Source of the DNA: a virus
Strand: one strand, 5' to 3'
Length of the DNA stretch: 52,115 nt
IMG/VR virus record: IMGVR_UViG_3300034175_000039
Coordinates: 1-52,115 of that record
Made by a program: the position numbers and the translations under genes. The first letter of the stretch is position 1, and the number at the start of each line of letters is the position of its first letter. Under the pieces are notes generated by a model. That model did no database searches. It was not told the DNA's origin and saw nothing but the letters and a program-made list of their open reading frames with translations. Below, piece after piece: positions 1-52,115 of the stretch.

Positions 1-17
1 ATGTCGAATGTGTTAGA
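1..17. repeat. 17-bp terminal overlap, identical to 52099-52115
   Basis: The first 17 bases (ATGTCGAATGTGTTAGA) are repeated exactly as the last 17 bases of the window. Joining the ends with one copy removed keeps the tape-measure reading frame open. This is what a circular assembly of a phage genome looks like. It lies inside a tail gene, so it is unlikely to be a packaging (cos) site. Confidence 0.9.
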
Positions 18-2655
18 TCGCAACGGGCGTTCAGCGAACACCACAGCCGCCGCACAAGGCGTCCTGTCCACAGCGGCGAGTAAAGTGAGCGTGACGTTCA
101 ATGGCGTCACTACGTCGGCTAGCGGCGCTGCTACGGCCACGCAAGGGGTCGCTAATGCTTCGACCGCCGCGACGGGGGCGATTACTGCAACGGGCACCGC
201 CGCCGCGTCCACCGGTAGCAAATTGCAACAGTTGGACGCGCATATGGTCGCGTACCGGGCTAATCTTCGCCAAATGAAGATCGATGCGATGCAAGCCGCC
301 GCTGGCGGTCAACAGTTGGACGCGCATATGGTCGCATATCGTGACCATATGGCTAAAGCATCACAGCAAACATTACTTGTCGGTCAATCAATGAAATTCA
401 GTGCGCGCGATGGCTTGAACTTCTCGCGTCAAATGTCGGACATTGGCGTTACCGCTGCGATGGGCATGAACCCGTTCATGATCGCGCTTCAACAAGGTCC
501 GCAACTATTCGATATTATACAGGAAAAAGCGATTGCGACCGGCACGACCGTTGGTGCTGTGTTTCGTGCCGCTGGCGCTACTATTTGGGCGGCTTTGCTG
601 CCAATCATGCCGCTCATACTCGCAATTGTTGGCGCGGTGGCGTTGGTTGCTGCCGGGTTTGGTCTTGCCACTCGCGAAATCAGCAAAGGCAATGAAGATA
701 TTTCCAAAGGTCTTGGTTTGACCGAAAAGCAATTGGAGCGCGTAAAAAAAGCGGGTGTTGATACCGGCGTCACCATCGGTGACACGTTTACGGCTTTCTT
801 CGAAATCATCGGTGAACGACTTGTTAGCGCGTTCGATGGCCCGTTGAAATGGTTGAAAGAAGCGTGGAATGACGCCATGGATTTCATTGTCGTTTATGGG
901 ACCATGGCAATCAAAGGTGTCATCGGTGGTTTTGTTGGCGGCTTTTATGCAATCAAGGCTGTGTGGTCCCTGCTACCGGCTGCTATCGGTGATCTTTCAT
1001 ACGCGGCTGCCAACAAGGCGATTTCTGCTGTCGATTGGTTGATCAACAAATCTATCGACGGTTTGAACAAGTTAATCAGTTACGCCAATATGGCGGCGCA
1101 GAAAGTCGGTTTAGACGGCATCGGTACGATTGGTAACGTGTCGCTTGGTCAGACTAAGAACCCGTATGCCGGGGCGGCGGAAGATGCTGGCAACGCCATA
1201 GCGGCGGGTTTCGACAAAGGTAAGAAGGCGAGCGACGGCGCTGTTGATCGTTTCTTTTCCGATGTTGGTAAGCGCGCTCGTAAAAACCGTGGCAAGCTGA
1301 TCCTTGAAGCCGCTGGCGATCCCGAAAAGGGTCCGCGCGAAAAGAAACCACGTAAGCCGCCCAAGGGTCCAAAGAGCGACGCGGCGAAGTTTGAAGATAT
1401 CGTAACCGGTGCGCAAAACGATATTGCTACGCAAGTGGCGCGCGGCGAAGCGATCAAGCTGTCAGCGGAAGCCGCCGCGACATTGGAGCAAAAGACCAAG
1501 CTGTTGAACGAAGCGCAGTCCAAAGGGATTACGTTGACCGCTTCGATGAAATCCAAGATCGATGAACTTGCCGGGGCATACGGCAAGGCAAAGGTCGCGG
1601 CGGACAATGCAATTGCGCTACATGATATCCTTAAAGCTGCCGACGCTGACATTGCTTCGCTCAAGTCGCAAGCGGAGTTAATCGGCCTTGTCGGTCGTCA
1701 ACTTGCATATCAAACCGAAATGCAAAAGCTGTTGAATGATGCGAAAGCAAAGGGTTTGACGGTGGACGCGGCAATGCGTGCGCAGTTTGAAGGTAAGGCG
1801 AGTGAGTACGCGGACCAATCGCAAGCCAACGCTAATGCTACGTTTATGGACGGTGTGACGAAGGGCGCAGCCGAACGCATGACCGTTCTTAAACAAGAGC
1901 AAGCGCAAATCGGTCTAAGTGCGGACGAAGTGAACCGCTTGCGCATCGAAAACGAATTATTGGCGCAGGCACGTCAACGGAACATCGATCTTACGCCCGC
2001 CGATATTGCCGCCATCGGTGAAATCGCGAAAGAGCAAGCCGAAGTCGAAGCGGGCATTCGCAAGACCCGCGAAGCCCTAGACTTCGCAAAAGATACGGCG
2101 CGTGGTTTCTTCAAGGATATCACCGATGGTTTGCGCAACGGTAAATCGCTATGGGAAAGCTTTGCACAAGCGGCGGTCAACGCACTGAATAAGATCATCG
2201 ACCGGTTGATTGATAAAGCTATTACGCTTGCGATTGACGCTATCTTCACTGCGCTTGGCGGTGGCGGCGGTTTCGCCAAAGGCGGTATCTTCGGTGATGG
2301 TGGTGTGACGGCATTTGCGAAAGGTGGAACGTTCACCAATAGTATTGTGGACCGACCAACCATGTTCGCCAGTGGCGGCGCGCTCGGCGTGATGGGCGAA
2401 GCCGGACCGGAAGCGATTATGCCTTTAAAGCGTGGCGGGGACGGCGCGTTAGGTGTTCAGATGCACGGTGCCAAAGCGGGCACGGTCATTCACGCTCCCG
2501 TGATGATCCACAACGACAACCGGGTAAGCGGTGCCGTTAGTAGTGCCGATATTGTTGCGCTTCAACGTAAGTCGGCTGAACAAACGAAACAGCAAATCGC
2601 ACGCGATATTCCTGCTATCATTCGTCAGTTCCAGACAGACGGGGCTATCATATGA
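1..2655 (+). CDS. Tape measure protein, main part (residues 68-951; starts at 51898)
   Basis: This is the tail length ruler, which fills the tail lumen during assembly and usually helps DNA enter the cell. The frame is open from the first base because the true N-terminus lies at 51898-52115. Joined across the ends the protein is 951 aa. It shows Ala/Thr-rich low-complexity sequence, a strongly hydrophobic stretch at roughly residues 247-289 of the joined protein, long charged helical segments, a Gly-rich tail with FAKGGIF and FAKGGTF, and the GEAGPEAIMPL box common at tape-measure C-termini. An 84-bp internal duplication begins at 226 and 310. It follows the frameshifted tail chaperones, the canonical position, and overlaps the next gene by ATGA. 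Confidence 0.95.
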   Translation: MSNVLDRNGRSANTTAAAQGVLSTAASKVSVTFNGVTTSASGAATATQGVANASTAATGAITATGTAAASTGSKLQQLDAHMVAYRANLRQMKIDAMQAAAGGQQLDAHMVAYRDHMAKASQQTLLVGQSMKFSARDGLNFSRQMSDIGVTAAMGMNPFMIALQQGPQLFDIIQEKAIATGTTVGAVFRAAGATIWAALLPIMPLILAIVGAVALVAAGFGLATREISKGNEDISKGLGLTEKQLERVKKAGVDTGVTIGDTFTAFFEIIGERLVSAFDGPLKWLKEAWNDAMDFIVVYGTMAIKGVIGGFVGGFYAIKAVWSLLPAAIGDLSYAAANKAISAVDWLINKSIDGLNKLISYANMAAQKVGLDGIGTIGNVSLGQTKNPYAGAAEDAGNAIAAGFDKGKKASDGAVDRFFSDVGKRARKNRGKLILEAAGDPEKGPREKKPRKPPKGPKSDAAKFEDIVTGAQNDIATQVARGEAIKLSAEAAATLEQKTKLLNEAQSKGITLTASMKSKIDELAGAYGKAKVAADNAIALHDILKAADADIASLKSQAELIGLVGRQLAYQTEMQKLLNDAKAKGLTVDAAMRAQFEGKASEYADQSQANANATFMDGVTKGAAERMTVLKQEQAQIGLSADEVNRLRIENELLAQARQRNIDLTPADIAAIGEIAKEQAEVEAGIRKTREALDFAKDTARGFFKDITDGLRNGKSLWESFAQAAVNALNKIIDRLIDKAITLAIDAIFTALGGGGGFAKGGIFGDGGVTAFAKGGTFTNSIVDRPTMFASGGALGVMGEAGPEAIMPLKRGGDGALGVQMHGAKAGTVIHAPVMIHNDNRVSGAVSSADIVALQRKSAEQTKQQIARDIPAIIRQFQTDGAII
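226..335 (+). repeat. 84-bp-period direct duplication inside tape measure gene
   Basis: Twenty-six bases beginning CAACAGTTGGACGCGCATAT occur at 226-251 and again at 310-335, encoding QLDAHMVAYR twice, 28 residues apart. Sequence after each copy has diverged. An in-frame tandem duplication in a tape measure would lengthen the tail slightly. Confidence 0.85.
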
Positions 2656-3335
2656 TTAATCACAAGGTTTGGTCGTTCCCAACCTTCCCTATTAGCAAAC
2701 AACTGTTTGTCGCGTCCGGGCAAGCTTTTGATGGTGGTATGACGGTTGGTGGTATTCATATGCTATCGCCGGAACCCGGTGGTCGATCCATGCTCGAAAT
2801 TCAGCCATCGTTGCAAGTTAGCGAATGGGAATTTCCGCTGTCGTCATGGCTTATGTCAAAAATAAATGGTGACATTTTCCGCGTCCGTTTGGCCCCGACG
2901 CCGCAAGTCGCGAGCAAGCGTAGCGGTGGCGCACCGTGGGCGGAAGGCGGTATTTATCCAGAAAGTCCGTGGAGCAATCAACAGAATTGGTCCGGTGACG
3001 ACGTAGCGTTGTATAAAAGTGTTTCGTTGGAGGGAACCAACGTGGCCTATGTCGATATGTCTGCCTTAGGACAAATCTTACAATGCGGTCATGTAATCGG
3101 TCATGGTGACAACTGTTATAAGATTGACGAAGTATCCTATGACGCGTTTAACGTCGCTACGATCACCGTCAAACCGCCGTTTCGCAAATCCATTGCAGTT
3201 GGCGATATTGCACTATTACGTCCATTCTTTCTTGGTTCAATCGTCAACGGCGAAGAAATGCGTGCGACGTATGACGCCGAAAACGTCGGTCATATTCAAA
3301 TCGGCCGCATTCGGTTAAACGAAGTAATTCTATAA
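2652..3335 (+). CDS. Minor/distal tail protein
   Basis: A 227-aa protein with no signal peptide or membrane segment. It sits directly after the tape measure (ATGA overlap) and before the tail-tip cluster, the position of the distal tail protein or lambda gpM-like proteins in siphophages. The middle is rich in Trp, Gly and Ser and the C-terminal part is beta-like. The tail role rests mainly on gene order; I do not recognise a specific motif. Confidence 0.65.
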   Translation: MINHKVWSFPTFPISKQLFVASGQAFDGGMTVGGIHMLSPEPGGRSMLEIQPSLQVSEWEFPLSSWLMSKINGDIFRVRLAPTPQVASKRSGGAPWAEGGIYPESPWSNQQNWSGDDVALYKSVSLEGTNVAYVDMSALGQILQCGHVIGHGDNCYKIDEVSYDAFNVATITVKPPFRKSIAVGDIALLRPFFLGSIVNGEEMRATYDAENVGHIQIGRIRLNEVIL

Positions 3336-3991
3336 TGGATTTCTATTCGACCCTTAACGACTATCTTGGTGAACAAGATGACGTTATGGACATACGTGCC
3401 GTTGTACGTCGTTGCTGGTTCTACGACTTCAATGGTGAACCGGTCCGCCTTTGGCAAGGCCAAGGCAAGTTGTTCACGTCCGATGGAAACACGTGGTTAG
3501 GCACGATTGATGCGAACGGAACAGATTATCATAAAACACCGGCTATGCAGGATGGCCGCGATGGAACAAGCCCGTCATACCGTATGTCGATTCCTATTGT
3601 TGATATTCCCGGTCAGTCGGCGTTTCAGCTATACGAAGAGTTGAAAGCCGACCAATGGCGCGTCACCGGGCGTCGCATCGTTTGTTATCTGGCGATCTTC
3701 AACCAAGGCGAAGCTTTGCGCCCCGCGACGCCGTTATCATTCTTCAAAGAATTCACGATGTTTTCACCACAGTTTTCCGAAAAGGTGGAAGCTAACAGCG
3801 CGGGCACGTTGGTCAAATCGTATCAAGTCAGTGTCAGTGCTAAAGATAACAATTTCGGTCGCTCCAATACACCGCGTGGAACGTACGCAGACACGATCCA
3901 AAAAGAACGCGCCCGGCAACTAGGTGTGACGCTTGATCGTGGCGCGGAATTCCTTGGTTTGCTCGCAAACCGCACGTATCAAATTCCATGA
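3335..3991 (+). CDS. Minor tail protein (DUF2163/gpL-like position)
   Basis: A 218-aa protein starting in a TAATG overlap with the preceding gene. It is followed by a small cysteine-containing tail protein and the large tail-tip protein. This order (distal tail, gpL-like, NlpC/P60-like, gpJ-like) is conserved in lambda-type and gene-transfer-agent-type tails. The N-terminal MDFYSTLNDYLG segment and beta-rich middle fit a tail-hub component. The function is inferred from context. Confidence 0.6.
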   Translation: MDFYSTLNDYLGEQDDVMDIRAVVRRCWFYDFNGEPVRLWQGQGKLFTSDGNTWLGTIDANGTDYHKTPAMQDGRDGTSPSYRMSIPIVDIPGQSAFQLYEELKADQWRVTGRRIVCYLAIFNQGEALRPATPLSFFKEFTMFSPQFSEKVEANSAGTLVKSYQVSVSAKDNNFGRSNTPRGTYADTIQKERARQLGVTLDRGAEFLGLLANRTYQIP

Positions 3992-4374
3992 CCGACCATA
4001 TTGACGCGTTGTTGAAAATCTGGCGGTCCGTACCGTTCGTTTACGGCGATACGGATTGTATGCTTTCCATAGGCGATTATCTGGCGTCACGCGGCGCTGT
4101 GGACGTGACAGCGCGGTTCCGGGGCACCTACGCCGACGAAGCGGGCGCGCTGGCCCACGTGGCGCTCTGTGGCGGCGTCAGCGGCCTTATCGACATGACC
4201 GGGGTGGAACGGACCGACCGACCGGCGCGCGGCGACGTTGTGTGCTTTGATACGGGTCATGTCGAAGTGGGCGCGCTATGTACCGGACGCGGGATCGCAG
4301 CGCGCTTAGAACGTGGCGTGATCGAAGTTGATATACGATTGGTCAAGGTCGTTCAAAGCTGGAAAGTTCCATAA
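3988..4374 (+). CDS. DUF6950-like / NlpC-P60-like tail protein
   Basis: A 128-aa protein with the signature PFVYGDTDCM (residues 12-21) and a later GDVVCFDTGHVEVG segment. This resembles the phage DUF6950 family and reduced NlpC/P60-like peptidase folds found beside tail-tip proteins. Cys20 and His90 could form part of a catalytic centre. It may locally open peptidoglycan during entry. The gene is visibly more GC-rich than the tail genes on either side. It overlaps its neighbours by ATGA and TAATG. Confidence 0.65.
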   Translation: MTDHIDALLKIWRSVPFVYGDTDCMLSIGDYLASRGAVDVTARFRGTYADEAGALAHVALCGGVSGLIDMTGVERTDRPARGDVVCFDTGHVEVGALCTGRGIAARLERGVIEVDIRLVKVVQSWKVP

Positions 4375-6479
4375 TGTCCGCTGTAACCAAAATCGTTACC
4401 GGTATCGTTATTGTGGTTGCCGCAATTGTTGCAGCACCGTTCACAGGCGGCGCGTCGCTTTATCTTATACCGGTTGGCTTGTCCTTGGTCACACAAGGCA
4501 TAATGCAGATTATCCAAGGCAACAGAGGAACCAACACCGAAGCCGGTAAAGTTAACGTGCGCGTTGCTGAACCGATACGTTGGTTGAACGCTGGCATTGC
4601 ACGACAAGGCGGCGGCGTCCTATTTGCTGAATTCGATAGTGTCGGCAATCTTTGGTATTTGATCGTTCACAGTGACAGCCAATTGAAGCAACGAACAAAA
4701 GTGTTCTTGGACGATATTGAAGTTACACTAGACGGTTCTGGTAACGTTTTAACGAATGATTTCTGTTTGACGAGCAAAAACGAACCATACACGGGGAGCG
4801 GCACCCGCGTCCCTTATTTCCAGATTTGGACGACCACATACAGCCCGTCCGATCCTTCACCCCCCGGTGTTGCGGCGTTACTCGCGGCGTTTCCCGGCAA
4901 GTGGACTGCCGACCATAGGCTAGTCGGCACAACCTATACGGTGGTGCGCTGCAAGGCTATCAAGATTGATCATCGGTCGAAGGTTTACAGGTGGCGTGGT
5001 GCGCTTGGATTAGGTGAACCGGCAATCACCCTTGTTGGTGAATGGTCGTTGGTTTTTGACCCGCGTGACCCGGCGCAGACCCTCGGCGTCCCTACGACGT
5101 ATAAGTTCAGTCGGAATGCCGCGCTGATTTGGGCATGGTTCCGAACGCATCCCTTCGGACGTAATAAATCCATCAATAGCGTCAATTGGGATCGTATTGC
5201 CGAACAAGCCGATATTTGCGACGAACTCGTCATCGGGATTAGCGGAACGCAACCTCGCTACACATGCACGGCATCTTTTCCCGAAGATCAAGAGCGCGCT
5301 AATTCCGAACAGCAAATTTTGATGGCAATGGATGCACAGCTTGTTTTTGATGGTGATGGTAAATGTTGGTGTCGGGCCGGACGCTATTATTTGCCAACCT
5401 TAACGTTATCTCGCAATCGCGACGTGATTGCGATGGAAAGTTTAGAAGCGAACAACGGCGAAAGCGAAACACAAGGCGTGATCGTTCGGTATCTTGAACC
5501 GGACGCGAAGTATATTCTTCAACCATCGGCCCCGTGGTATAATCCGCTATATTATCAGCCGAACGAAGCGGCACAGTTTCTAACCGTTGATATCGCGACC
5601 GTCGATAATCACAACCAAGCAATGCGTCTAGCTAAGGCAATGGGATTACGCTCGCAACCATTGCACAAGTTAGCGCCGACTACCGGTTTGCGCGGCTTAC
5701 AGGCCCGTCAAGAACGTGTCATTGATCTTGTCTATGATAACACGTTTGCCGGTGATTATGAGATTTATACGCCAGTGGAAGTGAACGACGCAGGCGTATT
5801 TTGCCAATTCGGGCTTGTTCCAATTGATCCCGACCGGTTCGATTTGTTGCTTGGCGAGGAGAAAGCAAAGCCTGTGTTTGATGATGCAACGACAACGGTT
5901 ACACCAGCTTTGCCTAGCGCGGTTATCGTCACGATCAACAATCAAAGGATTGAAGCAACGTTCACGCCACTAGGGCGTGACGATATACGTTACGAATTTG
6001 AGTACACGCCGACGACGGATATTCTATTAGATAAATGGTCCAAGATGACCGTTGATCCGTCCGCCAACTTCGCTTATAGCAACACCATTCCAACGAATTT
6101 GCAATACAGTGTTCGCTGGCGCAGCGTAACGTCATCCGGGCGTCCGTCCGCATGGTCCGTCATTGTGAATGTAACCAATGCAAGTAGTTTCTTGTCATCT
6201 ACCAACTTGACTGTCAATGCAACTGTTGGACAGGCGGCTATAGCATGGCGTAATTCAACTAGCGCGACGTTTGGATACAGTAAGGTTTTTCGTGGTACGA
6301 CCAACGTATTTTCGTCCGCCACTCAAATTGGCACAGCCATTGCGGGCGGGCTTGGTCAATATCAAGGCTTTACTGACACCGGCTTGACGCCCGGTACTTA
6401 TTATTATTGGAACGTTGCCTATACGACCACCGATGTAGCAGCGACGCCGACCGGTCCGGTGCAAGGAATTGTAACATGA
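4374..6479 (+). CDS. Tail tip / host specificity protein (gpJ-like)
   Basis: A 701-aa protein with a hydrophobic N-terminus (about residues 4-46) rich in Ala, Val and Gly, as in tail-tip J proteins and assembly components I and K. A central tail-tip region follows, then C-terminal fibronectin-III-like repeats from about residue 510, visible as alternating PSAVIVTIN, YEFEYTP and YYYWNVAYTT strands. It is the largest protein after the tape measure and would form the tip that contacts the receptor. It precedes a row of putative fibre and receptor-binding genes, coupled by ATGA. Confidence 0.85.
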   Translation: MSAVTKIVTGIVIVVAAIVAAPFTGGASLYLIPVGLSLVTQGIMQIIQGNRGTNTEAGKVNVRVAEPIRWLNAGIARQGGGVLFAEFDSVGNLWYLIVHSDSQLKQRTKVFLDDIEVTLDGSGNVLTNDFCLTSKNEPYTGSGTRVPYFQIWTTTYSPSDPSPPGVAALLAAFPGKWTADHRLVGTTYTVVRCKAIKIDHRSKVYRWRGALGLGEPAITLVGEWSLVFDPRDPAQTLGVPTTYKFSRNAALIWAWFRTHPFGRNKSINSVNWDRIAEQADICDELVIGISGTQPRYTCTASFPEDQERANSEQQILMAMDAQLVFDGDGKCWCRAGRYYLPTLTLSRNRDVIAMESLEANNGESETQGVIVRYLEPDAKYILQPSAPWYNPLYYQPNEAAQFLTVDIATVDNHNQAMRLAKAMGLRSQPLHKLAPTTGLRGLQARQERVIDLVYDNTFAGDYEIYTPVEVNDAGVFCQFGLVPIDPDRFDLLLGEEKAKPVFDDATTTVTPALPSAVIVTINNQRIEATFTPLGRDDIRYEFEYTPTTDILLDKWSKMTVDPSANFAYSNTIPTNLQYSVRWRSVTSSGRPSAWSVIVNVTNASSFLSSTNLTVNATVGQAAIAWRNSTSATFGYSKVFRGTTNVFSSATQIGTAIAGGLGQYQGFTDTGLTPGTYYYWNVAYTTTDVAATPTGPVQGIVT

Positions 6480-6901
6480 TCCGTCTGAACAATGTTAGTG
6501 GGGCAGAATACGACCCTGTCACCGAAACAAGCGAACCGTATCAAGCGCCGGACGAACAAACGACCACTGATCAACAAAGCGAGATAGCCGCGTTGCAGGC
6601 TTCGGTTCTTGCGCTCGCGAATAAAATACGCACCGTTACAGACGCGGTTGTTGCTGCAACAATCTCCGATAAAACAATTCTGGCGGATGCGACTACCGCG
6701 CCGATCATTGTTAATCTTCCAGTCGCGGCTAGCACGGTTGGGCAAATTATCACCGTTAAGAAGATCGATGCGACCGCAAACGTTGTCACTCTTGATCCTA
6801 ATGGTGGCGAGTTGCTTGATGGTGGCGCAACAAGAGCAATTTCAACGCAATGGTCTAGCCTCACCATTCAGTGTAACGGAACGGCGTGGTTTATCCTATG
6901 A
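6476..6901 (+). CDS. Tail fibre-associated structural protein
   Basis: A 141-aa protein starting at ATG 6476, which overlaps the stop of the tail-tip gene (ATGA). An N-terminal acidic and coiled segment (residues 15-55) is followed by a beta-rich C-terminus with IVNLP, ITVKKID and TLDPNG strands, typical of small tail-fibre head domains. Ending in TAWFIL resembles many fibre-tip domains. It belongs to the tail-tip to spike cassette. Confidence 0.55.
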   Translation: MIRLNNVSGAEYDPVTETSEPYQAPDEQTTTDQQSEIAALQASVLALANKIRTVTDAVVAATISDKTILADATTAPIIVNLPVAASTVGQIITVKKIDATANVVTLDPNGGELLDGGATRAISTQWSSLTIQCNGTAWFIL

Positions 6902-7368
6902 CTTATGATCCGGCTTCCTCATCGATTATTGGAACGTATTTGATAGATACGTTGCCCGCTCCAACAGCGTCGATGATTGGAAAATACGCACGTGTCACCG
7001 ATTTGTTCGGTGAAAAAACGGACCTCTTGCTTTGTTCAAATCTCGGAACAAAGTATTATTGGCAACCGGTACGTCCAACGTATGCGAAAGCTGTTGTTGT
7101 GACGACCGCAACACCGAATATACCATTAACGCCGCTTAAGTCGCCTTCGGTTTTGTATATCACAGGAACGCTTGGCGCTGGTCGATCCATGATGCTAAGC
7201 GATATCAATGCATGGCCGGGCGCGTCGTTTGAAATCGCAATGGACGCGACTTTACTTGGAACACTGAACATCGTCGGAACGGGTCTCGGTTCCGGCGTCG
7301 GCGTCCTACTTGGCTCCCGCAAGAGACTGTTCTATACGGCCGAGGGCAAATGGCAGCAATTCACATAG
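6898..7368 (+). CDS. Tail-associated protein of unknown function
   Basis: A 156-aa protein. The ATG at 6898 forms an ATGA overlap with the previous gene and is preferred to a GTG four codons upstream. The C-terminus ends EGKWQQFT, and the sequence is rich in Gly, Thr and Leu with short beta strands, like distal fibre or dispersal domains. Its role in the adsorption apparatus is inferred from its place between tail tip and spike. Confidence 0.5.
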   Translation: MTYDPASSSIIGTYLIDTLPAPTASMIGKYARVTDLFGEKTDLLLCSNLGTKYYWQPVRPTYAKAVVVTTATPNIPLTPLKSPSVLYITGTLGAGRSMMLSDINAWPGASFEIAMDATLLGTLNIVGTGLGSGVGVLLGSRKRLFYTAEGKWQQFT

Positions 7369-7381
7369 TGGGAAATTCCAT

Positions 7382-8146
7382 ATGAGCGCAGTCGATACGA
7401 TCCGAAATGCCTTGTATGGTAGTCCACCGACTGCGACGTTTAAACCGTCGCGTGATGGCGTGTTGGCGGCTTTCACCGAATTGCAATTGGTTGTTGACGG
7501 TATCAATGCTGATATTCGACTATACGCAACCAAAGCATTGTTGGACGCTGACACGACGCGAGCGGCGGGCACGCAAGCGCGCGTTTACGCTGATAGTACG
7601 GCGGCAAATAACAAAGTCTATTATTGGTCCGGCTCCGCATGGGTCGTTGATATCAACTATTACAACGGTCTTGCGGCGGTCGTCCAACCTTTAGTTGACC
7701 TTGCCCGTGATTGGGCATCGAAGGTGTCCGGTGCGGTCGATCCAACGAACTATCCCGGCTTGCTTTCCGCTATTCAGTACGCACAGCAAGCGGCGGCAAG
7801 CCAATTGGCAGCATCTAATTCCGCCGCCGCAATCTCCACACAACAAGTCGCGGACGTGTATCGTGCGCTCGGTGTGGTCAGTGGTGCGTATAATGGTGAA
7901 CGCTCTATTCCGTCCGCGTTCACCATTAAACGTTTTTACGGTATTTGCGATACCGGAAGCGCGACGGTTTCAATCTTGAACAGCGGAGCGCCAATCGGTC
8001 CGGCATTCAATGTCAACGCGGCGGGCATTCTAACAACGGGTCTTGCGTTGGCGGTTCCAGCAAATACCGATATTGATTTTGCTGTTTACAACATAATCGG
8101 CACGCCAACTGGAATGTATCTTAAGACGACGGGAAATCTGATATGA
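7382..8146 (+). CDS. Putative tail fibre / connector protein
   Basis: A 254-aa protein. ATG 7382 is preceded by GGGAAATTCC, a weak ribosome site, and the longer upstream frame overlaps the previous gene. Ala-rich helical segments (residues 100-170) suggest a coiled-coil shaft, and the C-terminal 80 residues are beta-rich. It ends in an ATGA overlap with the spike gene, which suggests tight co-production. It may link the tail tip to the spike. Confidence 0.5.
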   Translation: MSAVDTIRNALYGSPPTATFKPSRDGVLAAFTELQLVVDGINADIRLYATKALLDADTTRAAGTQARVYADSTAANNKVYYWSGSAWVVDINYYNGLAAVVQPLVDLARDWASKVSGAVDPTNYPGLLSAIQYAQQAAASQLAASNSAAAISTQQVADVYRALGVVSGAYNGERSIPSAFTIKRFYGICDTGSATVSILNSGAPIGPAFNVNAAGILTTGLALAVPANTDIDFAVYNIIGTPTGMYLKTTGNLI

Positions 8147-9816
8147 GCGCCTATTCTGATCGTTCGAATATTTTGTTTCCGCCGTCAATGGCGTTCCTTG
8201 CGACGCCCGGTACAGCAGGTGGTTATTGGGATGCGTTGGATCGCTACAGCATTTATTCTGATAGTACATTGACCACACTTGCGGTGGTTGATGGACCCGT
8301 TGGCGCTATTCGTGATAAATCCGGAAACGGCAATCATCTTATTCAGCCAAACGCTACTCTTCGCCCAACTCTTCGCCTTTGGTCGGACGGTCGAACGTAT
8401 GTCGAATTCGACGGGATCAACGATGCTTTGTACGCATCGTTTGCACAGGTACAGCCGGTGTCTGTTGCCACTTTCCTCCGATTTCCTGATTTTAGCGGTG
8501 TTACGGAAATTATTGCTGATGGTTATTTCAATGCCACGACCGGTTCACCTAATACGCAAAACCTTCTAACTCGCGGTACAACAACCACGCCCCAAACTCC
8601 GACCTCGCGTGCAATAACGCAAGCATCGCCAACGGCAAGTTTGACTAATTTGAACAATAATCCGTCTGGCAACGCATTCACTGCATTTCAGGAATATAAC
8701 GGCGCATCGTCCGGTTCACATGACGATGATAGACCAATGCTTATGGTCAACAGTGGAACTAATGCACCACAAGGTGTGACGCTTGGTCGCCGCGCCGGTT
8801 ATCAAAATTCTGGTGATCTTCACGCTAAGTTTCATTTCTTTGGTCGCGTGCAAATGGGACGTTCGTTTACGACCAAAGAACGTCGTCAAATATTCGCGTT
8901 CAATGAAGCACGCCGACCAACAGACATCACCGAAACGATTTTTACGTGCGGTGATAGCATCATGAACACACCACTTTTCGCCGACAGTGTTCCCGAAAAG
9001 CTTCGTCAACTTTTAGTGACGGCGGGTGTCACGAATAAAGCCATCTTCAATGAAAACGTATCTACCTCGCGTAGTCACAGCGCGTGGGCAAAAGCTGGCG
9101 CAGGGCCAACCACCGTTGCAATCGCGGGCAATTCGCTCCCCGCCGCCGTTACGCCAGTAGCTCTTACTATCGTAACGCCGCTCGACATTGGCGGGCAATC
9201 ACTATCTGGACCGCTGGCGCTGGTATCAAACACGTTTGTTTCGGGAACATTGACCACCAATAATGGTACGGTTGTACCGGGTCAAATGAACGTTGCCGGG
9301 GCAGGCGTTTATAGTTTCACGCGTGATGTCGCTGGAACAACGGCATTGGACGTTTCATCCGGTGCTGTGTTTACAGTAAATCGTCACCGTCGCGCGAAAG
9401 TCAAGCGCATCATCTGTACTGCAACAAACAACACTGCCGACGCGCGGGCGCTTACCGATATCCAAGCATTAGCGGCGCAGGGTGAAGCTTATATTATTGG
9501 TCCAACCATGTCACGAACCGTCGCATCTGGTTCAACTGCATATATTGCAAATCGTACACTGTGTTCAACGCTAGCAACACAATACGGCGTCCGGTTTCTG
9601 GATTATCATGCGTTCGCACGCGATACGGTTAATGCCAACGGCGCATGGATGATGTTAGGTATGACACCGGACGCAAATAATGCAGCCGATATCGCCGCTG
9701 GCATCATGCCGCGATTATTTACGTATGATGATCTGCACCCGAACGCTTTATTTACGGGCGTTACTGCACAGCGTTTGTATAATGATCTTCATGCCGCTCC
9801 GTTTAATTGGTTTTGA
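8143..9816 (+). CDS. Tail spike with SGNH/GDSL-type esterase domain
   Basis: A 557-aa protein. The N-terminal part contains AIRDKSGNGNHLIQP and VEFDGINDALYA, as in LamG/concanavalin-like beta-sandwich domains of phage fibres. The C-terminal half carries an SGNH-like signature: FTCGDSIMN near residue 269 (nucleophile Ser in GDS) and DDLHPNA near residue 529 (Asp and His of the triad). Known tail-spike SGNH domains deacetylate host surface polysaccharide. This would be the receptor-processing protein. The Gly and Asn of the fold's other blocks are less clear, so the enzyme call is probable rather than certain. Confidence 0.75.
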   Translation: MSAYSDRSNILFPPSMAFLATPGTAGGYWDALDRYSIYSDSTLTTLAVVDGPVGAIRDKSGNGNHLIQPNATLRPTLRLWSDGRTYVEFDGINDALYASFAQVQPVSVATFLRFPDFSGVTEIIADGYFNATTGSPNTQNLLTRGTTTTPQTPTSRAITQASPTASLTNLNNNPSGNAFTAFQEYNGASSGSHDDDRPMLMVNSGTNAPQGVTLGRRAGYQNSGDLHAKFHFFGRVQMGRSFTTKERRQIFAFNEARRPTDITETIFTCGDSIMNTPLFADSVPEKLRQLLVTAGVTNKAIFNENVSTSRSHSAWAKAGAGPTTVAIAGNSLPAAVTPVALTIVTPLDIGGQSLSGPLALVSNTFVSGTLTTNNGTVVPGQMNVAGAGVYSFTRDVAGTTALDVSSGAVFTVNRHRRAKVKRIICTATNNTADARALTDIQALAAQGEAYIIGPTMSRTVASGSTAYIANRTLCSTLATQYGVRFLDYHAFARDTVNANGAWMMLGMTPDANNAADIAAGIMPRLFTYDDLHPNALFTGVTAQRLYNDLHAAPFNWF

Positions 9817-9836
9817 TCTATAGAAGGAATTAATTG

Positions 9837-9986
9837 ATGACTAAAAAAGAGAAACAAGAGCAAGCGAAAATCGACGCTTTAACCGAGCAAGCACCGCTGA
9901 CCGAAGACCGCGCATTGATAGAAATGTTATTTTTAAACGATCAAAGCGGCGGGGTCAAAACCCTCAAGGTGAAAAACCATGACTGA
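9837..9986 (+). CDS. Small charged hypothetical protein (49 aa)
   Basis: ATG 9837 follows AGAAGGAATTAATTG, a good ribosome site nine bases upstream. The 49-aa product is highly charged (MTKKEKQEQAK...) and predicted helical, without membrane segments. It ends eight bases inside the endolysin gene, so the two are probably translated together. Function not recognised. Confidence 0.7.
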   Translation: MTKKEKQEQAKIDALTEQAPLTEDRALIEMLFLNDQSGGVKTLKVKNHD

Positions 9987-10671
9987 CCGCTTGACAATCG
10001 CCGGTTTGCAAAGGTTCTTGGGCGTTGCCGACGATGACGTGTTTGGACCGCGCACGATGAACGCGATGTTCGCAAAGCTATCGAACAAGAAAGCGCCCGC
10101 ACTGACCAAGGCGGATTTCATGGTTGCGGCAACGCGGCTTGGCGTCCCGGTCGGTCACATTCGCGGCGTCCGTAAGATCGAAGCGCCACGCGGCCCATAC
10201 GATGATGATGGCCGTCCATCCATCCTTTATGAGCGTCACAAGTTTCGCAACAACACCGTCCCCAAAGGGCGGTTCAACAGCACGCATCCGGCCCTGTCCG
10301 GCCCGCCGTATGGACCGGGCGGCTACGGCGCGTTTGGGGCGCAGTACGGCAAGCTAGCGGCGGCATGCGCTCTTGATCCCGAAGCGGCCTTTCGGGCGTG
10401 CTCATGGGGCGCATTTCAGGTGCTAGGCGAGAACGCGGTGGCGCTTGGCTATGCGTCGGCGGTGGACATGGCGCTAACGCTCGTCACGGGCGAAGCGGCG
10501 CACCTTGAAACGTTCGTCCGATACGTCGAAACGAACAATTTGATCGATAAATTTCGTGCTTGCCGACCAAACGACGCCAAATCGTGTCAACCGTTTGTTG
10601 CGGGCTATAACGGACCCGGTTACAAGACCTTCAAATATGATACGAAGCTAGCAGCGGCGATTGCTGGTTAG
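9979..10671 (+). CDS. Endolysin, N-acetylmuramidase family (PF11860-like)
   Basis: A 230-aa protein. An N-terminal helical region (residues 1-40, with the repeat-like DDDVFGPRTMNAM) resembles a peptidoglycan-binding domain. The rest matches the N-acetylmuramidase family, with GVRKIEAPRGPYD (Glu68 the expected catalytic acid), SILYERHKF, and CSWGAFQVLGEN near residues 141-152. It would cleave glycan strands of peptidoglycan at lysis. No signal peptide or SAR segment is evident, so it needs a holin. Membrane proteins and spanins follow. Confidence 0.88.
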   Translation: MTDRLTIAGLQRFLGVADDDVFGPRTMNAMFAKLSNKKAPALTKADFMVAATRLGVPVGHIRGVRKIEAPRGPYDDDGRPSILYERHKFRNNTVPKGRFNSTHPALSGPPYGPGGYGAFGAQYGKLAAACALDPEAAFRACSWGAFQVLGENAVALGYASAVDMALTLVTGEAAHLETFVRYVETNNLIDKFRACRPNDAKSCQPFVAGYNGPGYKTFKYDTKLAAAIAG

Positions 10672-10693
10672 CTAGGTCAGCGGAGCGCCGGGC

Positions 10694-11134
10694 ATGAAAG
10701 AATTGACAGATATCTTTCAAACATTCACGCCCGGCGCTTATGGTATTTGGACGGGCGTCCTTATGTTTGTTGGTTGGTGGTTAAAAGAATGGCGCGAAAC
10801 CCGTAAGCTTTCTTTGGATGACCGCAACGCCCGTCGTGAGGGTTACGCCAAACAAGTGACGATGTTGATGGCCGAAAATCGCGCGCTTGGTGTGGACCTC
10901 GCGACGCTGCGTTTACAACATGATCAATACCGTCAAGCGCATGTCGCCGAAGCGGAACAGCTTCGCCATGACATCGTCCGGCTTGAAGATCGCATCACCG
11001 GTTTTCGTCGCACGTTCGCACAACTTGAAATCTCGCTGTCGCGGTTCATTGCACGTCTGGCGCTTGGGGAACCGCCGACACCCGAAAGCATCGCGACGTT
11101 GACCGCGATCTTGGACAAGGTGAAGGCGGACTAG
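10694..11134 (+). CDS. Membrane-anchored coiled-coil lysis-cassette protein
   Basis: A 146-aa protein with one membrane segment (about residues 16-30, YGIWTGVLMFVGWWL), then charged helices (residues 35-115) with heptad-like Leu spacing. This topology fits a spanin-like or antiholin-like lysis protein. It lies between endolysin and holin candidate. Because a better Rz/Rz1 pair exists downstream, an antiholin or accessory role is possible. Confidence 0.55.
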   Translation: MKELTDIFQTFTPGAYGIWTGVLMFVGWWLKEWRETRKLSLDDRNARREGYAKQVTMLMAENRALGVDLATLRLQHDQYRQAHVAEAEQLRHDIVRLEDRITGFRRTFAQLEISLSRFIARLALGEPPTPESIATLTAILDKVKAD

Positions 11135-11135
11135 G

Positions 11136-11501
11136 ATGGCCGGTGTTCCAAACCCTGATCGCTTTCGTAACGCTCTTGCGTTTGCATTGATCATCGCGTT
11201 TATCGCAATGGTCCCGATGTTTTTATTCAAGCCTCTGCCGACCGAAAACAAAGAAATCATCGTTTACATGGTCGGTCAGCTAAGCGGTATGGCAACGACC
11301 GCTCTTGGCTTTTACTTCGTCACCAAAGCCGGTCAAGATGCGCTTGATACCAAGCGCGCGGACAATACCGGAAAACTCGCCGATGCGGTTGTTGCAGCCG
11401 CCAATGCGACGCCGGGCAATGACGGCGCTGTCAAAGCCGCCGACGAAGTTGCCGATGCGGCGGTTGATCGTGCTGACCAAATTAAAGGAGAACAAAGATG
11501 A
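11136..11501 (+). CDS. Putative holin
   Basis: A 121-aa protein with two membrane segments (about residues 13-33 and 43-63) and a hydrophilic Ala/Asp-rich C-terminal tail. Such two-span proteins next to an endolysin usually act as holins, releasing the muramidase to the periplasm. It starts one base after the preceding stop and overlaps the next gene by ATGA. Confidence 0.65.
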   Translation: MAGVPNPDRFRNALAFALIIAFIAMVPMFLFKPLPTENKEIIVYMVGQLSGMATTALGFYFVTKAGQDALDTKRADNTGKLADAVVAAANATPGNDGAVKAADEVADAAVDRADQIKGEQR

Positions 11502-11866
11502 TTCCATTATTTCTGATCAAGCTTGTTGGTGAACGCGCCGCAAAGCCGGTGTTCTTCGCGTTCATTGTTGCGTTCATTGCGGTCGTGTCCTTTACGCTCG
11601 CCAAATGCACGGGCGGCGATGACACGGCAGAACTTCAAGCCGAACAAACGACACGTTCCGGCGATGCAATCGCTAATGCAGCGGAAAACGCGGTTGAAGT
11701 AGTGACCAAAAGTGCCGCAACTGATCAGACAATCGACCGTTCCACCGCCGTCGCACAAAAGGAAATCGACAATGCGCAAACTCCCCTTGCTGTTCGTAAT
11801 GCTGTCCTTGACGGCGTGTGCAAGCAAAAAAGCCATCGTAACGATCCCGCCTGCGCGCTGCGCTGA
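11498..11866 (+). CDS. Inner-membrane spanin subunit (Rz-like)
   Basis: A 122-aa protein with one N-terminal membrane segment (about residues 17-35) followed by a periplasmic helical domain, the topology of an i-spanin. The next gene, a lipoprotein, starts inside its 3' end in another frame, the hallmark of Rz/Rz1 pairs. Together they would bridge inner and outer membranes and cause fusion at lysis. Identified by topology and arrangement; family similarity was not tested. Confidence 0.75.
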   Translation: MIPLFLIKLVGERAAKPVFFAFIVAFIAVVSFTLAKCTGGDDTAELQAEQTTRSGDAIANAAENAVEVVTKSAATDQTIDRSTAVAQKEIDNAQTPLAVRNAVLDGVCKQKSHRNDPACALR

Positions 11867-12104
11867 TCTAATCCCCAAGCCATGGGCGGACGGAGTAGAA
11901 GCGACGCCGGTGCCCAACGACGCGCCGGTGACGCCTGGCGTGCCGCTGACCAACGCCGTCATCGCTGCGATCATCGGACCATGGGCGAGTGCTTATGTCG
12001 GCATGTCCGGTCAGCTTGAAAAGGCGAATGGTCGCACCGCCGATACCATCGGGATCGTCGCCACGTGCGAACGTATGGTTAACGAAGCCCGGCCGCGCGA
12101 TTAG
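11772..12104 (+). CDS. Outer-membrane spanin lipoprotein (Rz1-like)
   Basis: ATG 11772 has a ribosome site (AAGGAAATCGAC) and gives a 110-aa protein starting MRKLPLLFVMLSLTACASKK. The lipobox LTAC puts the lipidated Cys at residue 16, and Pro is enriched in the mature part. The gene overlaps the Rz-like gene by 95 bp in the +1 frame. A longer upstream frame would destroy the signal peptide and is rejected. This supports a Gram-negative host. Confidence 0.85.
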   Translation: MRKLPLLFVMLSLTACASKKAIVTIPPARCADLIPKPWADGVEATPVPNDAPVTPGVPLTNAVIAAIIGPWASAYVGMSGQLEKANGRTADTIGIVATCERMVNEARPRD

Positions 12105-12119
12105 TGCGCGGGCCGGGCT
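12086..12119. terminator. Bidirectional hairpin terminator candidate
   Basis: AGCCCGGCCGCGC and GCGCGGGCCGGGCT form a very GC-rich stem with one bulge and a seven-base loop. It contains the stop codon of the Rz1-like gene and lies between convergent transcription units (late + strand and replication - strand). There is no U-tract, so it may act with a factor or only as an RNA stabiliser. Confidence 0.55.
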
Positions 12120-12124
12120 AGCGG

Positions 12125-12376
12125 CTAGTCGTTGTCATCGTCCGGCGCGTAACATTCGCCTTCGCAGTCCGCGTCACCACAATGCGCGCATTCGGTGTCC
12201 GAACGAATCGTTACGACTTCCGCGATATCAACCCACATGGGATCATCTTGACGGCTCACGGTTTGAACCTGAATGCCCCGATGACCGTCAAGGACAGATA
12301 AAACGACAAACGAACCGTCACGGTGCTTGAGCGTCAACGTGTCACCGTCGTTTATGTCATTATGTGTGAAAGGCAT
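12125..12376 (-). CDS. Small conserved-type phage protein with CxxC motifs
   Basis: An 83-aa protein, ATG 12376 preceded by GGAG nine bases upstream. The N-terminal 50 residues look like a small beta-barrel (GDTLTLKHRDGSFVVLSV). The C-terminus has CAHC and CEGEC, a possible zinc-binding pair, and an acidic end DDDND. A promoter of the repeated family lies directly upstream. Function not recognised. Confidence 0.75.
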   Translation of the reverse strand: MPFTHNDINDGDTLTLKHRDGSFVVLSVLDGHRGIQVQTVSRQDDPMWVDIAEVVTIRSDTECAHCGDADCEGECYAPDDDND

Positions 12377-12406
12377 GTTCGTCGCTCCGTCATGGTCAAT
12401 GTGATT

Positions 12407-12435
12407 GGAATAACGGTCATAGCGATGGTTGTCAA
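12407..12435 (-). promoter_or_regulatory. Promoter of the repeated TTGAC-N17 family (P1)
   Basis: On the minus strand TTGACA, 17-nt spacer, TATTCC. The spacer ACCATCGCTATGACCGT shares the ACCAT-N4-ATGACC core with other members. The TGA inside TTGACA is the stop codon of the polymerase gene. It would drive the 83-aa gene at 12125-12376. Confidence 0.75.
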
Positions 12436-14471
12436 CCGATAATCAGTTTTTTCGCTTCCGCGATGTAATAATCATAATTCAGATTATCGAAACGAAATGA
12501 CCGCGCGTCATTGCATTCGGCAATCTGCCAACCGGCTTGAATGGCGGTCGTTACGTTGTCGTATTTGGTCTTTGCCTTGGTGCAAACTCGTTCATCCCAT
12601 TGACCATGGGTTTCCGCCATAACGCGGTCGTATTCAGCCTTGGTGACGCGCGGTGCGCGCTTCCACTGACCGATGGCGTGGCCAGCGGGCGGCGGGCTTA
12701 CCTTGACCATGGGAGCGCCGTTCAGCGCCACATAGTAACGCGTGGTGCTTTGGATCGGCACGCCGCCTAGATACAGCTTGGACGCCCGGTCCACCTTAGC
12801 GCGACACATGAAATCGAACGGGTCGCTGTGCGCCCGGATATAGGCGGCCGGATCGATACCGTGGATCATCGCGGCGTTGGCAGCACGAACCGATACGATG
12901 TTTCCAAGGTCTTTATACCAACATGGCGGTGATGCCTTGGAAATGCTTTCCGCATAGTTGAACGGGTCCGGGTGCCAATACGCGCCCTTTTGCTTATAGG
13001 ACGGCGGTTCGTTCTGACCGGGTGGCGTGACCGGCTCTGCGATGTAATTGTTTACGTCCCTAATCCACATACGGTTGTAATCGGCATCTTCCAACTTCAA
13101 GCAACTGAACGCTTCCCATTGTCGGCAAATCGCGGCAGCTTGCGGTTCGTGATCACGATGAATGCGATACGTGATGCCGTCCGTATTCGCTTGGATCAAC
13201 TGTATGGTTGGCACAGCTAGCAACCATTCCGCCAACATGCATATCAACAATTGCCCGTTGATCGGAATGGTCATCGCGTACTTGGGATCGTAAAAGATAC
13301 TGAACTTGTTGTTTGACTGCCCCCATGGTCCGTTATTGGCAAGCTTGTACGTTCCGTTCCATGTAGTGCCTTTTGGATACTCTTTACGCTTCGCCTTAAT
13401 TTGCGGATAGGCTAGGCGGAAAGCGTCACCAAGGTGTTCCGGTGCCAGTTGGTTAGCAATCGCGATGCTTGGATATAGCGCCTCAACATCAATATCGCGG
13501 ATGATCCAATCACCGGACGCAATAAACCGCTGCGACGTAACGGACGCATGAACGCCACCGGTGCCAAAATAGAAATCAAGCCCGCCAACGTTGGCGACTA
13601 GATCAGTGAACACGCCTTTGGTTTTAATAGGTGCGTCCGGATCATCCAAGTCGTCTGGCGTCAGCACTTGCTGTTTCATGAATTCTAGGACGCGTTGGAA
13701 TTCCGGGTTACTGAATTGTATGTATGGAAAGATGATATCTGCTAACGCGATGCGATAACGTGGCGATTGCCGCTTTACCTTACGTCCGGTGCTGCGATCA
13801 TAGCAGACGGCATCGCCTAGCAAATGTTCGAACATTTGCGCGCCAATTTTCACGTCGCTAAAATTCAACGCCTGAATGCCGAATTGTTCGATCAACTCTA
13901 TGCGCAAATTGATCGCGTCCATACTGCAAAACGCAAAGCGTTTCGTTTCCTGAACGTCATGACAATTGTACGGGATCAAATCTTGGTCAACTTGAAGTTG
14001 TGAAAGATTGGTGCCGAATTCAATTGGACTGTCCACAACGGTTGGTGAACGCATATTAATTTGCAAAGCCTTAAGACTTGTCATCTTGGCTTTGTTATCG
14101 AAATGATGGATTTTGAATAGATCGATTTGCGGCGCAAAACGGTCACGATCCCAAATGGTATGACCGAACTTGTCAACGCTGCGAAGAATGGTCATCGCTT
14201 TTTCGTATATCTGTTCGACGCTCGCGAGCGGATTGTGATATAAGAAATGGACAACCGGATAATCAAAGTGAAGGCTGTTGAAACCAATCATCGGGACTTG
14301 CGTTTGTTGAAGATAGTTAAACCATGTCATCAACATTTGACGATCATCGCGATAGTGCGAGATTTCCCACGTCGTCCGCGTGTCGCTGTGCAATAACTCC
14401 GCCGTCAACGTAAAGGCGTTGGGCAGTGTTTCAATGTCGTAAACTACCGCATGATGTAGCGATAAAGTCAC
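12432..14471 (-). CDS. Family B DNA polymerase with 3'-5' exonuclease
   Basis: A 679-aa replicative polymerase with a GTG start. Exonuclease motifs: D12-I-E14 (Exo I), N65-SLHF-D70 (Exo II) and Y168-NCH-D172 (Exo III). Polymerase motifs: GGVHAS near 306, motif A D328-VEALYPSI, motif B K376-LANNGPWG and motif C N429-T-D431-G. Motif C has Asn where most family B enzymes have Asp (DTD), while the second Asp is kept. The C-terminal 130 residues end in a region containing WDERVCTKAKTKYD, a motif echoed in the protein at 17023. It heads a replication operon with ssDNA-binding and nuclease genes. Family B is clear from the LYPSI motif. Confidence 0.9.
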   Translation of the reverse strand: MTLSLHHAVVYDIETLPNAFTLTAELLHSDTRTTWEISHYRDDRQMLMTWFNYLQQTQVPMIGFNSLHFDYPVVHFLYHNPLASVEQIYEKAMTILRSVDKFGHTIWDRDRFAPQIDLFKIHHFDNKAKMTSLKALQINMRSPTVVDSPIEFGTNLSQLQVDQDLIPYNCHDVQETKRFAFCSMDAINLRIELIEQFGIQALNFSDVKIGAQMFEHLLGDAVCYDRSTGRKVKRQSPRYRIALADIIFPYIQFSNPEFQRVLEFMKQQVLTPDDLDDPDAPIKTKGVFTDLVANVGGLDFYFGTGGVHASVTSQRFIASGDWIIRDIDVEALYPSIAIANQLAPEHLGDAFRLAYPQIKAKRKEYPKGTTWNGTYKLANNGPWGQSNNKFSIFYDPKYAMTIPINGQLLICMLAEWLLAVPTIQLIQANTDGITYRIHRDHEPQAAAICRQWEAFSCLKLEDADYNRMWIRDVNNYIAEPVTPPGQNEPPSYKQKGAYWHPDPFNYAESISKASPPCWYKDLGNIVSVRAANAAMIHGIDPAAYIRAHSDPFDFMCRAKVDRASKLYLGGVPIQSTTRYYVALNGAPMVKVSPPPAGHAIGQWKRAPRVTKAEYDRVMAETHGQWDERVCTKAKTKYDNVTTAIQAGWQIAECNDARSFRFDNLNYDYYIAEAKKLIIG

Positions 14472-14486
14472 GCGGTAGTTTCCCGA

Positions 14487-14723
14487 TTAACGTTCGTTCG
14501 GCGACGTGCCATTTGCGGCGGCGAGGATCGCCGGGGCCAATTCCTTAAGGGGTGTGTTCGGCCTTTTGATAAATTCCGGTTCCGCGCCCTTCATGATCGC
14601 TTGCGCCAAAATCAAGCCGTTCGCCATGCCTTGCAGATAGTCGTCAGCAAGAGCGTTGCCAGGCTGGATCGCAACATTGGTCACATCGTCCAACGCCTTA
14701 AGCTTCGTTTCCATGTCAACCAT
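14487..14723 (-). CDS. Small replication-operon protein, unknown function
   Basis: A 78-aa protein. ATG 14723 is placed after GAGAGGAT, a good ribosome site; a longer frame to 14741 is less likely. Helical composition with LPLK and AILAAANG near the C-terminus and no membrane segment. It lies between the ssDNA-binding protein and polymerase genes in the same direction, so a role in replication is possible. Not recognised. Confidence 0.65.
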   Translation of the reverse strand: MVDMETKLKALDDVTNVAIQPGNALADDYLQGMANGLILAQAIMKGAEPEFIKRPNTPLKELAPAILAAANGTSPNER

Positions 14724-14737
14724 GTCGTTCGATCCTC

Positions 14738-14854
14738 TCAATATGGAATGCAGTCGTCAAGATCGTCACCGAACACGCCGGTGACTTTGGTCCCGCCCAT
14801 TCGGCACGGTTCACCGTTAAGTGAACCGCACCGAATACAGGCGGTATTATCGCG
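14738..14854 (-). other. Coding-like +1-frame extension of the DUF2815-like gene
   Basis: Immediately after the stop of the 14847-15884 gene, the +1 frame stays open for 38 residues. They contain a C-x2-C-x7-C pattern (CIRCGSLNGEPC) and end GDDLDDCIPY before a stop at 14738. There is no upstream ATG, GTG or TTG in that frame. The only Met start would be at 14800, giving 20 aa. The two frames join at a C5 run (14854-14858). Either a +1 frameshift makes a longer ssDNA-binding protein with a zinc-knuckle-like tail, or the assembly has a homopolymer error. It fills a 105-bp gap otherwise without a gene. Confidence 0.5.
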
Positions 14855-15884
14855 GGGGCATCATTCCCGGCATTCCCGGTTGCGTCGTCGGTGGTGCCAT
14901 CATGCCGGGCTGTGCGGCCAATGGGGCTGGCATCCCCGCGTTCGCGACGAAATCATGCGCGGGCGGCGGGAGCATCGCCGGTGGCGGCGCTATAGGCGCT
15001 GGCGTCCAAGCCGCGCCGTTCCACCACATTTCTGCGCCGGTCGTTGGATCGCGACCGACATGCGACGGGTCTGATGGGCGTTGCGGCCCGACCGGCGCTA
15101 CGGGCGGCGAAAGCATCGCCGGTGGTGCCATCATGGCGGGCTGTACGGCCATAGGCGGTTGACCGGGCTGCGCCATGCCCGGTTGAGCCATCATGCCCGG
15201 CTGTGCAGCCATGGGAGCCGCGCCAGCGCCCATGCCGGGCATACCGGGTGCGCCGGGCGCTTGGACCGGGGTTGCGCTCGCACCGGCTGGCAGTTGGTGC
15301 TGTGCGCCCTTGAAGATGGCCATGGGATCGATCGCACCTTGCGACTGAATTTCCGTCCCGTAACCGACGAATTCGATACCAAGCGGGTTGATATAAAGAC
15401 CGGGCGTGTGCGTCCGATCAACCGGTACGTTCGCCTTGATATTCAGACCGCACACAACGTAATCACCGCACTTGACCGCATCGCCGGGCAATTGGTCGTA
15501 CTTGCCACCGTTCAGCTTGAACAACGGCGGTGCCATCAATTCGCTACTGATAGCGAGAACGTAGCAACCGGCGTAACCTTCGCGAAGATTGAACGGCTTG
15601 CCTTGGTCATCGATACCGTCGCCATCCTGATACTTCCAAGAGAACTTGGGCGGCGTGCCATTGGGGAACACCGTTGCCGCCTCTTGCGCCATCGCTGGCC
15701 AAATGGCGGCTTGAAATTCCGCCTTGGGAAACGCAACGCCAAGTGACCACTGTTGCACCGGTTGACCGTCCTTTAGGACGACTTCATTTGCACCGGTTGA
15801 CGGGTTCTTGCGCGTCTTGTTCTTGCTCTTGGTCGGGTGCCCCCAAACGATGCGCCCAACCGGGGTTGCGATTTCAATTGCCAT
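14847..15884 (-). CDS. DUF2815-like single-stranded DNA-binding protein
   Basis: A 345-aa protein with ATG 15884 after AGAAAGGATTACACTA. The N-terminal 190 residues (VGRIVWGHPTKSK, FSWKYQDGDG, YVVCGLNIKANV, PGLYINPLGIEFVGYG) match the pattern of phage DUF2815 proteins, gp2.5-like ssDNA-binding proteins with an OB fold. Residues about 195-345 are a low-complexity Pro/Met/Gly/Ala tail, unlike the short acidic tail of typical phage SSBs, with one WWNGAAWTP segment inside. It lies next to DUF2800 and polymerase genes, as in many phage replication modules. Confidence 0.8.
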   Translation of the reverse strand: MAIEIATPVGRIVWGHPTKSKNKTRKNPSTGANEVVLKDGQPVQQWSLGVAFPKAEFQAAIWPAMAQEAATVFPNGTPPKFSWKYQDGDGIDDQGKPFNLREGYAGCYVLAISSELMAPPLFKLNGGKYDQLPGDAVKCGDYVVCGLNIKANVPVDRTHTPGLYINPLGIEFVGYGTEIQSQGAIDPMAIFKGAQHQLPAGASATPVQAPGAPGMPGMGAGAAPMAAQPGMMAQPGMAQPGQPPMAVQPAMMAPPAMLSPPVAPVGPQRPSDPSHVGRDPTTGAEMWWNGAAWTPAPIAPPPAMLPPPAHDFVANAGMPAPLAAQPGMMAPPTTQPGMPGMMPPR

Positions 15885-15898
15885 TAGTGTAATCCTTT

Positions 15899-16984
15899 CT
15901 ACTTCTTCAACACACGTTTTGCACGTTGATCCGCTGTAACACGAATTAGCTTTATGCCGGTTTGTGGACGTTCGGTCAAAGCGTCCAAAACGGCTTGCGA
16001 TCCACCGCGCCGCTTGAATTCAGCCGGGGTTATATGCGAGGGTTTAACGCAATCGATCTTACTGGCCATAGTCAACAACCGCGCGTCAAGACCCGGTTTC
16101 CAACGCGTATTCGCGTATTGGTTTTCCATCGCGTAATTATCGATGACCGCGCCGTTGCGTAGCCGGTGCGCTGCCATTTCTTCTAAGGCGTTCAACTGCG
16201 CTTCAAGCGTTGCCTTGGCGGTTCGAACAACGTCTAGTTCGTACGATAAGGCCGCATCGGGCAATTGATCGTTAAACGCAATGGCAGTCGCATCAATAGC
16301 ATTCATGCGCGCTTTTGTTGCAGCGGGGCAAGATGCGAGCGCGTGGCACCGCCGACACCAACCAAGCCCGGTGCGCAATTCATCGGACGGATTGGTTAAC
16401 GTTGCGTTTATGCGAGCGTAAAGACCGATTAGCGTTGCGTAATCGATAGTCCAAGAGCGGTGTTTCCCGTCCGGGTGATGTGGGCGTGGTTGGTGGATTG
16501 TCATAACGATCATATCGGGTTGAACGCTACGCGTGATGCAATAGCCAATGGCATGCCATATCAGCGTCCAATGCATTTCAGGATCAACCAACGACCAACC
16601 GTATTTCAGGTCGTCCACTCGTAAGACGCTGTTACCGGGTTCGTCCGACGCGATATATTTGATGTGATCAGCCCGCCCGCCAACGCGCCATGCGTCCGTT
16701 CCAAAACTTGTATCAACTTGCATTTCGCCGCAATCTAACGCGGACAAATAGTTATCGACATGTTCCGCCATTTCGGCGGTCATATAGAAACCGTTGCAAG
16801 CTGGCGTGTTGATTAATGAGTGGATCGGAACGCCGTTGAATGCTTGCTGCGCCATCCAATCGGCGGCGGTGCCTTCGTTACGGGCCGTTGGATCAACATC
16901 AACAGCCGGGAAAGCTGGCGACATTAGACGACTTCCATTGCATTCCATTAACCGTGGCAAATTATCAGCAATGACCGTCAACAT
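15899..16984 (-). CDS. DUF2800-like PD-(D/E)XK nuclease (RecB/Cas4-like)
   Basis: A 361-aa protein. It has the GRADHIKY and VDDLKYG blocks of the PD-(D/E)XK nuclease core (Asp and Lys of the D...DxK centre) and a later WCRRCHALASC cluster like the Fe-S cysteines of RecB/Cas4/AddB enzymes. DUF2800 proteins are regularly encoded beside DUF2815 and a DNA polymerase, as here. It probably processes DNA ends during replication or recombination. The C-terminal 60 residues are basic, ending RAKRVLKK. Confidence 0.82.
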   Translation of the reverse strand: MLTVIADNLPRLMECNGSRLMSPAFPAVDVDPTARNEGTAADWMAQQAFNGVPIHSLINTPACNGFYMTAEMAEHVDNYLSALDCGEMQVDTSFGTDAWRVGGRADHIKYIASDEPGNSVLRVDDLKYGWSLVDPEMHWTLIWHAIGYCITRSVQPDMIVMTIHQPRPHHPDGKHRSWTIDYATLIGLYARINATLTNPSDELRTGLGWCRRCHALASCPAATKARMNAIDATAIAFNDQLPDAALSYELDVVRTAKATLEAQLNALEEMAAHRLRNGAVIDNYAMENQYANTRWKPGLDARLLTMASKIDCVKPSHITPAEFKRRGGSQAVLDALTERPQTGIKLIRVTADQRAKRVLKK

Positions 16985-17022
16985 ATGTCGCCAGCTTTCT
17001 AGTTAGTTAAGAGGCTGGCGAG

Positions 17023-17820
17023 TTACCAACGACCATCGCGTTGCATCAACTGCGTCGCATACGTGATCATCGCCGGATTGGTTGCGATATCCGTAATTGC
17101 CGTCAGCGGTGCGACGCCTTGCGGCGCAAACGCGGTGCTGATTTCGTTGGTGATCGATGCGAGATAATCCGCATGCACCAACGGTGCGCCCGCGCCGTCA
17201 CGCTTCGTCATCTGACCGGACAAATGTTGCATGAACTGTGCGAAATCCAAAGCGCCGGTCGGCGCAGCGGGCGGCGGTGGCGGCGCGGGTTCAGGCACCG
17301 GCATAGGCGGTACAGGCATTGCGACCGGCTGCGCAACCGGCACGGGGATCGGCGGCGGGTTAAACGCAGTTGTGGCACCGTCCACCGGCAACGCCGTGGC
17401 GGCAGGTGCGACGGGCAAAGGGGGCGGCGTCATCGGTTGCATCGGCGGGATTGGCATTGCCACCGGCTGCGCAACCGGCGCGGGGATCGGCGGCGCAAGC
17501 GTCGCGCGCAATTGCGCTTCCACGGCACTGACCGTCGCTTCGTCCACGCCGCGACGCTTGCGCCACATACCGGCTTCGGTCGTCGCCTTCGTTTTCGCGT
17601 GAATGCGTTCATCCCACGGCAAACCGGATGCGTCGGTTGCGGGTGCGGCGGCATTCACGGGACCGGCGTCGTCGTCATCGCCACCGCCGTTTATGGGCAT
17701 TGCCGGCACCGGAACAGCGACGGGAACGGGCGACCGCGTGGTTGCGACGCCATCGGGAAGATTGGCTAGGACCATCGCAATTTGCGACGCGGAGCCTTTC
17801 AGCATCAATGTAATTTCCAT
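17023..17820 (-). CDS. Pro/Ala-rich replication-associated protein
   Basis: A 265-aa protein. ATG 17820 follows TTTGGAG; the longer frame from 17835 uses TTG. A short N-terminal domain (residues 1-25) is followed by Pro/Val/Ala-rich linkers flanking a conserved-looking block near residue 66 onward (LPWDERIHAKTKATTEAG, then WRKRRGVDE). The same kind of WDxRIHxxxK block occurs in many phage replication-region proteins and at the end of the polymerase here. C-terminal about 70 residues are helical. It could be a scaffold for the replisome; function unproven. Confidence 0.65.
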   Translation of the reverse strand: MEITLMLKGSASQIAMVLANLPDGVATTRSPVPVAVPVPAMPINGGGDDDDAGPVNAAAPATDASGLPWDERIHAKTKATTEAGMWRKRRGVDEATVSAVEAQLRATLAPPIPAPVAQPVAMPIPPMQPMTPPPLPVAPAATALPVDGATTAFNPPPIPVPVAQPVAMPVPPMPVPEPAPPPPPAAPTGALDFAQFMQHLSGQMTKRDGAGAPLVHADYLASITNEISTAFAPQGVAPLTAITDIATNPAMITYATQLMQRDGRW

Positions 17821-17929
17821 CGGTGTAATCTCCAAAGAGGCAGAAAATCTGCTATATTGCGATAACGAAGGGCTTGCGCGATGGCAATAGAAATTTTACA
17901 CCATGGTCAAATTAGGGGCTATCAGCATC

Positions 17930-18541
17930 ATGACAGATTACGTTATTCCTTGCGACGCGTTTGCCCGGCTATCGAATATCCTACGCGTGATCCCGGCTGA
18001 ATGTGACGATCATTTCCGCTCCATCCGCATCGATAATGGGGTGATTGTGTCATGTAATCGTACGGTCATGGCGGTCGAAAATATCGGTGCTGTCGCTGGC
18101 ATCATTCATATCATTGCGCATCCCGGTTTGATCGAACAATGCCGAAAAGAAGCACCGTTTGCGAGTACGCTAACGATCACGGTCAATGATGCTTTGAAAT
18201 TCGCAGTAGCCAAAACGACGCTTGGTTACGTTCATCCGGGCAATTGTTGCTTATGGTCCGACGCCGCTACCGATTTTGATCGGTGGCGTTCTATTGCAAT
18301 GGCGACGAAAGAGCCCGCCAAGGTTAATCGGGGCGGCATGTTTTGGGATACCGAACATATCACCAATTTAGCAGCGTCAAGCCCGTCCGGTCGTCTGGTG
18401 TTCGAAGAAACGATAGACGCGCAAGGGCGTCCGACCGTGGTGCGTGATATCAACGATTACAATTGGTTTGGTATCTTCAATCCGTATTCACTAGCGGATA
18501 ATTACAATCCGGCAACTCTGCCGACATGGATGACGGCATGA
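17930..18541 (+). CDS. Hypothetical protein, sliding-clamp-like appearance
   Basis: A 203-aa protein. ATG 17930 is chosen because AGGGG lies twelve bases upstream; an ATG at 17903 has no ribosome site. The N-terminal half alternates strands and short helices (LSNILRVIP, SIRIDNGVIVSCNRTVMAVENI), reminiscent of clamp-type proteins. It is the first gene of the + strand metabolism cluster and lies divergently from the replication operon. The clamp idea is only an impression; a structure prediction would decide it. Confidence 0.6.
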   Translation: MTDYVIPCDAFARLSNILRVIPAECDDHFRSIRIDNGVIVSCNRTVMAVENIGAVAGIIHIIAHPGLIEQCRKEAPFASTLTITVNDALKFAVAKTTLGYVHPGNCCLWSDAATDFDRWRSIAMATKEPAKVNRGGMFWDTEHITNLAASSPSGRLVFEETIDAQGRPTVVRDINDYNWFGIFNPYSLADNYNPATLPTWMTA

Positions 18542-18957
18542 CCCCGGTTGTATGCAGAATAAAACATGATCCCGAAAACGCCGTTTATGCGGATTGTGTT
18601 CGCGCTTGTATCGCATCGGTGATGGATATGGATGCGGGTGATGTTCCGCATTTTTATCACGACAATTGCGATGGCTTGACCGGATTTGGTCGGATTAATG
18701 AGTTTCTAGCACCGTTCGGACTTGCGGCATTTAGCGTGGCGTATGATGGTGCCTATTCAATGGATGACGTACTAGCGTTGATGGGAGAACAAAACGCCGC
18801 AACGGTTTATCTGTTATTCGGTCAAACCGCGTACGGTGATCATGTGGTGGTATGTCGCGGCGGCGAATGCATCCATGACCCGGCGTGGTTCCGTTCGCCG
18901 TTGTTCAAAGCGGCGCAGGCTGGTTATTGGATCGTTATGGTGTTGGCTAAGTGTTAA
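18538..18957 (+). CDS. C39-like cysteine-peptidase-fold phage protein
   Basis: A 139-aa protein, ATG 18538 in an ATGA overlap. It contains ADCVRACIASVMDMDAGDVP (an N-terminal Cys followed by a helix) and a later GDHVVVCRGGECIHDP. This layout resembles the papain-like C39 family, with Cys and His in the expected order and an Asp near residue 116. Phages often carry such proteins as hypotheticals; proteolysis has not been shown for this type. No signal peptide. Confidence 0.6.
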   Translation: MTPVVCRIKHDPENAVYADCVRACIASVMDMDAGDVPHFYHDNCDGLTGFGRINEFLAPFGLAAFSVAYDGAYSMDDVLALMGEQNAATVYLLFGQTAYGDHVVVCRGGECIHDPAWFRSPLFKAAQAGYWIVMVLAKC

Positions 18958-19715
18958 TCGGTAACGGTCAATTCCTGCTAGGTGATTGCCTAGAATTGAT
19001 GCGCCACATTCCTGATCAATCGGTTGATATGGTACTGTGCGATCTACCGTACGGTACAACCGCATGCAAATGGGATCAAGTCATACCGTTTGAACCATTG
19101 TGGTCGCATTACTGGCGAGTTTGCAAACCGAATGCCGCAGTAGTGTTGACAGCTTCGCAGCCGTTCACGTCAGCGTTGGTCATGTCGCAACCGAAAGCAT
19201 TTAAATGTGAATGGATTTGGGAAAAAAATATAGGTTCAAATTTTGCACAAGTAAAATATATGCCCATGAAAGAACATGAAAACATTTGCGTGTTTAGTCG
19301 CAATACACCATTGTATAACCCAATCATGGAACAAAGGAATGGTTCCGGTCTCACAAGAATAGGTGAAATATTACCACCTAAACCTAGTATTCAGCATTTC
19401 GGCCCTTCAATGAGATCGCAATATGATGTGAAACCCCGTTTAGAAAGTCGTATTCCACGTTCTGTTCAAAAGTTCAATGTCGTACCTCGCAACGGCGGAG
19501 GTCTAATTCACCCAACGCAAAAGCCCGTCGCGCTGTTCGACTATCTCATTCGCACGTACACCAATCCCGGCGATCTAGTGCTAGACAATTGCGCCGGTTC
19601 AGGGACCACCGCCATTGCGGCGGAAGCGTCCGGTCGCCGCTGGTTGTGCATGGAGCGCGATCCTAGCTATTACTATGCGGCTATCGGTCGCGTGTGGAAA
19701 GCGTGTTATTCGTGA
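18951..19715 (+). CDS. DNA methyltransferase (N6-adenine/N4-cytosine, beta class)
   Basis: A 254-aa enzyme with GTG start overlapping the previous stop. Motif IV CDLPYG (residues 30-35) precedes motif I DNCAGSGTT (near 210), the beta-class order, and HPTQKPVALFDYLI lies between them. It would transfer a methyl group from AdoMet to adenine N6 or cytosine N4 in DNA. No restriction enzyme gene is adjacent, so protection of phage DNA from host restriction is the likely purpose. It overlaps the helicase gene by GTGA. Confidence 0.9.
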   Translation: MLIGNGQFLLGDCLELMRHIPDQSVDMVLCDLPYGTTACKWDQVIPFEPLWSHYWRVCKPNAAVVLTASQPFTSALVMSQPKAFKCEWIWEKNIGSNFAQVKYMPMKEHENICVFSRNTPLYNPIMEQRNGSGLTRIGEILPPKPSIQHFGPSMRSQYDVKPRLESRIPRSVQKFNVVPRNGGGLIHPTQKPVALFDYLIRTYTNPGDLVLDNCAGSGTTAIAAEASGRRWLCMERDPSYYYAAIGRVWKACYS

Positions 19716-21364
19716 TACAGCTTCGCCCGGACCAATTCGACCTTGATCAACGCATGGATGCCAGTTTCAACGCCGGTGCCGGTAATGTCTTGGGGGTTCT
19801 GCCAACCGGTGGCGGCAAGTCAGTCATCGTGTCTGAACGCACGTTACGACGACACTTGCTAGGATCGGTTCAATTCATCGGCGCGCATCGTGTCGAACTG
19901 ACCGGACAAATGTCTATGCACGTTGCACGGCGTGGCATCAAACATCGTATCATCGCACCTAAAGCCGTGGTCAACGCCATTGTTGCCGAACACCGCGACG
20001 AATTCAATGGTCACTCATTCGTCAATCCTAGCAGCAATTGCAGCGTTGGCAGTGTCGATACCTTGCTCGCACGATCCGATGAACTGGCGGCATGGGCACG
20101 TCAAGTTGACCATTGGACGATGGATGAAGCGCATCACTTGTTGCGGCTCAACAAATGGGGTCGGTCGGTTGCGCTGTTCCCTAACGCGCGCGGCGAAGGA
20201 TGGACGGCAACGCCCCAACGGGCGGATGGCATGGGGCTTGGCAGTCACGCCGATGGTATCTTTGACGATATGGTCGTCGGGCCAGATATGCGTCACTTGA
20301 TCAACATCGGTGCGCTTACCGATTACGAAATAGCTATTCCAGAAAGCGACTTTCAGATTGATGACGCTGACCTAGCGCCGTCCGGGGATTGGTCAACGGC
20401 TCGCATGCGCGACGCGTCCAAGAAATCTCATATCGTTGGTGACGTGGTTAAAGAATACGTCGCGCGAGCGTATGGCAAGCGGTTTATTTGTTTCGCGACT
20501 GACGTTGAAACGGCGAGCGAAATTGCACAACGCTTTACCGATATCGGTATTCCAGTCGCGGCGGTATCTGCAAAGACACCAAGTGATCTACGCCGGGAGT
20601 ATATCAAACGGTTTCGGGCTGGTGCGCTTTGGGGGTTGATCAACGTCGATCTGTTTGGTGAAGGGTTCGACGTGCCAGCGGTCGAAGTCGTCATAATGGC
20701 ACGTCCGACCGCATCGCTTGCGGTTTATCTTCAACAATTCGGTCGTGCGCTGCGTACGATGTTCGGCAAGCTTTACGGCTTGGTCATCGATCATGTCAGC
20801 AACTGGAAGCGCCACGGCTTTCCCGATAAATCGCATTATTGGACGCTTGATCGTCAGGACCGTCGTGCCAAACGCGAGCGTGACCCGGAAGAAATCGAGT
20901 TGACGGCGTGCCGCAATTGCAGTCGTCCATATGAGCGGTTCCACGCATGTTGTCCGCACTGTGGCGCTATTCCACCGCTTCCCGATCCCGCTAGTCGTAC
21001 GTTGCAGCAGGTGGACGGCGATTTGTTCTTGATTGATCGTGATCGTGCGGCGATGATGCGCAAGGCAACCGAACTGGAAAGCCCGGCAGCGGCGAAACAA
21101 CGCGTTGGTGCTGACATGGGCGATATGATCGGCACGGCGGCGCTTAATCGCTCTATAGAGAAGCATGCCGCGCAACAGCGGCTTTCCGGTGCCATTGCCC
21201 AATGGGCAGGCATACAGCGCGCCAAGGGGCGTCCTGACGACCAATCCTATCGTCGCTTCTACATAACCACCGGCATTGACGTTCTAAGCGCATTGTCGGC
21301 TGAACGGACCCGCCAAGAGTTTGAAGCTTTGGCGGTCAAGGTTGAGGGATGGTGCGCGCGATGA
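19712..21364 (+). CDS. SF2 DEAD/DEAH-type helicase
   Basis: A 550-aa protein; GTG 19712 forms a GTGA overlap and is preferred to 19694. Motif I LPTGGGKS (residues 30-37), motif II DEAH (138-141), motif III WTATP near 165 and motif VI QQFGRALR near 340 define a RAD3/UvrB-type superfamily 2 helicase. Past the motor domain is a zinc ribbon CRNC...CPHCG (about 388-406), then a helical tail. Such helicases accompany DUF2815/DUF2800 replication modules and act in replication or recombination. Confidence 0.9.
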   Translation: MIQLRPDQFDLDQRMDASFNAGAGNVLGVLPTGGGKSVIVSERTLRRHLLGSVQFIGAHRVELTGQMSMHVARRGIKHRIIAPKAVVNAIVAEHRDEFNGHSFVNPSSNCSVGSVDTLLARSDELAAWARQVDHWTMDEAHHLLRLNKWGRSVALFPNARGEGWTATPQRADGMGLGSHADGIFDDMVVGPDMRHLINIGALTDYEIAIPESDFQIDDADLAPSGDWSTARMRDASKKSHIVGDVVKEYVARAYGKRFICFATDVETASEIAQRFTDIGIPVAAVSAKTPSDLRREYIKRFRAGALWGLINVDLFGEGFDVPAVEVVIMARPTASLAVYLQQFGRALRTMFGKLYGLVIDHVSNWKRHGFPDKSHYWTLDRQDRRAKRERDPEEIELTACRNCSRPYERFHACCPHCGAIPPLPDPASRTLQQVDGDLFLIDRDRAAMMRKATELESPAAAKQRVGADMGDMIGTAALNRSIEKHAAQQRLSGAIAQWAGIQRAKGRPDDQSYRRFYITTGIDVLSALSAERTRQEFEALAVKVEGWCAR

Positions 21365-21609
21365 TTAACGTAGCCGCTTTTAATGAGTTTGCTTGCCGTG
21401 TATGCGGCAGGGATGCGTTTGTTTCGTTTATTGAACCAACAGCGCACGAAGATTTGGAACACGGCAAAGCACATTTTCAAGCGTGGTGCATTAAATGTTG
21501 CCCCGGTCATCTTTGGCTTAACGAACCCGGTGAAGGATTAATGTGTAAATATTGTTCGGATCAACCACCGTATGATTATTACGATTACGAACCGGACGAC
21601 TGGCAATGA
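21361..21609 (+). CDS. Small zinc-ribbon-like protein
   Basis: An 82-aa protein; ATG 21361 overlaps the helicase stop (ATGA). It has CRVC (residues 12-15), CIKCC (about 43-47) and CKYC (about 63-66), enough to bind one or two zinc ions, and an acidic Tyr/Asp-rich C-terminus (YDYYDYEPDDW). Translationally coupled to helicase and DUF4031 genes. Function unknown. Confidence 0.7.
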   Translation: MINVAAFNEFACRVCGRDAFVSFIEPTAHEDLEHGKAHFQAWCIKCCPGHLWLNEPGEGLMCKYCSDQPPYDYYDYEPDDWQ

Positions 21610-21989
21610 CCGTCTATGTGGACGATATGAAAGCGCCGTTTGGTCGCTATGTCATGTGTCATTGTTGGGCGGACAGCCGCGCAGAATTGTTCGCGATGAT
21701 GGAATTGATTGGCGTCCAGACGAAGTGGTTTCAGCAACCGCCAAAGGCGAGTTGGGAACACTTCGATATTACAATGTCAAAAAGAAAGCTAGCTATCCAA
21801 CATGGCGCAGTCGAAACGGACCGATATGCGCCGCTTGAACATACCGCGCGATTGGGAGTGCTTGCCGCCGCGTCGGTCGGTGATCTTGACGGCATGGTGC
21901 GCGCTGTTCGCAAAATGTGTATGGTCGGAATGATCCGGTTGGAGCGTGCGGGCGTCGGCGCGCTCTATGACACGCGGCACGAACAATGA
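21606..21989 (+). CDS. DUF4031 protein
   Basis: A 127-aa protein matching the DUF4031 pattern: MTVYVDDMKAPFGRYVMCHC at the N-terminus, IGVQTKWFQ, HFDITMSKRKLAIQHGAVE. DUF4031 proteins are short, widespread in phages and actinobacteria, and biochemically uncharacterised. Beyond residue 75 there is an extra 50-residue helical region (ARLGVLAAASVGDLDGMVRA). ATGA overlaps on both sides. Confidence 0.85.
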   Translation: MTVYVDDMKAPFGRYVMCHCWADSRAELFAMMELIGVQTKWFQQPPKASWEHFDITMSKRKLAIQHGAVETDRYAPLEHTARLGVLAAASVGDLDGMVRAVRKMCMVGMIRLERAGVGALYDTRHEQ

Positions 21990-22330
21990 CCGCTGTATTT
22001 GTCTTTGGATCGAACCTTGCCGGTCGGCACGGTAAAGGCGCGGCGCTTGACGCGTTGAAGCAACACGGGGCGATCATGGGGCGTGGTTGGGGGCGGCAAG
22101 GCAACAGCTACGCGATTCCGACCAAGGATTTCATGGTAAAGAAATTACCGTTGCCAATGATAGAATACTTCGTCAAGGTGTTCATTCAACATGCCCGCGA
22201 CAATCCGAATGATAGGTTCAACGTCACCGCTATCGGTTGTGGTCTTGCCGGTTACAAACCGCCGCAAATCGCGCCATTCTTTGATTACGCACCGCCGAAC
22301 GTGCGTTTGCCCTTGGCGTTCATATATTGA
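21986..22330 (+). CDS. Macro-like (A1S_2505-type) phage protein
   Basis: A 114-aa protein with the N-terminal signature FVFGSNLAGRHGKGAALDAL and SYAIPTKD, then FNVTAIGCGLAGYKPPQIAPFF. This is the small macro-like family common in phage genomes. Macro folds bind ADP-ribose or related nucleotides; enzymatic activity here is unproven. It is adjacent to a SLOG-type nucleotide-binding protein, which suggests a nucleotide-related or anti-defence role. Confidence 0.8.
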   Translation: MTAVFVFGSNLAGRHGKGAALDALKQHGAIMGRGWGRQGNSYAIPTKDFMVKKLPLPMIEYFVKVFIQHARDNPNDRFNVTAIGCGLAGYKPPQIAPFFDYAPPNVRLPLAFIY

Positions 22331-22341
22331 AAGGATAGAAC

Positions 22342-22818
22342 ATGATCATTGCTGGAATTGGCGCACAGGTAACACCGATGCCCGCGTTGATGGCTATCGA
22401 ACAAGTCGGCATGATGCTTGCCATGCGCGGCATAAAGGGGCGCAGCGGTCGTGCGCCGGGCGCTGATACGGCGTTCGAACGCGGTTACACGGTGATCAAC
22501 CCGGCTCTATTCACCGCGTTTCCCGGTCACGTTGGGCACTATCTGGCATGGCAGGATCACGCGTCGCGTTATCATCCGAACTGGCCAGCATGTGACGAAA
22601 CCGCCCGCAAGCTACACGCTCGCAACAGCGCCATTATTTGCGGTCCGTCATTGAACGAACCGGTAGATGCAGTTGTATGTTGGACCAATGGCGGCGCGGT
22701 GGTCGGCGGAACCGGTCAATCGCTGCGCGTAGCCGCTGCATATTCGATCCCGGTGTTCAACCTTGCCATCACCGGCGCGGACGCGGCATTTTGGTGCTTT
22801 GTTGGGGATCGCACCTAA
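22342..22818 (+). CDS. SLOG / DprA-like nucleotide-binding protein
   Basis: A 158-aa protein with IAGIGAQVTPMPALMAIEQV at the start, RSGRAPGADTAFERG (SLOG phosphate-binding loop), KLHARNSAIICGP, and CWTNGGAVVGGTGQSLRVAA near the end. This is the phage DprA/SLOG-like Rossmann family. SLOG domains bind nucleotides or nucleotide-derived signals. ATG 22342 follows GAAAGGATAGAAC. The DNA-binding region of true DprA is absent, so DNA uptake is unlikely. Confidence 0.8.
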   Translation: MIIAGIGAQVTPMPALMAIEQVGMMLAMRGIKGRSGRAPGADTAFERGYTVINPALFTAFPGHVGHYLAWQDHASRYHPNWPACDETARKLHARNSAIICGPSLNEPVDAVVCWTNGGAVVGGTGQSLRVAAAYSIPVFNLAITGADAAFWCFVGDRT

Positions 22819-22955
22819 TGACCGACAATCGATCACCGCAAAAACGTCGTAAAGATCGCATGCGGGTAGCCCTTGAAGGGCTTTGCATTCTAGCTGTTGT
22901 CGGCACGATATTCGCCGCTGTAATCGTATTGGCTATGGTGGCAAATGACAAGTGA
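22818..22955 (+). CDS. Small single-span membrane protein (45 aa)
   Basis: Starts in a TAATG overlap with the SLOG gene. A basic N-terminus (MTDNRSPQKRRKDRMR) precedes one membrane segment (about residues 20-41, LEGLCILAVVGTIFAAVIVLAM). Positive charges suggest the N-terminus stays in the cytoplasm. Function unknown. It ends eleven bases inside the VRR-NUC gene. Confidence 0.75.
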   Translation: MTDNRSPQKRRKDRMRVALEGLCILAVVGTIFAAVIVLAMVANDK

Positions 22956-23370
22956 AACCGTCGTCCAACAATTCACACGTTTGGAACACGCGAAGATCGG
23001 TCCAATGTGGCGCAACAATAGCGGTGCCAGCACCGACGAAACCGGGCGCTTGATTCGTTATGGTCTTGGCAATGATAGTGCGCAGTTGAACGCGGAAATC
23101 AAGTCGTCTGACCTGATCGGCATTACACCAACGTTGATCGAACCGCATATGGTCGGTTATTGGCTTGGCGTGTTCACCGCCTATGAGGTCAAGCCGTCCG
23201 GGTGGAAAATGCCGGTGCCAATGGAAGGCCGTGAATTTCGTGATCAGCCGGAAGCAACCAAGCGCGCCTTGGCGCAAGCCAAGTTTCATGACATAGTACG
23301 CGCGGCATGCGGTTATGCCGGGTTCGTCACTGACCCTAGCGACATATACGGGATCATTCGACGTGGTTGA
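22945..23370 (+). CDS. VRR-NUC domain nuclease
   Basis: A 141-aa protein. The core reads SSDLIGITPTLIEP...YWLGVFTAYEVKPSG, then REFRD and QAKFHDIVRAACGYAGFVTD. That is the D...ExK plus QxxF...GG-like layout of stand-alone phage VRR-NUC nucleases, a PD-(D/E)XK branch linked to Holliday-junction or flap cleavage. The usual GxPDxx motif appears as SSDLIG. It completes the typical polymerase, DUF2815, DUF2800, helicase, VRR-NUC set of phage replication modules. Confidence 0.82.
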   Translation: MTSETVVQQFTRLEHAKIGPMWRNNSGASTDETGRLIRYGLGNDSAQLNAEIKSSDLIGITPTLIEPHMVGYWLGVFTAYEVKPSGWKMPVPMEGREFRDQPEATKRALAQAKFHDIVRAACGYAGFVTDPSDIYGIIRRG

Positions 23371-23371
23371 A

Positions 23372-23671
23372 ATGGCAGCGCAAGAGCGGCACGGTGATCG
23401 CGTCAAGGTGTCCATCCTTGCGGCCGGGCTGGCGCTGTGGCGCTGCAATCCGGGGTCGGTCAGCGCCCGTGCCATCGGTCAGCGCATCGGCATGTCGCAC
23501 AGCGCCGTGCTATACCATTATAAGTCGTCGGACGCGCTTAAAACGGCCATTGCGGCGGAAGCGGTTCGCATCGGTGATAAGGTAATCATCCCCATGTTGA
23601 TCGCATCACGCCATCCCGCCGCCGACACGCTTAACGCGAATGATCGTCGGCGGTTTTTGGCGGACTGTTAA
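23372..23671 (+). CDS. Minimal TetR-type HTH DNA-binding protein
   Basis: A 99-aa protein if started at ATG 23372; GTG 23363 is an alternative. Residues about 18-60 form a TetR_N-like helix-turn-helix (ILAAGLALW...SARAIGQRIGMSHSAVLYHYKSSDAL). The usual ligand-binding C-terminal domain (another 100 or so residues) is missing, leaving one short helical tail. As the only obvious TetR-type regulator in the genome it is a candidate for binding the dyad in the repeated promoters. That link is inference. Confidence 0.75.
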   Translation: MAAQERHGDRVKVSILAAGLALWRCNPGSVSARAIGQRIGMSHSAVLYHYKSSDALKTAIAAEAVRIGDKVIIPMLIASRHPAADTLNANDRRRFLADC

Positions 23672-23868
23672 TCGACGGCAACACCTATCGGCAATTTGTT
23701 TTCGCTATTGGTTTTGTCGGCAAAGTCGGCAAGTCGATAAATCTCTTCGATTGCCATTGCACGTCCGGTCGGCGTACCGTCTTCGATTGCCGCGACAAAA
23801 ATTGGCACCAATGAACGCCATGAGGGCGTAAGATCGATGGTGCCGACGATTTTAGCAGACCGTGCCAT
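23668..23868 (-). CDS. Small hypothetical protein (66 aa)
   Basis: ATG 23868 has GGAGTGGTGAA upstream; the longer frame to 23964 would run through the promoter and is rejected. The product is neutral to acidic and predicted helical (SWRSLVPIFVAAIEDG, RAMAIEEIYRLADFAD). Its end overlaps the convergent TetR-like gene by four bases. A repeated-family promoter lies 28 bp upstream. Function unknown. Confidence 0.75.
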   Translation of the reverse strand: MARSAKIVGTIDLTPSWRSLVPIFVAAIEDGTPTGRAMAIEEIYRLADFADKTNSENKLPIGVAVD

Positions 23869-23895
23869 TTTCACCACTCCGTTACTGTTGTGATG

Positions 23896-23924
23896 TTTAT
23901 AATGGCCATTGCGATGGTCGTCAA
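23896..23924 (-). promoter_or_regulatory. Promoter of the repeated family (P2)
   Basis: Minus strand TTGACG, 17-nt spacer, TATAAA, the best -10 of the set. The spacer ACCATCGCAATGGCCAT gives a dyad GACCAT-N4-ATGGCC. The stop codon of the 56-aa gene at 23921-24091 lies inside TTGACG. It drives 23668-23868. Confidence 0.82.
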
Positions 23925-24091
23925 CAGTTATTTTCAACGTGCAATTGATATTTGCGACCGTCAACAGCGTAGGCGATCACCTTGCCGTTTTCCGGCTGAA
24001 TGGTGTTGATGCCGGTGATCTTGCCGGAAGAATGCGTGATTGTGATCCGACCGCCTGCCCGCTTGGCGTTCCAATTGAAAAGCGTGACCAT
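23921..24091 (-). CDS. Small beta-rich hypothetical protein (56 aa)
   Basis: Read directly from the minus strand; start MVTLFNWNAKRAGG, end YQLHVENNC. AAGGAT lies seven bases before ATG 24091, and a promoter of the repeated family lies just upstream. Composition (RITITHSSGKITGI, KVIAYAVDGRKYQL) suggests a small beta barrel. Its stop codon is embedded in the next promoter. Function unknown. Confidence 0.75.
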   Translation of the reverse strand: MVTLFNWNAKRAGGRITITHSSGKITGINTIQPENGKVIAYAVDGRKYQLHVENNC

Positions 24092-24126
24092 GACACTTAT
24101 CCTTTAGCGCGTTATTGCGCCGGTCG

Positions 24127-24155
24127 ATTATCGGTCATGTTTTGGCCAATGTCAA
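24127..24155 (-). promoter_or_regulatory. Promoter of the repeated family (P3)
   Basis: Minus strand TTGACA, 17-nt spacer, GATAAT, close to consensus at both boxes. The spacer differs from the GACCAT-N4-ATGRCC group but keeps ATGACC at its end. The TGA of TTGACA is the stop codon of the gene at 24152-24391. It drives the 56-aa gene. Confidence 0.78.
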
Positions 24156-24391
24156 GAGCGATAATACGGCTCTAGCCAATGACCGCGCATATGGTCCGCG
24201 TAGAGCGTACGCATCGCGGTTCGATCACCGGACGCCAACGGGTGATCGTATAGCCAAACGGTGTGCATGTCGTCCGGCGCGTGTGTTAGCGTCACCATAC
24301 CAGCGTGCATGCCGACTAGGCGGCACGTCCGGTCTATCCCAAGCCGCTTGAACCATGCCGGGCCGTCGTCACGCTTAGGGATGCTCGTCAC
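24152..24391 (-). CDS. Hypothetical protein (79 aa)
   Basis: Start GTG 24391 (MTSIPKRDDGPAWFK) overlaps the end of the upstream gene by 17 bp; the frame extends to 24517 but would overlap that gene by 143 bp. Contents: KRLGIDRTCRLVGMHAGMVTLTH and WLYDHPLASGDR, with an aromatic end. No recognised domain. Confidence 0.6.
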   Translation of the reverse strand: MTSIPKRDDGPAWFKRLGIDRTCRLVGMHAGMVTLTHAPDDMHTVWLYDHPLASGDRTAMRTLYADHMRGHWLEPYYRS

Positions 24392-24629
24392 CCTCGTCAG
24401 TGCCCCAACGGATGCCACAGCGGCACACGTGTTCATCACCTTCGCGGCGGATGCTGTGAACCATCCCATCGGAGCGTAATTCGGGCATAACCGGATCGTC
24501 ATCGGACGATGCGTCATGCTGGTTCATGGCGTCAGCAATCAACGCAGCGGCGTCATTGCTGTTGGCGTCGGCAAAGTGCTTACCGTCGTAAAGCACTTGC
24601 TTTCCGCTGGCGACATAAGCGTTAAACAT
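24375..24629 (-). CDS. Conserved-type small phage protein with Cys pair
   Basis: An 84-aa protein from ATG 24629, which lies inside the last codons of the upstream gene. YDGKHFADANSNDAAALIADAMN resembles a short helical module common in phage small proteins. The end carries HVCRCGIRWGTDEGDE, a possible half zinc site. Function unknown. Confidence 0.7.
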   Translation of the reverse strand: MFNAYVASGKQVLYDGKHFADANSNDAAALIADAMNQHDASSDDDPVMPELRSDGMVHSIRREGDEHVCRCGIRWGTDEGDEHP

Positions 24630-24900
24630 CGGCCTTGTCCCCAAACATGCCGGTACGCCATGCGCCGTCGTTTGCCTTGCGCCATACCCGCATCTTATCG
24701 GCGCAACCATAAGCTTCGGTGACTTGCTCCATGTCGGACGCCGGGCGTTTACCGTCTCGTATCTCTTGCGCGCGGGCGTCCGCCCATTCTTCTACCTTGT
24801 CTGGCGCGCTGACATCGCGTGCGAGCAAAACGAACATTTCTTCATCGTCAAGCGCCTTGGCAAAACAGCCGTCACGCATTTCGGTTAGCTTGGTGCCCAT
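24622..24900 (-). CDS. Conserved-type small phage protein (92 aa)
   Basis: Helical protein with CFAKALDDEEMFVLLARDVSAP and EEWADARAQEI, a pattern seen in many phage and prophage hypotheticals encoded among early genes. No cofactor motif. Member of the 25480-to-24152 operon, with neighbours spaced by under 20 bp or overlapping. Confidence 0.72.
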   Translation of the reverse strand: MGTKLTEMRDGCFAKALDDEEMFVLLARDVSAPDKVEEWADARAQEIRDGKRPASDMEQVTEAYGCADKMRVWRKANDGAWRTGMFGDKADV

Positions 24901-24914
24901 GGTCAGTTATCCTC

Positions 24915-25217
24915 TCATCGATGATATGGTGCTTGTTCGATAATATCGGTAACGGTTCCGACGTGTGGCCGTAACAATTCCTTCGTTGCGTCCACCGGTA
25001 AAGCCGGATGCGTCTTCGCTATCCGCTCCAATTGTTCGCGAAACGCATTTAAGCGCGACAAGTCGCCGGTGATGTAATCGACAAGCTTTACGGCGGACGC
25101 TTCGTTTACATCACCGCTATCGATCAACAGGCCGCGCAAGTCATCGCGCAACGCACAATGTTCGGTATCGAACAGATTGCCGGACGTGCTGCGAAACATT
25201 TCAACTTTGACGGTCAT
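24915..25217 (-). CDS. Hypothetical protein (100 aa)
   Basis: Acidic helical protein (LRDDLRGLLIDSGDVNEASAVKL, LSRLNAFREQLERIA). Overlaps the upstream gene by four bases (ATGA). No recognised domain. The regular Leu spacing would allow a short coiled coil. Confidence 0.68.
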   Translation of the reverse strand: MTVKVEMFRSTSGNLFDTEHCALRDDLRGLLIDSGDVNEASAVKLVDYITGDLSRLNAFREQLERIAKTHPALPVDATKELLRPHVGTVTDIIEQAPYHR

Positions 25218-25480
25218 TCAAACAAATCCCTTTTCCATCCGGCAACGTCGTCATCCCACGTGCCGACTGTGGTGATCCTAAAAATTTCACCGCGACGAAC
25301 GAACGTAAAATTGTTCTTGCGACCATCCCGCGTGATGCTCACTAACGCGGCGCGCTCATTCATACGCAATTCGATCCCGGCGAGGTGTTCCCTCGCCAAA
25401 TCAAGCGCCGCCCTTAACGTCGCTAATTCCGCCTCTTGCACCGCCGCTATTTCGCGCCAGTTCGGACTGCTTTTAAACAT
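25214..25480 (-). CDS. Hypothetical protein (88 aa), first gene of the operon
   Basis: ATG 25480 follows GAAGGATGACCA. An N-terminal helix (EIAAVQEAELATLRAALDLA) precedes a beta-rich end (RKNNFTFVRRGEIFRITTVG). Preceded by a promoter of the repeated family with a 20-bp leader. Function unknown. Confidence 0.72.
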   Translation of the reverse strand: MFKSSPNWREIAAVQEAELATLRAALDLAREHLAGIELRMNERAALVSITRDGRKNNFTFVRRGEIFRITTVGTWDDDVAGWKRDLFE

Positions 25481-25502
25481 TGGTCATCCTTCGGTTATGC
25501 TT

Positions 25503-25531
25503 GTGCTATTTGCACGCTTTCAACACGTCAA
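25503..25531 (-). promoter_or_regulatory. Promoter of the repeated family (P4), diverged spacer
   Basis: Minus strand TTGACG, 17-nt spacer, TAGCAC. The spacer lacks the shared ACCAT dyad, so regulation may differ. It drives the operon from 25480 down to 24152. A + strand promoter is divergent about 30 bp away. Confidence 0.65.
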
Positions 25532-25562
25532 GCAAAAAAAGACAACAAAGGTTAAATTACGC

Positions 25563-25590
25563 TTGACGAGCCGGGTGCGCCCTCTATCCA
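25563..25590 (+). promoter_or_regulatory. Plus-strand promoter, probably giving a leaderless mRNA
   Basis: TTGACG at 25563-25568 and TATCCA at 25585-25590 with a 16-bp spacer. The expected transcription start falls at 25597-25600, right at ATG 25600, and no Shine-Dalgarno sequence precedes that ATG. This suggests leaderless translation of the HTH gene. Confidence 0.55.
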
Positions 25591-25599
25591 TGACGCATA

Positions 25600-25797
25600 A
25601 TGCTTTTAGACCACGAACCACCTAAGCCATTGCTTAACCTCAAAAAATACGCTGAACGAATGGGGATTACGCGGCAGGCGGTCCACTATCAGCTATCGAA
25701 GGGGCAATGCCTCGTACCGCCAATCGTCGGCAGTAAACCGCCTAAATGGCGTGTTGTTGACGTTGATGGTGCGCTAGCGCCACTTCGTGATCGATGA
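25600..25797 (+). CDS. Small HTH DNA-binding protein
   Basis: A 65-aa protein with a helix-turn-helix (LKKYAERMGITRQAVHYQL, residues 14-32), then GQCLVPPIVGSKPPKWRVVDVD, the layout of excisionase-like and MerR-like small phage regulators. It is the first gene before the primase-helicase (ATGA overlap). It could be an origin-binding or regulatory factor. Confidence 0.75.
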   Translation: MLLDHEPPKPLLNLKKYAERMGITRQAVHYQLSKGQCLVPPIVGSKPPKWRVVDVDGALAPLRDR

Positions 25798-28175
25798 ATG
25801 GTATGGGGGGGCAAGATTTTAATCAGGCATATTCGTTCTTCGATGCTTTGTCCGGTGGTCACGCCGCAACAACCATCTTTGATTTTCGTGCCATTCACGA
25901 CACGCGCAAAGACATACCGGCGCTAATTAACCGTTGCACTGTTCAGGATGCGTGGTCATGGATCGTTGGTCTTAACGATCAAGGATACGGCATATTCGCA
26001 GTTATAGCCGCGATGGACGGTTCCGGGCTGCATTTGCAGAACGTCCACTATCTTCGCGCGCATTACGTTGACCTTGACGAAGGCGATGCGAAACAACAGT
26101 ACGAACGCACGCTGACCGCTTGGCCAGCGCCATCGTTTGCCGTTCAGTCATCGCCCGACAAGTTCCACGTCTATTGGCCATGCCAGCCCTATCAAGGTAA
26201 CGACCGGTTTGAATTGGTGCAACGCAAGCTGCGCCAGACGTTCAACGGTGATCGCACCATTATCGACGCGACGCGCGTTATGCGGGTGCCGGGCACGATC
26301 CACGCCAAAGACCCGTCACAGCCTCATTTGGTCACATGTTGGGCGTTGGCGGGCTTTGGGCAACCAACGACCGTCGAACAGCTTGAACAGGCTTTGGCGG
26401 CGGTCAACGTAATCGACGGCGGCATTGGCACGCGCCATGAATTGGGCGATCCTGAATTAGCCGCGCCGTCTATCGCATGGTTGGACCGTGCGCTTGAACT
26501 TGCCGATCCAAACGCGATGGATCGTTACGAATGGATTGCAATCACAGCGGCGGTCAAGCAATCCGGTTGGTCGTTGACCGATCCCGATACGCTTTTTGCG
26601 AAGTGGTCCAAATGGTGCGAGCGATACACCGAAAACAATCCGGGCGAAAACGCCAAGCAATGGAACAGCATTCGCAACAGCGAATTAGGCTGGCAATCGC
26701 TTTTGACCCGCGTGCCGACCTTACGCGCCGCAATCACCTTTGGCGGCGTTCAGCACAGCGTTCCGGGTGAGGCTCAACCGGCTGTGCCACCAATGCCGGT
26801 TGACGGGGTTAGCGGCTTGCCAGCGGTCAACGCTGCGCCGCCCATGCCGGAGCCGCAACCGTTGGATTGCAGCGGTGAATATTTGACGCACCTTGAACAA
26901 CAGCAATGGTTCAAAGGTTGCATTTTCATCACGAACATCGGGACCATGTTGACCAAATATGGTCGCTTTCTAAACGCCACTCAATTCAACGTCGAATATG
27001 GTGGTAAAAAATTCATTATCGATACGACCGGCAAAATGGTCAATGAACCGTGGCAAGCTGCAACGCGCTCAACCATGTGGACCGTGCCAAAGGTTGATCA
27101 TATCCGCTTTGTGCCCGCCAATGAGTACGGAACGATACTGACGGACGATCTAGGGCGTACCGGCGTCAACACGTACCGCCCGGCCATCGTGCCGCGTATG
27201 GCGGGTGACGCGTCGCCATTCCTTAACCATATCGCGGCGCTGTTGCCGACGCCCGGTGATCAGCGCGTGTTGTTGGATTATCTCGCCCATAACGCCAAGT
27301 ATCCCGGTCATAAGATACCATGGGCACCGGTCATCCAATCGGCGGAAGGGGCAGGTAAAGGCGTTCTTAAGTTGGTCATGTCGCACGTCATGGGGCGGTC
27401 GTACACATACTTTCCCAAGGCGAAAGACTTGTCGGACAGCGGCGCGAAGTTCAACGCGTGGATGCGTAATAAACTGTTCATTCTTGCGGACGAAATCAAG
27501 GTTGACGACCGCGCCGACCTTATCGAAGTGCTGAAACCGATGATCAGCGAAGAGGTCATAGAAGTTCAAGGCAAGGGTCACGACCAAGAATTGGAAGATA
27601 ATTTCTCCAATTGGTTGTTCTTTTCCAACTGGAAAAATGCCATTCCTGTCAATAAGAACGGTCGGCGCTTTTGCATATTCTTTAGTCCGATCCAGACGCT
27701 TGACGATCTGCTAGCGCGTGGGATGAACGACTATTATTTTAAATGTCTCTATGATTGGTTGAATGGTGATGGTGCGGCCATCGTGGCGGACTATCTGCTA
27801 AACTATCCGATTGAACGCGGTGCGATCCCGATGCGTGCGCCGGATACGTCGTCCACTGCCGCCGCCGTTGATCTATCGCGCGGCCCGATTGAGCGCATGA
27901 TAGGCGAAGCTGTTGAGGACGGCATACCGGGTTTTCGCGGTGGTTGGATAAGCGCGACGGCGGTGATCAACCGGGTGAAGGCGACCAATGCCGTCCGGGG
28001 CGGTAACGTGTCCGGTCAGATGGTCGCGACGATCCTAGAAGGCATGGGATACACGGGTCTAGGACGCTCGCCACGCCCGTTCTTCCAAGAGGACCGGGAG
28101 ACGCGCCCATATCTGTTCTATATGGGCGCTGGCGGCGACGTGAACGCCTATGGTCGGGCGCAAGGCTGGGAATGA
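25794..28175 (+). CDS. Primase-polymerase / SF3-type helicase (PrimPol-DUF5906-like)
   Basis: A 793-aa replication initiator. Residues 1-220 look like an archaeo-eukaryotic/RepB-like primase: HYVDLDEGD supplies D93 and D95, followed by SSPDKFHVYWP and RTIIDATRVMRVPGTIHAKD. Residues 230-320 resemble a primase C-terminal helical domain. From about 480 a D5/SF3-like ATPase begins: Walker A SAEGAGKG (near 515), Walker B KLFILADEIK (near 560), sensor-like FFSNWKNAIPV. This is the NrS-1/VapE-like architecture. It would unwind and prime the origin. ATG 25794 is in an ATGA overlap. Confidence 0.85.
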   Translation: MNGMGGQDFNQAYSFFDALSGGHAATTIFDFRAIHDTRKDIPALINRCTVQDAWSWIVGLNDQGYGIFAVIAAMDGSGLHLQNVHYLRAHYVDLDEGDAKQQYERTLTAWPAPSFAVQSSPDKFHVYWPCQPYQGNDRFELVQRKLRQTFNGDRTIIDATRVMRVPGTIHAKDPSQPHLVTCWALAGFGQPTTVEQLEQALAAVNVIDGGIGTRHELGDPELAAPSIAWLDRALELADPNAMDRYEWIAITAAVKQSGWSLTDPDTLFAKWSKWCERYTENNPGENAKQWNSIRNSELGWQSLLTRVPTLRAAITFGGVQHSVPGEAQPAVPPMPVDGVSGLPAVNAAPPMPEPQPLDCSGEYLTHLEQQQWFKGCIFITNIGTMLTKYGRFLNATQFNVEYGGKKFIIDTTGKMVNEPWQAATRSTMWTVPKVDHIRFVPANEYGTILTDDLGRTGVNTYRPAIVPRMAGDASPFLNHIAALLPTPGDQRVLLDYLAHNAKYPGHKIPWAPVIQSAEGAGKGVLKLVMSHVMGRSYTYFPKAKDLSDSGAKFNAWMRNKLFILADEIKVDDRADLIEVLKPMISEEVIEVQGKGHDQELEDNFSNWLFFSNWKNAIPVNKNGRRFCIFFSPIQTLDDLLARGMNDYYFKCLYDWLNGDGAAIVADYLLNYPIERGAIPMRAPDTSSTAAAVDLSRGPIERMIGEAVEDGIPGFRGGWISATAVINRVKATNAVRGGNVSGQMVATILEGMGYTGLGRSPRPFFQEDRETRPYLFYMGAGGDVNAYGRAQGWE

Positions 28176-29005
28176 CAATGACGATGCATCACATTTCCCT
28201 TTCCGGTGGTCTTGCTAGTGCGGCAAATGCTTTATTAGCTTATCAGTCAGGTGAACCCTTTATGATGTGGTTCGCTGATACGACAATCGAAGATGATGAC
28301 CTTTATCGTTTTGTTTATGATATTGAACGTCTAAACATCGGGCCATTAATCCGTTTGAAGGATGGTCGTGATCCATGGGACGTGTTTGTTGACGAACAGT
28401 ATATTGGCAACAGTCGTGTTGCACCTTGTTCGCGTGTTTTAAAGACTGACCTAATCGAGCGTCATTTAGAAACGCTAGCAGTGCCAACCGATACTATCGT
28501 GATTGGCTTTAGCTATGACGAAGAGGAACGGCAGGAACGGGCAATCAAGCGTTGGTCGCCCCGCCCCGTGCGGTCTTTCATTGCGGAACAACGATTGAGC
28601 GGGCAACACGTTGAACAGCTTGTGTGCGGCTTATGGGGCATCCGTAAGCCGCGTCTGTATGACATGGGATTTATACATAACAATTGCGGCGGTATGTGTG
28701 TTCGTGGCGGTCAAGGTCAGTTCGCTACGTTACTGGATAAGCGTCCGGCGCTTTATATGAAACACGAACAGCGCAACGAATGGGCACGCAAACAAATTCA
28801 ACAAAAGGCAAATGAACGCATTGCCGCTGGCACTTATCGCGGTAAAAGTGGCGAAGGTTCCAGCGGCGGATTTATTCGTGTTCGACGTGAAGGGGTTACC
28901 GAATATCTCCACATGAAGGAATTTCGCGAACGCGTTCAATCTGGCGAGTTGATCCCGGCACGTTATGAAATGGGCGGTTGTGGTTGCTTTACTGACGATG
29001 CATAA
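28172..29005 (+). CDS. PP-loop ATPase (PAPS reductase-like)
   Basis: A 277-aa protein with an N-terminal SGGLASAAN (SGGxxS PP-loop), WFADTTIEDDDLYRFV, CSRVLKTDLIERHL, and the distal NNCGGMCVRGG with CGC at the end. This is the phage PAPS-reductase/adenine nucleotide alpha-hydrolase family, which activates substrates by adenylylation. Known relatives act in sulfur metabolism, DNA phosphorothioation or nucleotide modification. No dnd-like or queuosine genes surround it, so its substrate is open. Coupled by ATGA to the primase gene. Confidence 0.85.
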   Translation: MTMTMHHISLSGGLASAANALLAYQSGEPFMMWFADTTIEDDDLYRFVYDIERLNIGPLIRLKDGRDPWDVFVDEQYIGNSRVAPCSRVLKTDLIERHLETLAVPTDTIVIGFSYDEEERQERAIKRWSPRPVRSFIAEQRLSGQHVEQLVCGLWGIRKPRLYDMGFIHNNCGGMCVRGGQGQFATLLDKRPALYMKHEQRNEWARKQIQQKANERIAAGTYRGKSGEGSSGGFIRVRREGVTEYLHMKEFRERVQSGELIPARYEMGGCGCFTDDA

Positions 29006-29016
29006 CCAAACACTAA

Positions 29017-29048
29017 ACCGCCCGGCTGCATATGATGCGCCGGGCGGT
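29017..29048. terminator. Strong hairpin, likely terminator
   Basis: ACCGCCCGGC at 29017-29026 pairs perfectly with GCCGGGCGGT at 29039-29048, and the loop TGCATATGATGC can pair further (GCAT with ATGC). It lies 12 bp after the PP-loop gene, between convergent transcription units. No long U-tract on the + strand. Confidence 0.65.
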
Positions 29049-29181
29049 CGGGGATTTCTATAATTGTCGCGTGCATCGTTTGAAGCGGCATACACTATCG
29101 CCGCCCGGCTAGCCGTATTCAGGTTGGCGCGTCAGCGCAGTGGCGATCATTGGTCAAAACCCTTGCATCGGGGAACTGAAA
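29049..29181. other. Gene-free intergenic stretch
   Basis: Between the two terminator structures no convincing gene is visible. Minus-strand reading gives two short frames (13 and 14 codons, MIATALTRQPEYG and a Cys/Arg-rich one) separated by an amber stop. They are too short to support, though they could be a decayed small gene. Confidence 0.4.
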
Positions 29182-29210
29182 CGTAGCGCCGGCTACGCGG
29201 TTGTCAACCG
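29182..29210 (-). terminator. Tandem hairpins after minus-strand gene
   Basis: On the minus strand CGGTTGACAACCG is followed at once by CGTAGC-CGGC-GCTACG and TTTC. Two adjacent perfect palindromes with a short U-tract, immediately after the stop at 29211, fit an intrinsic terminator. TTGACA within it resembles a -35 box, but no -10 follows. Confidence 0.6.
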
Positions 29211-29447
29211 TTAAAAATTACGAGCGCGCGATTGCGCCAGTTGCTGTTCATGATCCATGTCAAGCCGATAACATTCCATGAACCGCTCCATCAAATCGGG
29301 CTTGTCCGCCCTTTTCTGCGCTTGGGCGACATTGTTGAAATAAACCGGATAATCATCGTGATCGAAAGTGTCACACATAACTAACATATGCGTCGCACAG
29401 TCCGGGGCTTTTGCAAGCCATTCGCGAATTTCGGCCTTGGTGGTCAT
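29211..29447 (-). CDS. Hypothetical protein (78 aa)
   Basis: ATG 29447 follows AGGGAAAT. The protein (EIREWLAKAPDCATHMLVMCDTFD, YPVYF) resembles small phage early proteins with the 'THMLVVCDTFD.EDYPVYV' type of signature. Helical C-terminus. Last gene of the early minus-strand block, ending in tandem hairpins. Confidence 0.75.
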   Translation of the reverse strand: MTTKAEIREWLAKAPDCATHMLVMCDTFDHDDYPVYFNNVAQAQKRADKPDLMERFMECYRLDMDHEQQLAQSRARNF

Positions 29448-29465
29448 TTTTATTTCCCTAATGCT

Positions 29466-30032
29466 TTACAATTTCACGTTAAACAAATGGTCCAACGCGT
29501 TCAATTCATCGTTGCTTGCTTGTGCAGCAACCATGCTTAGCGCGGCGATAACGTCGGTGGTGACAATCCGGTCGCTTAGGGCGAATTCCGCCAAGGCTTG
29601 ACGGATTGTCGTGGCCCGTACGGCATTTGCTGCGTCGGTCGCGGCACGCTTAACGTCCCGAACCCTAGCGTTATGAGCTTCCACAATTTGCGTGATTGCG
29701 TCGCTGTCCAAGCGGAGAAATTGACTATTGTTGCATTGGCCGATATTCATGGCTTTGATAGCGTGATCCACGGCGGCGCGGTGTGCTTGAACCTCTAATT
29801 TGCCGGTTTTATATTTACCAAATTTTGGCTGAACGATCAAATTTTTGTAAAGCGTCGCGCCTAGCTGCCAACCACGTGCGACGCTGTGCGTCATCCACAC
29901 GTGGTAACGATGTTCGCCCGCTTCGAAATGAAGCGCGATATTCGCATATCGGCCATCATAGCATTCGATTTCGCGATTATCTTTGTCGCTAAAAATGAAA
30001 ATGTTTTTGATGTTCTTGATCGCAATAGCCAT
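29466..30032 (-). CDS. Hypothetical protein (188 aa)
   Basis: ATG 30032 is preceded by GGAGTGACCAAC; the frame upstream begins with GTG at 30041. N-terminal 90 residues are beta-rich (IFIFSDKDNREIECYDGRYANIALHF), followed by long helices with RDVKRAATDAANAVRATTIRQ. No enzyme motif recognised. It has its own promoter of the repeated family. Confidence 0.72.
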   Translation of the reverse strand: MAIAIKNIKNIFIFSDKDNREIECYDGRYANIALHFEAGEHRYHVWMTHSVARGWQLGATLYKNLIVQPKFGKYKTGKLEVQAHRAAVDHAIKAMNIGQCNNSQFLRLDSDAITQIVEAHNARVRDVKRAATDAANAVRATTIRQALAEFALSDRIVTTDVIAALSMVAAQASNDELNALDHLFNVKL

Positions 30033-30059
30033 GTTGGTCACTCCGCTGATAATTCGACC

Positions 30060-30088
30060 TTCCTATCAGTCGTCGCAATGGTCGTCAA
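30060..30088 (-). promoter_or_regulatory. Promoter of the repeated family (P5)
   Basis: Minus strand TTGACG, 17-nt spacer ACCATTGCGACGACTGA, TAGGAA. It lies entirely within or directly after the 3' end of the 30066-30278 gene: the -35 encodes part of that protein's LDDHCDD tail and the spacer holds its stop codon. Drives 29466-30032. Confidence 0.75.
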
Positions 30089-30278
30089 GCGTTAAATTGC
30101 GCAATGTGTGTTTCCATGCCGCTTCCGCTGACCGACCGATGCCAAGTTCGATCTTGCTGCGCCGGGTGAGATAGACGGTATATCCGCCTTCGGTCTTACG
30201 ACACATGGCCAGCGGTTTCATTGCAAGCACAAGGTCAACAGTTGATCCCGGCTTAAAATGAAACCGATAGTTGGTCAT
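30066..30278 (-). CDS. Hypothetical protein (70 aa)
   Basis: ATG 30278 forms an ATGA overlap with the exonuclease gene; the frame extends upstream but inside that gene. Beta-rich, basic (YRFHFKPGSTVDLVLAM, GYTVYLTRRSKIELG) with the C-terminus LTLDDHCDD encoded by the embedded promoter P5. Function unknown. Confidence 0.72.
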   Translation of the reverse strand: MTNYRFHFKPGSTVDLVLAMKPLAMCRKTEGGYTVYLTRRSKIELGIGRSAEAAWKHTLRNLTLDDHCDD

Positions 30279-31078
30279 GCGCCGCGTAACGGCGCTTTGA
30301 TGCCTTCCATATCTTCGCCAAGCCTTTCGAACGAATAACCGGCGTTCTGTTGCACGATCCACACTGACATATGATCGATATGAGCGACGGCGGTGCGGAG
30401 TGATGCCAGCGGAGCGCGTAGCCGCTCATAGGCCGCACAGACGGCGCGTGCCTGCGCTATGGCGTCATCTAGGGCGTGGTGATGCGTGCCGACGTTGAAC
30501 GGCTCCAATCCCTTGTGCGGGTCCATTCCAGCGGCTTCCAAGATCGTCCGGGTGTCACGCGGCGCGCGATAGTGCCACGGCACCGGCAAGCCGACCGCAT
30601 GATAAGCCGCGTCCAATATGGACACGTCGAACGTTGGACCGTGCGACCATATGAGATTGGCCGGGTTGATCCCATCGGGATAATGCAAGAACGTAAATGG
30701 TCGTTCGGTGGACAGACTTTCCAGCCATAGCGCAAACCGCAACAGCGCGTCGCGCAAATCAACGGGATCGCCGAACGCCGCCTGTGCGTCGGTGCTTTGA
30801 TCCTTCCACCATTGAACCGTTTCGGGATCACGGGTTAGCGGGTACTTGCGATATTGATCCGGGCAATCGTTATCATTGTAACCGGGCATTGCCACCGGAT
30901 TATCGGTCGCCACATAGAACGCGCCTTCAAGGAAGCGTAAGCGGTGCCCCGGTTCAGCACTGGCATCCCAACATGGTATATTGCCGGTCAGTGGATCGAA
31001 TACGCATGCGCCGATGCTGCGAAGGTCACAGCCGGGACGCTTGCCCCATGTTTCAAGGTCAAGCATTACGTGGATCAT
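30275..31078 (-). CDS. DEDDh-type 3'-5' exonuclease
   Basis: A 267-aa protein. MLDLETWG supplies D7 and E9, IWSHGPTFDVSIL supplies the second Asp, and HHALDDAIAQA the His and final Asp of a DEDDh exonuclease. It resembles the Rv2179c/DUF5051-like group seen in phages. It would remove 3' nucleotides from DNA or RNA. Translationally coupled to small proteins on both sides. Confidence 0.85.
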   Translation of the reverse strand: MIHVMLDLETWGKRPGCDLRSIGACVFDPLTGNIPCWDASAEPGHRLRFLEGAFYVATDNPVAMPGYNDNDCPDQYRKYPLTRDPETVQWWKDQSTDAQAAFGDPVDLRDALLRFALWLESLSTERPFTFLHYPDGINPANLIWSHGPTFDVSILDAAYHAVGLPVPWHYRAPRDTRTILEAAGMDPHKGLEPFNVGTHHHALDDAIAQARAVCAAYERLRAPLASLRTAVAHIDHMSVWIVQQNAGYSFERLGEDMEGIKAPLRGA

Positions 31079-31251
31079 TGGTTGTCCTTTATGGTTTCCA
31101 TGGAAACTACGCTATCAAGTCGTGCGCGCCAATATTCTTGACCATCGCGATTGAAGATGATCCAACCGCCCGGCGCATCATTGAAAAAGCTATCAGCTTC
31201 AATGATGCGTAAATCTTGACCGTATTTCATTTCTATTCGAAACTTAAACAT
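31075..31251 (-). CDS. Small hypothetical protein (58 aa)
   Basis: Read directly from the minus strand: starts MFKFRIEMKYGQDL, contains PGGWIIFNRDGQEYWRARLD, ends TIKDNQ. ATG 31251 follows AAAGGAACCGGCA and the gene ends in an ATGA overlap with the exonuclease. The Tyr/Trp-rich beta pattern suggests a small single-domain protein. Function unknown. Confidence 0.78.
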   Translation of the reverse strand: MFKFRIEMKYGQDLRIIEADSFFNDAPGGWIIFNRDGQEYWRARLDSVVSMETIKDNQ

Positions 31252-31411
31252 TGCCGGTTCCTTTCGCAGCGTCCTTGCGGTCGCATAGGTGTTCGATAGT
31301 TTGTGCGAACGTTGGTTTGAAGCCGAATTGTCCGGTCAGCGCGTTTTGCGCGTCGGTCAGCTTGGCGAACACCGTGCCGCTAAGTGATACGGTGCGGTCA
31401 TTCCGTTTCAT
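31244..31411 (-). CDS. Small protein, ribbon-helix-helix-like (55 aa)
   Basis: Read directly from the minus strand: RTVSLSGTVFAKLTDAQNAL then FGFKPTFAQTIEHLC. One beta strand followed by two helices is the layout of Arc/MetJ-type DNA-binding proteins. Overlaps its neighbours by 8 and 14 bp. Possible early transcription regulator; family match not tested. Confidence 0.65.
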   Translation of the reverse strand: MKRNDRTVSLSGTVFAKLTDAQNALTGQFGFKPTFAQTIEHLCDRKDAAKGTGNV

Positions 31412-31589
31412 CATTCATGCTCTCAACTGGCGGTGTGATCATCCATGCTTGGCGCATGTCGCATATCGACGTAACGAACCGGCGTAGCTGCCATGGCATG
31501 TCGTCATAGGTGCCGGGCGGTTCAGGCGGCGGAACGAATAAGTCGGCGTTGGTTACTGGATTTAGCTCGGCTTGCGATGCGCGCACCAT
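31398..31589 (-). CDS. Hypothetical protein (63 aa)
   Basis: Start chosen at ATG 31589 to limit overlap with the upstream gene to 28 bp; ATG 31613 is an alternative. The sequence (ADLFVPPPEPPGTYDDMPWQL) has a Pro-rich middle and acidic end SMNDETE. No recognised domain. Confidence 0.5.
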   Translation of the reverse strand: MVRASQAELNPVTNADLFVPPPEPPGTYDDMPWQLRRFVTSICDMRQAWMITPPVESMNDETE

Positions 31590-31813
31590 CCACGCGCGCC
31601 GCACAGAAAACATGGCGATGATGGTAAATCGGTTTCGGTCCCGCCCGTCCGACGCCCATATTCGAAGTCACGGGGATTGACGGGAACGGGTGGTGGCGAT
31701 GCTGGCGGCGGTGGTCTGACCGATTGCGGTTTGATCGGCGCGGCAATGCGTTCCGCTTTGCGTTGTGGCATCGGGACCGCCGACGTGGCCGGTGTGATGA
31801 TTGGATCGCTCAT
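31562..31813 (-). CDS. Pro-rich protein with terminal zinc-knuckle-like motif
   Basis: An 83-aa protein with a Pro-rich middle (VRPPPPASPPPVPVNPRD) and a C-terminal CFLCGARGWCAH that could bind a metal ion. ATGA overlap with the upstream gene. The Pro-rich linker plus Cys/His end suggests a protein-protein or nucleic-acid adaptor. Confidence 0.65.
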   Translation of the reverse strand: MSDPIITPATSAVPMPQRKAERIAAPIKPQSVRPPPPASPPPVPVNPRDFEYGRRTGGTETDLPSSPCFLCGARGWCAHRKPS

Positions 31814-32004
31814 TGTTTATTGGCACCTTTCAAACGTTTGACCTTTTTGCGGCATGCGGCGCAGTCGTCCGGGCTGTCATCGTTGCCAAGTTCACCGATG
31901 CGACCAAGGGTCATCCAACGACCACACAATGACCGGCCATCATCGTTAAAGAAATGCCATTTGGTGGCATTGTCGAGTTTCTTCCATCCGATAACAGCGG
32001 TCAT
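31810..32004 (-). CDS. Small Cys-containing hypothetical protein (64 aa)
   Basis: WHFFNDDGRSLCGRW and DDCAACRKKVKRLKG give a C...CxxC set and a basic tail, as in small zinc proteins of phage early regions. ATGA overlaps on both sides. Function unknown. Confidence 0.7.
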   Translation of the reverse strand: MTAVIGWKKLDNATKWHFFNDDGRSLCGRWMTLGRIGELGNDDSPDDCAACRKKVKRLKGANKQ

Positions 32005-32492
32005 AGCCTGCCATTCTTATAGGTGAGTTTGTGACCTTTGATGCTGTCGAGGTTGCCGTTCAGGTGTTGTGAAACCGCTGACTGCGAACAGCCTAGTGCG
32101 CGGGCGGCGGCGGCTTGTGAGGCGTACTCGCGCGCGTCATCGCCGACGATGGTGCGCTTGGCGGCAAATAGATTGTAGCCGTGCAAATTGCATCGTGGCA
32201 TCGTGGTAAACGACTTGACGTGCTTGACGGTAAAATTGAACGCCTCGCGTCGGTCCGCCGTTGTTTTGATGATGCGGACGATCAACGGATAACCGATAGC
32301 GGCAAGCTGGCACCAATCGCTATTATTGCGGGCTTCTCGCATTTGATACACGTCGATAAGCTTGCACGTCGCCACGTATATAAGTGTTGGTGGTTGGCCA
32401 GCTTCAAACATCATATGATGTTCATACACGCACCACACGTCCGGTACGTTCATGGCGTTCGGGACGGCTAGGTTACAATCTTGCTCTTGCAT
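32001..32492 (-). CDS. Phage DNA-binding protein with NUMOD1-like C-terminal HTH
   Basis: A 163-aa protein. The C-terminal 40 residues (ASQAAAARALGCSQSAVSQHL then NGNLDSIKGHKLTY) match the NUMOD1-type helix-turn-helix found on homing endonucleases and phage regulators. The N-terminal part (LIYVATCKLIDVYQMREARNNSDW) has no GIY-YIG or HNH catalytic signature, so it is more likely a DNA-binding regulator than a homing nuclease. Confidence 0.7.
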   Translation of the reverse strand: MQEQDCNLAVPNAMNVPDVWCVYEHHMMFEAGQPPTLIYVATCKLIDVYQMREARNNSDWCQLAAIGYPLIVRIIKTTADRREAFNFTVKHVKSFTTMPRCNLHGYNLFAAKRTIVGDDAREYASQAAAARALGCSQSAVSQHLNGNLDSIKGHKLTYKNGRL

Positions 32493-32842
32493 TACTGCGG
32501 TTCGCTTTCAAAGGTGACCGTCCAACCGGTCGCGCGATGTAATTTAAAATCGCATGCCGTCGCGCCGGTTTGATCGTCGGGCGGATATGGTATGTGCTTG
32601 TATCTTGCGAACGCCCAACCCTTGCGTTGGCAATCTATATAAATCGGCGTGATATGAAATTTCCATTCGCCGGGGCGGTGTGGATCGGGTTGGAAGTCGG
32701 GCGGTGTGTCGCCATGGCCATCTTGTGCCAGCGCCGCCGCGAACGTTGCCACGCCCATCATGATCACGTCGGGGAATGGTGTTGTCCGGCTCAACCCTTT
32801 ACGCATGATCGCTTGTGCGATTGGTCGTGTTGCGGTGGTCAT
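32492..32842 (-). CDS. Hypothetical protein (116 aa)
   Basis: N-terminal helices (MRKGLSRTTPFPDVIMMGVATFAAALA), then PHRPGEWKFHITPIYIDC and a beta-rich end (GWTVTFESEPQ). Overlaps neighbours by TAATG and ATGA. No recognised domain. Confidence 0.68.
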   Translation of the reverse strand: MTTATRPIAQAIMRKGLSRTTPFPDVIMMGVATFAAALAQDGHGDTPPDFQPDPHRPGEWKFHITPIYIDCQRKGWAFARYKHIPYPPDDQTGATACDFKLHRATGWTVTFESEPQ

Positions 32843-33003
32843 TGCTCATTTTCCGCGTTGTGTAATTGCTGAAAACACGCAGGGCCGGTTGGTTCGCGCA
32901 TTGCACGACATAAGCAATCATCGCGATGTTGCGCGCTCGCAATTAGGTCGCGTTGCCATTCGGCGTGTTTCGCTTTGCGCCACCGGCGTTCCTGCGTTGT
33001 CAT
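32839..33003 (-). CDS. Small basic protein with Cys motif (54 aa)
   Basis: Start ATG 33003 is set by GAAGGACCACCG upstream; the frame to 33069 runs through non-coding sequence. Basic helical N-terminus (TQERRWRKAKHAEWQRDL) and CLCRAM...CFQQLHN. It is the first gene downstream of the AT-rich region, with only a weak promoter resembling the repeated family at 33028-33056. Confidence 0.65.
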   Translation of the reverse strand: MTTQERRWRKAKHAEWQRDLIASAQHRDDCLCRAMREPTGPACFQQLHNAENEQ

Positions 33004-33060
33004 AGTCGGTGGTCCTTCTTCGCTGCTACCGTGACGCGGGTGGGCGGGGTTGTCAACCAC

Positions 33061-33339
33061 TGATATCACTTTTATTAGCGTTATTAATTATGGCGCTTGG
33101 CGGTCAGTAATTATCGATATGGTAAATTATGGTTCGATGATCGTTTGGTAAATTGTGTCATTTGCTAATGGTAAATTATGTAATTAGCGAAAAGAGGCGT
33201 TTTTCTAACCCTAAGGGAACTGATTAATAAGTAATCATAAGTAATATAACATTAAGATATCACTAATTATCACTTACTAATCACTCCTGCAAGAAATTGA
33301 AAAACGCTCAATTTCGCTAATTACATAATTTGACGTAAT
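33061..33339. other. AT-rich intergenic region, candidate replication origin
   Basis: About 280 bp with no gene and much higher A+T than the rest of the genome. It holds three copies of GGTAAATT(A/G)TG (33121, 33147, 33170; spacing 26 and 23), a long interrupted inverted repeat, and runs of AAGTAAT and CACTAATTATCACTTACTAA in the loop. Iteron-like repeats, strong AT bias and dyad symmetry next to early genes are the usual marks of a phage origin. Not proven; a promoter or regulatory region for early genes is the alternative. Confidence 0.6.
33173..33331. repeat. Interrupted inverted repeat (20 bp + 9 bp arms)
   Basis: AAATTATGTAATTAGCGAAA at 33173-33192 is matched exactly by its reverse complement at 33312-33331. 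After a four-base mismatch GCGTTTTTC (33197-33205) pairs with GAAAAACGC (33299-33307). The loop is 93 nt and very AT-rich. The symmetry is far beyond chance and could form a large cruciform or bind an initiator as a dimer. Confidence 0.9.
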
Positions 33340-33648
33340 TTACAGTAACGACCGGCTTGCGTTAATTACATCATTTATGTAATCATCATCGCACCACGCC
33401 ATATCAAAGCGTCCGGGCGGCATCGGTCGGTCAACCGGTCGTGTCATTTTAGCCGTCCCGAACGCGGCAAAGGCAAAGCGTGGATCGCTGCTATGCCGAT
33501 TGATCGCCCGGCGTACCGGCTCAACCATGCGTAGCGCGTGTTTCCACTGGCCAAACGGCCCCATTAGCCATGACGTGCGTTGGTTGGCCGTACCGCCGTC
33601 TAGGATGGCTGTGACGTAGAACCCACGATGGTCCTTGCGTTTGGTCAT
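33340..33648 (-). CDS. Hypothetical protein (102 aa)
   Basis: ATG 33648 overlaps the previous stop (TAATG). Contents GFYVTAILDGG, SWLMGPFGQWKHALRMVEPVRRAI and FAFAAFGTAKMTRP resemble a small phage family with 'GPF..hdeAla.v..vr...' features. C-terminus AWCDDDYINDVINASRSLL. Its 3' end abuts the candidate origin. Function unknown. Confidence 0.7.
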   Translation of the reverse strand: MTKRKDHRGFYVTAILDGGTANQRTSWLMGPFGQWKHALRMVEPVRRAINRHSSDPRFAFAAFGTAKMTRPVDRPMPPGRFDMAWCDDDYINDVINASRSLL

Positions 33649-33929
33649 TACCAACGGTCAGCGAAAAAATAACCATCATCGTTGATATCGGTCACGCGAA
33701 CGGCGATCCATTTATGTCCGACGCCTTCTTTGACGCGTATCACGTTGCCAATGGCGATAGTGTCGCGCCCATGCACTCGCACCAATGCCGGGACAGTACC
33801 TAATTTGCATGACACGTCATAGCGTGGCGATTGGCGCGGTCGCTTGGCACGCTCGCGATATTCGCTTTGAAGATCGGCAAGAGCGTCACGCAAAGGCTGT
33901 TGCGCGCGGTCGATATCCTCATTGCTCAT
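33648..33929 (-). CDS. Hypothetical protein (93 aa)
   Basis: ATG 33929 after AGGATCGCGATA and in a TAATG overlap. N-terminal helix (NEDIDRAQQPLRDALADLQSE), then a beta-barrel-like C-terminal half (DTIAIGNVIRVKEG, KWIAVRVTDINDDGYFFADRW). Unknown function. Confidence 0.7.
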   Translation of the reverse strand: MSNEDIDRAQQPLRDALADLQSEYRERAKRPRQSPRYDVSCKLGTVPALVRVHGRDTIAIGNVIRVKEGVGHKWIAVRVTDINDDGYFFADRW

Positions 33930-34114
33930 TATCGCGATCCTATCACTATGGTCATCTTGAATATCCACCATTGCTTAATCATGATATAGGTTACGTCGGA
34001 ATAACCGTTGCGGCGATTGTAATATTTGCCATATTCTACGCAACCTTCAAGCGTGTCGAATAAACCGGATCGCTTAGCAGGTGTGCCATATATGAAGGCA
34101 TATCTAGTGATCAT
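33929..34114 (-). CDS. Hypothetical protein (61 aa)
   Basis: ATG 34114 follows GGGAGCCGGAACA. Starts MITRYAFIYGTPAKRSGLFD; Tyr-rich (GKYYNRRNGYSDVTYIMIKQ) with a hydrophobic aromatic end. ATGA overlap with the upstream gene. Not recognised. Confidence 0.68.
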   Translation of the reverse strand: MITRYAFIYGTPAKRSGLFDTLEGCVEYGKYYNRRNGYSDVTYIMIKQWWIFKMTIVIGSR

Positions 34115-34308
34115 TGTTCCGGCTCCCTTTGGTCGGCGTGACCTTCCCAATATCCGGCGCTGTACGCGTTGGGATGCCAATCGCGGTCGTTACCGGACCA
34201 CATGCGATAACCATAGAAGCCGTCCGAATAACCCGCACTGAACGCCTTACGGTCATCCGGGTCGCGATAGTCGCGTGCGTCGCGCTTGGCGTCGTGTGCC
34301 CATGCCAT
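34111..34308 (-). CDS. Small DUF-type protein rich in Tyr/Asp (65 aa)
   Basis: KAFSAGYSDGFYGYRM and NAYSAGYWEGHADQ form a repeated (A/S)AGYxDGxxG motif, typical of small phage early proteins with helical hairpins. No known function. It lies between two other small early genes. Confidence 0.7.
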   Translation of the reverse strand: MAWAHDAKRDARDYRDPDDRKAFSAGYSDGFYGYRMWSGNDRDWHPNAYSAGYWEGHADQREPEQ

Positions 34309-34311
34309 GGC

Positions 34312-34698
34312 TTAGATCGCTTCCACGGCGGCAAGAGCGGCCTTCAATGCGTCGATTAGAGCGACTTTGTTGGCGGTCATTGCAGGTATGTCGTAAGCGG
34401 TCTTGACGGCGCGCTGTGCCGTACGCTCACGCTGTTGCGTTTCCATTTTAGGCCGTCGTTGGTCGTATTGATCTTTGGTGATCAAGAACGCCTTGTCATG
34501 CATTGTTCCGCCGCGTTCAAATCCATTGGTCATGAATGAAACGGGTGATGATATGCCAAAATCAATTTGGACAACCCCGATAGCTGATTTTTTTATTACA
34601 GTTCCTTCACGAACCTCAACGCGACTATATTTGCCGAAATCAGCGTATGCTTTGTCGCCGACGTTTAACGTGGTGGTGGTTTGAATGTTGGTGAGCAT
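34312..34698 (-). CDS. Hypothetical protein with beta-barrel N-terminus (128 aa)
   Basis: VGDKAYADFGKYSRVEVREG and TVIKKSAIGVVQIDFG form an SH3-like barrel, followed by HDKAFLITKDQYDQRRPKME and a C-terminal helix (LIDALKAALAAVEAI). Such proteins are common among phage early genes without known activity. Confidence 0.7.
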   Translation of the reverse strand: MLTNIQTTTTLNVGDKAYADFGKYSRVEVREGTVIKKSAIGVVQIDFGISSPVSFMTNGFERGGTMHDKAFLITKDQYDQRRPKMETQQRERTAQRAVKTAYDIPAMTANKVALIDALKAALAAVEAI

Positions 34699-34700
34699 GA

Positions 34701-34973
34701 TTATGCGTTCCTCTTGTTATGTTCATCCATGATGATGCAGAGATCAAATTTACTGATCTGTTCCACCTGATAAGCGTCAAACGCTTGATCGCTGGCGGCG
34801 TAATAGGTTTTCATCGCGCCTAGCCGACCCGCAAACGGTGCTTGCCGCTTCACTAGAGCGCCGCTCTTAACGGCTGCGTTCAGTGCGCGAAGATCGTTCG
34901 CGTTAAGCTGACCGATATTGCATACGGGTCGAACCATTGCGAAAGCTGGCCAAGTGCTGGTTACGTTGTTCAT
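34701..34973 (-). CDS. Hypothetical protein (90 aa), first gene of the early block
   Basis: Start ATG 34973 (MNNVTSTWPAFAMVRP) has no Shine-Dalgarno and lies six bases after the promoter's -10 box, so the mRNA is probably leaderless. LNANDLRALNAAVKSGAL and YAASDQAFDAYQVEQISKFD are helical. The longer frame to 35030 reads through the promoter and is rejected. Confidence 0.7.
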   Translation of the reverse strand: MNNVTSTWPAFAMVRPVCNIGQLNANDLRALNAAVKSGALVKRQAPFAGRLGAMKTYYAASDQAFDAYQVEQISKFDLCIIMDEHNKRNA

Positions 34974-34979
34974 GTGATC

Positions 34980-35008
34980 GGTATAATGGTCATTGCGATG
35001 GTCGTCAA
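34980..35008 (-). promoter_or_regulatory. Promoter of the repeated family (P6), leaderless type
   Basis: Minus strand TTGACG, 17-nt spacer ACCATCGCAATGACCAT, TATACC, then six bases and ATG. Its spacer is nearly identical to those of P2 and P9. Drives the early block from 34973 downward and is divergent to the terminase genes. Confidence 0.82.
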
Positions 35009-35045
35009 GCATAAAATGACAAATATGCAAAATTATTGACCGATT

Positions 35046-35708
35046 ATGGCAGGGCGCGGTATGCCGCTCGATAAGATGAATATGCCCGCCGCCCCTATCA
35101 GCTTCGCGAGCGCGTACCGCCAGCTACGCCCGACCGAAAAGGCGTTCGTGGATGGCTATGTGGCGGACGTGGAACGCGAAGCGAACCGTAAGGCGGAACG
35201 GATATCGTTGGCGCTACACCGTGCCATCCCTAGCCATGTGGTTGAGGCGTCACGCGGCATGCTGGATCGCCCCATGGTGCGTGCTGCGATCACCGAACGT
35301 ATCAACGATCTTGCCGCCGCGTCCGAACTGACCGTTCATCGGGTCATTAAAGAATTGATGGGCGTGGCGTTCGCTAGCGTTGGCGATTACATGCAAGTCG
35401 GCGAAGATGGTCAACCATGGTTCGACCTTGCCCGGTGCACGCCGGAACAACTGGCGTCCATTAAATCGATCAAGATCGAAGAGAGTGGCGGCGGTGATCT
35501 ATCGCGCCCCAATCGTCGCAAGTTTGAATTCGTGCTTCACGATAAGCTAGCCGGGATCAAGATGCTTGCTGATTATATGGGGCTGTTGGAGCGCGACAAT
35601 CCGCACTGGCGGCAAGATCAAGCCCGCCCGGTTCAGCAACCCGCCTTGCCCGCTACGATGACCACAGACGGCGCAGCGGACGTGTATTCGCAAATGATCA
35701 ACGGGTGA
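35046..35708 (+). CDS. terS: Terminase small subunit
   Basis: A 220-aa protein in the usual place before the large terminase. It begins with an HTH-like region (SFASAYRQLRPTEKAFVDGY), as in Terminase_2 small subunits, then a helical middle (MVRAAITERINDLAAAS, HRVIKELMGVAFASVGDYM) and a C-terminal tail with Gln/Pro. It recognises phage DNA and regulates the large subunit. No clear ribosome site precedes ATG 35046. Confidence 0.85.
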   Translation: MAGRGMPLDKMNMPAAPISFASAYRQLRPTEKAFVDGYVADVEREANRKAERISLALHRAIPSHVVEASRGMLDRPMVRAAITERINDLAAASELTVHRVIKELMGVAFASVGDYMQVGEDGQPWFDLARCTPEQLASIKSIKIEESGGGDLSRPNRRKFEFVLHDKLAGIKMLADYMGLLERDNPHWRQDQARPVQQPALPATMTTDGAADVYSQMING

Positions 35709-35986
35709 TGGCTATGGATGACAACGTTGAACCTATTCGTAGCCATATTTTGCCCGTTATGGATGCGGGGCGCGAGATGGTTCAATACGTTGCCGAACAG
35801 CTTGCCAACTATGTTAGCGAAAATGGTGAACAGCCTGCCGCTATCGCGTTCGTTTTTGTTGGCCCCGATAAAGCGGCAAGCGATACGTCGGCGTATTCTT
35901 GGACGCCGTTAGACGATGATCGTTCGCGTTTACAATGTTGCGCGGTCGCGTCGGCGGTGTTGATGAAACGCGCGTTGGGGATTTGA
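35708..35986 (+). CDS. Hypothetical protein between terminase genes (92 aa)
   Basis: ATG 35708 overlaps the TerS stop. Acidic start (MAMDDNVEPIRSHILPVMDAG), helical and beta segments (PAAIAFVFVGPDKAASDTS) and CCAVASAVLMKRALG. No homology recognised. Similar small genes sit between terS and terL in several phages. Confidence 0.65.
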   Translation: MAMDDNVEPIRSHILPVMDAGREMVQYVAEQLANYVSENGEQPAAIAFVFVGPDKAASDTSAYSWTPLDDDRSRLQCCAVASAVLMKRALGI

Positions 35987-35997
35987 ATACCTAGCCG

Positions 35998-37722
35998 ATG
36001 TTCTTTGCAAGTAACGCCGATCTGTTCGTTCCATACACGGTCGCAGCGCCGTCAGTGGTGCCGTGGAAGCCGGTGCCGCTCGCGCATGACCAATGGCCAC
36101 CGGACTATCGTGCGGTCTATGCGTGGCGCGTCCAACAACTGAACGCATTGCGCAGTAACGCCGCTTTGCTCGCGTCGGCAAAGGCATATTATCGCACGCG
36201 TCCCGGTGAATTTATTATGCACTGGATGGACACCTATAATCCGCGCAAGATCGGATCGAAATGGGTGCCGTTCATACTGTTCATCAAACAAGCTGAATTT
36301 ATTCAGTTCTTGGAACAGTTGGATCAAGACGAAGAAAACGGATTGGTCGAAAAGTGTCGCGACATTGGTGCCACATGGCTTGCCAGCGGTTACAGTGTCA
36401 CCAAATGGCTATTTGACCGCGATGACGCAACCGGATGGGGATCGCGCAAGCAAGAGTTGGTTGACAAGCTTGGTGATCCTGACAGTATCTTTGAAAAGAT
36501 GCGTCTGTTGGTCAAGCGGTTGCCTGATATATGGTTACCCGATGGCTTTAAGTCGCGTGATCATGCAACGTTTATGAAGTTGATCAATCCTGAAAATGGA
36601 TCAACGATCACCGGTGAAAGTGGTGACAATATCGGTCGTGGTGGTCGTAAGAAACGTTATTTCAAGGATGAAAGTGCCCATTATGAACGACCGGAAAAGA
36701 TAGAAGCGGCGCTAGGTGATAACACCAACGTTCAAATCGATATGTCGTCCGTCAATGGATTGGGCAATGTATTCCATCGTCGGCGTGAGAGCGGATACGA
36801 TTGGCATCCCGGCGCAGTGATCCCGAAGGGCGAAACGCGCGTGTTCGTCTTTGATTGGCGTGATCATCCCGAAAAGACGCAAGGTTGGTATGATCAGCGC
36901 AAGGCGAAGGCTGAACGCGAAGGCATGCAACATGTTTTCGCGCAAGAAGTGGACCGCAATTATAGCGCCGCCGTCCAAAACACGATCATTCCCTATGAGT
37001 GGTTGCAAGCGTGTGTTGATGCTCATCTAAAAGTTCCATATCTTCGCATACCGCCTGCCGATGTATGGATGGCAGGCTTAGACGTTGCTGACGAAGGGAT
37101 GGACCGTAACGCGCTGGCGCTGCGCCAATGGATCATCTTGCGCAGCGTCGAAGAATGGGGCGAATGCGATCCCGGTGCCACCGCGCGTCGCTCTATTGAA
37201 GCTGTTCGTCATCTTAAGGGGATCAAGGTTCAATACGATAGTATCGGCATTGGATCGAACATCAAATCGGAATACAACCGACTATGCGGTGAAGGCGTTA
37301 TTACGCCGCAAATGGTACAATACGTCGCGTGGAACGCTGGCGGCGAAGTCATCAATAAATATGATCGCATTATTCCCGACGATGATGATAGCCTTTACAA
37401 TAAAGATTTTTTCGCCAACTTTAAAGCACAAGCTTGGTGGTCGTTGCGGTCGCGCGTCTATAAGACGTGGCGTGCGGTTACGTTTGGCGACGTGTATCCT
37501 GCCGATGAACTGATATCGTTCGATAGCGGTATGACATTGTTGCACCAACTGTTGAAAGAATTAGCACAGCCGGTTAGCAAGGCGAGCGCAGGGCTTAAGA
37601 CCATGGTGGACAAGAAACCACCGGGCACCAAATCACCGAACCTTGCGGATGCCGTGGTTATGGCGTATTTCCCGGCGCAAGACCAAGGCGTTTACGCTAT
37701 CATCGGGAATTATTCAGGATGA
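35998..37722 (+). CDS. terL: Terminase large subunit
   Basis: A 574-aa packaging motor. ATPase: CRDIGATW (residues 120-127) is the Walker-A-like loop of Terminase_6-type enzymes, and RYFKDESAHY (about 219-228) the Walker B with catalytic Glu. Nuclease: AGLDVADEGMDRN (near 360), QYDSIGIGSN (near 413) and NLADAVVMAY (near 549) give the RNase H-like acidic triad. It cuts and translocates DNA into proheads. Followed by a small gene and the portal. Confidence 0.93.
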   Translation: MFFASNADLFVPYTVAAPSVVPWKPVPLAHDQWPPDYRAVYAWRVQQLNALRSNAALLASAKAYYRTRPGEFIMHWMDTYNPRKIGSKWVPFILFIKQAEFIQFLEQLDQDEENGLVEKCRDIGATWLASGYSVTKWLFDRDDATGWGSRKQELVDKLGDPDSIFEKMRLLVKRLPDIWLPDGFKSRDHATFMKLINPENGSTITGESGDNIGRGGRKKRYFKDESAHYERPEKIEAALGDNTNVQIDMSSVNGLGNVFHRRRESGYDWHPGAVIPKGETRVFVFDWRDHPEKTQGWYDQRKAKAEREGMQHVFAQEVDRNYSAAVQNTIIPYEWLQACVDAHLKVPYLRIPPADVWMAGLDVADEGMDRNALALRQWIILRSVEEWGECDPGATARRSIEAVRHLKGIKVQYDSIGIGSNIKSEYNRLCGEGVITPQMVQYVAWNAGGEVINKYDRIIPDDDDSLYNKDFFANFKAQAWWSLRSRVYKTWRAVTFGDVYPADELISFDSGMTLLHQLLKELAQPVSKASAGLKTMVDKKPPGTKSPNLADAVVMAYFPAQDQGVYAIIGNYSG

Positions 37723-37946
37723 CCATAGTTGTCAGGATCACAAAGCCGCAACAGAAAGCCCTTGATTGGTTGAACGATCATGGCGGCGATGGTGCATTCG
37801 TCCAAGGTGGCGCGACGATTATTGCACAAGGCGAGATTGCGCCGCATCAACGCGAAACATGGGTTGCTCTTCGCGATGCCCGACGCGTTGAATTCTATAA
37901 TGGCGCGGGCCGAGGCTACGGGCGTGTACGGATCGTCAAGTCATGA
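37719..37946 (+). CDS. Small hypothetical protein (75 aa)
   Basis: ATGA overlap with terL and again with the portal gene. The layout KPQQKALDWLNDHGGDGAF... RETWVALRDARRVEFYNGAG resembles a small winged-helix fold. It may help packaging or be a regulator; not recognised. Confidence 0.68.
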   Translation: MTIVVRITKPQQKALDWLNDHGGDGAFVQGGATIIAQGEIAPHQRETWVALRDARRVEFYNGAGRGYGRVRIVKS

Positions 37947-39604
37947 ATGCTGTTCGCACCAATCACGCTGTCTATCCAGTGGCGTTCGACAACGCCGGTT
38001 ATACGCCGACCGAAGGGCAGGTAAGGCAAACCATCGCTGCAACGGCTGCAAAGAGCGGCAATGACGGTCTGTTGAACACTGACCCGATGATGAAGCGATC
38101 ATCCGATAGCGCATGGATGCTGGAATATTGGGATTTAACCGATACCATCGTTGACGGTATTAATGCGCTGCGCCTTGCCGCCGACCGTTACTTGCCCAGA
38201 TTCACCGACGAAGATCGTGCCGATTACGAATTTCGGCTGAAATGCACCAAAGTTACCAATATCTACCGTGATACCGTCGAAGGTTTGGCGTCCAAGCCGT
38301 TCGAACAGGAAGTTGCATTGCACGTTGATGAAAGCAAGATGGTTCCGCAACCGTTGCTTGACTTTATCGAAAACGTTGATGGCAGCGGGAACAATCTTAC
38401 CGTCTTTAGCGGCGCAACATTCTTCAACGGCATCAATAGTGCCATTGATTGGATATTTGTCGATTATTCAAAGCCTAATCCAAACGTGCGCAGCGTTGCG
38501 GATCAAAAGCGCGTGGGCGCACGGCCATATTGGTCGCACGTCTTGGGACGTAATGTTTTGGACCCGCGATCCACCATCATCAATGGCGAAGAGGTTTTGA
38601 CATATATCAAAATCTATGAGCCCGGTTCACCGGATCGTATTCGCGAATTTGAACGCTTGGACAGCGGCACCGTTGTTTGGCGGTTGTATGAAAAGAGCGA
38701 CCGACCGGGACCGGATGGAAAGACGATGTTCGTTCTTTTGCCGGGCGGTGATGGTGGTGGCGTGATCACCATTGGCGTTATCCCGATGGTTCCGTTCATC
38801 ACCGGTCGGCGTGATGGTCGTACGTGGCGTTTCTTTCCTGCCATGCGCGATGCGGCTGATCTTCAAATCGAATTGTATCAGCAAGAAAGCGCGCTTAAGT
38901 TCGTCAAGATATTGGCGGCGTATCCGATGCTTGCCGGTAACGGCGTCAAGCCGATCATGGAAGCCGATGGCAAGACGGTAAAGAAGATCGCTGTTGGCCC
39001 CGGTCGCGTTCTGTACGCGCCACCGGGTGGCGACGGTTCGTCCGGGTCGTGGGCGTTCGTTGAACCTTCCGCAACGACCATGAAGTTCCTTGCCGATGAC
39101 GTAAAGGACACCATGGCGCAGTTGCGCGAGTTGGGGCGTCAACCGCTTACGGTGGCCAACGTGACCGTCATCAATTCCGCACGTGGCGCAAACAAGTCGA
39201 AGTCGGCGGTCAAAGCATGGGCGCTTGGTCTGAAAGACGCGTTGGAAAACGCAATGGTCATCACGTGCAAATGGTTGGCCATTCCCGACACAACGTATAG
39301 TCCGGTCGTGAACGTATTTATGGAATTTGATGAATTCCTTGAAGGCAAAGACCTTGATACCTTGCAGGCGGCACGTGCGGCAAAGGATATCTCACAACTT
39401 ACCTATTGGGAAGAATTGCAGCGTCGCGCGGTCCTATCGCCCGAATTCGACGCTGATAACGAAACAGAGCGATTGCTTAACGAATTGCCCGGTGATGGTG
39501 AGGATAACAGCAATATTGACGATACGACCGGCCTGCCGATTTTGCCAAGTGATTCACGCTACGTTCCGCCCGGTGTTCCACCGAAGCCAAAGGATAAACC
39601 GTAA
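37943..39604 (+). CDS. Portal protein (DUF4055-like)
   Basis: A 553-aa protein of the DUF4055 portal type: YWDLTDTIVDG, NIYRDTVEGLASKPF, long beta-rich middle and a C-terminal LELQRRAVLSPE-like region (read here as YWEELQRRAVLSPEFD). It forms the dodecameric ring at the packaging vertex. Residues 9-16 read AVYPVAFD, close to a motif in the scaffold and tail-tube proteins. Order terL, portal, scaffold, coat is canonical. Confidence 0.87.
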   Translation: MNAVRTNHAVYPVAFDNAGYTPTEGQVRQTIAATAAKSGNDGLLNTDPMMKRSSDSAWMLEYWDLTDTIVDGINALRLAADRYLPRFTDEDRADYEFRLKCTKVTNIYRDTVEGLASKPFEQEVALHVDESKMVPQPLLDFIENVDGSGNNLTVFSGATFFNGINSAIDWIFVDYSKPNPNVRSVADQKRVGARPYWSHVLGRNVLDPRSTIINGEEVLTYIKIYEPGSPDRIREFERLDSGTVVWRLYEKSDRPGPDGKTMFVLLPGGDGGGVITIGVIPMVPFITGRRDGRTWRFFPAMRDAADLQIELYQQESALKFVKILAAYPMLAGNGVKPIMEADGKTVKKIAVGPGRVLYAPPGGDGSSGSWAFVEPSATTMKFLADDVKDTMAQLRELGRQPLTVANVTVINSARGANKSKSAVKAWALGLKDALENAMVITCKWLAIPDTTYSPVVNVFMEFDEFLEGKDLDTLQAARAAKDISQLTYWEELQRRAVLSPEFDADNETERLLNELPGDGEDNSNIDDTTGLPILPSDSRYVPPGVPPKPKDKP

Positions 39605-39813
39605 TGGCACGATTAGTTGTTTGGTGTGAATGGCGTGGTTTCTTTCGACGCCGCTTAGTTTATGGTTGGTCGGTTCGTGATGGGCATGGTAACATTATTA
39701 TTGCTAGTGAGAAAACATACGCCAACCTTGGTGCGCTTCATGATGAAGTGAACGCTGTTTCATTCGCGCTGACCGATGCTGTGAAACGTCCGGTGCCAAT
39801 CCACGGCCCTTAA
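39604..39813 (+). CDS. Small hypothetical protein (69 aa)
   Basis: TAATG overlap with the portal gene. Aromatic and basic start (ARLVVWCEWRGFFRRRLVYG), then SVRDGHGNIIIASEKTYANL, typical of the DUF1508/YegP-like beta-hairpin pattern, though that match is only suggestive. Function unknown. Confidence 0.6.
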   Translation: MARLVVWCEWRGFFRRRLVYGWSVRDGHGNIIIASEKTYANLGALHDEVNAVSFALTDAVKRPVPIHGP

Positions 39814-39825
39814 CATAATCCCGAC

Positions 39826-39876
39826 GTGCAACCGGGGGTGTTGCACAATATGGCTAATGTCAGGATAGACATTAGC
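39826..39876 (+). promoter_or_regulatory. Promoter with two overlapping dyads before scaffold gene
   Basis: TTGCAC (39841-39846), 17-nt spacer, GATAGA (39864-39869). Two perfect inverted repeats lie here: GTGCAAC-N7-GTTGCAC (39826-39846) covering the -35, and GCTAATGTC-N6-GACATTAGC (39853-39876) covering the -10. Such symmetry fits operators for one or two dimeric regulators controlling head gene expression, or hairpins in the RNA. Confidence 0.65.
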
Positions 39877-39905
39877 GCAATTTGGTCGGATGGCCAAGAA
39901 AGACG

Positions 39906-40748
39906 ATGACAATGCGTAATTTCAAGATGATCGCCGCTCTACTGACTGGGGCTGTTTTCCCCGTCGCGTTCGATACGGGCGGCAAGTGGAAGATGGACGG
40001 TGACAAGCTGGCATTGGATGGTGACGGCAATCCGATCTATGTCAAGGCGGACAATACCGAACAGTCGGTGAAAGGCGACACCATCGCCAACCTAAACGCG
40101 GAAGCCAAGACGCATCGTACCGCCAAGGAAACGGCGGAAAAAGCGTTGGATAAATACAAGTTGCCCGATGGCAAGTTGGTTGATCCGCAAACCGCTATCA
40201 AGGCGGTCGATACTGTCAGCAAGTTGGATGCGAAACAGCTTATCGACGCTGGCGAGGTCGATAAGGTCCGCAAGGAAATCGGTGATCAGTTTTCGACGCA
40301 GCTTGCCGAAAAAGATGCTGCGATCAACAGTGCCAATGACACCATTGCTAAGCTGAATGTCGCCAAGGTGTTCGATGGTTCGGAATTCGTTCGCGAGCGT
40401 GTTGCGGTTCCCCGCGATATGTTCCAATCGACGTTCGAAAAGAATTTCAAGTTCGAAGACGGCAAAGTTGTTGCATACGGTCGCGACGGCAACAAGCTGT
40501 TGTCCAAAAAAGCCGCTGGCGAATATGCCGACGCCGATGAAGCCTTGGAATTGCTGGTTGAAATGCACCCGCAAAAAGATGCGATTATCAAGGCGCAGCA
40601 AGGCGGTGGCACTGGCAATGGTGGTGGCGGTGGCAATCGCGGCGGCGGTCGTGTGATCCGACGTGCTGAATTCGACGCCTTGACGCCTACGCAGCAAGCG
40701 GAAACGGCAACGGCGGTCGGTAAGGGTGAAATGACCATTTCCGATTAA
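39906..40748 (+). CDS. Scaffolding protein
   Basis: A 280-aa protein between portal and coat. Residues about 55-150 are helical and charged (TAKETAEKALDKYK, KLDAKQLIDAGEVDKVRKEI, AINSANDTIAKLN), as in scaffolds. The tail is a Gly-rich linker (GGGTGNGGGGGNRGGG), then a basic segment (RVIRRAEFDAL), which could bind the coat. The N-terminus carries AVFPVAFDTGG, shared in part with portal and tail tube. ATG 39906 or 39912 is possible; AAGAAAG is upstream. Confidence 0.78.
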   Translation: MTMRNFKMIAALLTGAVFPVAFDTGGKWKMDGDKLALDGDGNPIYVKADNTEQSVKGDTIANLNAEAKTHRTAKETAEKALDKYKLPDGKLVDPQTAIKAVDTVSKLDAKQLIDAGEVDKVRKEIGDQFSTQLAEKDAAINSANDTIAKLNVAKVFDGSEFVRERVAVPRDMFQSTFEKNFKFEDGKVVAYGRDGNKLLSKKAAGEYADADEALELLVEMHPQKDAIIKAQQGGGTGNGGGGGNRGGGRVIRRAEFDALTPTQQAETATAVGKGEMTISD

Positions 40749-40751
40749 CGG

Positions 40752-40916
40752 TTAGATCGTCGGGGTGGTGCTGCGCCCCGGTTGATCGCCCGCCCGACGT
40801 GCTACGGTCATTGCACGTCGGGCGGTTGCTAAACGACGCTGGCGTTGGTGATCCTGCCATGCCGCGATATGACGGAAATGATAGCCGTCAAAGTATGATG
40901 CTTCCGCGTAGTCCAT
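40752..40916 (-). CDS. Small hypothetical protein (54 aa), opposite strand in head region
   Basis: Read directly from the minus strand: begins MDYAEASYFDGYHFRHIAAW, then QDHQRQRRLATARRAM and a basic Arg-rich end. It is 24 bp after the 42-aa gene and could be cotranscribed with it. ATG 40916 lacks a clear ribosome site, and its 3' half overlaps a hairpin (40791-40824), so confidence is moderate. Confidence 0.5.
   Translation of the reverse strand: MDYAEASYFDGYHFRHIAAWQDHQRQRRLATARRAMTVARRAGDQPGRSTTPTI
40791..40824. terminator. Hairpin, possible terminator
   Basis: CGCCCGACGTGC pairs with GCACGTCGGGCG over 12 bp with a ten-base loop, 43 bp after the scaffold stop. No U-tract. On the minus strand it falls inside the 54-aa frame, where it encodes the ARRAMTVARRAG repeat, so the symmetry may be partly coding. 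Confidence 0.45.
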
Positions 40917-40939
40917 CCATCATGGCTAGCGCGTAAACC

Positions 40940-41068
40940 TTAAGGAACCGTTACCGAGACGATTTCGGCGGTGACGCCGTGCTTATCGCAATACGCCTGA
41001 ACGACTGACGGGCGGCACCACGTACCGAACGTGCGAGTGGTGTTGTTGCTGAAACGCAGCGTGATCAT
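40940..41068 (-). CDS. Small hypothetical protein (42 aa), opposite strand
   Basis: ATG 41068 follows GGGAGCAACCATC, and promoter P7 lies 30 bp upstream. The protein (MITLRFSNNTTRTFGTWCRP, then HGVTAEIVSVTVP) looks like a strand-helix-strand mini domain. The longer frame to 41167 has no ribosome site. It interrupts the + strand head operon between scaffold and coat. Confidence 0.72.
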   Translation of the reverse strand: MITLRFSNNTTRTFGTWCRPSVVQAYCDKHGVTAEIVSVTVP

Positions 41069-41098
41069 GATGGTTGCTCCCGTGGTCAAGTGTGCCGG

Positions 41099-41127
41099 GA
41101 TATACCGCCCGGCCCGGTAGTTGTCAA
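41099..41127 (-). promoter_or_regulatory. Promoter of the repeated family (P7), GC-rich spacer
   Basis: Minus strand TTGACA, 17-nt spacer, TATATC. The boxes fit, but the spacer is GC-rich (CCGGGCCGGGCGG) and lacks the GACCAT dyad, so it may be unregulated by the factor reading the others. Drives 40940-41068. Confidence 0.7.
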
Positions 41128-41294
41128 AGTGATTGTCAACGAATGCGATAATTTTTGTCGGTCGCATGACGCCGCTTGACCGTCTCGGCGCTTATGGATT
41201 ATGGATTTGTGCGATAGCCAAGGGTTGGATGACCGCGCGGCGCTTTAGGTCGGATGACCTTGCCAAACCTCATTCAACTGAAAAGGGCGTCCTC

Positions 41295-42530
41295 ATGCGC
41301 AGTCTCATCACCGGCCCGGCCATGGGCATCATTCTGGCGTCGCGCGTTGCGCCTGCCATCGTCCATCAATCGGCGTATGCCAACACCTTGACCGGCGTTA
41401 TCGGTTCGCTGTTCGCGGGTATGAACGTCGTCAGTCGCGAGTTGACGGGCTTCATTCCGTCCGTTCGTCGCGACGCGCGTACCGAACGTGCGGCGGTCGG
41501 TCAGTCCGTCACCTTCCCCATCGCGCCGCCCCAAACCGCGACCGATGTCGTGCCCGCAATGCAGGTGCCGACACCGCCCGACAATACCATCGGTACGGGG
41601 AGCATGGCGATCACCAAGAGCCGCAAGGTCGCGTTCGGTTGGACGGGCGAGGAACAGCGCGCCGTCAACACCGGTGCCGGTTGGCAGGACGTTCAGGCCG
41701 ATCTTTTCGCGGAAGGGATGCGCACGCTCGTCAACGAAGTCGAAAGCGATTTGGCGTTGGAAGCGTCGTTAAACGTATCGCGTTGGACCGGTACGGCGGG
41801 CACGACGCCGTTCAGCGGTAATATCGACGGTAGCGCCGACGTTCGCAAAATCTTGGACGACAACGGCGCGCCGCCTACCGGTCGTTCGCTGATCATCAAC
41901 ACGTCGGCGGGTGCGAATCTGCGCAAGGTTCCCAACCTTACGCGCGTCAACGAAGCCGGGACCGCGATGACGCTACGCCAAGGCGAATTGCTCGATCTGA
42001 ACGCGCTTTCGATCAAGGAAAGCGGGCAGGCGTCGGTGTTCACGAAGGGCACCAACGCGGGCGCAACGACCAACGGCGCGGCTTATGCCGTTGGTTCGCG
42101 CGTGATCACGTTGGCGGCGGCGGGCACCGGTACGATCAAGAATGGCGATGCGATCCAGTTCGCCGGTGACACCAACATTTACGGTGTGTTGCTTGGTGAT
42201 GCAGACGTTGCGAACGGTGGCACGATCACGTTGGCCGGTCCCGGCCTGCGTGTCGCGATCCCGGCAGCGGCCACAGCGATCACCACGATTGGATCGCACG
42301 CCGTCAACGTGGCATTCAGCCAAGACGCCATGGCAATCGCCATGCGCGCCCCGGCTTTGCCGTCCGCTGGCGATCTGGCGTTGGATCGTATGACGTTGGT
42401 GGACCCGCGTTCCGGCATGGTGTTCGAAGTTTCGCTCTATCCCGGTTATCGGATGATCGAAGCCGAAATTGCCGCTGCATGGGGCGTCAAGGCGATCAAG
42501 CCGCAACACATCGCCGGATTGCTCGGCTAA
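41295..42530 (+). CDS. Major capsid protein (P22 coat-like)
   Basis: A 411-aa protein. ATG 41295 with AAAAGGGCGTCCTC upstream is preferred; the frame is open to 41133 without a ribosome site. Features resemble the P22 gp5 family: SRELTGFIPSVRRD, GQSVTFPIAP, a central GSRVITLAAAGTGTIKNGDAIQFAGD insertion-like beta domain and SLYPGYRMIEAEIAAAWGVKAIKPQHIA at the C-terminus. Forms the T=7-type shell with the scaffold upstream. Confidence 0.85.
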   Translation: MRSLITGPAMGIILASRVAPAIVHQSAYANTLTGVIGSLFAGMNVVSRELTGFIPSVRRDARTERAAVGQSVTFPIAPPQTATDVVPAMQVPTPPDNTIGTGSMAITKSRKVAFGWTGEEQRAVNTGAGWQDVQADLFAEGMRTLVNEVESDLALEASLNVSRWTGTAGTTPFSGNIDGSADVRKILDDNGAPPTGRSLIINTSAGANLRKVPNLTRVNEAGTAMTLRQGELLDLNALSIKESGQASVFTKGTNAGATTNGAAYAVGSRVITLAAAGTGTIKNGDAIQFAGDTNIYGVLLGDADVANGGTITLAGPGLRVAIPAAATAITTIGSHAVNVAFSQDAMAIAMRAPALPSAGDLALDRMTLVDPRSGMVFEVSLYPGYRMIEAEIAAAWGVKAIKPQHIAGLLG

Positions 42531-42536
42531 TTCAAT

Positions 42537-42564
42537 ACCGGCGCGACTACTAAATCGCGCCGGT
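42537..42564 (+). terminator. Hairpin after coat gene
   Basis: ACCGGCGCGA pairs with TCGCGCCGGT (10 bp, eight-base loop), starting six bases after the coat stop. U-tract absent, so it may reduce rather than stop transcription, or protect the abundant coat mRNA from 3' exonucleases. Confidence 0.55.
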
Positions 42565-42598
42565 TCGTTGCGTTGTGTCATAGGAAAGGAAAATCAAG

Positions 42599-43123
42599 AT
42601 GAAATCTCTTTTGCTCGCATCGGCGGTATCGCTTTGCGCCGTCGCATTCATGTCGGACGTGTGCGAAACCGTTCTGATCAAGGGCGCGGACGGCAAGCCG
42701 CTTCGCGTCAACAAGAGCGATTACGACGCCGATCAGGCGGAAGGCGGCGAAAAGAAGATGACGCTGCATACCGAAGATAAGAAGGAACAACCCGATCCCA
42801 TCGTTGGCGAAACCGTCGTTTCGGTTCATCCCGAATTGACCATTCCGCCCGCACCGTCCGCACCGACGTTCGTCAATCCGGTCGCACCAAGCACCGCCAA
42901 TACGGATACGCTCATGGTCGCCAAGCATGGCACCGGCAAGGCGGCGAAGTTCTTTGTCGTTCGTCCCGATGGTTCGAAGATCGAAGATATGCGCGACGTG
43001 AACAAGGATGGCTATGACACCGAACCGCTGGCATGGGCGGCGGTCATGGAGGTCAAGAAACAGCCTTTCGAACAGCATACGGCACCGCCGCCGAACGTAC
43101 CGCCCGCGCCGCCTATCGTCTAG
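42599..43123 (+). CDS. Head-associated protein with hydrophobic leader
   Basis: A 174-aa protein after the coat gene; ribosome site GGAAAGGAAAATCAAG. The N-terminus MKSLLLASAVSLCAVAFMSD is hydrophobic, sharing LLASAV with the tail-tube gene and VAF with portal and scaffold. The rest has acidic and Pro-rich linkers (residues 55-100) and a small C-terminal beta domain (AKFFVVRPDGSKIEDMR). Possibly a decoration or accessory head protein. A strong terminator follows. Confidence 0.65.
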   Translation: MKSLLLASAVSLCAVAFMSDVCETVLIKGADGKPLRVNKSDYDADQAEGGEKKMTLHTEDKKEQPDPIVGETVVSVHPELTIPPAPSAPTFVNPVAPSTANTDTLMVAKHGTGKAAKFFVVRPDGSKIEDMRDVNKDGYDTEPLAWAAVMEVKKQPFEQHTAPPPNVPPAPPIV

Positions 43124-43150
43124 CGCGGCACGTTCAGTCATGATACGGAA

Positions 43151-43185
43151 GGGGCGATAGGCAAGTAACCTATCGCCCCTTTTTT
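43151..43185 (+). terminator. Rho-independent terminator
   Basis: GGGGCGATAGG and CCTATCGCCCC form a perfect 11-bp stem with a seven-base loop, followed by T6. It ends the coat transcription unit. The next gene starts 23 bp later, so promoter-proximal expression of coat may exceed the connector genes. Confidence 0.92.
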
Positions 43186-43207
43186 GTTTGCAAGGTGAGT
43201 GGAACCG

Positions 43208-43708
43208 ATGGACGAATTTTACGGTACAGCCGGTGGATTTCGCATCTACCATACCGCGCGTGGTCGGAACATCGGTGCTTACGATGATGATAGCGAAATC
43301 GAAGCTGCGTTGTTGGTCGCGTCAGAACGCAACGATGCAAAATACCGGGCTTCGTTTTCGGGCACCAAGGTTGGTTATCGTTCTCAAATTCGCGACTTTC
43401 CACGCGTTGGCGGATTCGATGTGTTTGGTTATTCCATTCCTAGCGATACGATCCCGACTGAAATGATTAACGCGACGTATGAGGCGGCATTGCGCCAGCT
43501 TGTCACGCCGGGATCGTTGTCGCTGGATTGGACGCCTAGCAAATACAAGCGCGTTTCAGTGGACGGCGCAGTTAGTGCCGAATACACCGTGTTTGGGAGC
43601 GCGATGGACGTTCAGACGCAATTCGCCATCATCGATGAAATTATTGCGCCGATCCTTACCGGACATGGCAATTTCGCTGCGTTAAGCGGCGCTGCAATCC
43701 GCGTATGA
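43208..43708 (+). CDS. Head-tail connector (DnaT-like family)
   Basis: A 166-aa protein; ATG 43208 follows AAGGTGAGTGG. Signature (FRIYHTARGRNIGAYDDDSE, ALLVASE, RDFPRVGGFDVFGYSIP, then PTEMINATYEAALRQL) matches the phage 'putative DnaT-like' family, which structural studies place as an adaptor below the portal. It joins the head to the neck. Confidence 0.82.
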   Translation: MDEFYGTAGGFRIYHTARGRNIGAYDDDSEIEAALLVASERNDAKYRASFSGTKVGYRSQIRDFPRVGGFDVFGYSIPSDTIPTEMINATYEAALRQLVTPGSLSLDWTPSKYKRVSVDGAVSAEYTVFGSAMDVQTQFAIIDEIIAPILTGHGNFAALSGAAIRV

Positions 43709-43712
43709 AAAA

Positions 43713-43738
43713 CCCCGACACTATCGCTAGTGCCGGGG
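43713..43738. terminator. Bidirectional rho-independent terminator
   Basis: CCCCG-A-CACTA and TAGTG-C-CGGGG with a TCGC loop, one mismatch. On the minus strand it is followed by TTTTTC, so it terminates the convergent gene at 43768-44238. The + strand has no U-tract and would be a weak stop. Confidence 0.85.
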
Positions 43739-43767
43739 TCATCAAATCAGGCGTACGCCCGGTTCGG

Positions 43768-44238
43768 TTAGATTTCGCGGAACACCAATGCCGTCGAACC
43801 TTCGGCGGGCGTGCCCTTCAACGTCTTCGCCATCGCGGCGTCCACATCCACAGCGAAATACTTGGCCGTCACGTCGGTTTCCGGTTCCGTCGTCGGCGTC
43901 TGACCGACGACCGCGCCGTTCGCGTCTTTGATATCGGTCGTCTTGAACACGGTGTTGCCCGCCGCATCCTTGCGCGTGACGACCGCCTTGCGGTTGGCGT
44001 TGCTGACGACGCTGGAGAGGCTGGCGGCGGTCTTGTTCTTGACGCCGAACGACATGCCCTTGGCGGTCAGGCTGGCGAACGGATAGATCGAAACGGAACC
44101 GCGCTTGCTCTTACGTTCCGGCATCGCGATCGCGTTGGTGACAGCGGTGAATACCGGTTCGACACGCGGCTTTTTGCCATCGTTGGCGAAGGCGGCGGCG
44201 CTGGCGGCGGTCAGTGTGGCAAGTCGAAGATTACGCAT
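43768..44238 (-). CDS. DUF7303-like protein on the opposite strand of the head operon
   Basis: A 156-aa protein. ATG 44238 follows AAGGAATGACCAAC; longer starts at 44247 and 44274 have poorer sites. The middle (SIYPFASLTAKGMSFGVKNK then SSVVSNANRKAV) resembles the small phage DUF7303 domain (YPF.dl.vGdsF.v). The N-terminus MRNLRLATLTAASAAAFAND is hydrophobic. It has its own promoter (P8) and terminator, making a free-standing minus-strand unit inside late genes. Function unknown. Confidence 0.65.
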   Translation of the reverse strand: MRNLRLATLTAASAAAFANDGKKPRVEPVFTAVTNAIAMPERKSKRGSVSIYPFASLTAKGMSFGVKNKTAASLSSVVSNANRKAVVTRKDAAGNTVFKTTDIKDANGAVVGQTPTTEPETDVTAKYFAVDVDAAMAKTLKGTPAEGSTALVFREI

Positions 44239-44270
44239 GTTGGTCATTCCTTCCGTTGTTGGAAACCAAG

Positions 44271-44299
44271 CCATTAGCGGTGTTTCAAATGGTCGTCAA
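44271..44299 (-). promoter_or_regulatory. Promoter of the repeated family (P8)
   Basis: Minus strand TTGACG, 17-nt spacer ACCATTTGAAACACCGC, TAATGG. It keeps TTGACGACCAT, but the second half of the dyad is lost. Drives 43768-44238. Confidence 0.7.
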
Positions 44300-44316
44300 T
44301 AGGGTGTATCGGGAAA

Positions 44317-44709
44317 ATGTCAGATTTTTACGAAGATATGCGGTCGGTCGCGTCGGAACTCTTAAAAGAGTTCGACCAAAAGCGGCCCGGTGATCCCAGC
44401 CCGACCGATAACGGCATTTATTACGTCGGTATCACGCCCGGCACCGGTCCCGCCGACAATCCGGGTGCGCCGCAAGAGGCACCGCCGATCAAGGTGGATG
44501 CGGTAGCGCGGGGCGTCAGTTTCAAGTACGTTGATGGCACGAATGTCGTTCAGACCGATTTGCAAGCGACGATGGCCGTACGTCCCGATATGACACCGGC
44601 CATATCCGGTTTCATCATTGTGGATGGCAAGCGTCATAAGATCGTGAAGGTGATGCAAAAGCCCGCCGCTGGCACGTCGGTCGCTCATACCGTAATCTTT
44701 CGAAAGTAA
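44317..44709 (+). CDS. Head-tail joining / neck protein
   Basis: A 130-aa protein starting MSDFYEDMRSVASELLKEFD, a helical start seen in a small family of siphophage neck proteins (MSDFY.DM..vA..LL.eF). The C-terminal half is beta-rich (FIIVDGKRHKIVKVMQ). Located between connector and minor head proteins. It likely closes the portal channel or completes the neck. Confidence 0.72.
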   Translation: MSDFYEDMRSVASELLKEFDQKRPGDPSPTDNGIYYVGITPGTGPADNPGAPQEAPPIKVDAVARGVSFKYVDGTNVVQTDLQATMAVRPDMTPAISGFIIVDGKRHKIVKVMQKPAAGTSVAHTVIFRK

Positions 44710-44714
44710 ACGTC

Positions 44715-45008
44715 ATGGGCGATAAAATAGAGAAATGGTGCGCGCATCCCGCCGCCTTTTGGTTTTTTACCGTGGCGTTTATTGTCGGCGTGCGGATAAA
44801 TGTGGATATATCGAATATCGCTATTTCTTACTTTACCGCCGCTTTGCTGCTACTCACCCTTGGCGGTCAGCGCCGAAGTAACAAGGCGATGCACGTAAAG
44901 CTTGACGACTTGGAAGTTGCGGTTGATGCTGCGAACAATGAAAACGCGCGCCTAGAAGAACTTGCAGAACACGAAATTGAGGCAAAACGAAATGCTATTG
45001 TGGGATAA
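44715..45008 (+). CDS. Two-span membrane protein, low-affinity iron permease-like
   Basis: A 97-aa protein. WCAHPAAFWFFTVAFIVGVRI and YFTAALLLLTLGG are two membrane helices, followed by NKAMHVKLDDLEVAVDAANNENARLEELAE, a charged coiled coil. This layout, and the KAMHVKLDDL segment, resemble small low-affinity iron permease-like (PF04120) proteins. A membrane protein is unusual inside a head operon. A role in superinfection exclusion or lysis timing is possible. Confidence 0.65.
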   Translation: MGDKIEKWCAHPAAFWFFTVAFIVGVRINVDISNIAISYFTAALLLLTLGGQRRSNKAMHVKLDDLEVAVDAANNENARLEELAEHEIEAKRNAIVG

Positions 45009-45108
45009 TAATGCAACGTGGGATAACGGGAGTGGATGGAACGATATCGTTCTGATCATTCTTTGGTCGCATTTGGTGACTTGGAATAATGGTTTGGGTT
45101 GGCAGTAA
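44992..45108 (+). CDS. Trp-repeat micro-protein (38 aa)
   Basis: Read directly: ATG 44992 lies inside the end of the membrane-protein gene and the stop overlaps the next ATG (TAATG). The peptide begins MLLWDNNATWDNGSGW and ends WNNGLGWQ, with six Trp in 38 residues and a repeated W(D/N)NGxGW unit around a hydrophobic centre (IVLIILW). Coupling on both sides supports translation. Confidence 0.7.
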   Translation: MLLWDNNATWDNGSGWNDIVLIILWSHLVTWNNGLGWQ

Positions 45109-46127
45109 TGACACCACGTCAGAAACTTGAACAACTGATCGATCTGTTTATTCCTGATCTTCGTTCCGCATTTCTTGCCGCGATCCAAGATATTGTTGAT
45201 AACGTAATATTGAACAGCGTGATCATGGCCATTCAAGATGGCGATGTTGAAGCCGCTTTTCGTGCTATCGGCTATTCGCCTGCCGCCATGCGCCCGTTGA
45301 CCGCTGCGATTGAACGCGCGTTTGAAATGGGCGGCGTCATGACCGGCAACACTTTTCCGAAGTATCTCAACACGTATAGCGGACGTGCGGTGTTTCGGTT
45401 TGACGTACGCAACATCCGGGCGGAAGCTTGGTTGCGCGATAAATCGTCCACATTGGTTGGGCGGATCGAAGATGAAACGCGGACCAATGTTCGCACTGCA
45501 TTGATCGTTGGTATGCAGGACGGTCGCAACCCTCGCAACGTCGCATTGGATATTGTTGGTCGCATAGACAAGGCGAGCGGTCGCCGCGTCGGCGGGATTA
45601 TCGGTCTTACCGAACAACAAGATTATTGGGTTCGTGGCACGCGGACCAAGCTCATTCAGCTTGATAAATCATACTTCAACTTGGAGTTGCGCGACAAACG
45701 CTTTGATCGCACCGTTGCCGCTGCAATTCGTGATGGCAAGCCGCTAACGACCGACGTGGTTGACAAGTTGGTCAATCGATACAAAGATAATGCGTTGAAA
45801 TATCGCGGCGACACCATTGCCCGGACGGAAGCCATGCAATCGTTGAACGCGTCCGAATGGGAAGCAACCAAGCAAGCGGTGGCGCTTGGTGCCACCAAGA
45901 CCGATGCGGTTCAACGCGAATGGGATAGCGCCGGTGATAAGCGCGTACGGTTCTCGCATAGCCGCTTAGATGGTCAGCGCGTCGGGCTTGATACGCCGTT
46001 CACCGCGCCGTCTGGCGCAAGGATGATGCACCCCGGCGATACGTCGCTAGGTGCTAGTGCCGATGAAGTTGTTGGATGCCGGTGCCGCGTCCGCACCGTG
46101 ATCGATTGGCTTACCGACTTGGATTAA
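45108..46127 (+). CDS. Minor head / head morphogenesis protein (SPP1 gp7-like)
   Basis: A 339-aa protein; ATG 45108 is in a TAATG overlap, the frame to 45099 using TTG. The C-terminal half has the Mu F/SPP1 gp7 signature: IARTEAMQSLNASEWEATKQ, REWDSAGDKRVRFSH, LDGQRVG and the closing CRCRVRTVIDWL. Such proteins bind portal and DNA and may be injected. It ends at a convergent minus-strand gene. Confidence 0.82.
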   Translation: MTPRQKLEQLIDLFIPDLRSAFLAAIQDIVDNVILNSVIMAIQDGDVEAAFRAIGYSPAAMRPLTAAIERAFEMGGVMTGNTFPKYLNTYSGRAVFRFDVRNIRAEAWLRDKSSTLVGRIEDETRTNVRTALIVGMQDGRNPRNVALDIVGRIDKASGRRVGGIIGLTEQQDYWVRGTRTKLIQLDKSYFNLELRDKRFDRTVAAAIRDGKPLTTDVVDKLVNRYKDNALKYRGDTIARTEAMQSLNASEWEATKQAVALGATKTDAVQREWDSAGDKRVRFSHSRLDGQRVGLDTPFTAPSGARMMHPGDTSLGASADEVVGCRCRVRTVIDWLTDLD

Positions 46128-46309
46128 TCACCGTCTGTAAATCGACGTTCCGGTCGCATAAACTGCCGATCAATAGTGTGTTGAATTTGCGTTAATGTGT
46201 ATTCAGCAGTCGTTGTATCCGGGTCATCGTTCCATTCTTTTATGAGTCCTTCGATTTGGTTAACAAGGCGAGATAATGCCGTATATCCGGCGTTTGGTGC
46301 TTTAGCCAT
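46124..46309 (-). CDS. Small hypothetical protein (61 aa)
   Basis: ATG 46309 lies within the last codons of the upstream gene (8-bp overlap). Helical (YTALSRLVNQIEGLIKEWND, YTLTQIQHTIDRQF). Ends four bases into the convergent minor head gene. Function unknown. Confidence 0.68.
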   Translation of the reverse strand: MAKAPNAGYTALSRLVNQIEGLIKEWNDDPDTTTAEYTLTQIQHTIDRQFMRPERRFTDGD

Positions 46310-46568
46310 CGCTTGAAATCTCACTCACATAAACCGACATGGGATTGATTGGCGGAACGCCGATAATCTGGATGACGATGTTCGCGCCTGCCGCAATCGC
46401 AGCGCGTTCCGCATCGGTTGGTTCCCATGCGGTAGTCATGGTCGGAAAATCGCCTTCAACGTTCTTGTCGGTCGTCTGACCGTAGTTGACGGCTAAACCG
46501 CGCCAGCCTTGCGCCTTTCCGGCAATGATCGTGCGTGCGGGATCGCCCGGTGGAATGACAGATTGCAT
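46302..46568 (-). CDS. Small conserved-type phage protein (88 aa)
   Basis: WEPTDAERAAIAAGANIVIQI and IIGVPPINPMSVYV recall a short phage family with 'p...E...l..Gg.I.l.v.g..hPP' features. The N-terminal half is less ordered. Part of the AAA+/VWA operon. Unknown function. Confidence 0.68.
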   Translation of the reverse strand: MQSVIPPGDPARTIIAGKAQGWRGLAVNYGQTTDKNVEGDFPTMTTAWEPTDAERAAIAAGANIVIQIIGVPPINPMSVYVSEISSDG

Positions 46569-46570
46569 TA

Positions 46571-47698
46571 TTATTCTTTCTCTATTTTGACCGGTAGCTT
46601 ATCCGGCACGACATCGGGCAATAAAAACAGGGGATCGTTACCGCTATGATTTACGCTCAACACCGGCACGTAAAATTCATTTGGTCCGCATCGGTGGTCG
46701 TGATCGAATGAATTACTTGCCGATCCTTGTGATGCCCATATTGAACGCGTTTCGGGAACCGACGAACAGGCGGCAAAGCTGAACCGGCGCAAGAACGACG
46801 GATGACCAAGTGCGAACATCAAATCGCTAAGATTGAGCCGTTCACCGTTTTCTTTCAATTTAACCGCCAATTGATATTTCGCACGTCCGCCGCTTACCGA
46901 CGTATCGGTTGCGACAATGGCGCATGAATAGCCCGCGTTCTCCATTAGATCGATCATGGCACCGATCAACGCGGCACGCATGATGGCACTTTCCGCGTTG
47001 ACGTGACCGTTACAGCCGATTTCCACAAAGAACGTCACGACTTTGCGACCGGGCGATTTGGGGCGTCGCACCATATGCGCGGGATCACCGGACAACATGC
47101 GCCCGACGTTGACCGTGCCGCCCGCCACAGCGGCCCGGCGCTGGCGTACGCGGGGACTATCGACGGATAGCCGCTCCATGGCGTCTAGGGCGCGCTCAAC
47201 GCCGTCTGGCCAGCCCTTGCGGGCAAGATCGATAGCGTCCGCCATACGCCGCGTGCCGCGCCAATCACCGTCGTCAATTTCCCATCCCGAACGGTTCGGA
47301 TCAGTCGATTGCGAGGGCGCTAGACTTTCGATGTAATCGGTAAATTTGCCAAGGCTGGAAAAACCAAAGAACGCAGACACGTTTTGGTCGGCAAAGTGGT
47401 TGTGATAAGTCGCGTCATCGCCATAGATGGCAGACGGCGTGCTGTTCGATTGTCGCGTTACGTTGCTTTCAAGCAAGTGCGCCAACAACTCACTAAACGC
47501 GTCATCGGCATCGCTGCTAGCCGCTGGCATCGGATCATTGACCGTTTGCACCATCACGCCAACTAAGCCGCGAAGCTTACTGACTTGATCAGTGCTTAAG
47601 CGGTCAAAGGTCCATCGCTTTTCGTGCTTGTTGAACAGCCCGCCCATGCTGCGCAGCAAGTCGCGGTGTTCGAACGTGCGTCCGGTGGCGGTGATCAT
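46571..47698 (-). CDS. VWA-like (DUF7192/CobT-like) partner of AAA+ ATPase
   Basis: A 375-aa protein. The N-terminal TGRTFEHRDLLRSMGGLFNK, then WTFDRLS is a small module used by several phage ATPases and helicases. A linker follows; from about residue 210, TFFVEIGCNGHVNAESAIMR and LMENAGYSCAIVATDTSVSGG give a von Willebrand A-like fold whose metal site (DxSxS) looks altered. Adjacent to a MoxR/CobS-like ATPase, it resembles MoxR-VWA chaperone pairs that remodel protein complexes. Confidence 0.7.
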   Translation of the reverse strand: MITATGRTFEHRDLLRSMGGLFNKHEKRWTFDRLSTDQVSKLRGLVGVMVQTVNDPMPAASSDADDAFSELLAHLLESNVTRQSNSTPSAIYGDDATYHNHFADQNVSAFFGFSSLGKFTDYIESLAPSQSTDPNRSGWEIDDGDWRGTRRMADAIDLARKGWPDGVERALDAMERLSVDSPRVRQRRAAVAGGTVNVGRMLSGDPAHMVRRPKSPGRKVVTFFVEIGCNGHVNAESAIMRAALIGAMIDLMENAGYSCAIVATDTSVSGGRAKYQLAVKLKENGERLNLSDLMFALGHPSFLRRFSFAACSSVPETRSIWASQGSASNSFDHDHRCGPNEFYVPVLSVNHSGNDPLFLLPDVVPDKLPVKIEKE

Positions 47699-48087
47699 TT
47701 AGGTGTGGACCAAGTGTAACGATGACCATGTTGTGCGCTTGCATATCCTTGTGCAACTGCGCATCTATCTCTGTCAAAAAATTGATCTATATAGCTTTCA
47801 CCATCCCAATAGGTCGCGCCACTGATATAGCCATTATGCATGCCAATGATGCGTTGAATAGTGTGATTGCTAAATCGTTGCGCTTCCTCTTTTGTACGTG
47901 GCGGATTGGCGAGATAAAACGTGTCATTGATACGTGTGCCGTCCACAATAGCCTCTTGTCTGCCGCCAAATGGACCGACATTAACGGCTTCGCGGGGCCG
48001 TTGAAACCATAGCACTTTGTAACGTTTGGCGATTGGTTTATCGCAAACTATACATCGGGGTCGGTTAAGATCGATACTACGTGCCAT
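47695..48087 (-). CDS. Zinc-ribbon-containing hypothetical protein (130 aa)
   Basis: Start at ATG 48087 or 48093; GAG lies upstream of both. CIVCDKPIAKRYKVLWF gives one CxxC at the N-terminus; the rest is Tyr/Arg-rich and ends WSTPK. Sits between the ATPase and the VWA-like gene, with promoter P9 directly upstream, so the VWA gene can be made independently of the ATPase. Confidence 0.65.
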   Translation of the reverse strand: MARSIDLNRPRCIVCDKPIAKRYKVLWFQRPREAVNVGPFGGRQEAIVDGTRINDTFYLANPPRTKEEAQRFSNHTIQRIIGMHNGYISGATYWDGESYIDQFFDRDRCAVAQGYASAQHGHRYTWSTPK

Positions 48088-48117
48088 AATCATAATCTCA
48101 AGAATTGTGCAACAACT

Positions 48118-48146
48118 ATCCTAATGGTCATCGCAATGGTCGTCAA
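48118..48146 (-). promoter_or_regulatory. Promoter of the repeated family (P9)
   Basis: Minus strand TTGACG, 17-nt spacer ACCATTGCGATGACCAT, TAGGAT. Its spacer nearly matches P6 and P2. The stop codon of the AAA+ ATPase gene is the TGA inside TTGACG. Drives 47695-48087 and downstream genes. Confidence 0.82.
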
Positions 48147-49219
48147 GCGATTTTTTCACGGTCGCGTTCTGACATGCCTTTGAACAGATAAATTTCTTCC
48201 ACGTCATCCCAATCGACGCCGATGGATAGCGCAGCCGCGCCCATCCCAATTGCTCGGCTGCTAACGACGTGGCGAATTTTCTTATCGGTCACGTTCTTGC
48301 GAACGGACCACACGCGGTCTAGCCAACGGTGCTGATCACCGGCAAACATTTGTTCAAGCGTCGTGTCGTAATCCACATTGATCGTTGCGAACCGGTCAAG
48401 CGATGCGGCGTCCAACTCATTGCGCCCGACATAAACGCGGTCTGCGCCAGTGCCGAACGTGTTAGCCGTCGCGATCATGCGAAAATCGGGATGACGCATC
48501 ACCGGTGCGGCTTGGTCGGGAAAGGTACAATAGCCGTTGGCAAGCGCGCTGTTCGCAGCTAGCAGCGCCGACGCATCCCATGCGTCGATTTCGTCCGCAA
48601 TCCAAACGCCGCCGCTTTCGAACGCATGACGAAACGGCGTGCTGTGATATTTGCCCATACCGTCAACAAAGCCGATCAATTCATGTGTATCATTGATGGT
48701 ATTGGTGATCTTGAACGCGAGTTGCAGCGCCTTCGCTACATGTTCACCGATAGTGGTCTTACCGCATCCGGCCGGTCCGACCAACATGACCGCATGTCCA
48801 AGCGATGCGATCTTTATGACCAATTCAGTTCGATAGTGAATTAATCCTTCAAGCGTTATCGATCCACGTGGTGATATGATTTCCAACTGACGTGGCGGCA
48901 TTGCACTTAGTAGCTTTTGCGCTTCGTCAAAGGCGAGTACGCGAATGGTGTTTTCGGTTATGGAACCGTTCGTAAAAACGGTCATCGTCGCTAAGACTGC
49001 TGCCGCTGTTGCACGCTGGATATCGTCAGCTTGGGGGGTGTTCGGACGCCCGCCCGCATGGTAAAGGTTGACAAGATCAACGAAAGACATGGCGTGAACC
49101 GCGACCGGCTGCAAACCGCACTCAATCGCATATTCGATCAATTGCAGTTTATCGCTTGGATTGGGCATGTAATTAGCGGGGTCGCCAAGCTGCCATTCAA
49201 TCAATTTTTTCCGGTTCAT
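48143..49219 (-). CDS. MoxR/CobS-like AAA+ ATPase
   Basis: A 358-aa protein. Walker A GPAGCGKTT (residues 148-156), Walker B GVWIADEID (D209, E210), sensor 1 MIATANTFGTGADRVYVGRN and arginine-containing ALDRF-like segment (AASLDRFATINVDYD) mark the MoxR/CobS clade. An N-terminal helical domain of about 140 residues precedes it. Such ATPases in phages are usually paired with VWA proteins, as here. They may insert cofactors or remodel host or virion complexes. Confidence 0.85.
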   Translation of the reverse strand: MNRKKLIEWQLGDPANYMPNPSDKLQLIEYAIECGLQPVAVHAMSFVDLVNLYHAGGRPNTPQADDIQRATAAAVLATMTVFTNGSITENTIRVLAFDEAQKLLSAMPPRQLEIISPRGSITLEGLIHYRTELVIKIASLGHAVMLVGPAGCGKTTIGEHVAKALQLAFKITNTINDTHELIGFVDGMGKYHSTPFRHAFESGGVWIADEIDAWDASALLAANSALANGYCTFPDQAAPVMRHPDFRMIATANTFGTGADRVYVGRNELDAASLDRFATINVDYDTTLEQMFAGDQHRWLDRVWSVRKNVTDKKIRHVVSSRAIGMGAAALSIGVDWDDVEEIYLFKGMSERDREKIA

Positions 49220-49257
49220 CGCACGGTCTTAAAAGCAACCTAACGCAAATGCAACAC

Positions 49258-49282
49258 GAATTTGACCGCTATGTCAAAATTT
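49258..49282. promoter_or_regulatory. Divergent-promoter palindrome between ATPase and tail genes
   Basis: TTTGAC-CGCTAT-GTCAAA is a perfect inverted repeat flanked by A/T. Each arm supplies a TTGAC -35-like box, one per strand, facing the ATPase gene (minus) and the tail genes (plus). It may be a shared operator. -10 boxes are weak (TTGCAT on the minus strand). Confidence 0.5.
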
Positions 49283-49298
49283 ATTCAGGTGGATGACC

Positions 49299-49754
49299 AT
49301 GGCGCAACGATACACCGGACGACAACGCGCTTACGGTCATTTGACCGCTGATATAGAAGATTTTGTGGCAACGTCCGAAAAACGAATGATCGCATTGATG
49401 CGTGAAAGCATTCAGGACGTTGTGTTGAACGCCCAAACGCCAGTGGGTAAAGGCGGGCGTATGCGCGTCGATACCGGCTTTCTTCGTGCGTCCGGTCAGG
49501 CATCGTTGACGGGCATGCCGACCGGCCCGACGCGTGGTGAACTAACGGCACCGGGATCATACGGTTACAATGAGAATACCGTTACCGTGAAACTTGGTGA
49601 TTTGAAGATTGGTCAGACGTTCCACTTTGGATGGACCGCCGAATATGCCAAGTATCGCGAGTTATACGATGGTTTTTTAGAGGGTGCTTTGCAGAATTGG
49701 GCAAGGATCGTCGCGTTCAATACTGATAGCATTCGGCAAAGGATCAAGAAATGA
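49299..49754 (+). CDS. Tail completion protein (HK97 gp10-like)
   Basis: A 151-aa protein; ATG 49299 sits seven bases after AGGTGG, and ATG 49293 is too close to it. Signature VVLNAQTPVGKGGRMRVDTGFLRAS and FHFGWTAEYAKYRELYDGFLEGALQNW matches the gp10 head-tail or tail-completion family. It joins neck and tail tube. Confidence 0.82.
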   Translation: MAQRYTGRQRAYGHLTADIEDFVATSEKRMIALMRESIQDVVLNAQTPVGKGGRMRVDTGFLRASGQASLTGMPTGPTRGELTAPGSYGYNENTVTVKLGDLKIGQTFHFGWTAEYAKYRELYDGFLEGALQNWARIVAFNTDSIRQRIKK

Positions 49755-50167
49755 GCGACATGGAAGATCACGCCATTTTGGCAATCTTGCAAGGTGAAAC
49801 AACCTTAGCGGTTGAGGCGTGCGCAATTCCGACGTTGCCCGTCAAATATTTCGGGATCGGCTTTACCGTCCCGAACGACCAAAAATGGCTTGAAATTGTT
49901 TGGTTGCCTAATAATCGCAGTGGTGATTATTGGGGCGATGAAAAGAACTATCGCGGCACCTATCGTTTGATCTTGCATTGGCCAAATGATGGTGCCGGGC
50001 CTTACGAACCGATGTTGTTGTTGAGTAACATCACGTCACGTTTCGCAAAGAATAGAATGTTGCAATACGTTCAGATTTATGACAACCCGGATAGCGGCGG
50101 CGTGCTAGAGCAAGGGGCCGAAAATCTGTATCCGGCTAGCGTCCGTTATCAGTGTTTCAAACGATGA
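49751..50167 (+). CDS. Tail terminator protein (DUF4128-like)
   Basis: A 138-aa protein in the terminator position, between tail completion and tube genes. FTVPNDQKWLEIVWLPNNRS and YRGTYRLILHWPNDGAGPY recall the phage tail-terminator DUF4128 pattern. It caps the tail tube and binds the neck. ATGA overlaps on both sides. Confidence 0.75.
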   Translation: MSDMEDHAILAILQGETTLAVEACAIPTLPVKYFGIGFTVPNDQKWLEIVWLPNNRSGDYWGDEKNYRGTYRLILHWPNDGAGPYEPMLLLSNITSRFAKNRMLQYVQIYDNPDSGGVLEQGAENLYPASVRYQCFKR

Positions 50168-50178
50168 AAGGTTTCGCT

Positions 50179-50985
50179 ATGCGCCGTCGCTCAATCCTAC
50201 TGGCATCCGCCGTCGCGGCCTTCCCGGTCGCTCACTTCAACACCAACGCCGGGTCGAAGCTGTTCGTGTGCGCCACGCCGCAACAGTCCGATCTTACGCA
50301 GGCGCAGTTTGAAGCCCTCGTATGGGTTCAGGTCAAGGGCGTCGGCTCGCACGGTGAAACCGGGCAGTCCACCAATATTCTGACCTATGACACGTGGGAT
50401 ACGGTCGTCATCCAAAAGGCGAAGGGAATGACCGACGCGGGATCACCGGAAATCGAATTGGCGCGCGATCCCTTGGACGCGGGGCAAATCATTTTGCGAA
50501 CCATTTGTTCGCCGTCGAATATGAACTTCGCGTTCAAGATTACGCGTAACGATCCCAACGTGATCACCGGCACGCCGACGACAATTTACAACCGTGGTCT
50601 TGTCGTTGGACCGCGCCGCCCGATGGGGCGGAACGAAGATTTCGATTTGGAAATGTTCACGCTTGGTTTGCAGCAAGTCGAATTGGTCGTTGATCCGTCC
50701 GGCGCGGGCGTTCCGCCCACGCTTACCGTTGCCCCGGTTATCACCGGAACGGCGCAGGTCAATTCCGTCCTTACCGCCAGTACGGGCACCTTCACCGGTG
50801 ACGCGACCATTGTGCGAACGTATCAGTGGTTCGCGGGTGGCGTGCTTATCCCCGGTGCGACCGCGAACACGTACATTCCGGTCGCCGCCAACGTCGGCAA
50901 GGTCATCAGCGTGCGTGTCACCGGTACGAACGCAGCCGGTAGCGCGATTGGTCATTCGGCACCGACCACCGCCGTCATTGCTTAG
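50179..50985 (+). CDS. Major tail tube protein with Ig-like domain
   Basis: A 268-aa protein; ATG 50179 has AAAGG eight bases upstream, while ATG 50164 is in an ATGA overlap. The N-terminus MRRRSILLASAVAAFPVAHF is hydrophobic. The tube domain covers about residues 20-185, followed by a C-terminal Ig-like domain (about 185-268) with TGTAQVNSVLTASTGTF, TYQWFAGG, SVRVTGTNAAGSA. Such added Ig domains decorate tail surfaces. A strong terminator follows. Confidence 0.87.
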   Translation: MRRRSILLASAVAAFPVAHFNTNAGSKLFVCATPQQSDLTQAQFEALVWVQVKGVGSHGETGQSTNILTYDTWDTVVIQKAKGMTDAGSPEIELARDPLDAGQIILRTICSPSNMNFAFKITRNDPNVITGTPTTIYNRGLVVGPRRPMGRNEDFDLEMFTLGLQQVELVVDPSGAGVPPTLTVAPVITGTAQVNSVLTASTGTFTGDATIVRTYQWFAGGVLIPGATANTYIPVAANVGKVISVRVTGTNAAGSAIGHSAPTTAVIA

Positions 50986-51009
50986 AATTAGACCGGCTTG
51001 ACAGAATTG

Positions 51010-51044
51010 GAGAGGCGGCACAAACATGCCGCCTCTCTTTTTTT
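51010..51044 (+). terminator. Rho-independent terminator after tail tube gene
   Basis: GAGAGGCGGC pairs with GCCGCCTCTC (10 bp, eight-base loop), followed by T7. It would keep tube-protein mRNA in excess over the downstream chaperone and tape measure genes. Confidence 0.92.
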
Positions 51045-51064
51045 GCGTTGATGGGGACGTAAAA

Positions 51065-51502
51065 ATGGCCGATCTTGCACAAATCAAAAGCGGTGATCGT
51101 GAAATCGAAATCGTAAACCCCGGCACGACCGATAAAATCGGTGTTCGTGTCAAGCTCATGTCCATCGATGATGAACGGATGCAAAAGATCAAGCGTCGCA
51201 TTACTGACGAGCGTTTGCGCTTGGAACAGCGTGGCAAGGTTTTCAAGGCGGAAGAGATTGAAGAGAACCGCAACAATATTCTGTTCAACGCCATGATCGA
51301 TTGGGAATGGTATAACCCGACCGGCAAAGCGGGTGACAAGGGTTTTGATCCCGATGCCGCGCCCGAATTCGAAGGCGGTGTACCGCAATTCGACCGGCGC
51401 AGCGTTATCAATGTTCTGACCAAGCTTCCTTGGTTTGCCGATCAAGTCAACGAAGCCGTTGGCGACACCAAAGCTTTTTTCACGACCTCCAAGCCGATCT
51501 AG
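51065..51502 (+). CDS. Tail assembly chaperone (gpG-like)
   Basis: A 145-aa protein; ATG 51065 follows GGGGACGTAAAA. It lies between tube and tape measure, with acidic and helical content (RMQKIKRRITDERLRLEQRGK). The last codons contain the slippery site T TTT TTC, where a fraction of ribosomes shift -1 to make a longer gpGT-like protein. The chaperones coat the tape measure during tail assembly. Confidence 0.85.
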   Translation: MADLAQIKSGDREIEIVNPGTTDKIGVRVKLMSIDDERMQKIKRRITDERLRLEQRGKVFKAEEIEENRNNILFNAMIDWEWYNPTGKAGDKGFDPDAAPEFEGGVPQFDRRSVINVLTKLPWFADQVNEAVGDTKAFFTTSKPI

Positions 51503-51897
51503 TTGAGGCGATCCGCGTTCGCGTCCGGTACTTGACGCCCGATGAAAAAGGGCAAACCCGACGCGAACGCAATGATCAGTTTGGAGAACCAGCACCGCCT
51601 TTAATTGTTCCTCCAATGGGGCGGTATCTTTGGGATTGGTATTACGACTTAAGCGAAAGTATTCGTCGCGTCCGCGATGGTGTATGCGAACCAATTCCAC
51701 CATCCGAATACATCGCTTGGTTACAAGCGACGGGCAACATTGTTTATGCGCACGAATATGCTATTCTGCGTGCCATGGATGATTCTTATTGCACTGAAAT
51801 GAATTCAGAGCTTTCGGATTATCGTGAACGGGAACGTGCGGCGGCGGAAGCGCAAGCGGAAGCAAACCGCCGTAAATCCAAGCGTAAAGGGCAATAA
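51065..51897 (+). CDS. Tail assembly chaperone, -1 frameshift product (gpGT-like)
   Basis: Fusion of about 277 aa. Zero-frame reading ends at TAG 51500; a -1 shift at 51475-51481 continues into FHDLQADLVEAIRVRVRYLT and runs to 51897. The extension carries PPMGRYLWDWYYDLSESIRR and a basic Lys/Arg tail. No good independent start exists for the second frame: its first Met (51430) lies far inside the upstream gene and has no ribosome site. This matches the conserved lambda G/GT arrangement. Confidence 0.88.
51475..51481 (+). promoter_or_regulatory. -1 ribosomal frameshift site (T TTT TTC)
   Basis: A perfect XXXYYYZ heptamer read as GCT TTT TTC in the zero frame. Sequence before and after is coding-like in both frames and the -1 frame opens exactly at this point. 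A downstream stem was not identified by eye. Confidence 0.88.
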
Positions 51898-52115
51898 ATG
51901 GCCGATATTGCTCAACTTGGCTTTGGTGTTGATACCGGTGGTCTTAAAGATGGTAAGGCCGCTCTTGACGCTTTGGTGCCATCGGCTGATCGTGCTGAAA
52001 AATCATCGGCAAAGCTTTCGAATACATTAGCCCGCGTTGATGCGTCCGCCGATAAGTTGATGGCAGCGGCAACGGGGTTGTCGTCCGCCGTTGAAAAAAT
52101 GTCGAATGTGTTAGA
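51898..52115 (+). CDS. Tape measure protein, N-terminal part (continues at position 18)
   Basis: ATG 51898 directly follows the chaperone stop (TAAATGG). The residues begin MADIAQLGFGVDTGGLKDGK and read on without a stop to the window end. With the 17-bp overlap removed they join position 18 in frame (201 bases, 67 codons, before position 1). The LGFGVDTGGL(K)xGxxAL start is typical of siphophage tape measures. Confidence 0.92.
   Translation, partial: MADIAQLGFGVDTGGLKDGKAALDALVPSADRAEKSSAKLSNTLARVDASADKLMAAATGLSSAVEKMSNVL
52099..52115. repeat. 17-bp terminal overlap, identical to 1-17
   Basis: Second copy of the terminal 17-mer. See the entry at position 1; it shows that the window is a full circle. 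Confidence 0.9.

What the first reader, a model, noticed from the sequence alone, without database searches (positions are those of the whole stretch)
12407..48146. A phage-wide regulon: near-identical promoters on the minus strand
Nine minus-strand sites have TTGAC(A/G), exactly 17 bp, then a -10-like box, each just before a small gene or operon: 12407, 23896, 24127, 25503, 30060, 34980, 41099, 44271 and 48118. In five of these (12407, 23896, 30060, 34980, 48118) the spacer is also conserved as ACCAT(C/T)GC-like sequence. In four of those five it ends in ATGRCC or ATGACC; 30060 keeps only the first half. Spacer conservation is not needed for sigma factor binding. This resembles the stoperator or operator families of mycobacteriophages and suggests one regulator acting at many scattered sites.
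Basis: partly seen in the sequence, partly recalled or inferred. Interest (0 to 1): 0.72.

Follow-up and report, generated by a model that had tools for sequence, protein, structure and literature searches.

The report
Tandem-repeat operators inside phage promoters
This uncultured phage and its relatives place near-identical promoters in front of scattered small-gene operons, each carrying a short sequence repeated every 12 bases between its RNA-polymerase contact boxes, which probably lets one phage regulator switch all these operons together; the genes that could encode the regulator are known but untested.

Summary
Of the nine sites, four share a near-exact TTGACRACCATYGCDATGRCC-ATTA block, one (30088) is degenerate and one (44299) partial. 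The other three share only loose sigma-70-type boxes. All are on the minus strand and start small-gene operons.

A relative (G001) has eight copies and two more (G020, L133) have one each. Between orthologous window and G001 sites the 17-bp spacer is 85% identical, the -10 box 54% and upstream flanks 29% (chance). So the spacer is constrained in its own right.

The spacer is not a palindrome or a stoperator. It is a direct repeat with a 12-bp period: GACCAT-N6-GACCAT-N6-GATCAY, running from the -35 edge to about +1. Four other relative classes carry unrelated or re-phased half-sites in the same place, and 12 is the best-scoring period in every one.

Best explanation: host-sigma promoters overlapped by tandem operators for a phage regulator, most likely a repressor. 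Favoured candidate: the conserved Cox/BldC-like winged-helix protein at 25600-25797. That this protein binds here is inference. A conserved short TetR-like protein and a host regulator remain possible; the RHH-like protein is unlikely because relatives lack it.

The parts
12407..12435 (-). operator-promoter, strong copy: TTGACAACCATCGCTATGACCGTTATTCC, upstream of gene 12125-12376
   Evidence: exact match to core pattern; score 49 bits versus shuffled maximum 10.7 (the matrix was built partly from this site)
23896..23924 (-). operator-promoter, strong copy, upstream of gene 23668-23868
   Evidence: syntenic copy in G001 at 26509 and in L133 at 5593
30060..30088 (-). operator-promoter, degenerate second half-site (GACTGA), upstream of genes 29466-30032 and 29211-29447
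   Evidence: 2 mismatches; orthologous G001 site 32458 is canonical
34974..35008 (-). operator-promoter with all three half-sites (GACCAT, GACCAT, GATCAC), heading the long small-gene array; predicted leaderless start at 34973
   Evidence: 60 bits; orthologous G001 site 39295 has the same leaderless geometry
48118..48146 (-). operator-promoter, strong copy, upstream of genes 47695-48093, 46571-47698 and 46302-46568
   Evidence: orthologous G001 site 54173
44271..44299 (-). partial copy (first half-site only) upstream of gene 43768-44238
   Evidence: orthologous G001 site 49404 reads GACCGT-TTGAAC-GATCAT-TAGAGA
24127..24155 (-). sigma-70-like promoter (TTGACA-17-GATAAT) without the operator; not a member
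   Evidence: 11 of 12 matches; no spacer conservation
25503..25531 (-). weak promoter-like site without the operator; not a member
41099..41139 (-). promoter TTGACA-17-TATATC preceded by a 12-bp tandem TTGACAATCACT/TTGACAACTACC; different from the core family, possible variant
25600..25797 (+). Cox/BldC-like winged HTH protein (65 aa), favoured candidate regulator
   Evidence: phrog_575 Cox-like excisionase and repressor E=6.8e-4; a homolog upstream of primase in most relatives; predicted fold closest to BldC-DNA and RdfS
23390..23671 (+). short TetR-N-like protein, alternative candidate regulator
   Evidence: PF00440 E=6.4e-4, below the curated cut-off; conserved in relatives
31244..31414 (-).
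   Evidence: no Pfam or PHROG match; absent from all relatives

Best explanation
These are host sigma-70-type promoters (TTGACG, 17-bp spacer, TAnAnn) whose spacer doubles as a tandem operator. Two half-sites (GACCAT), with a third (GATCAY) at the start site in the best copies, lie head to tail every 12 bp, a little over one helical turn, from the -35 edge across the spacer to about +1. A phage-encoded DNA-binding protein binds the repeats cooperatively, blocks RNA polymerase, and so turns the scattered minus-strand small-gene operons down together. The favoured candidate is the Cox/BldC-like winged-helix protein encoded just upstream of the primase (25600-25797). Shown: the repeated sites, their promoter position, the spacer conservation, the 12-bp repeat and its recurrence with other half-sites in relatives. 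Inferred: transcription from the sites, repression rather than activation, and the identity of the regulator.
For: Exact repeated sites in the window; eight copies in G001, all on the minus strand, plus single copies in G020 and L133. Orthologous window/G001 sites: spacer 85% identical, -10 54%, upstream flank 29%, so neither recent duplication nor sigma alone explains it. Direct repeat at period 12 is the top period, none of 2000 column permutations as good (0.0002 of 5000). GAYCAY pairs at distance 12 on the G001 minus strand: 17, against 6 at 24 and 2 or fewer at all other distances 6-25. Linker-changed, half-site-kept variant at G001 49404. Four further classes share the 12-bp period with other half-sites or phase: G011 class, L135, G010, G007, each permutation P 0.007 or below. 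Exact motif in none of 84,980 prokaryote species genomes, favouring a phage-encoded factor. The sites overlap the polymerase footprint on an optimal 17-bp spacer; classical MerR activators need 19-20 bp (PMC5859096), which favours repression. The candidate is conserved, its family is annotated excisionase/transcriptional regulator in PHROGs, its predicted fold is nearest BldC and RdfS, and such proteins bind direct repeats about one turn apart (PMC7498355, PMC5859096). No tyrosine integrase in the window and no serine integrase in the window or four relatives, so an excision role is unlikely.
Against: The candidate HTH is also conserved in relatives without a detected 12-bp family (G014, G015, P106B). 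Its recognition helix does not co-vary clearly with the half-site: window and G001 differ there yet share the operator. No operator lies in the candidate's own upstream region in the window, so there is no sign of autoregulation. The known Cox/Apl spacing is 10-11 bp and BldC repeats are 9 bp, not 12. Foldseek E-values are weak (0.03; probability about 1). Permutation tests treat related sites as one consensus.
Confidence: 0.55

Rival explanations
1. Same operators and promoters, but the regulator is the short TetR-like protein encoded at 23390-23671, another DNA-binding protein conserved in the relatives.
For: Conserved in the relatives compared; located beside the 23924 site; recognition helix nearly identical in window, G011 and L137, which share the ACCATCGC half-site core.
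Against: TetR dimers normally bind palindromes, and the inverted-repeat score of the sites is lower than the direct-repeat score (0.63 versus 0.86). G010 has a similar helix and a different half-site.
Confidence: 0.15
2. The operator is read by a host transcription factor that the phages co-opt, as CtrA is by other alphaproteobacterial phages.
For: CtrA control of alphaproteobacterial phages is established (PMC9437464); the nearest isolated relatives infect Rhizobium and Sinorhizobium; half-sites differ between subclades, which may have different hosts.
Against: CtrA boxes (TTAA-N7-TTAA) are not enriched. The exact 20-25 bp motif is in none of 84,980 species genomes, although a degenerate host operator would escape that test.
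Confidence: 0.13
3. The sites are strong early promoters shaped only by host RNA polymerase, or recently copied promoter cassettes, with no regulator.
For: Promoter and gene can travel together: a 120-aa gene with this promoter sits at three non-syntenic loci in G001, G020 and L133. In G001, leader similarity extends towards the ribosome-binding site.
Against: The spacer is more conserved than the -10 (0.85 versus 0.54) and flanks are at chance. Relatives keep a 12-bp repeat with other letters. Sigma reads the spacer little.
Confidence: 0.13
4. The regulator is an activator that binds the repeats to help a weak -10 (no final T in most copies).
For: -10 boxes are poor (TAGAGC, TAGGAT).
Against: The sites lie inside the polymerase footprint, where activators other than the MerR type rarely act, and the spacer is an optimal 17 bp rather than the 19-20 bp of MerR promoters (PMC5859096).
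Confidence: 0.1

Closest known systems
Apl of phage 186 and Cox of P2 (direct-repeat excisionase/repressor proteins)
   Same: Operators are direct repeats about one helical turn apart overlapping early promoters; the candidate regulator is a small winged-helix protein of this kind (PMC7498355).
   Different: Spacing is 12 bp, not 10-11; many scattered promoters rather than one switch region; no integrase found.
BldC of Streptomyces
   Same: Head-to-tail binding on direct repeats at many promoters; nearest solved structure to the predicted candidate (PMC5859096).
   Different: BldC is a cellular developmental regulator with 9-bp AT-rich repeats.
Cluster A mycobacteriophage stoperators
   Same: A phage-wide family of similar sites oriented with transcription whose sequence differs between related phages (PMC6550527).
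   Different: Stoperators are single asymmetric 13-14 bp sites, mostly away from promoters; here the sites are promoter-embedded direct repeats.
CtrA-bound promoters of alphaproteobacterial phages
   Same: Repeated-half-site motifs in phage promoters of alphaproteobacterial phages (PMC9437464).
   Different: TTAA-N7-TTAA is absent or not enriched here.

Membership tests
Mycobacteriophage stoperators | short asymmetric site, single copy per location | tested here: not met
   sites are 12-bp direct repeats
Mycobacteriophage stoperators | most sites not associated with promoters | tested here: not met
   all five window sites and the eight G001 sites above 28 bits start with TTGAC and lie just upstream of a minus-strand gene
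[quoted passage not shown]
   all strong copies lie on the strand of the downstream gene
Cox/Apl-type direct-repeat operators | direct repeats spaced about one helical turn | tested here: met
   period 12, permutation P below 0.001 in four of five classes and 0.007 or below in all; the exact spacing differs from 10-11 bp
Cox/Apl-type direct-repeat operators | a cognate small winged-helix protein encoded by the phage | tested here: inconclusive
   a small winged-helix protein of this kind is encoded; that it is the cognate one was not tested
Cox/Apl-type direct-repeat operators | the protein binds the repeats and represses the promoter | not testable with these tools
   needs binding and reporter assays
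Cox/Apl-type direct-repeat operators | the protein also acts as excisionase with an integrase | tested here: not met
   no tyrosine integrase in the window, no serine integrase in the window or four relatives
CtrA-regulated phage promoters | enriched TTAA-N7-TTAA boxes | tested here: not met
MerR-type spacer operators | palindrome in a 19-20 bp spacer | tested here: not met
   spacer 17 bp; inverted-repeat score below direct-repeat score
sigma-70 promoters | TTGACA-like -35, 16-18 bp spacer, TATAAT-like -10 | tested here: inconclusive
   -35 and spacing good, -10 weak in most copies; no transcript data

The most novel reading that the evidence does not exclude
Phages of this Rigallicvirus-like group, with no integrase found, use a fast-diverging tandem-operator code: each subclade's regulator reads its own half-site at a fixed 12-bp period inside the promoter spacer, and the code is carried by mobile promoter-gene cassettes. 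The operator type may then set which co-infecting phages can shut off each other's early genes, an immunity-group logic without lysogeny.
Probability: 0.15. Interest if true: 0.8.

Novelty: new variant of a known kind. Interest (0 to 1): 0.55.

Why it matters
No description of regulation in this group of phages turned up in the papers searched here. The finding offers a concrete, testable regulon (site list, half-site, period, two candidate genes) and a natural series of related phages in which half-site letters change while the 12-bp layout stays. That is a clean system for asking how a regulator and many scattered operators change together, and for finding early-gene cassettes by their shared promoter.

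Tried and rejected
Palindromic operator: lower score than the direct repeat. Stoperator: sites are at promoters. CtrA control: boxes not enriched. RHH protein 31244 as regulator: not conserved. Host-genome origin: exact motif absent from species genomes. Near DNA match to phage records: none for 20000-44000. Co-variation of the HTH or TetR recognition helix with the half-site: inconclusive. P106B and X2_24 sites: best period 11 (P=0.01), different letters, not counted as the same class. L158 family: no significant period. L074/G008, G014 and G015: no such family found. The untargeted repeat count in upstream regions was noisy for single genomes, including the window (3 regions at period 12), and only showed the signal clearly in G001, G010, G011 and G019.

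Full report
What was checked. TTGAC(A/G) by itself is common in this window, and a generic promoter scan over 12000-31000 gives no more sites than shuffled sequence, so the boxes alone carry little weight. The spacer does: GACRACCATYGCDATGRCC matches exactly at four places and with two mismatches at a fifth, all on the minus strand, and the pattern read backwards matches nowhere. The real family in this window is therefore 12407, 23896, 34980 and 48118, with 30060 as a weak copy and 44271 as a half copy. Sites 24127, 25503 and 41099 are not members.

Relatives. The window is a 52,115-base virus record related to Rhizobium phages P106B and RHph_X2_24 (DNA polymerase about 57% identical). One related contig, G001 (large terminase 78-79% identical), has eight copies, again all on the minus strand, and G020 and L133 have one each. 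Four window sites have positional counterparts in G001 (23924/26509, 30088/32458, 35008/39295, 48146/54173), by comparing the gene maps. Over these pairs the -35 is 96% identical, the spacer 85%, the -10 54%, and the 34 bases upstream 29%, which is chance. A sigma factor alone would not make the spacer better kept than the -10, and a recent copy would not leave the flanks random.

The shape of the site. Counting the first T of TTGAC as 1, the G001 copies read GACCAT (6-11), six bases, GACCAT (18-23), six bases that are the -10, and GATCAY (30-35). This is a direct repeat with period 12. On the G001 minus strand, GAYCAY pairs occur 17 times at distance 12, 6 times at 24, and at most twice at any other distance from 6 to 25. 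In a column-permutation test the period of 12 scored 0.86, with 1 in 5000 permutations as good at any period. The best inverted repeat scores 0.63. The variant G001 49404 changes the linker and keeps the half-sites, as expected if the half-sites are what is read.

A recurring layout. In a wider set of relatives found by terminase and primase, the exact spacer is absent but other promoter families appear. TTGACCATCGCAACAACCATCGCTATAAC is shared by G011 and several contigs; TTGACCATCGCGATTATCAACGC is in L135; TTGACACATTATTTGACA in G010; AACTCTTGCACCAACCGTTGC in G007. In each, period 12 is the highest-scoring direct-repeat period (0.85, 0.75, 0.85, 0.67; permutation P 0.007 or below), as it is in the window class (0.84). 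The half-site letters and their phase relative to the -35 differ. P106B with X2_24 give 11 (P=0.01) and L158 gives no clear period, so the layout is widespread but not universal. These families were found by eye and clustering before being tested, so the P values describe the repeat within each family, not an unbiased survey.

What it does. The sites sit where polymerase sits, on an optimal 17-bp spacer, at the head of small-gene operons on one strand. That placement is typical of repressors (established knowledge), and MerR-type activation needs a 19-20 bp spacer (PMC5859096). The most economical reading is a tandem operator for a cooperative repressor that lowers these operons together. Transcription, timing and direction of control were not measured here.

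Which protein. Two small DNA-binding proteins are conserved across the relatives: a 65-aa HTH encoded immediately upstream of primase, and a short TetR-N-like protein. The first matches Cox-like and excisionase-type families, and its predicted fold (mean pLDDT 81) is nearest BldC on DNA and the RdfS excisionase. Apl and BldC, proteins of that kind, bind direct repeats about one turn apart, and Apl represses promoters that way (PMC7498355, PMC5859096); RdfS is described in PMC11963761. No tyrosine integrase was found in the window and no serine integrase in the window or four relatives, so a purely regulatory role is plausible. Against this, the gene is also present where no 12-bp family was seen, and its recognition helix does not track the half-site. 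The RHH-like protein is unique to this window.

Mobility. The same 120-aa gene (63-84% identical) with the same promoter lies after DNA polymerase in G001, between the TetR-like gene and the HTH in L133, and between structural genes in G020. Promoter and gene seem to move as a unit, like early-gene cassettes that arrive already under common control.

Standing of the claims. Sites, strand, conservation and 12-bp repeat: shown. Operator function: inferred from conservation and layout. Repression and the regulator's identity: inferred, with rivals listed.

Noticed in passing
window 41099-41139: Tandem TTGACAATCACT/TTGACAACTACC with period 12 just upstream of a small minus-strand gene; resembles the G010 class more than the core family.
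   Followed up: partly
window 35008 and G001 39295: Start codon falls at position 36, so the mRNA would be leaderless, in two orthologous positions whose encoded proteins look unrelated by eye.
   Followed up: partly
G001 15328, G020 7103, L133 5537: One 120-aa gene with the operator-promoter occurs at three non-syntenic loci.
   Followed up: yes
L158: A separate six-copy promoter family around CGGGAATTATGCGACAACAGTTGCAGGCAATCACGCC, with no significant repeat period.
   Followed up: partly
G015 50564, 51650, 51939: A repeated leader GGAGCCCTCTAGGCGGCTCTACATACGGAGTAACCGAC stands before three small genes.
   Followed up: no
window 40778-40834: Strong inverted repeat (GCCCGACGTGC...GCACGTCGGGC) between convergent genes, terminator-like.
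   Followed up: no
window 28178-29005: PAPS-reductase-like gene, shared only with G010 and X2_24 among the relatives compared.
   Followed up: no
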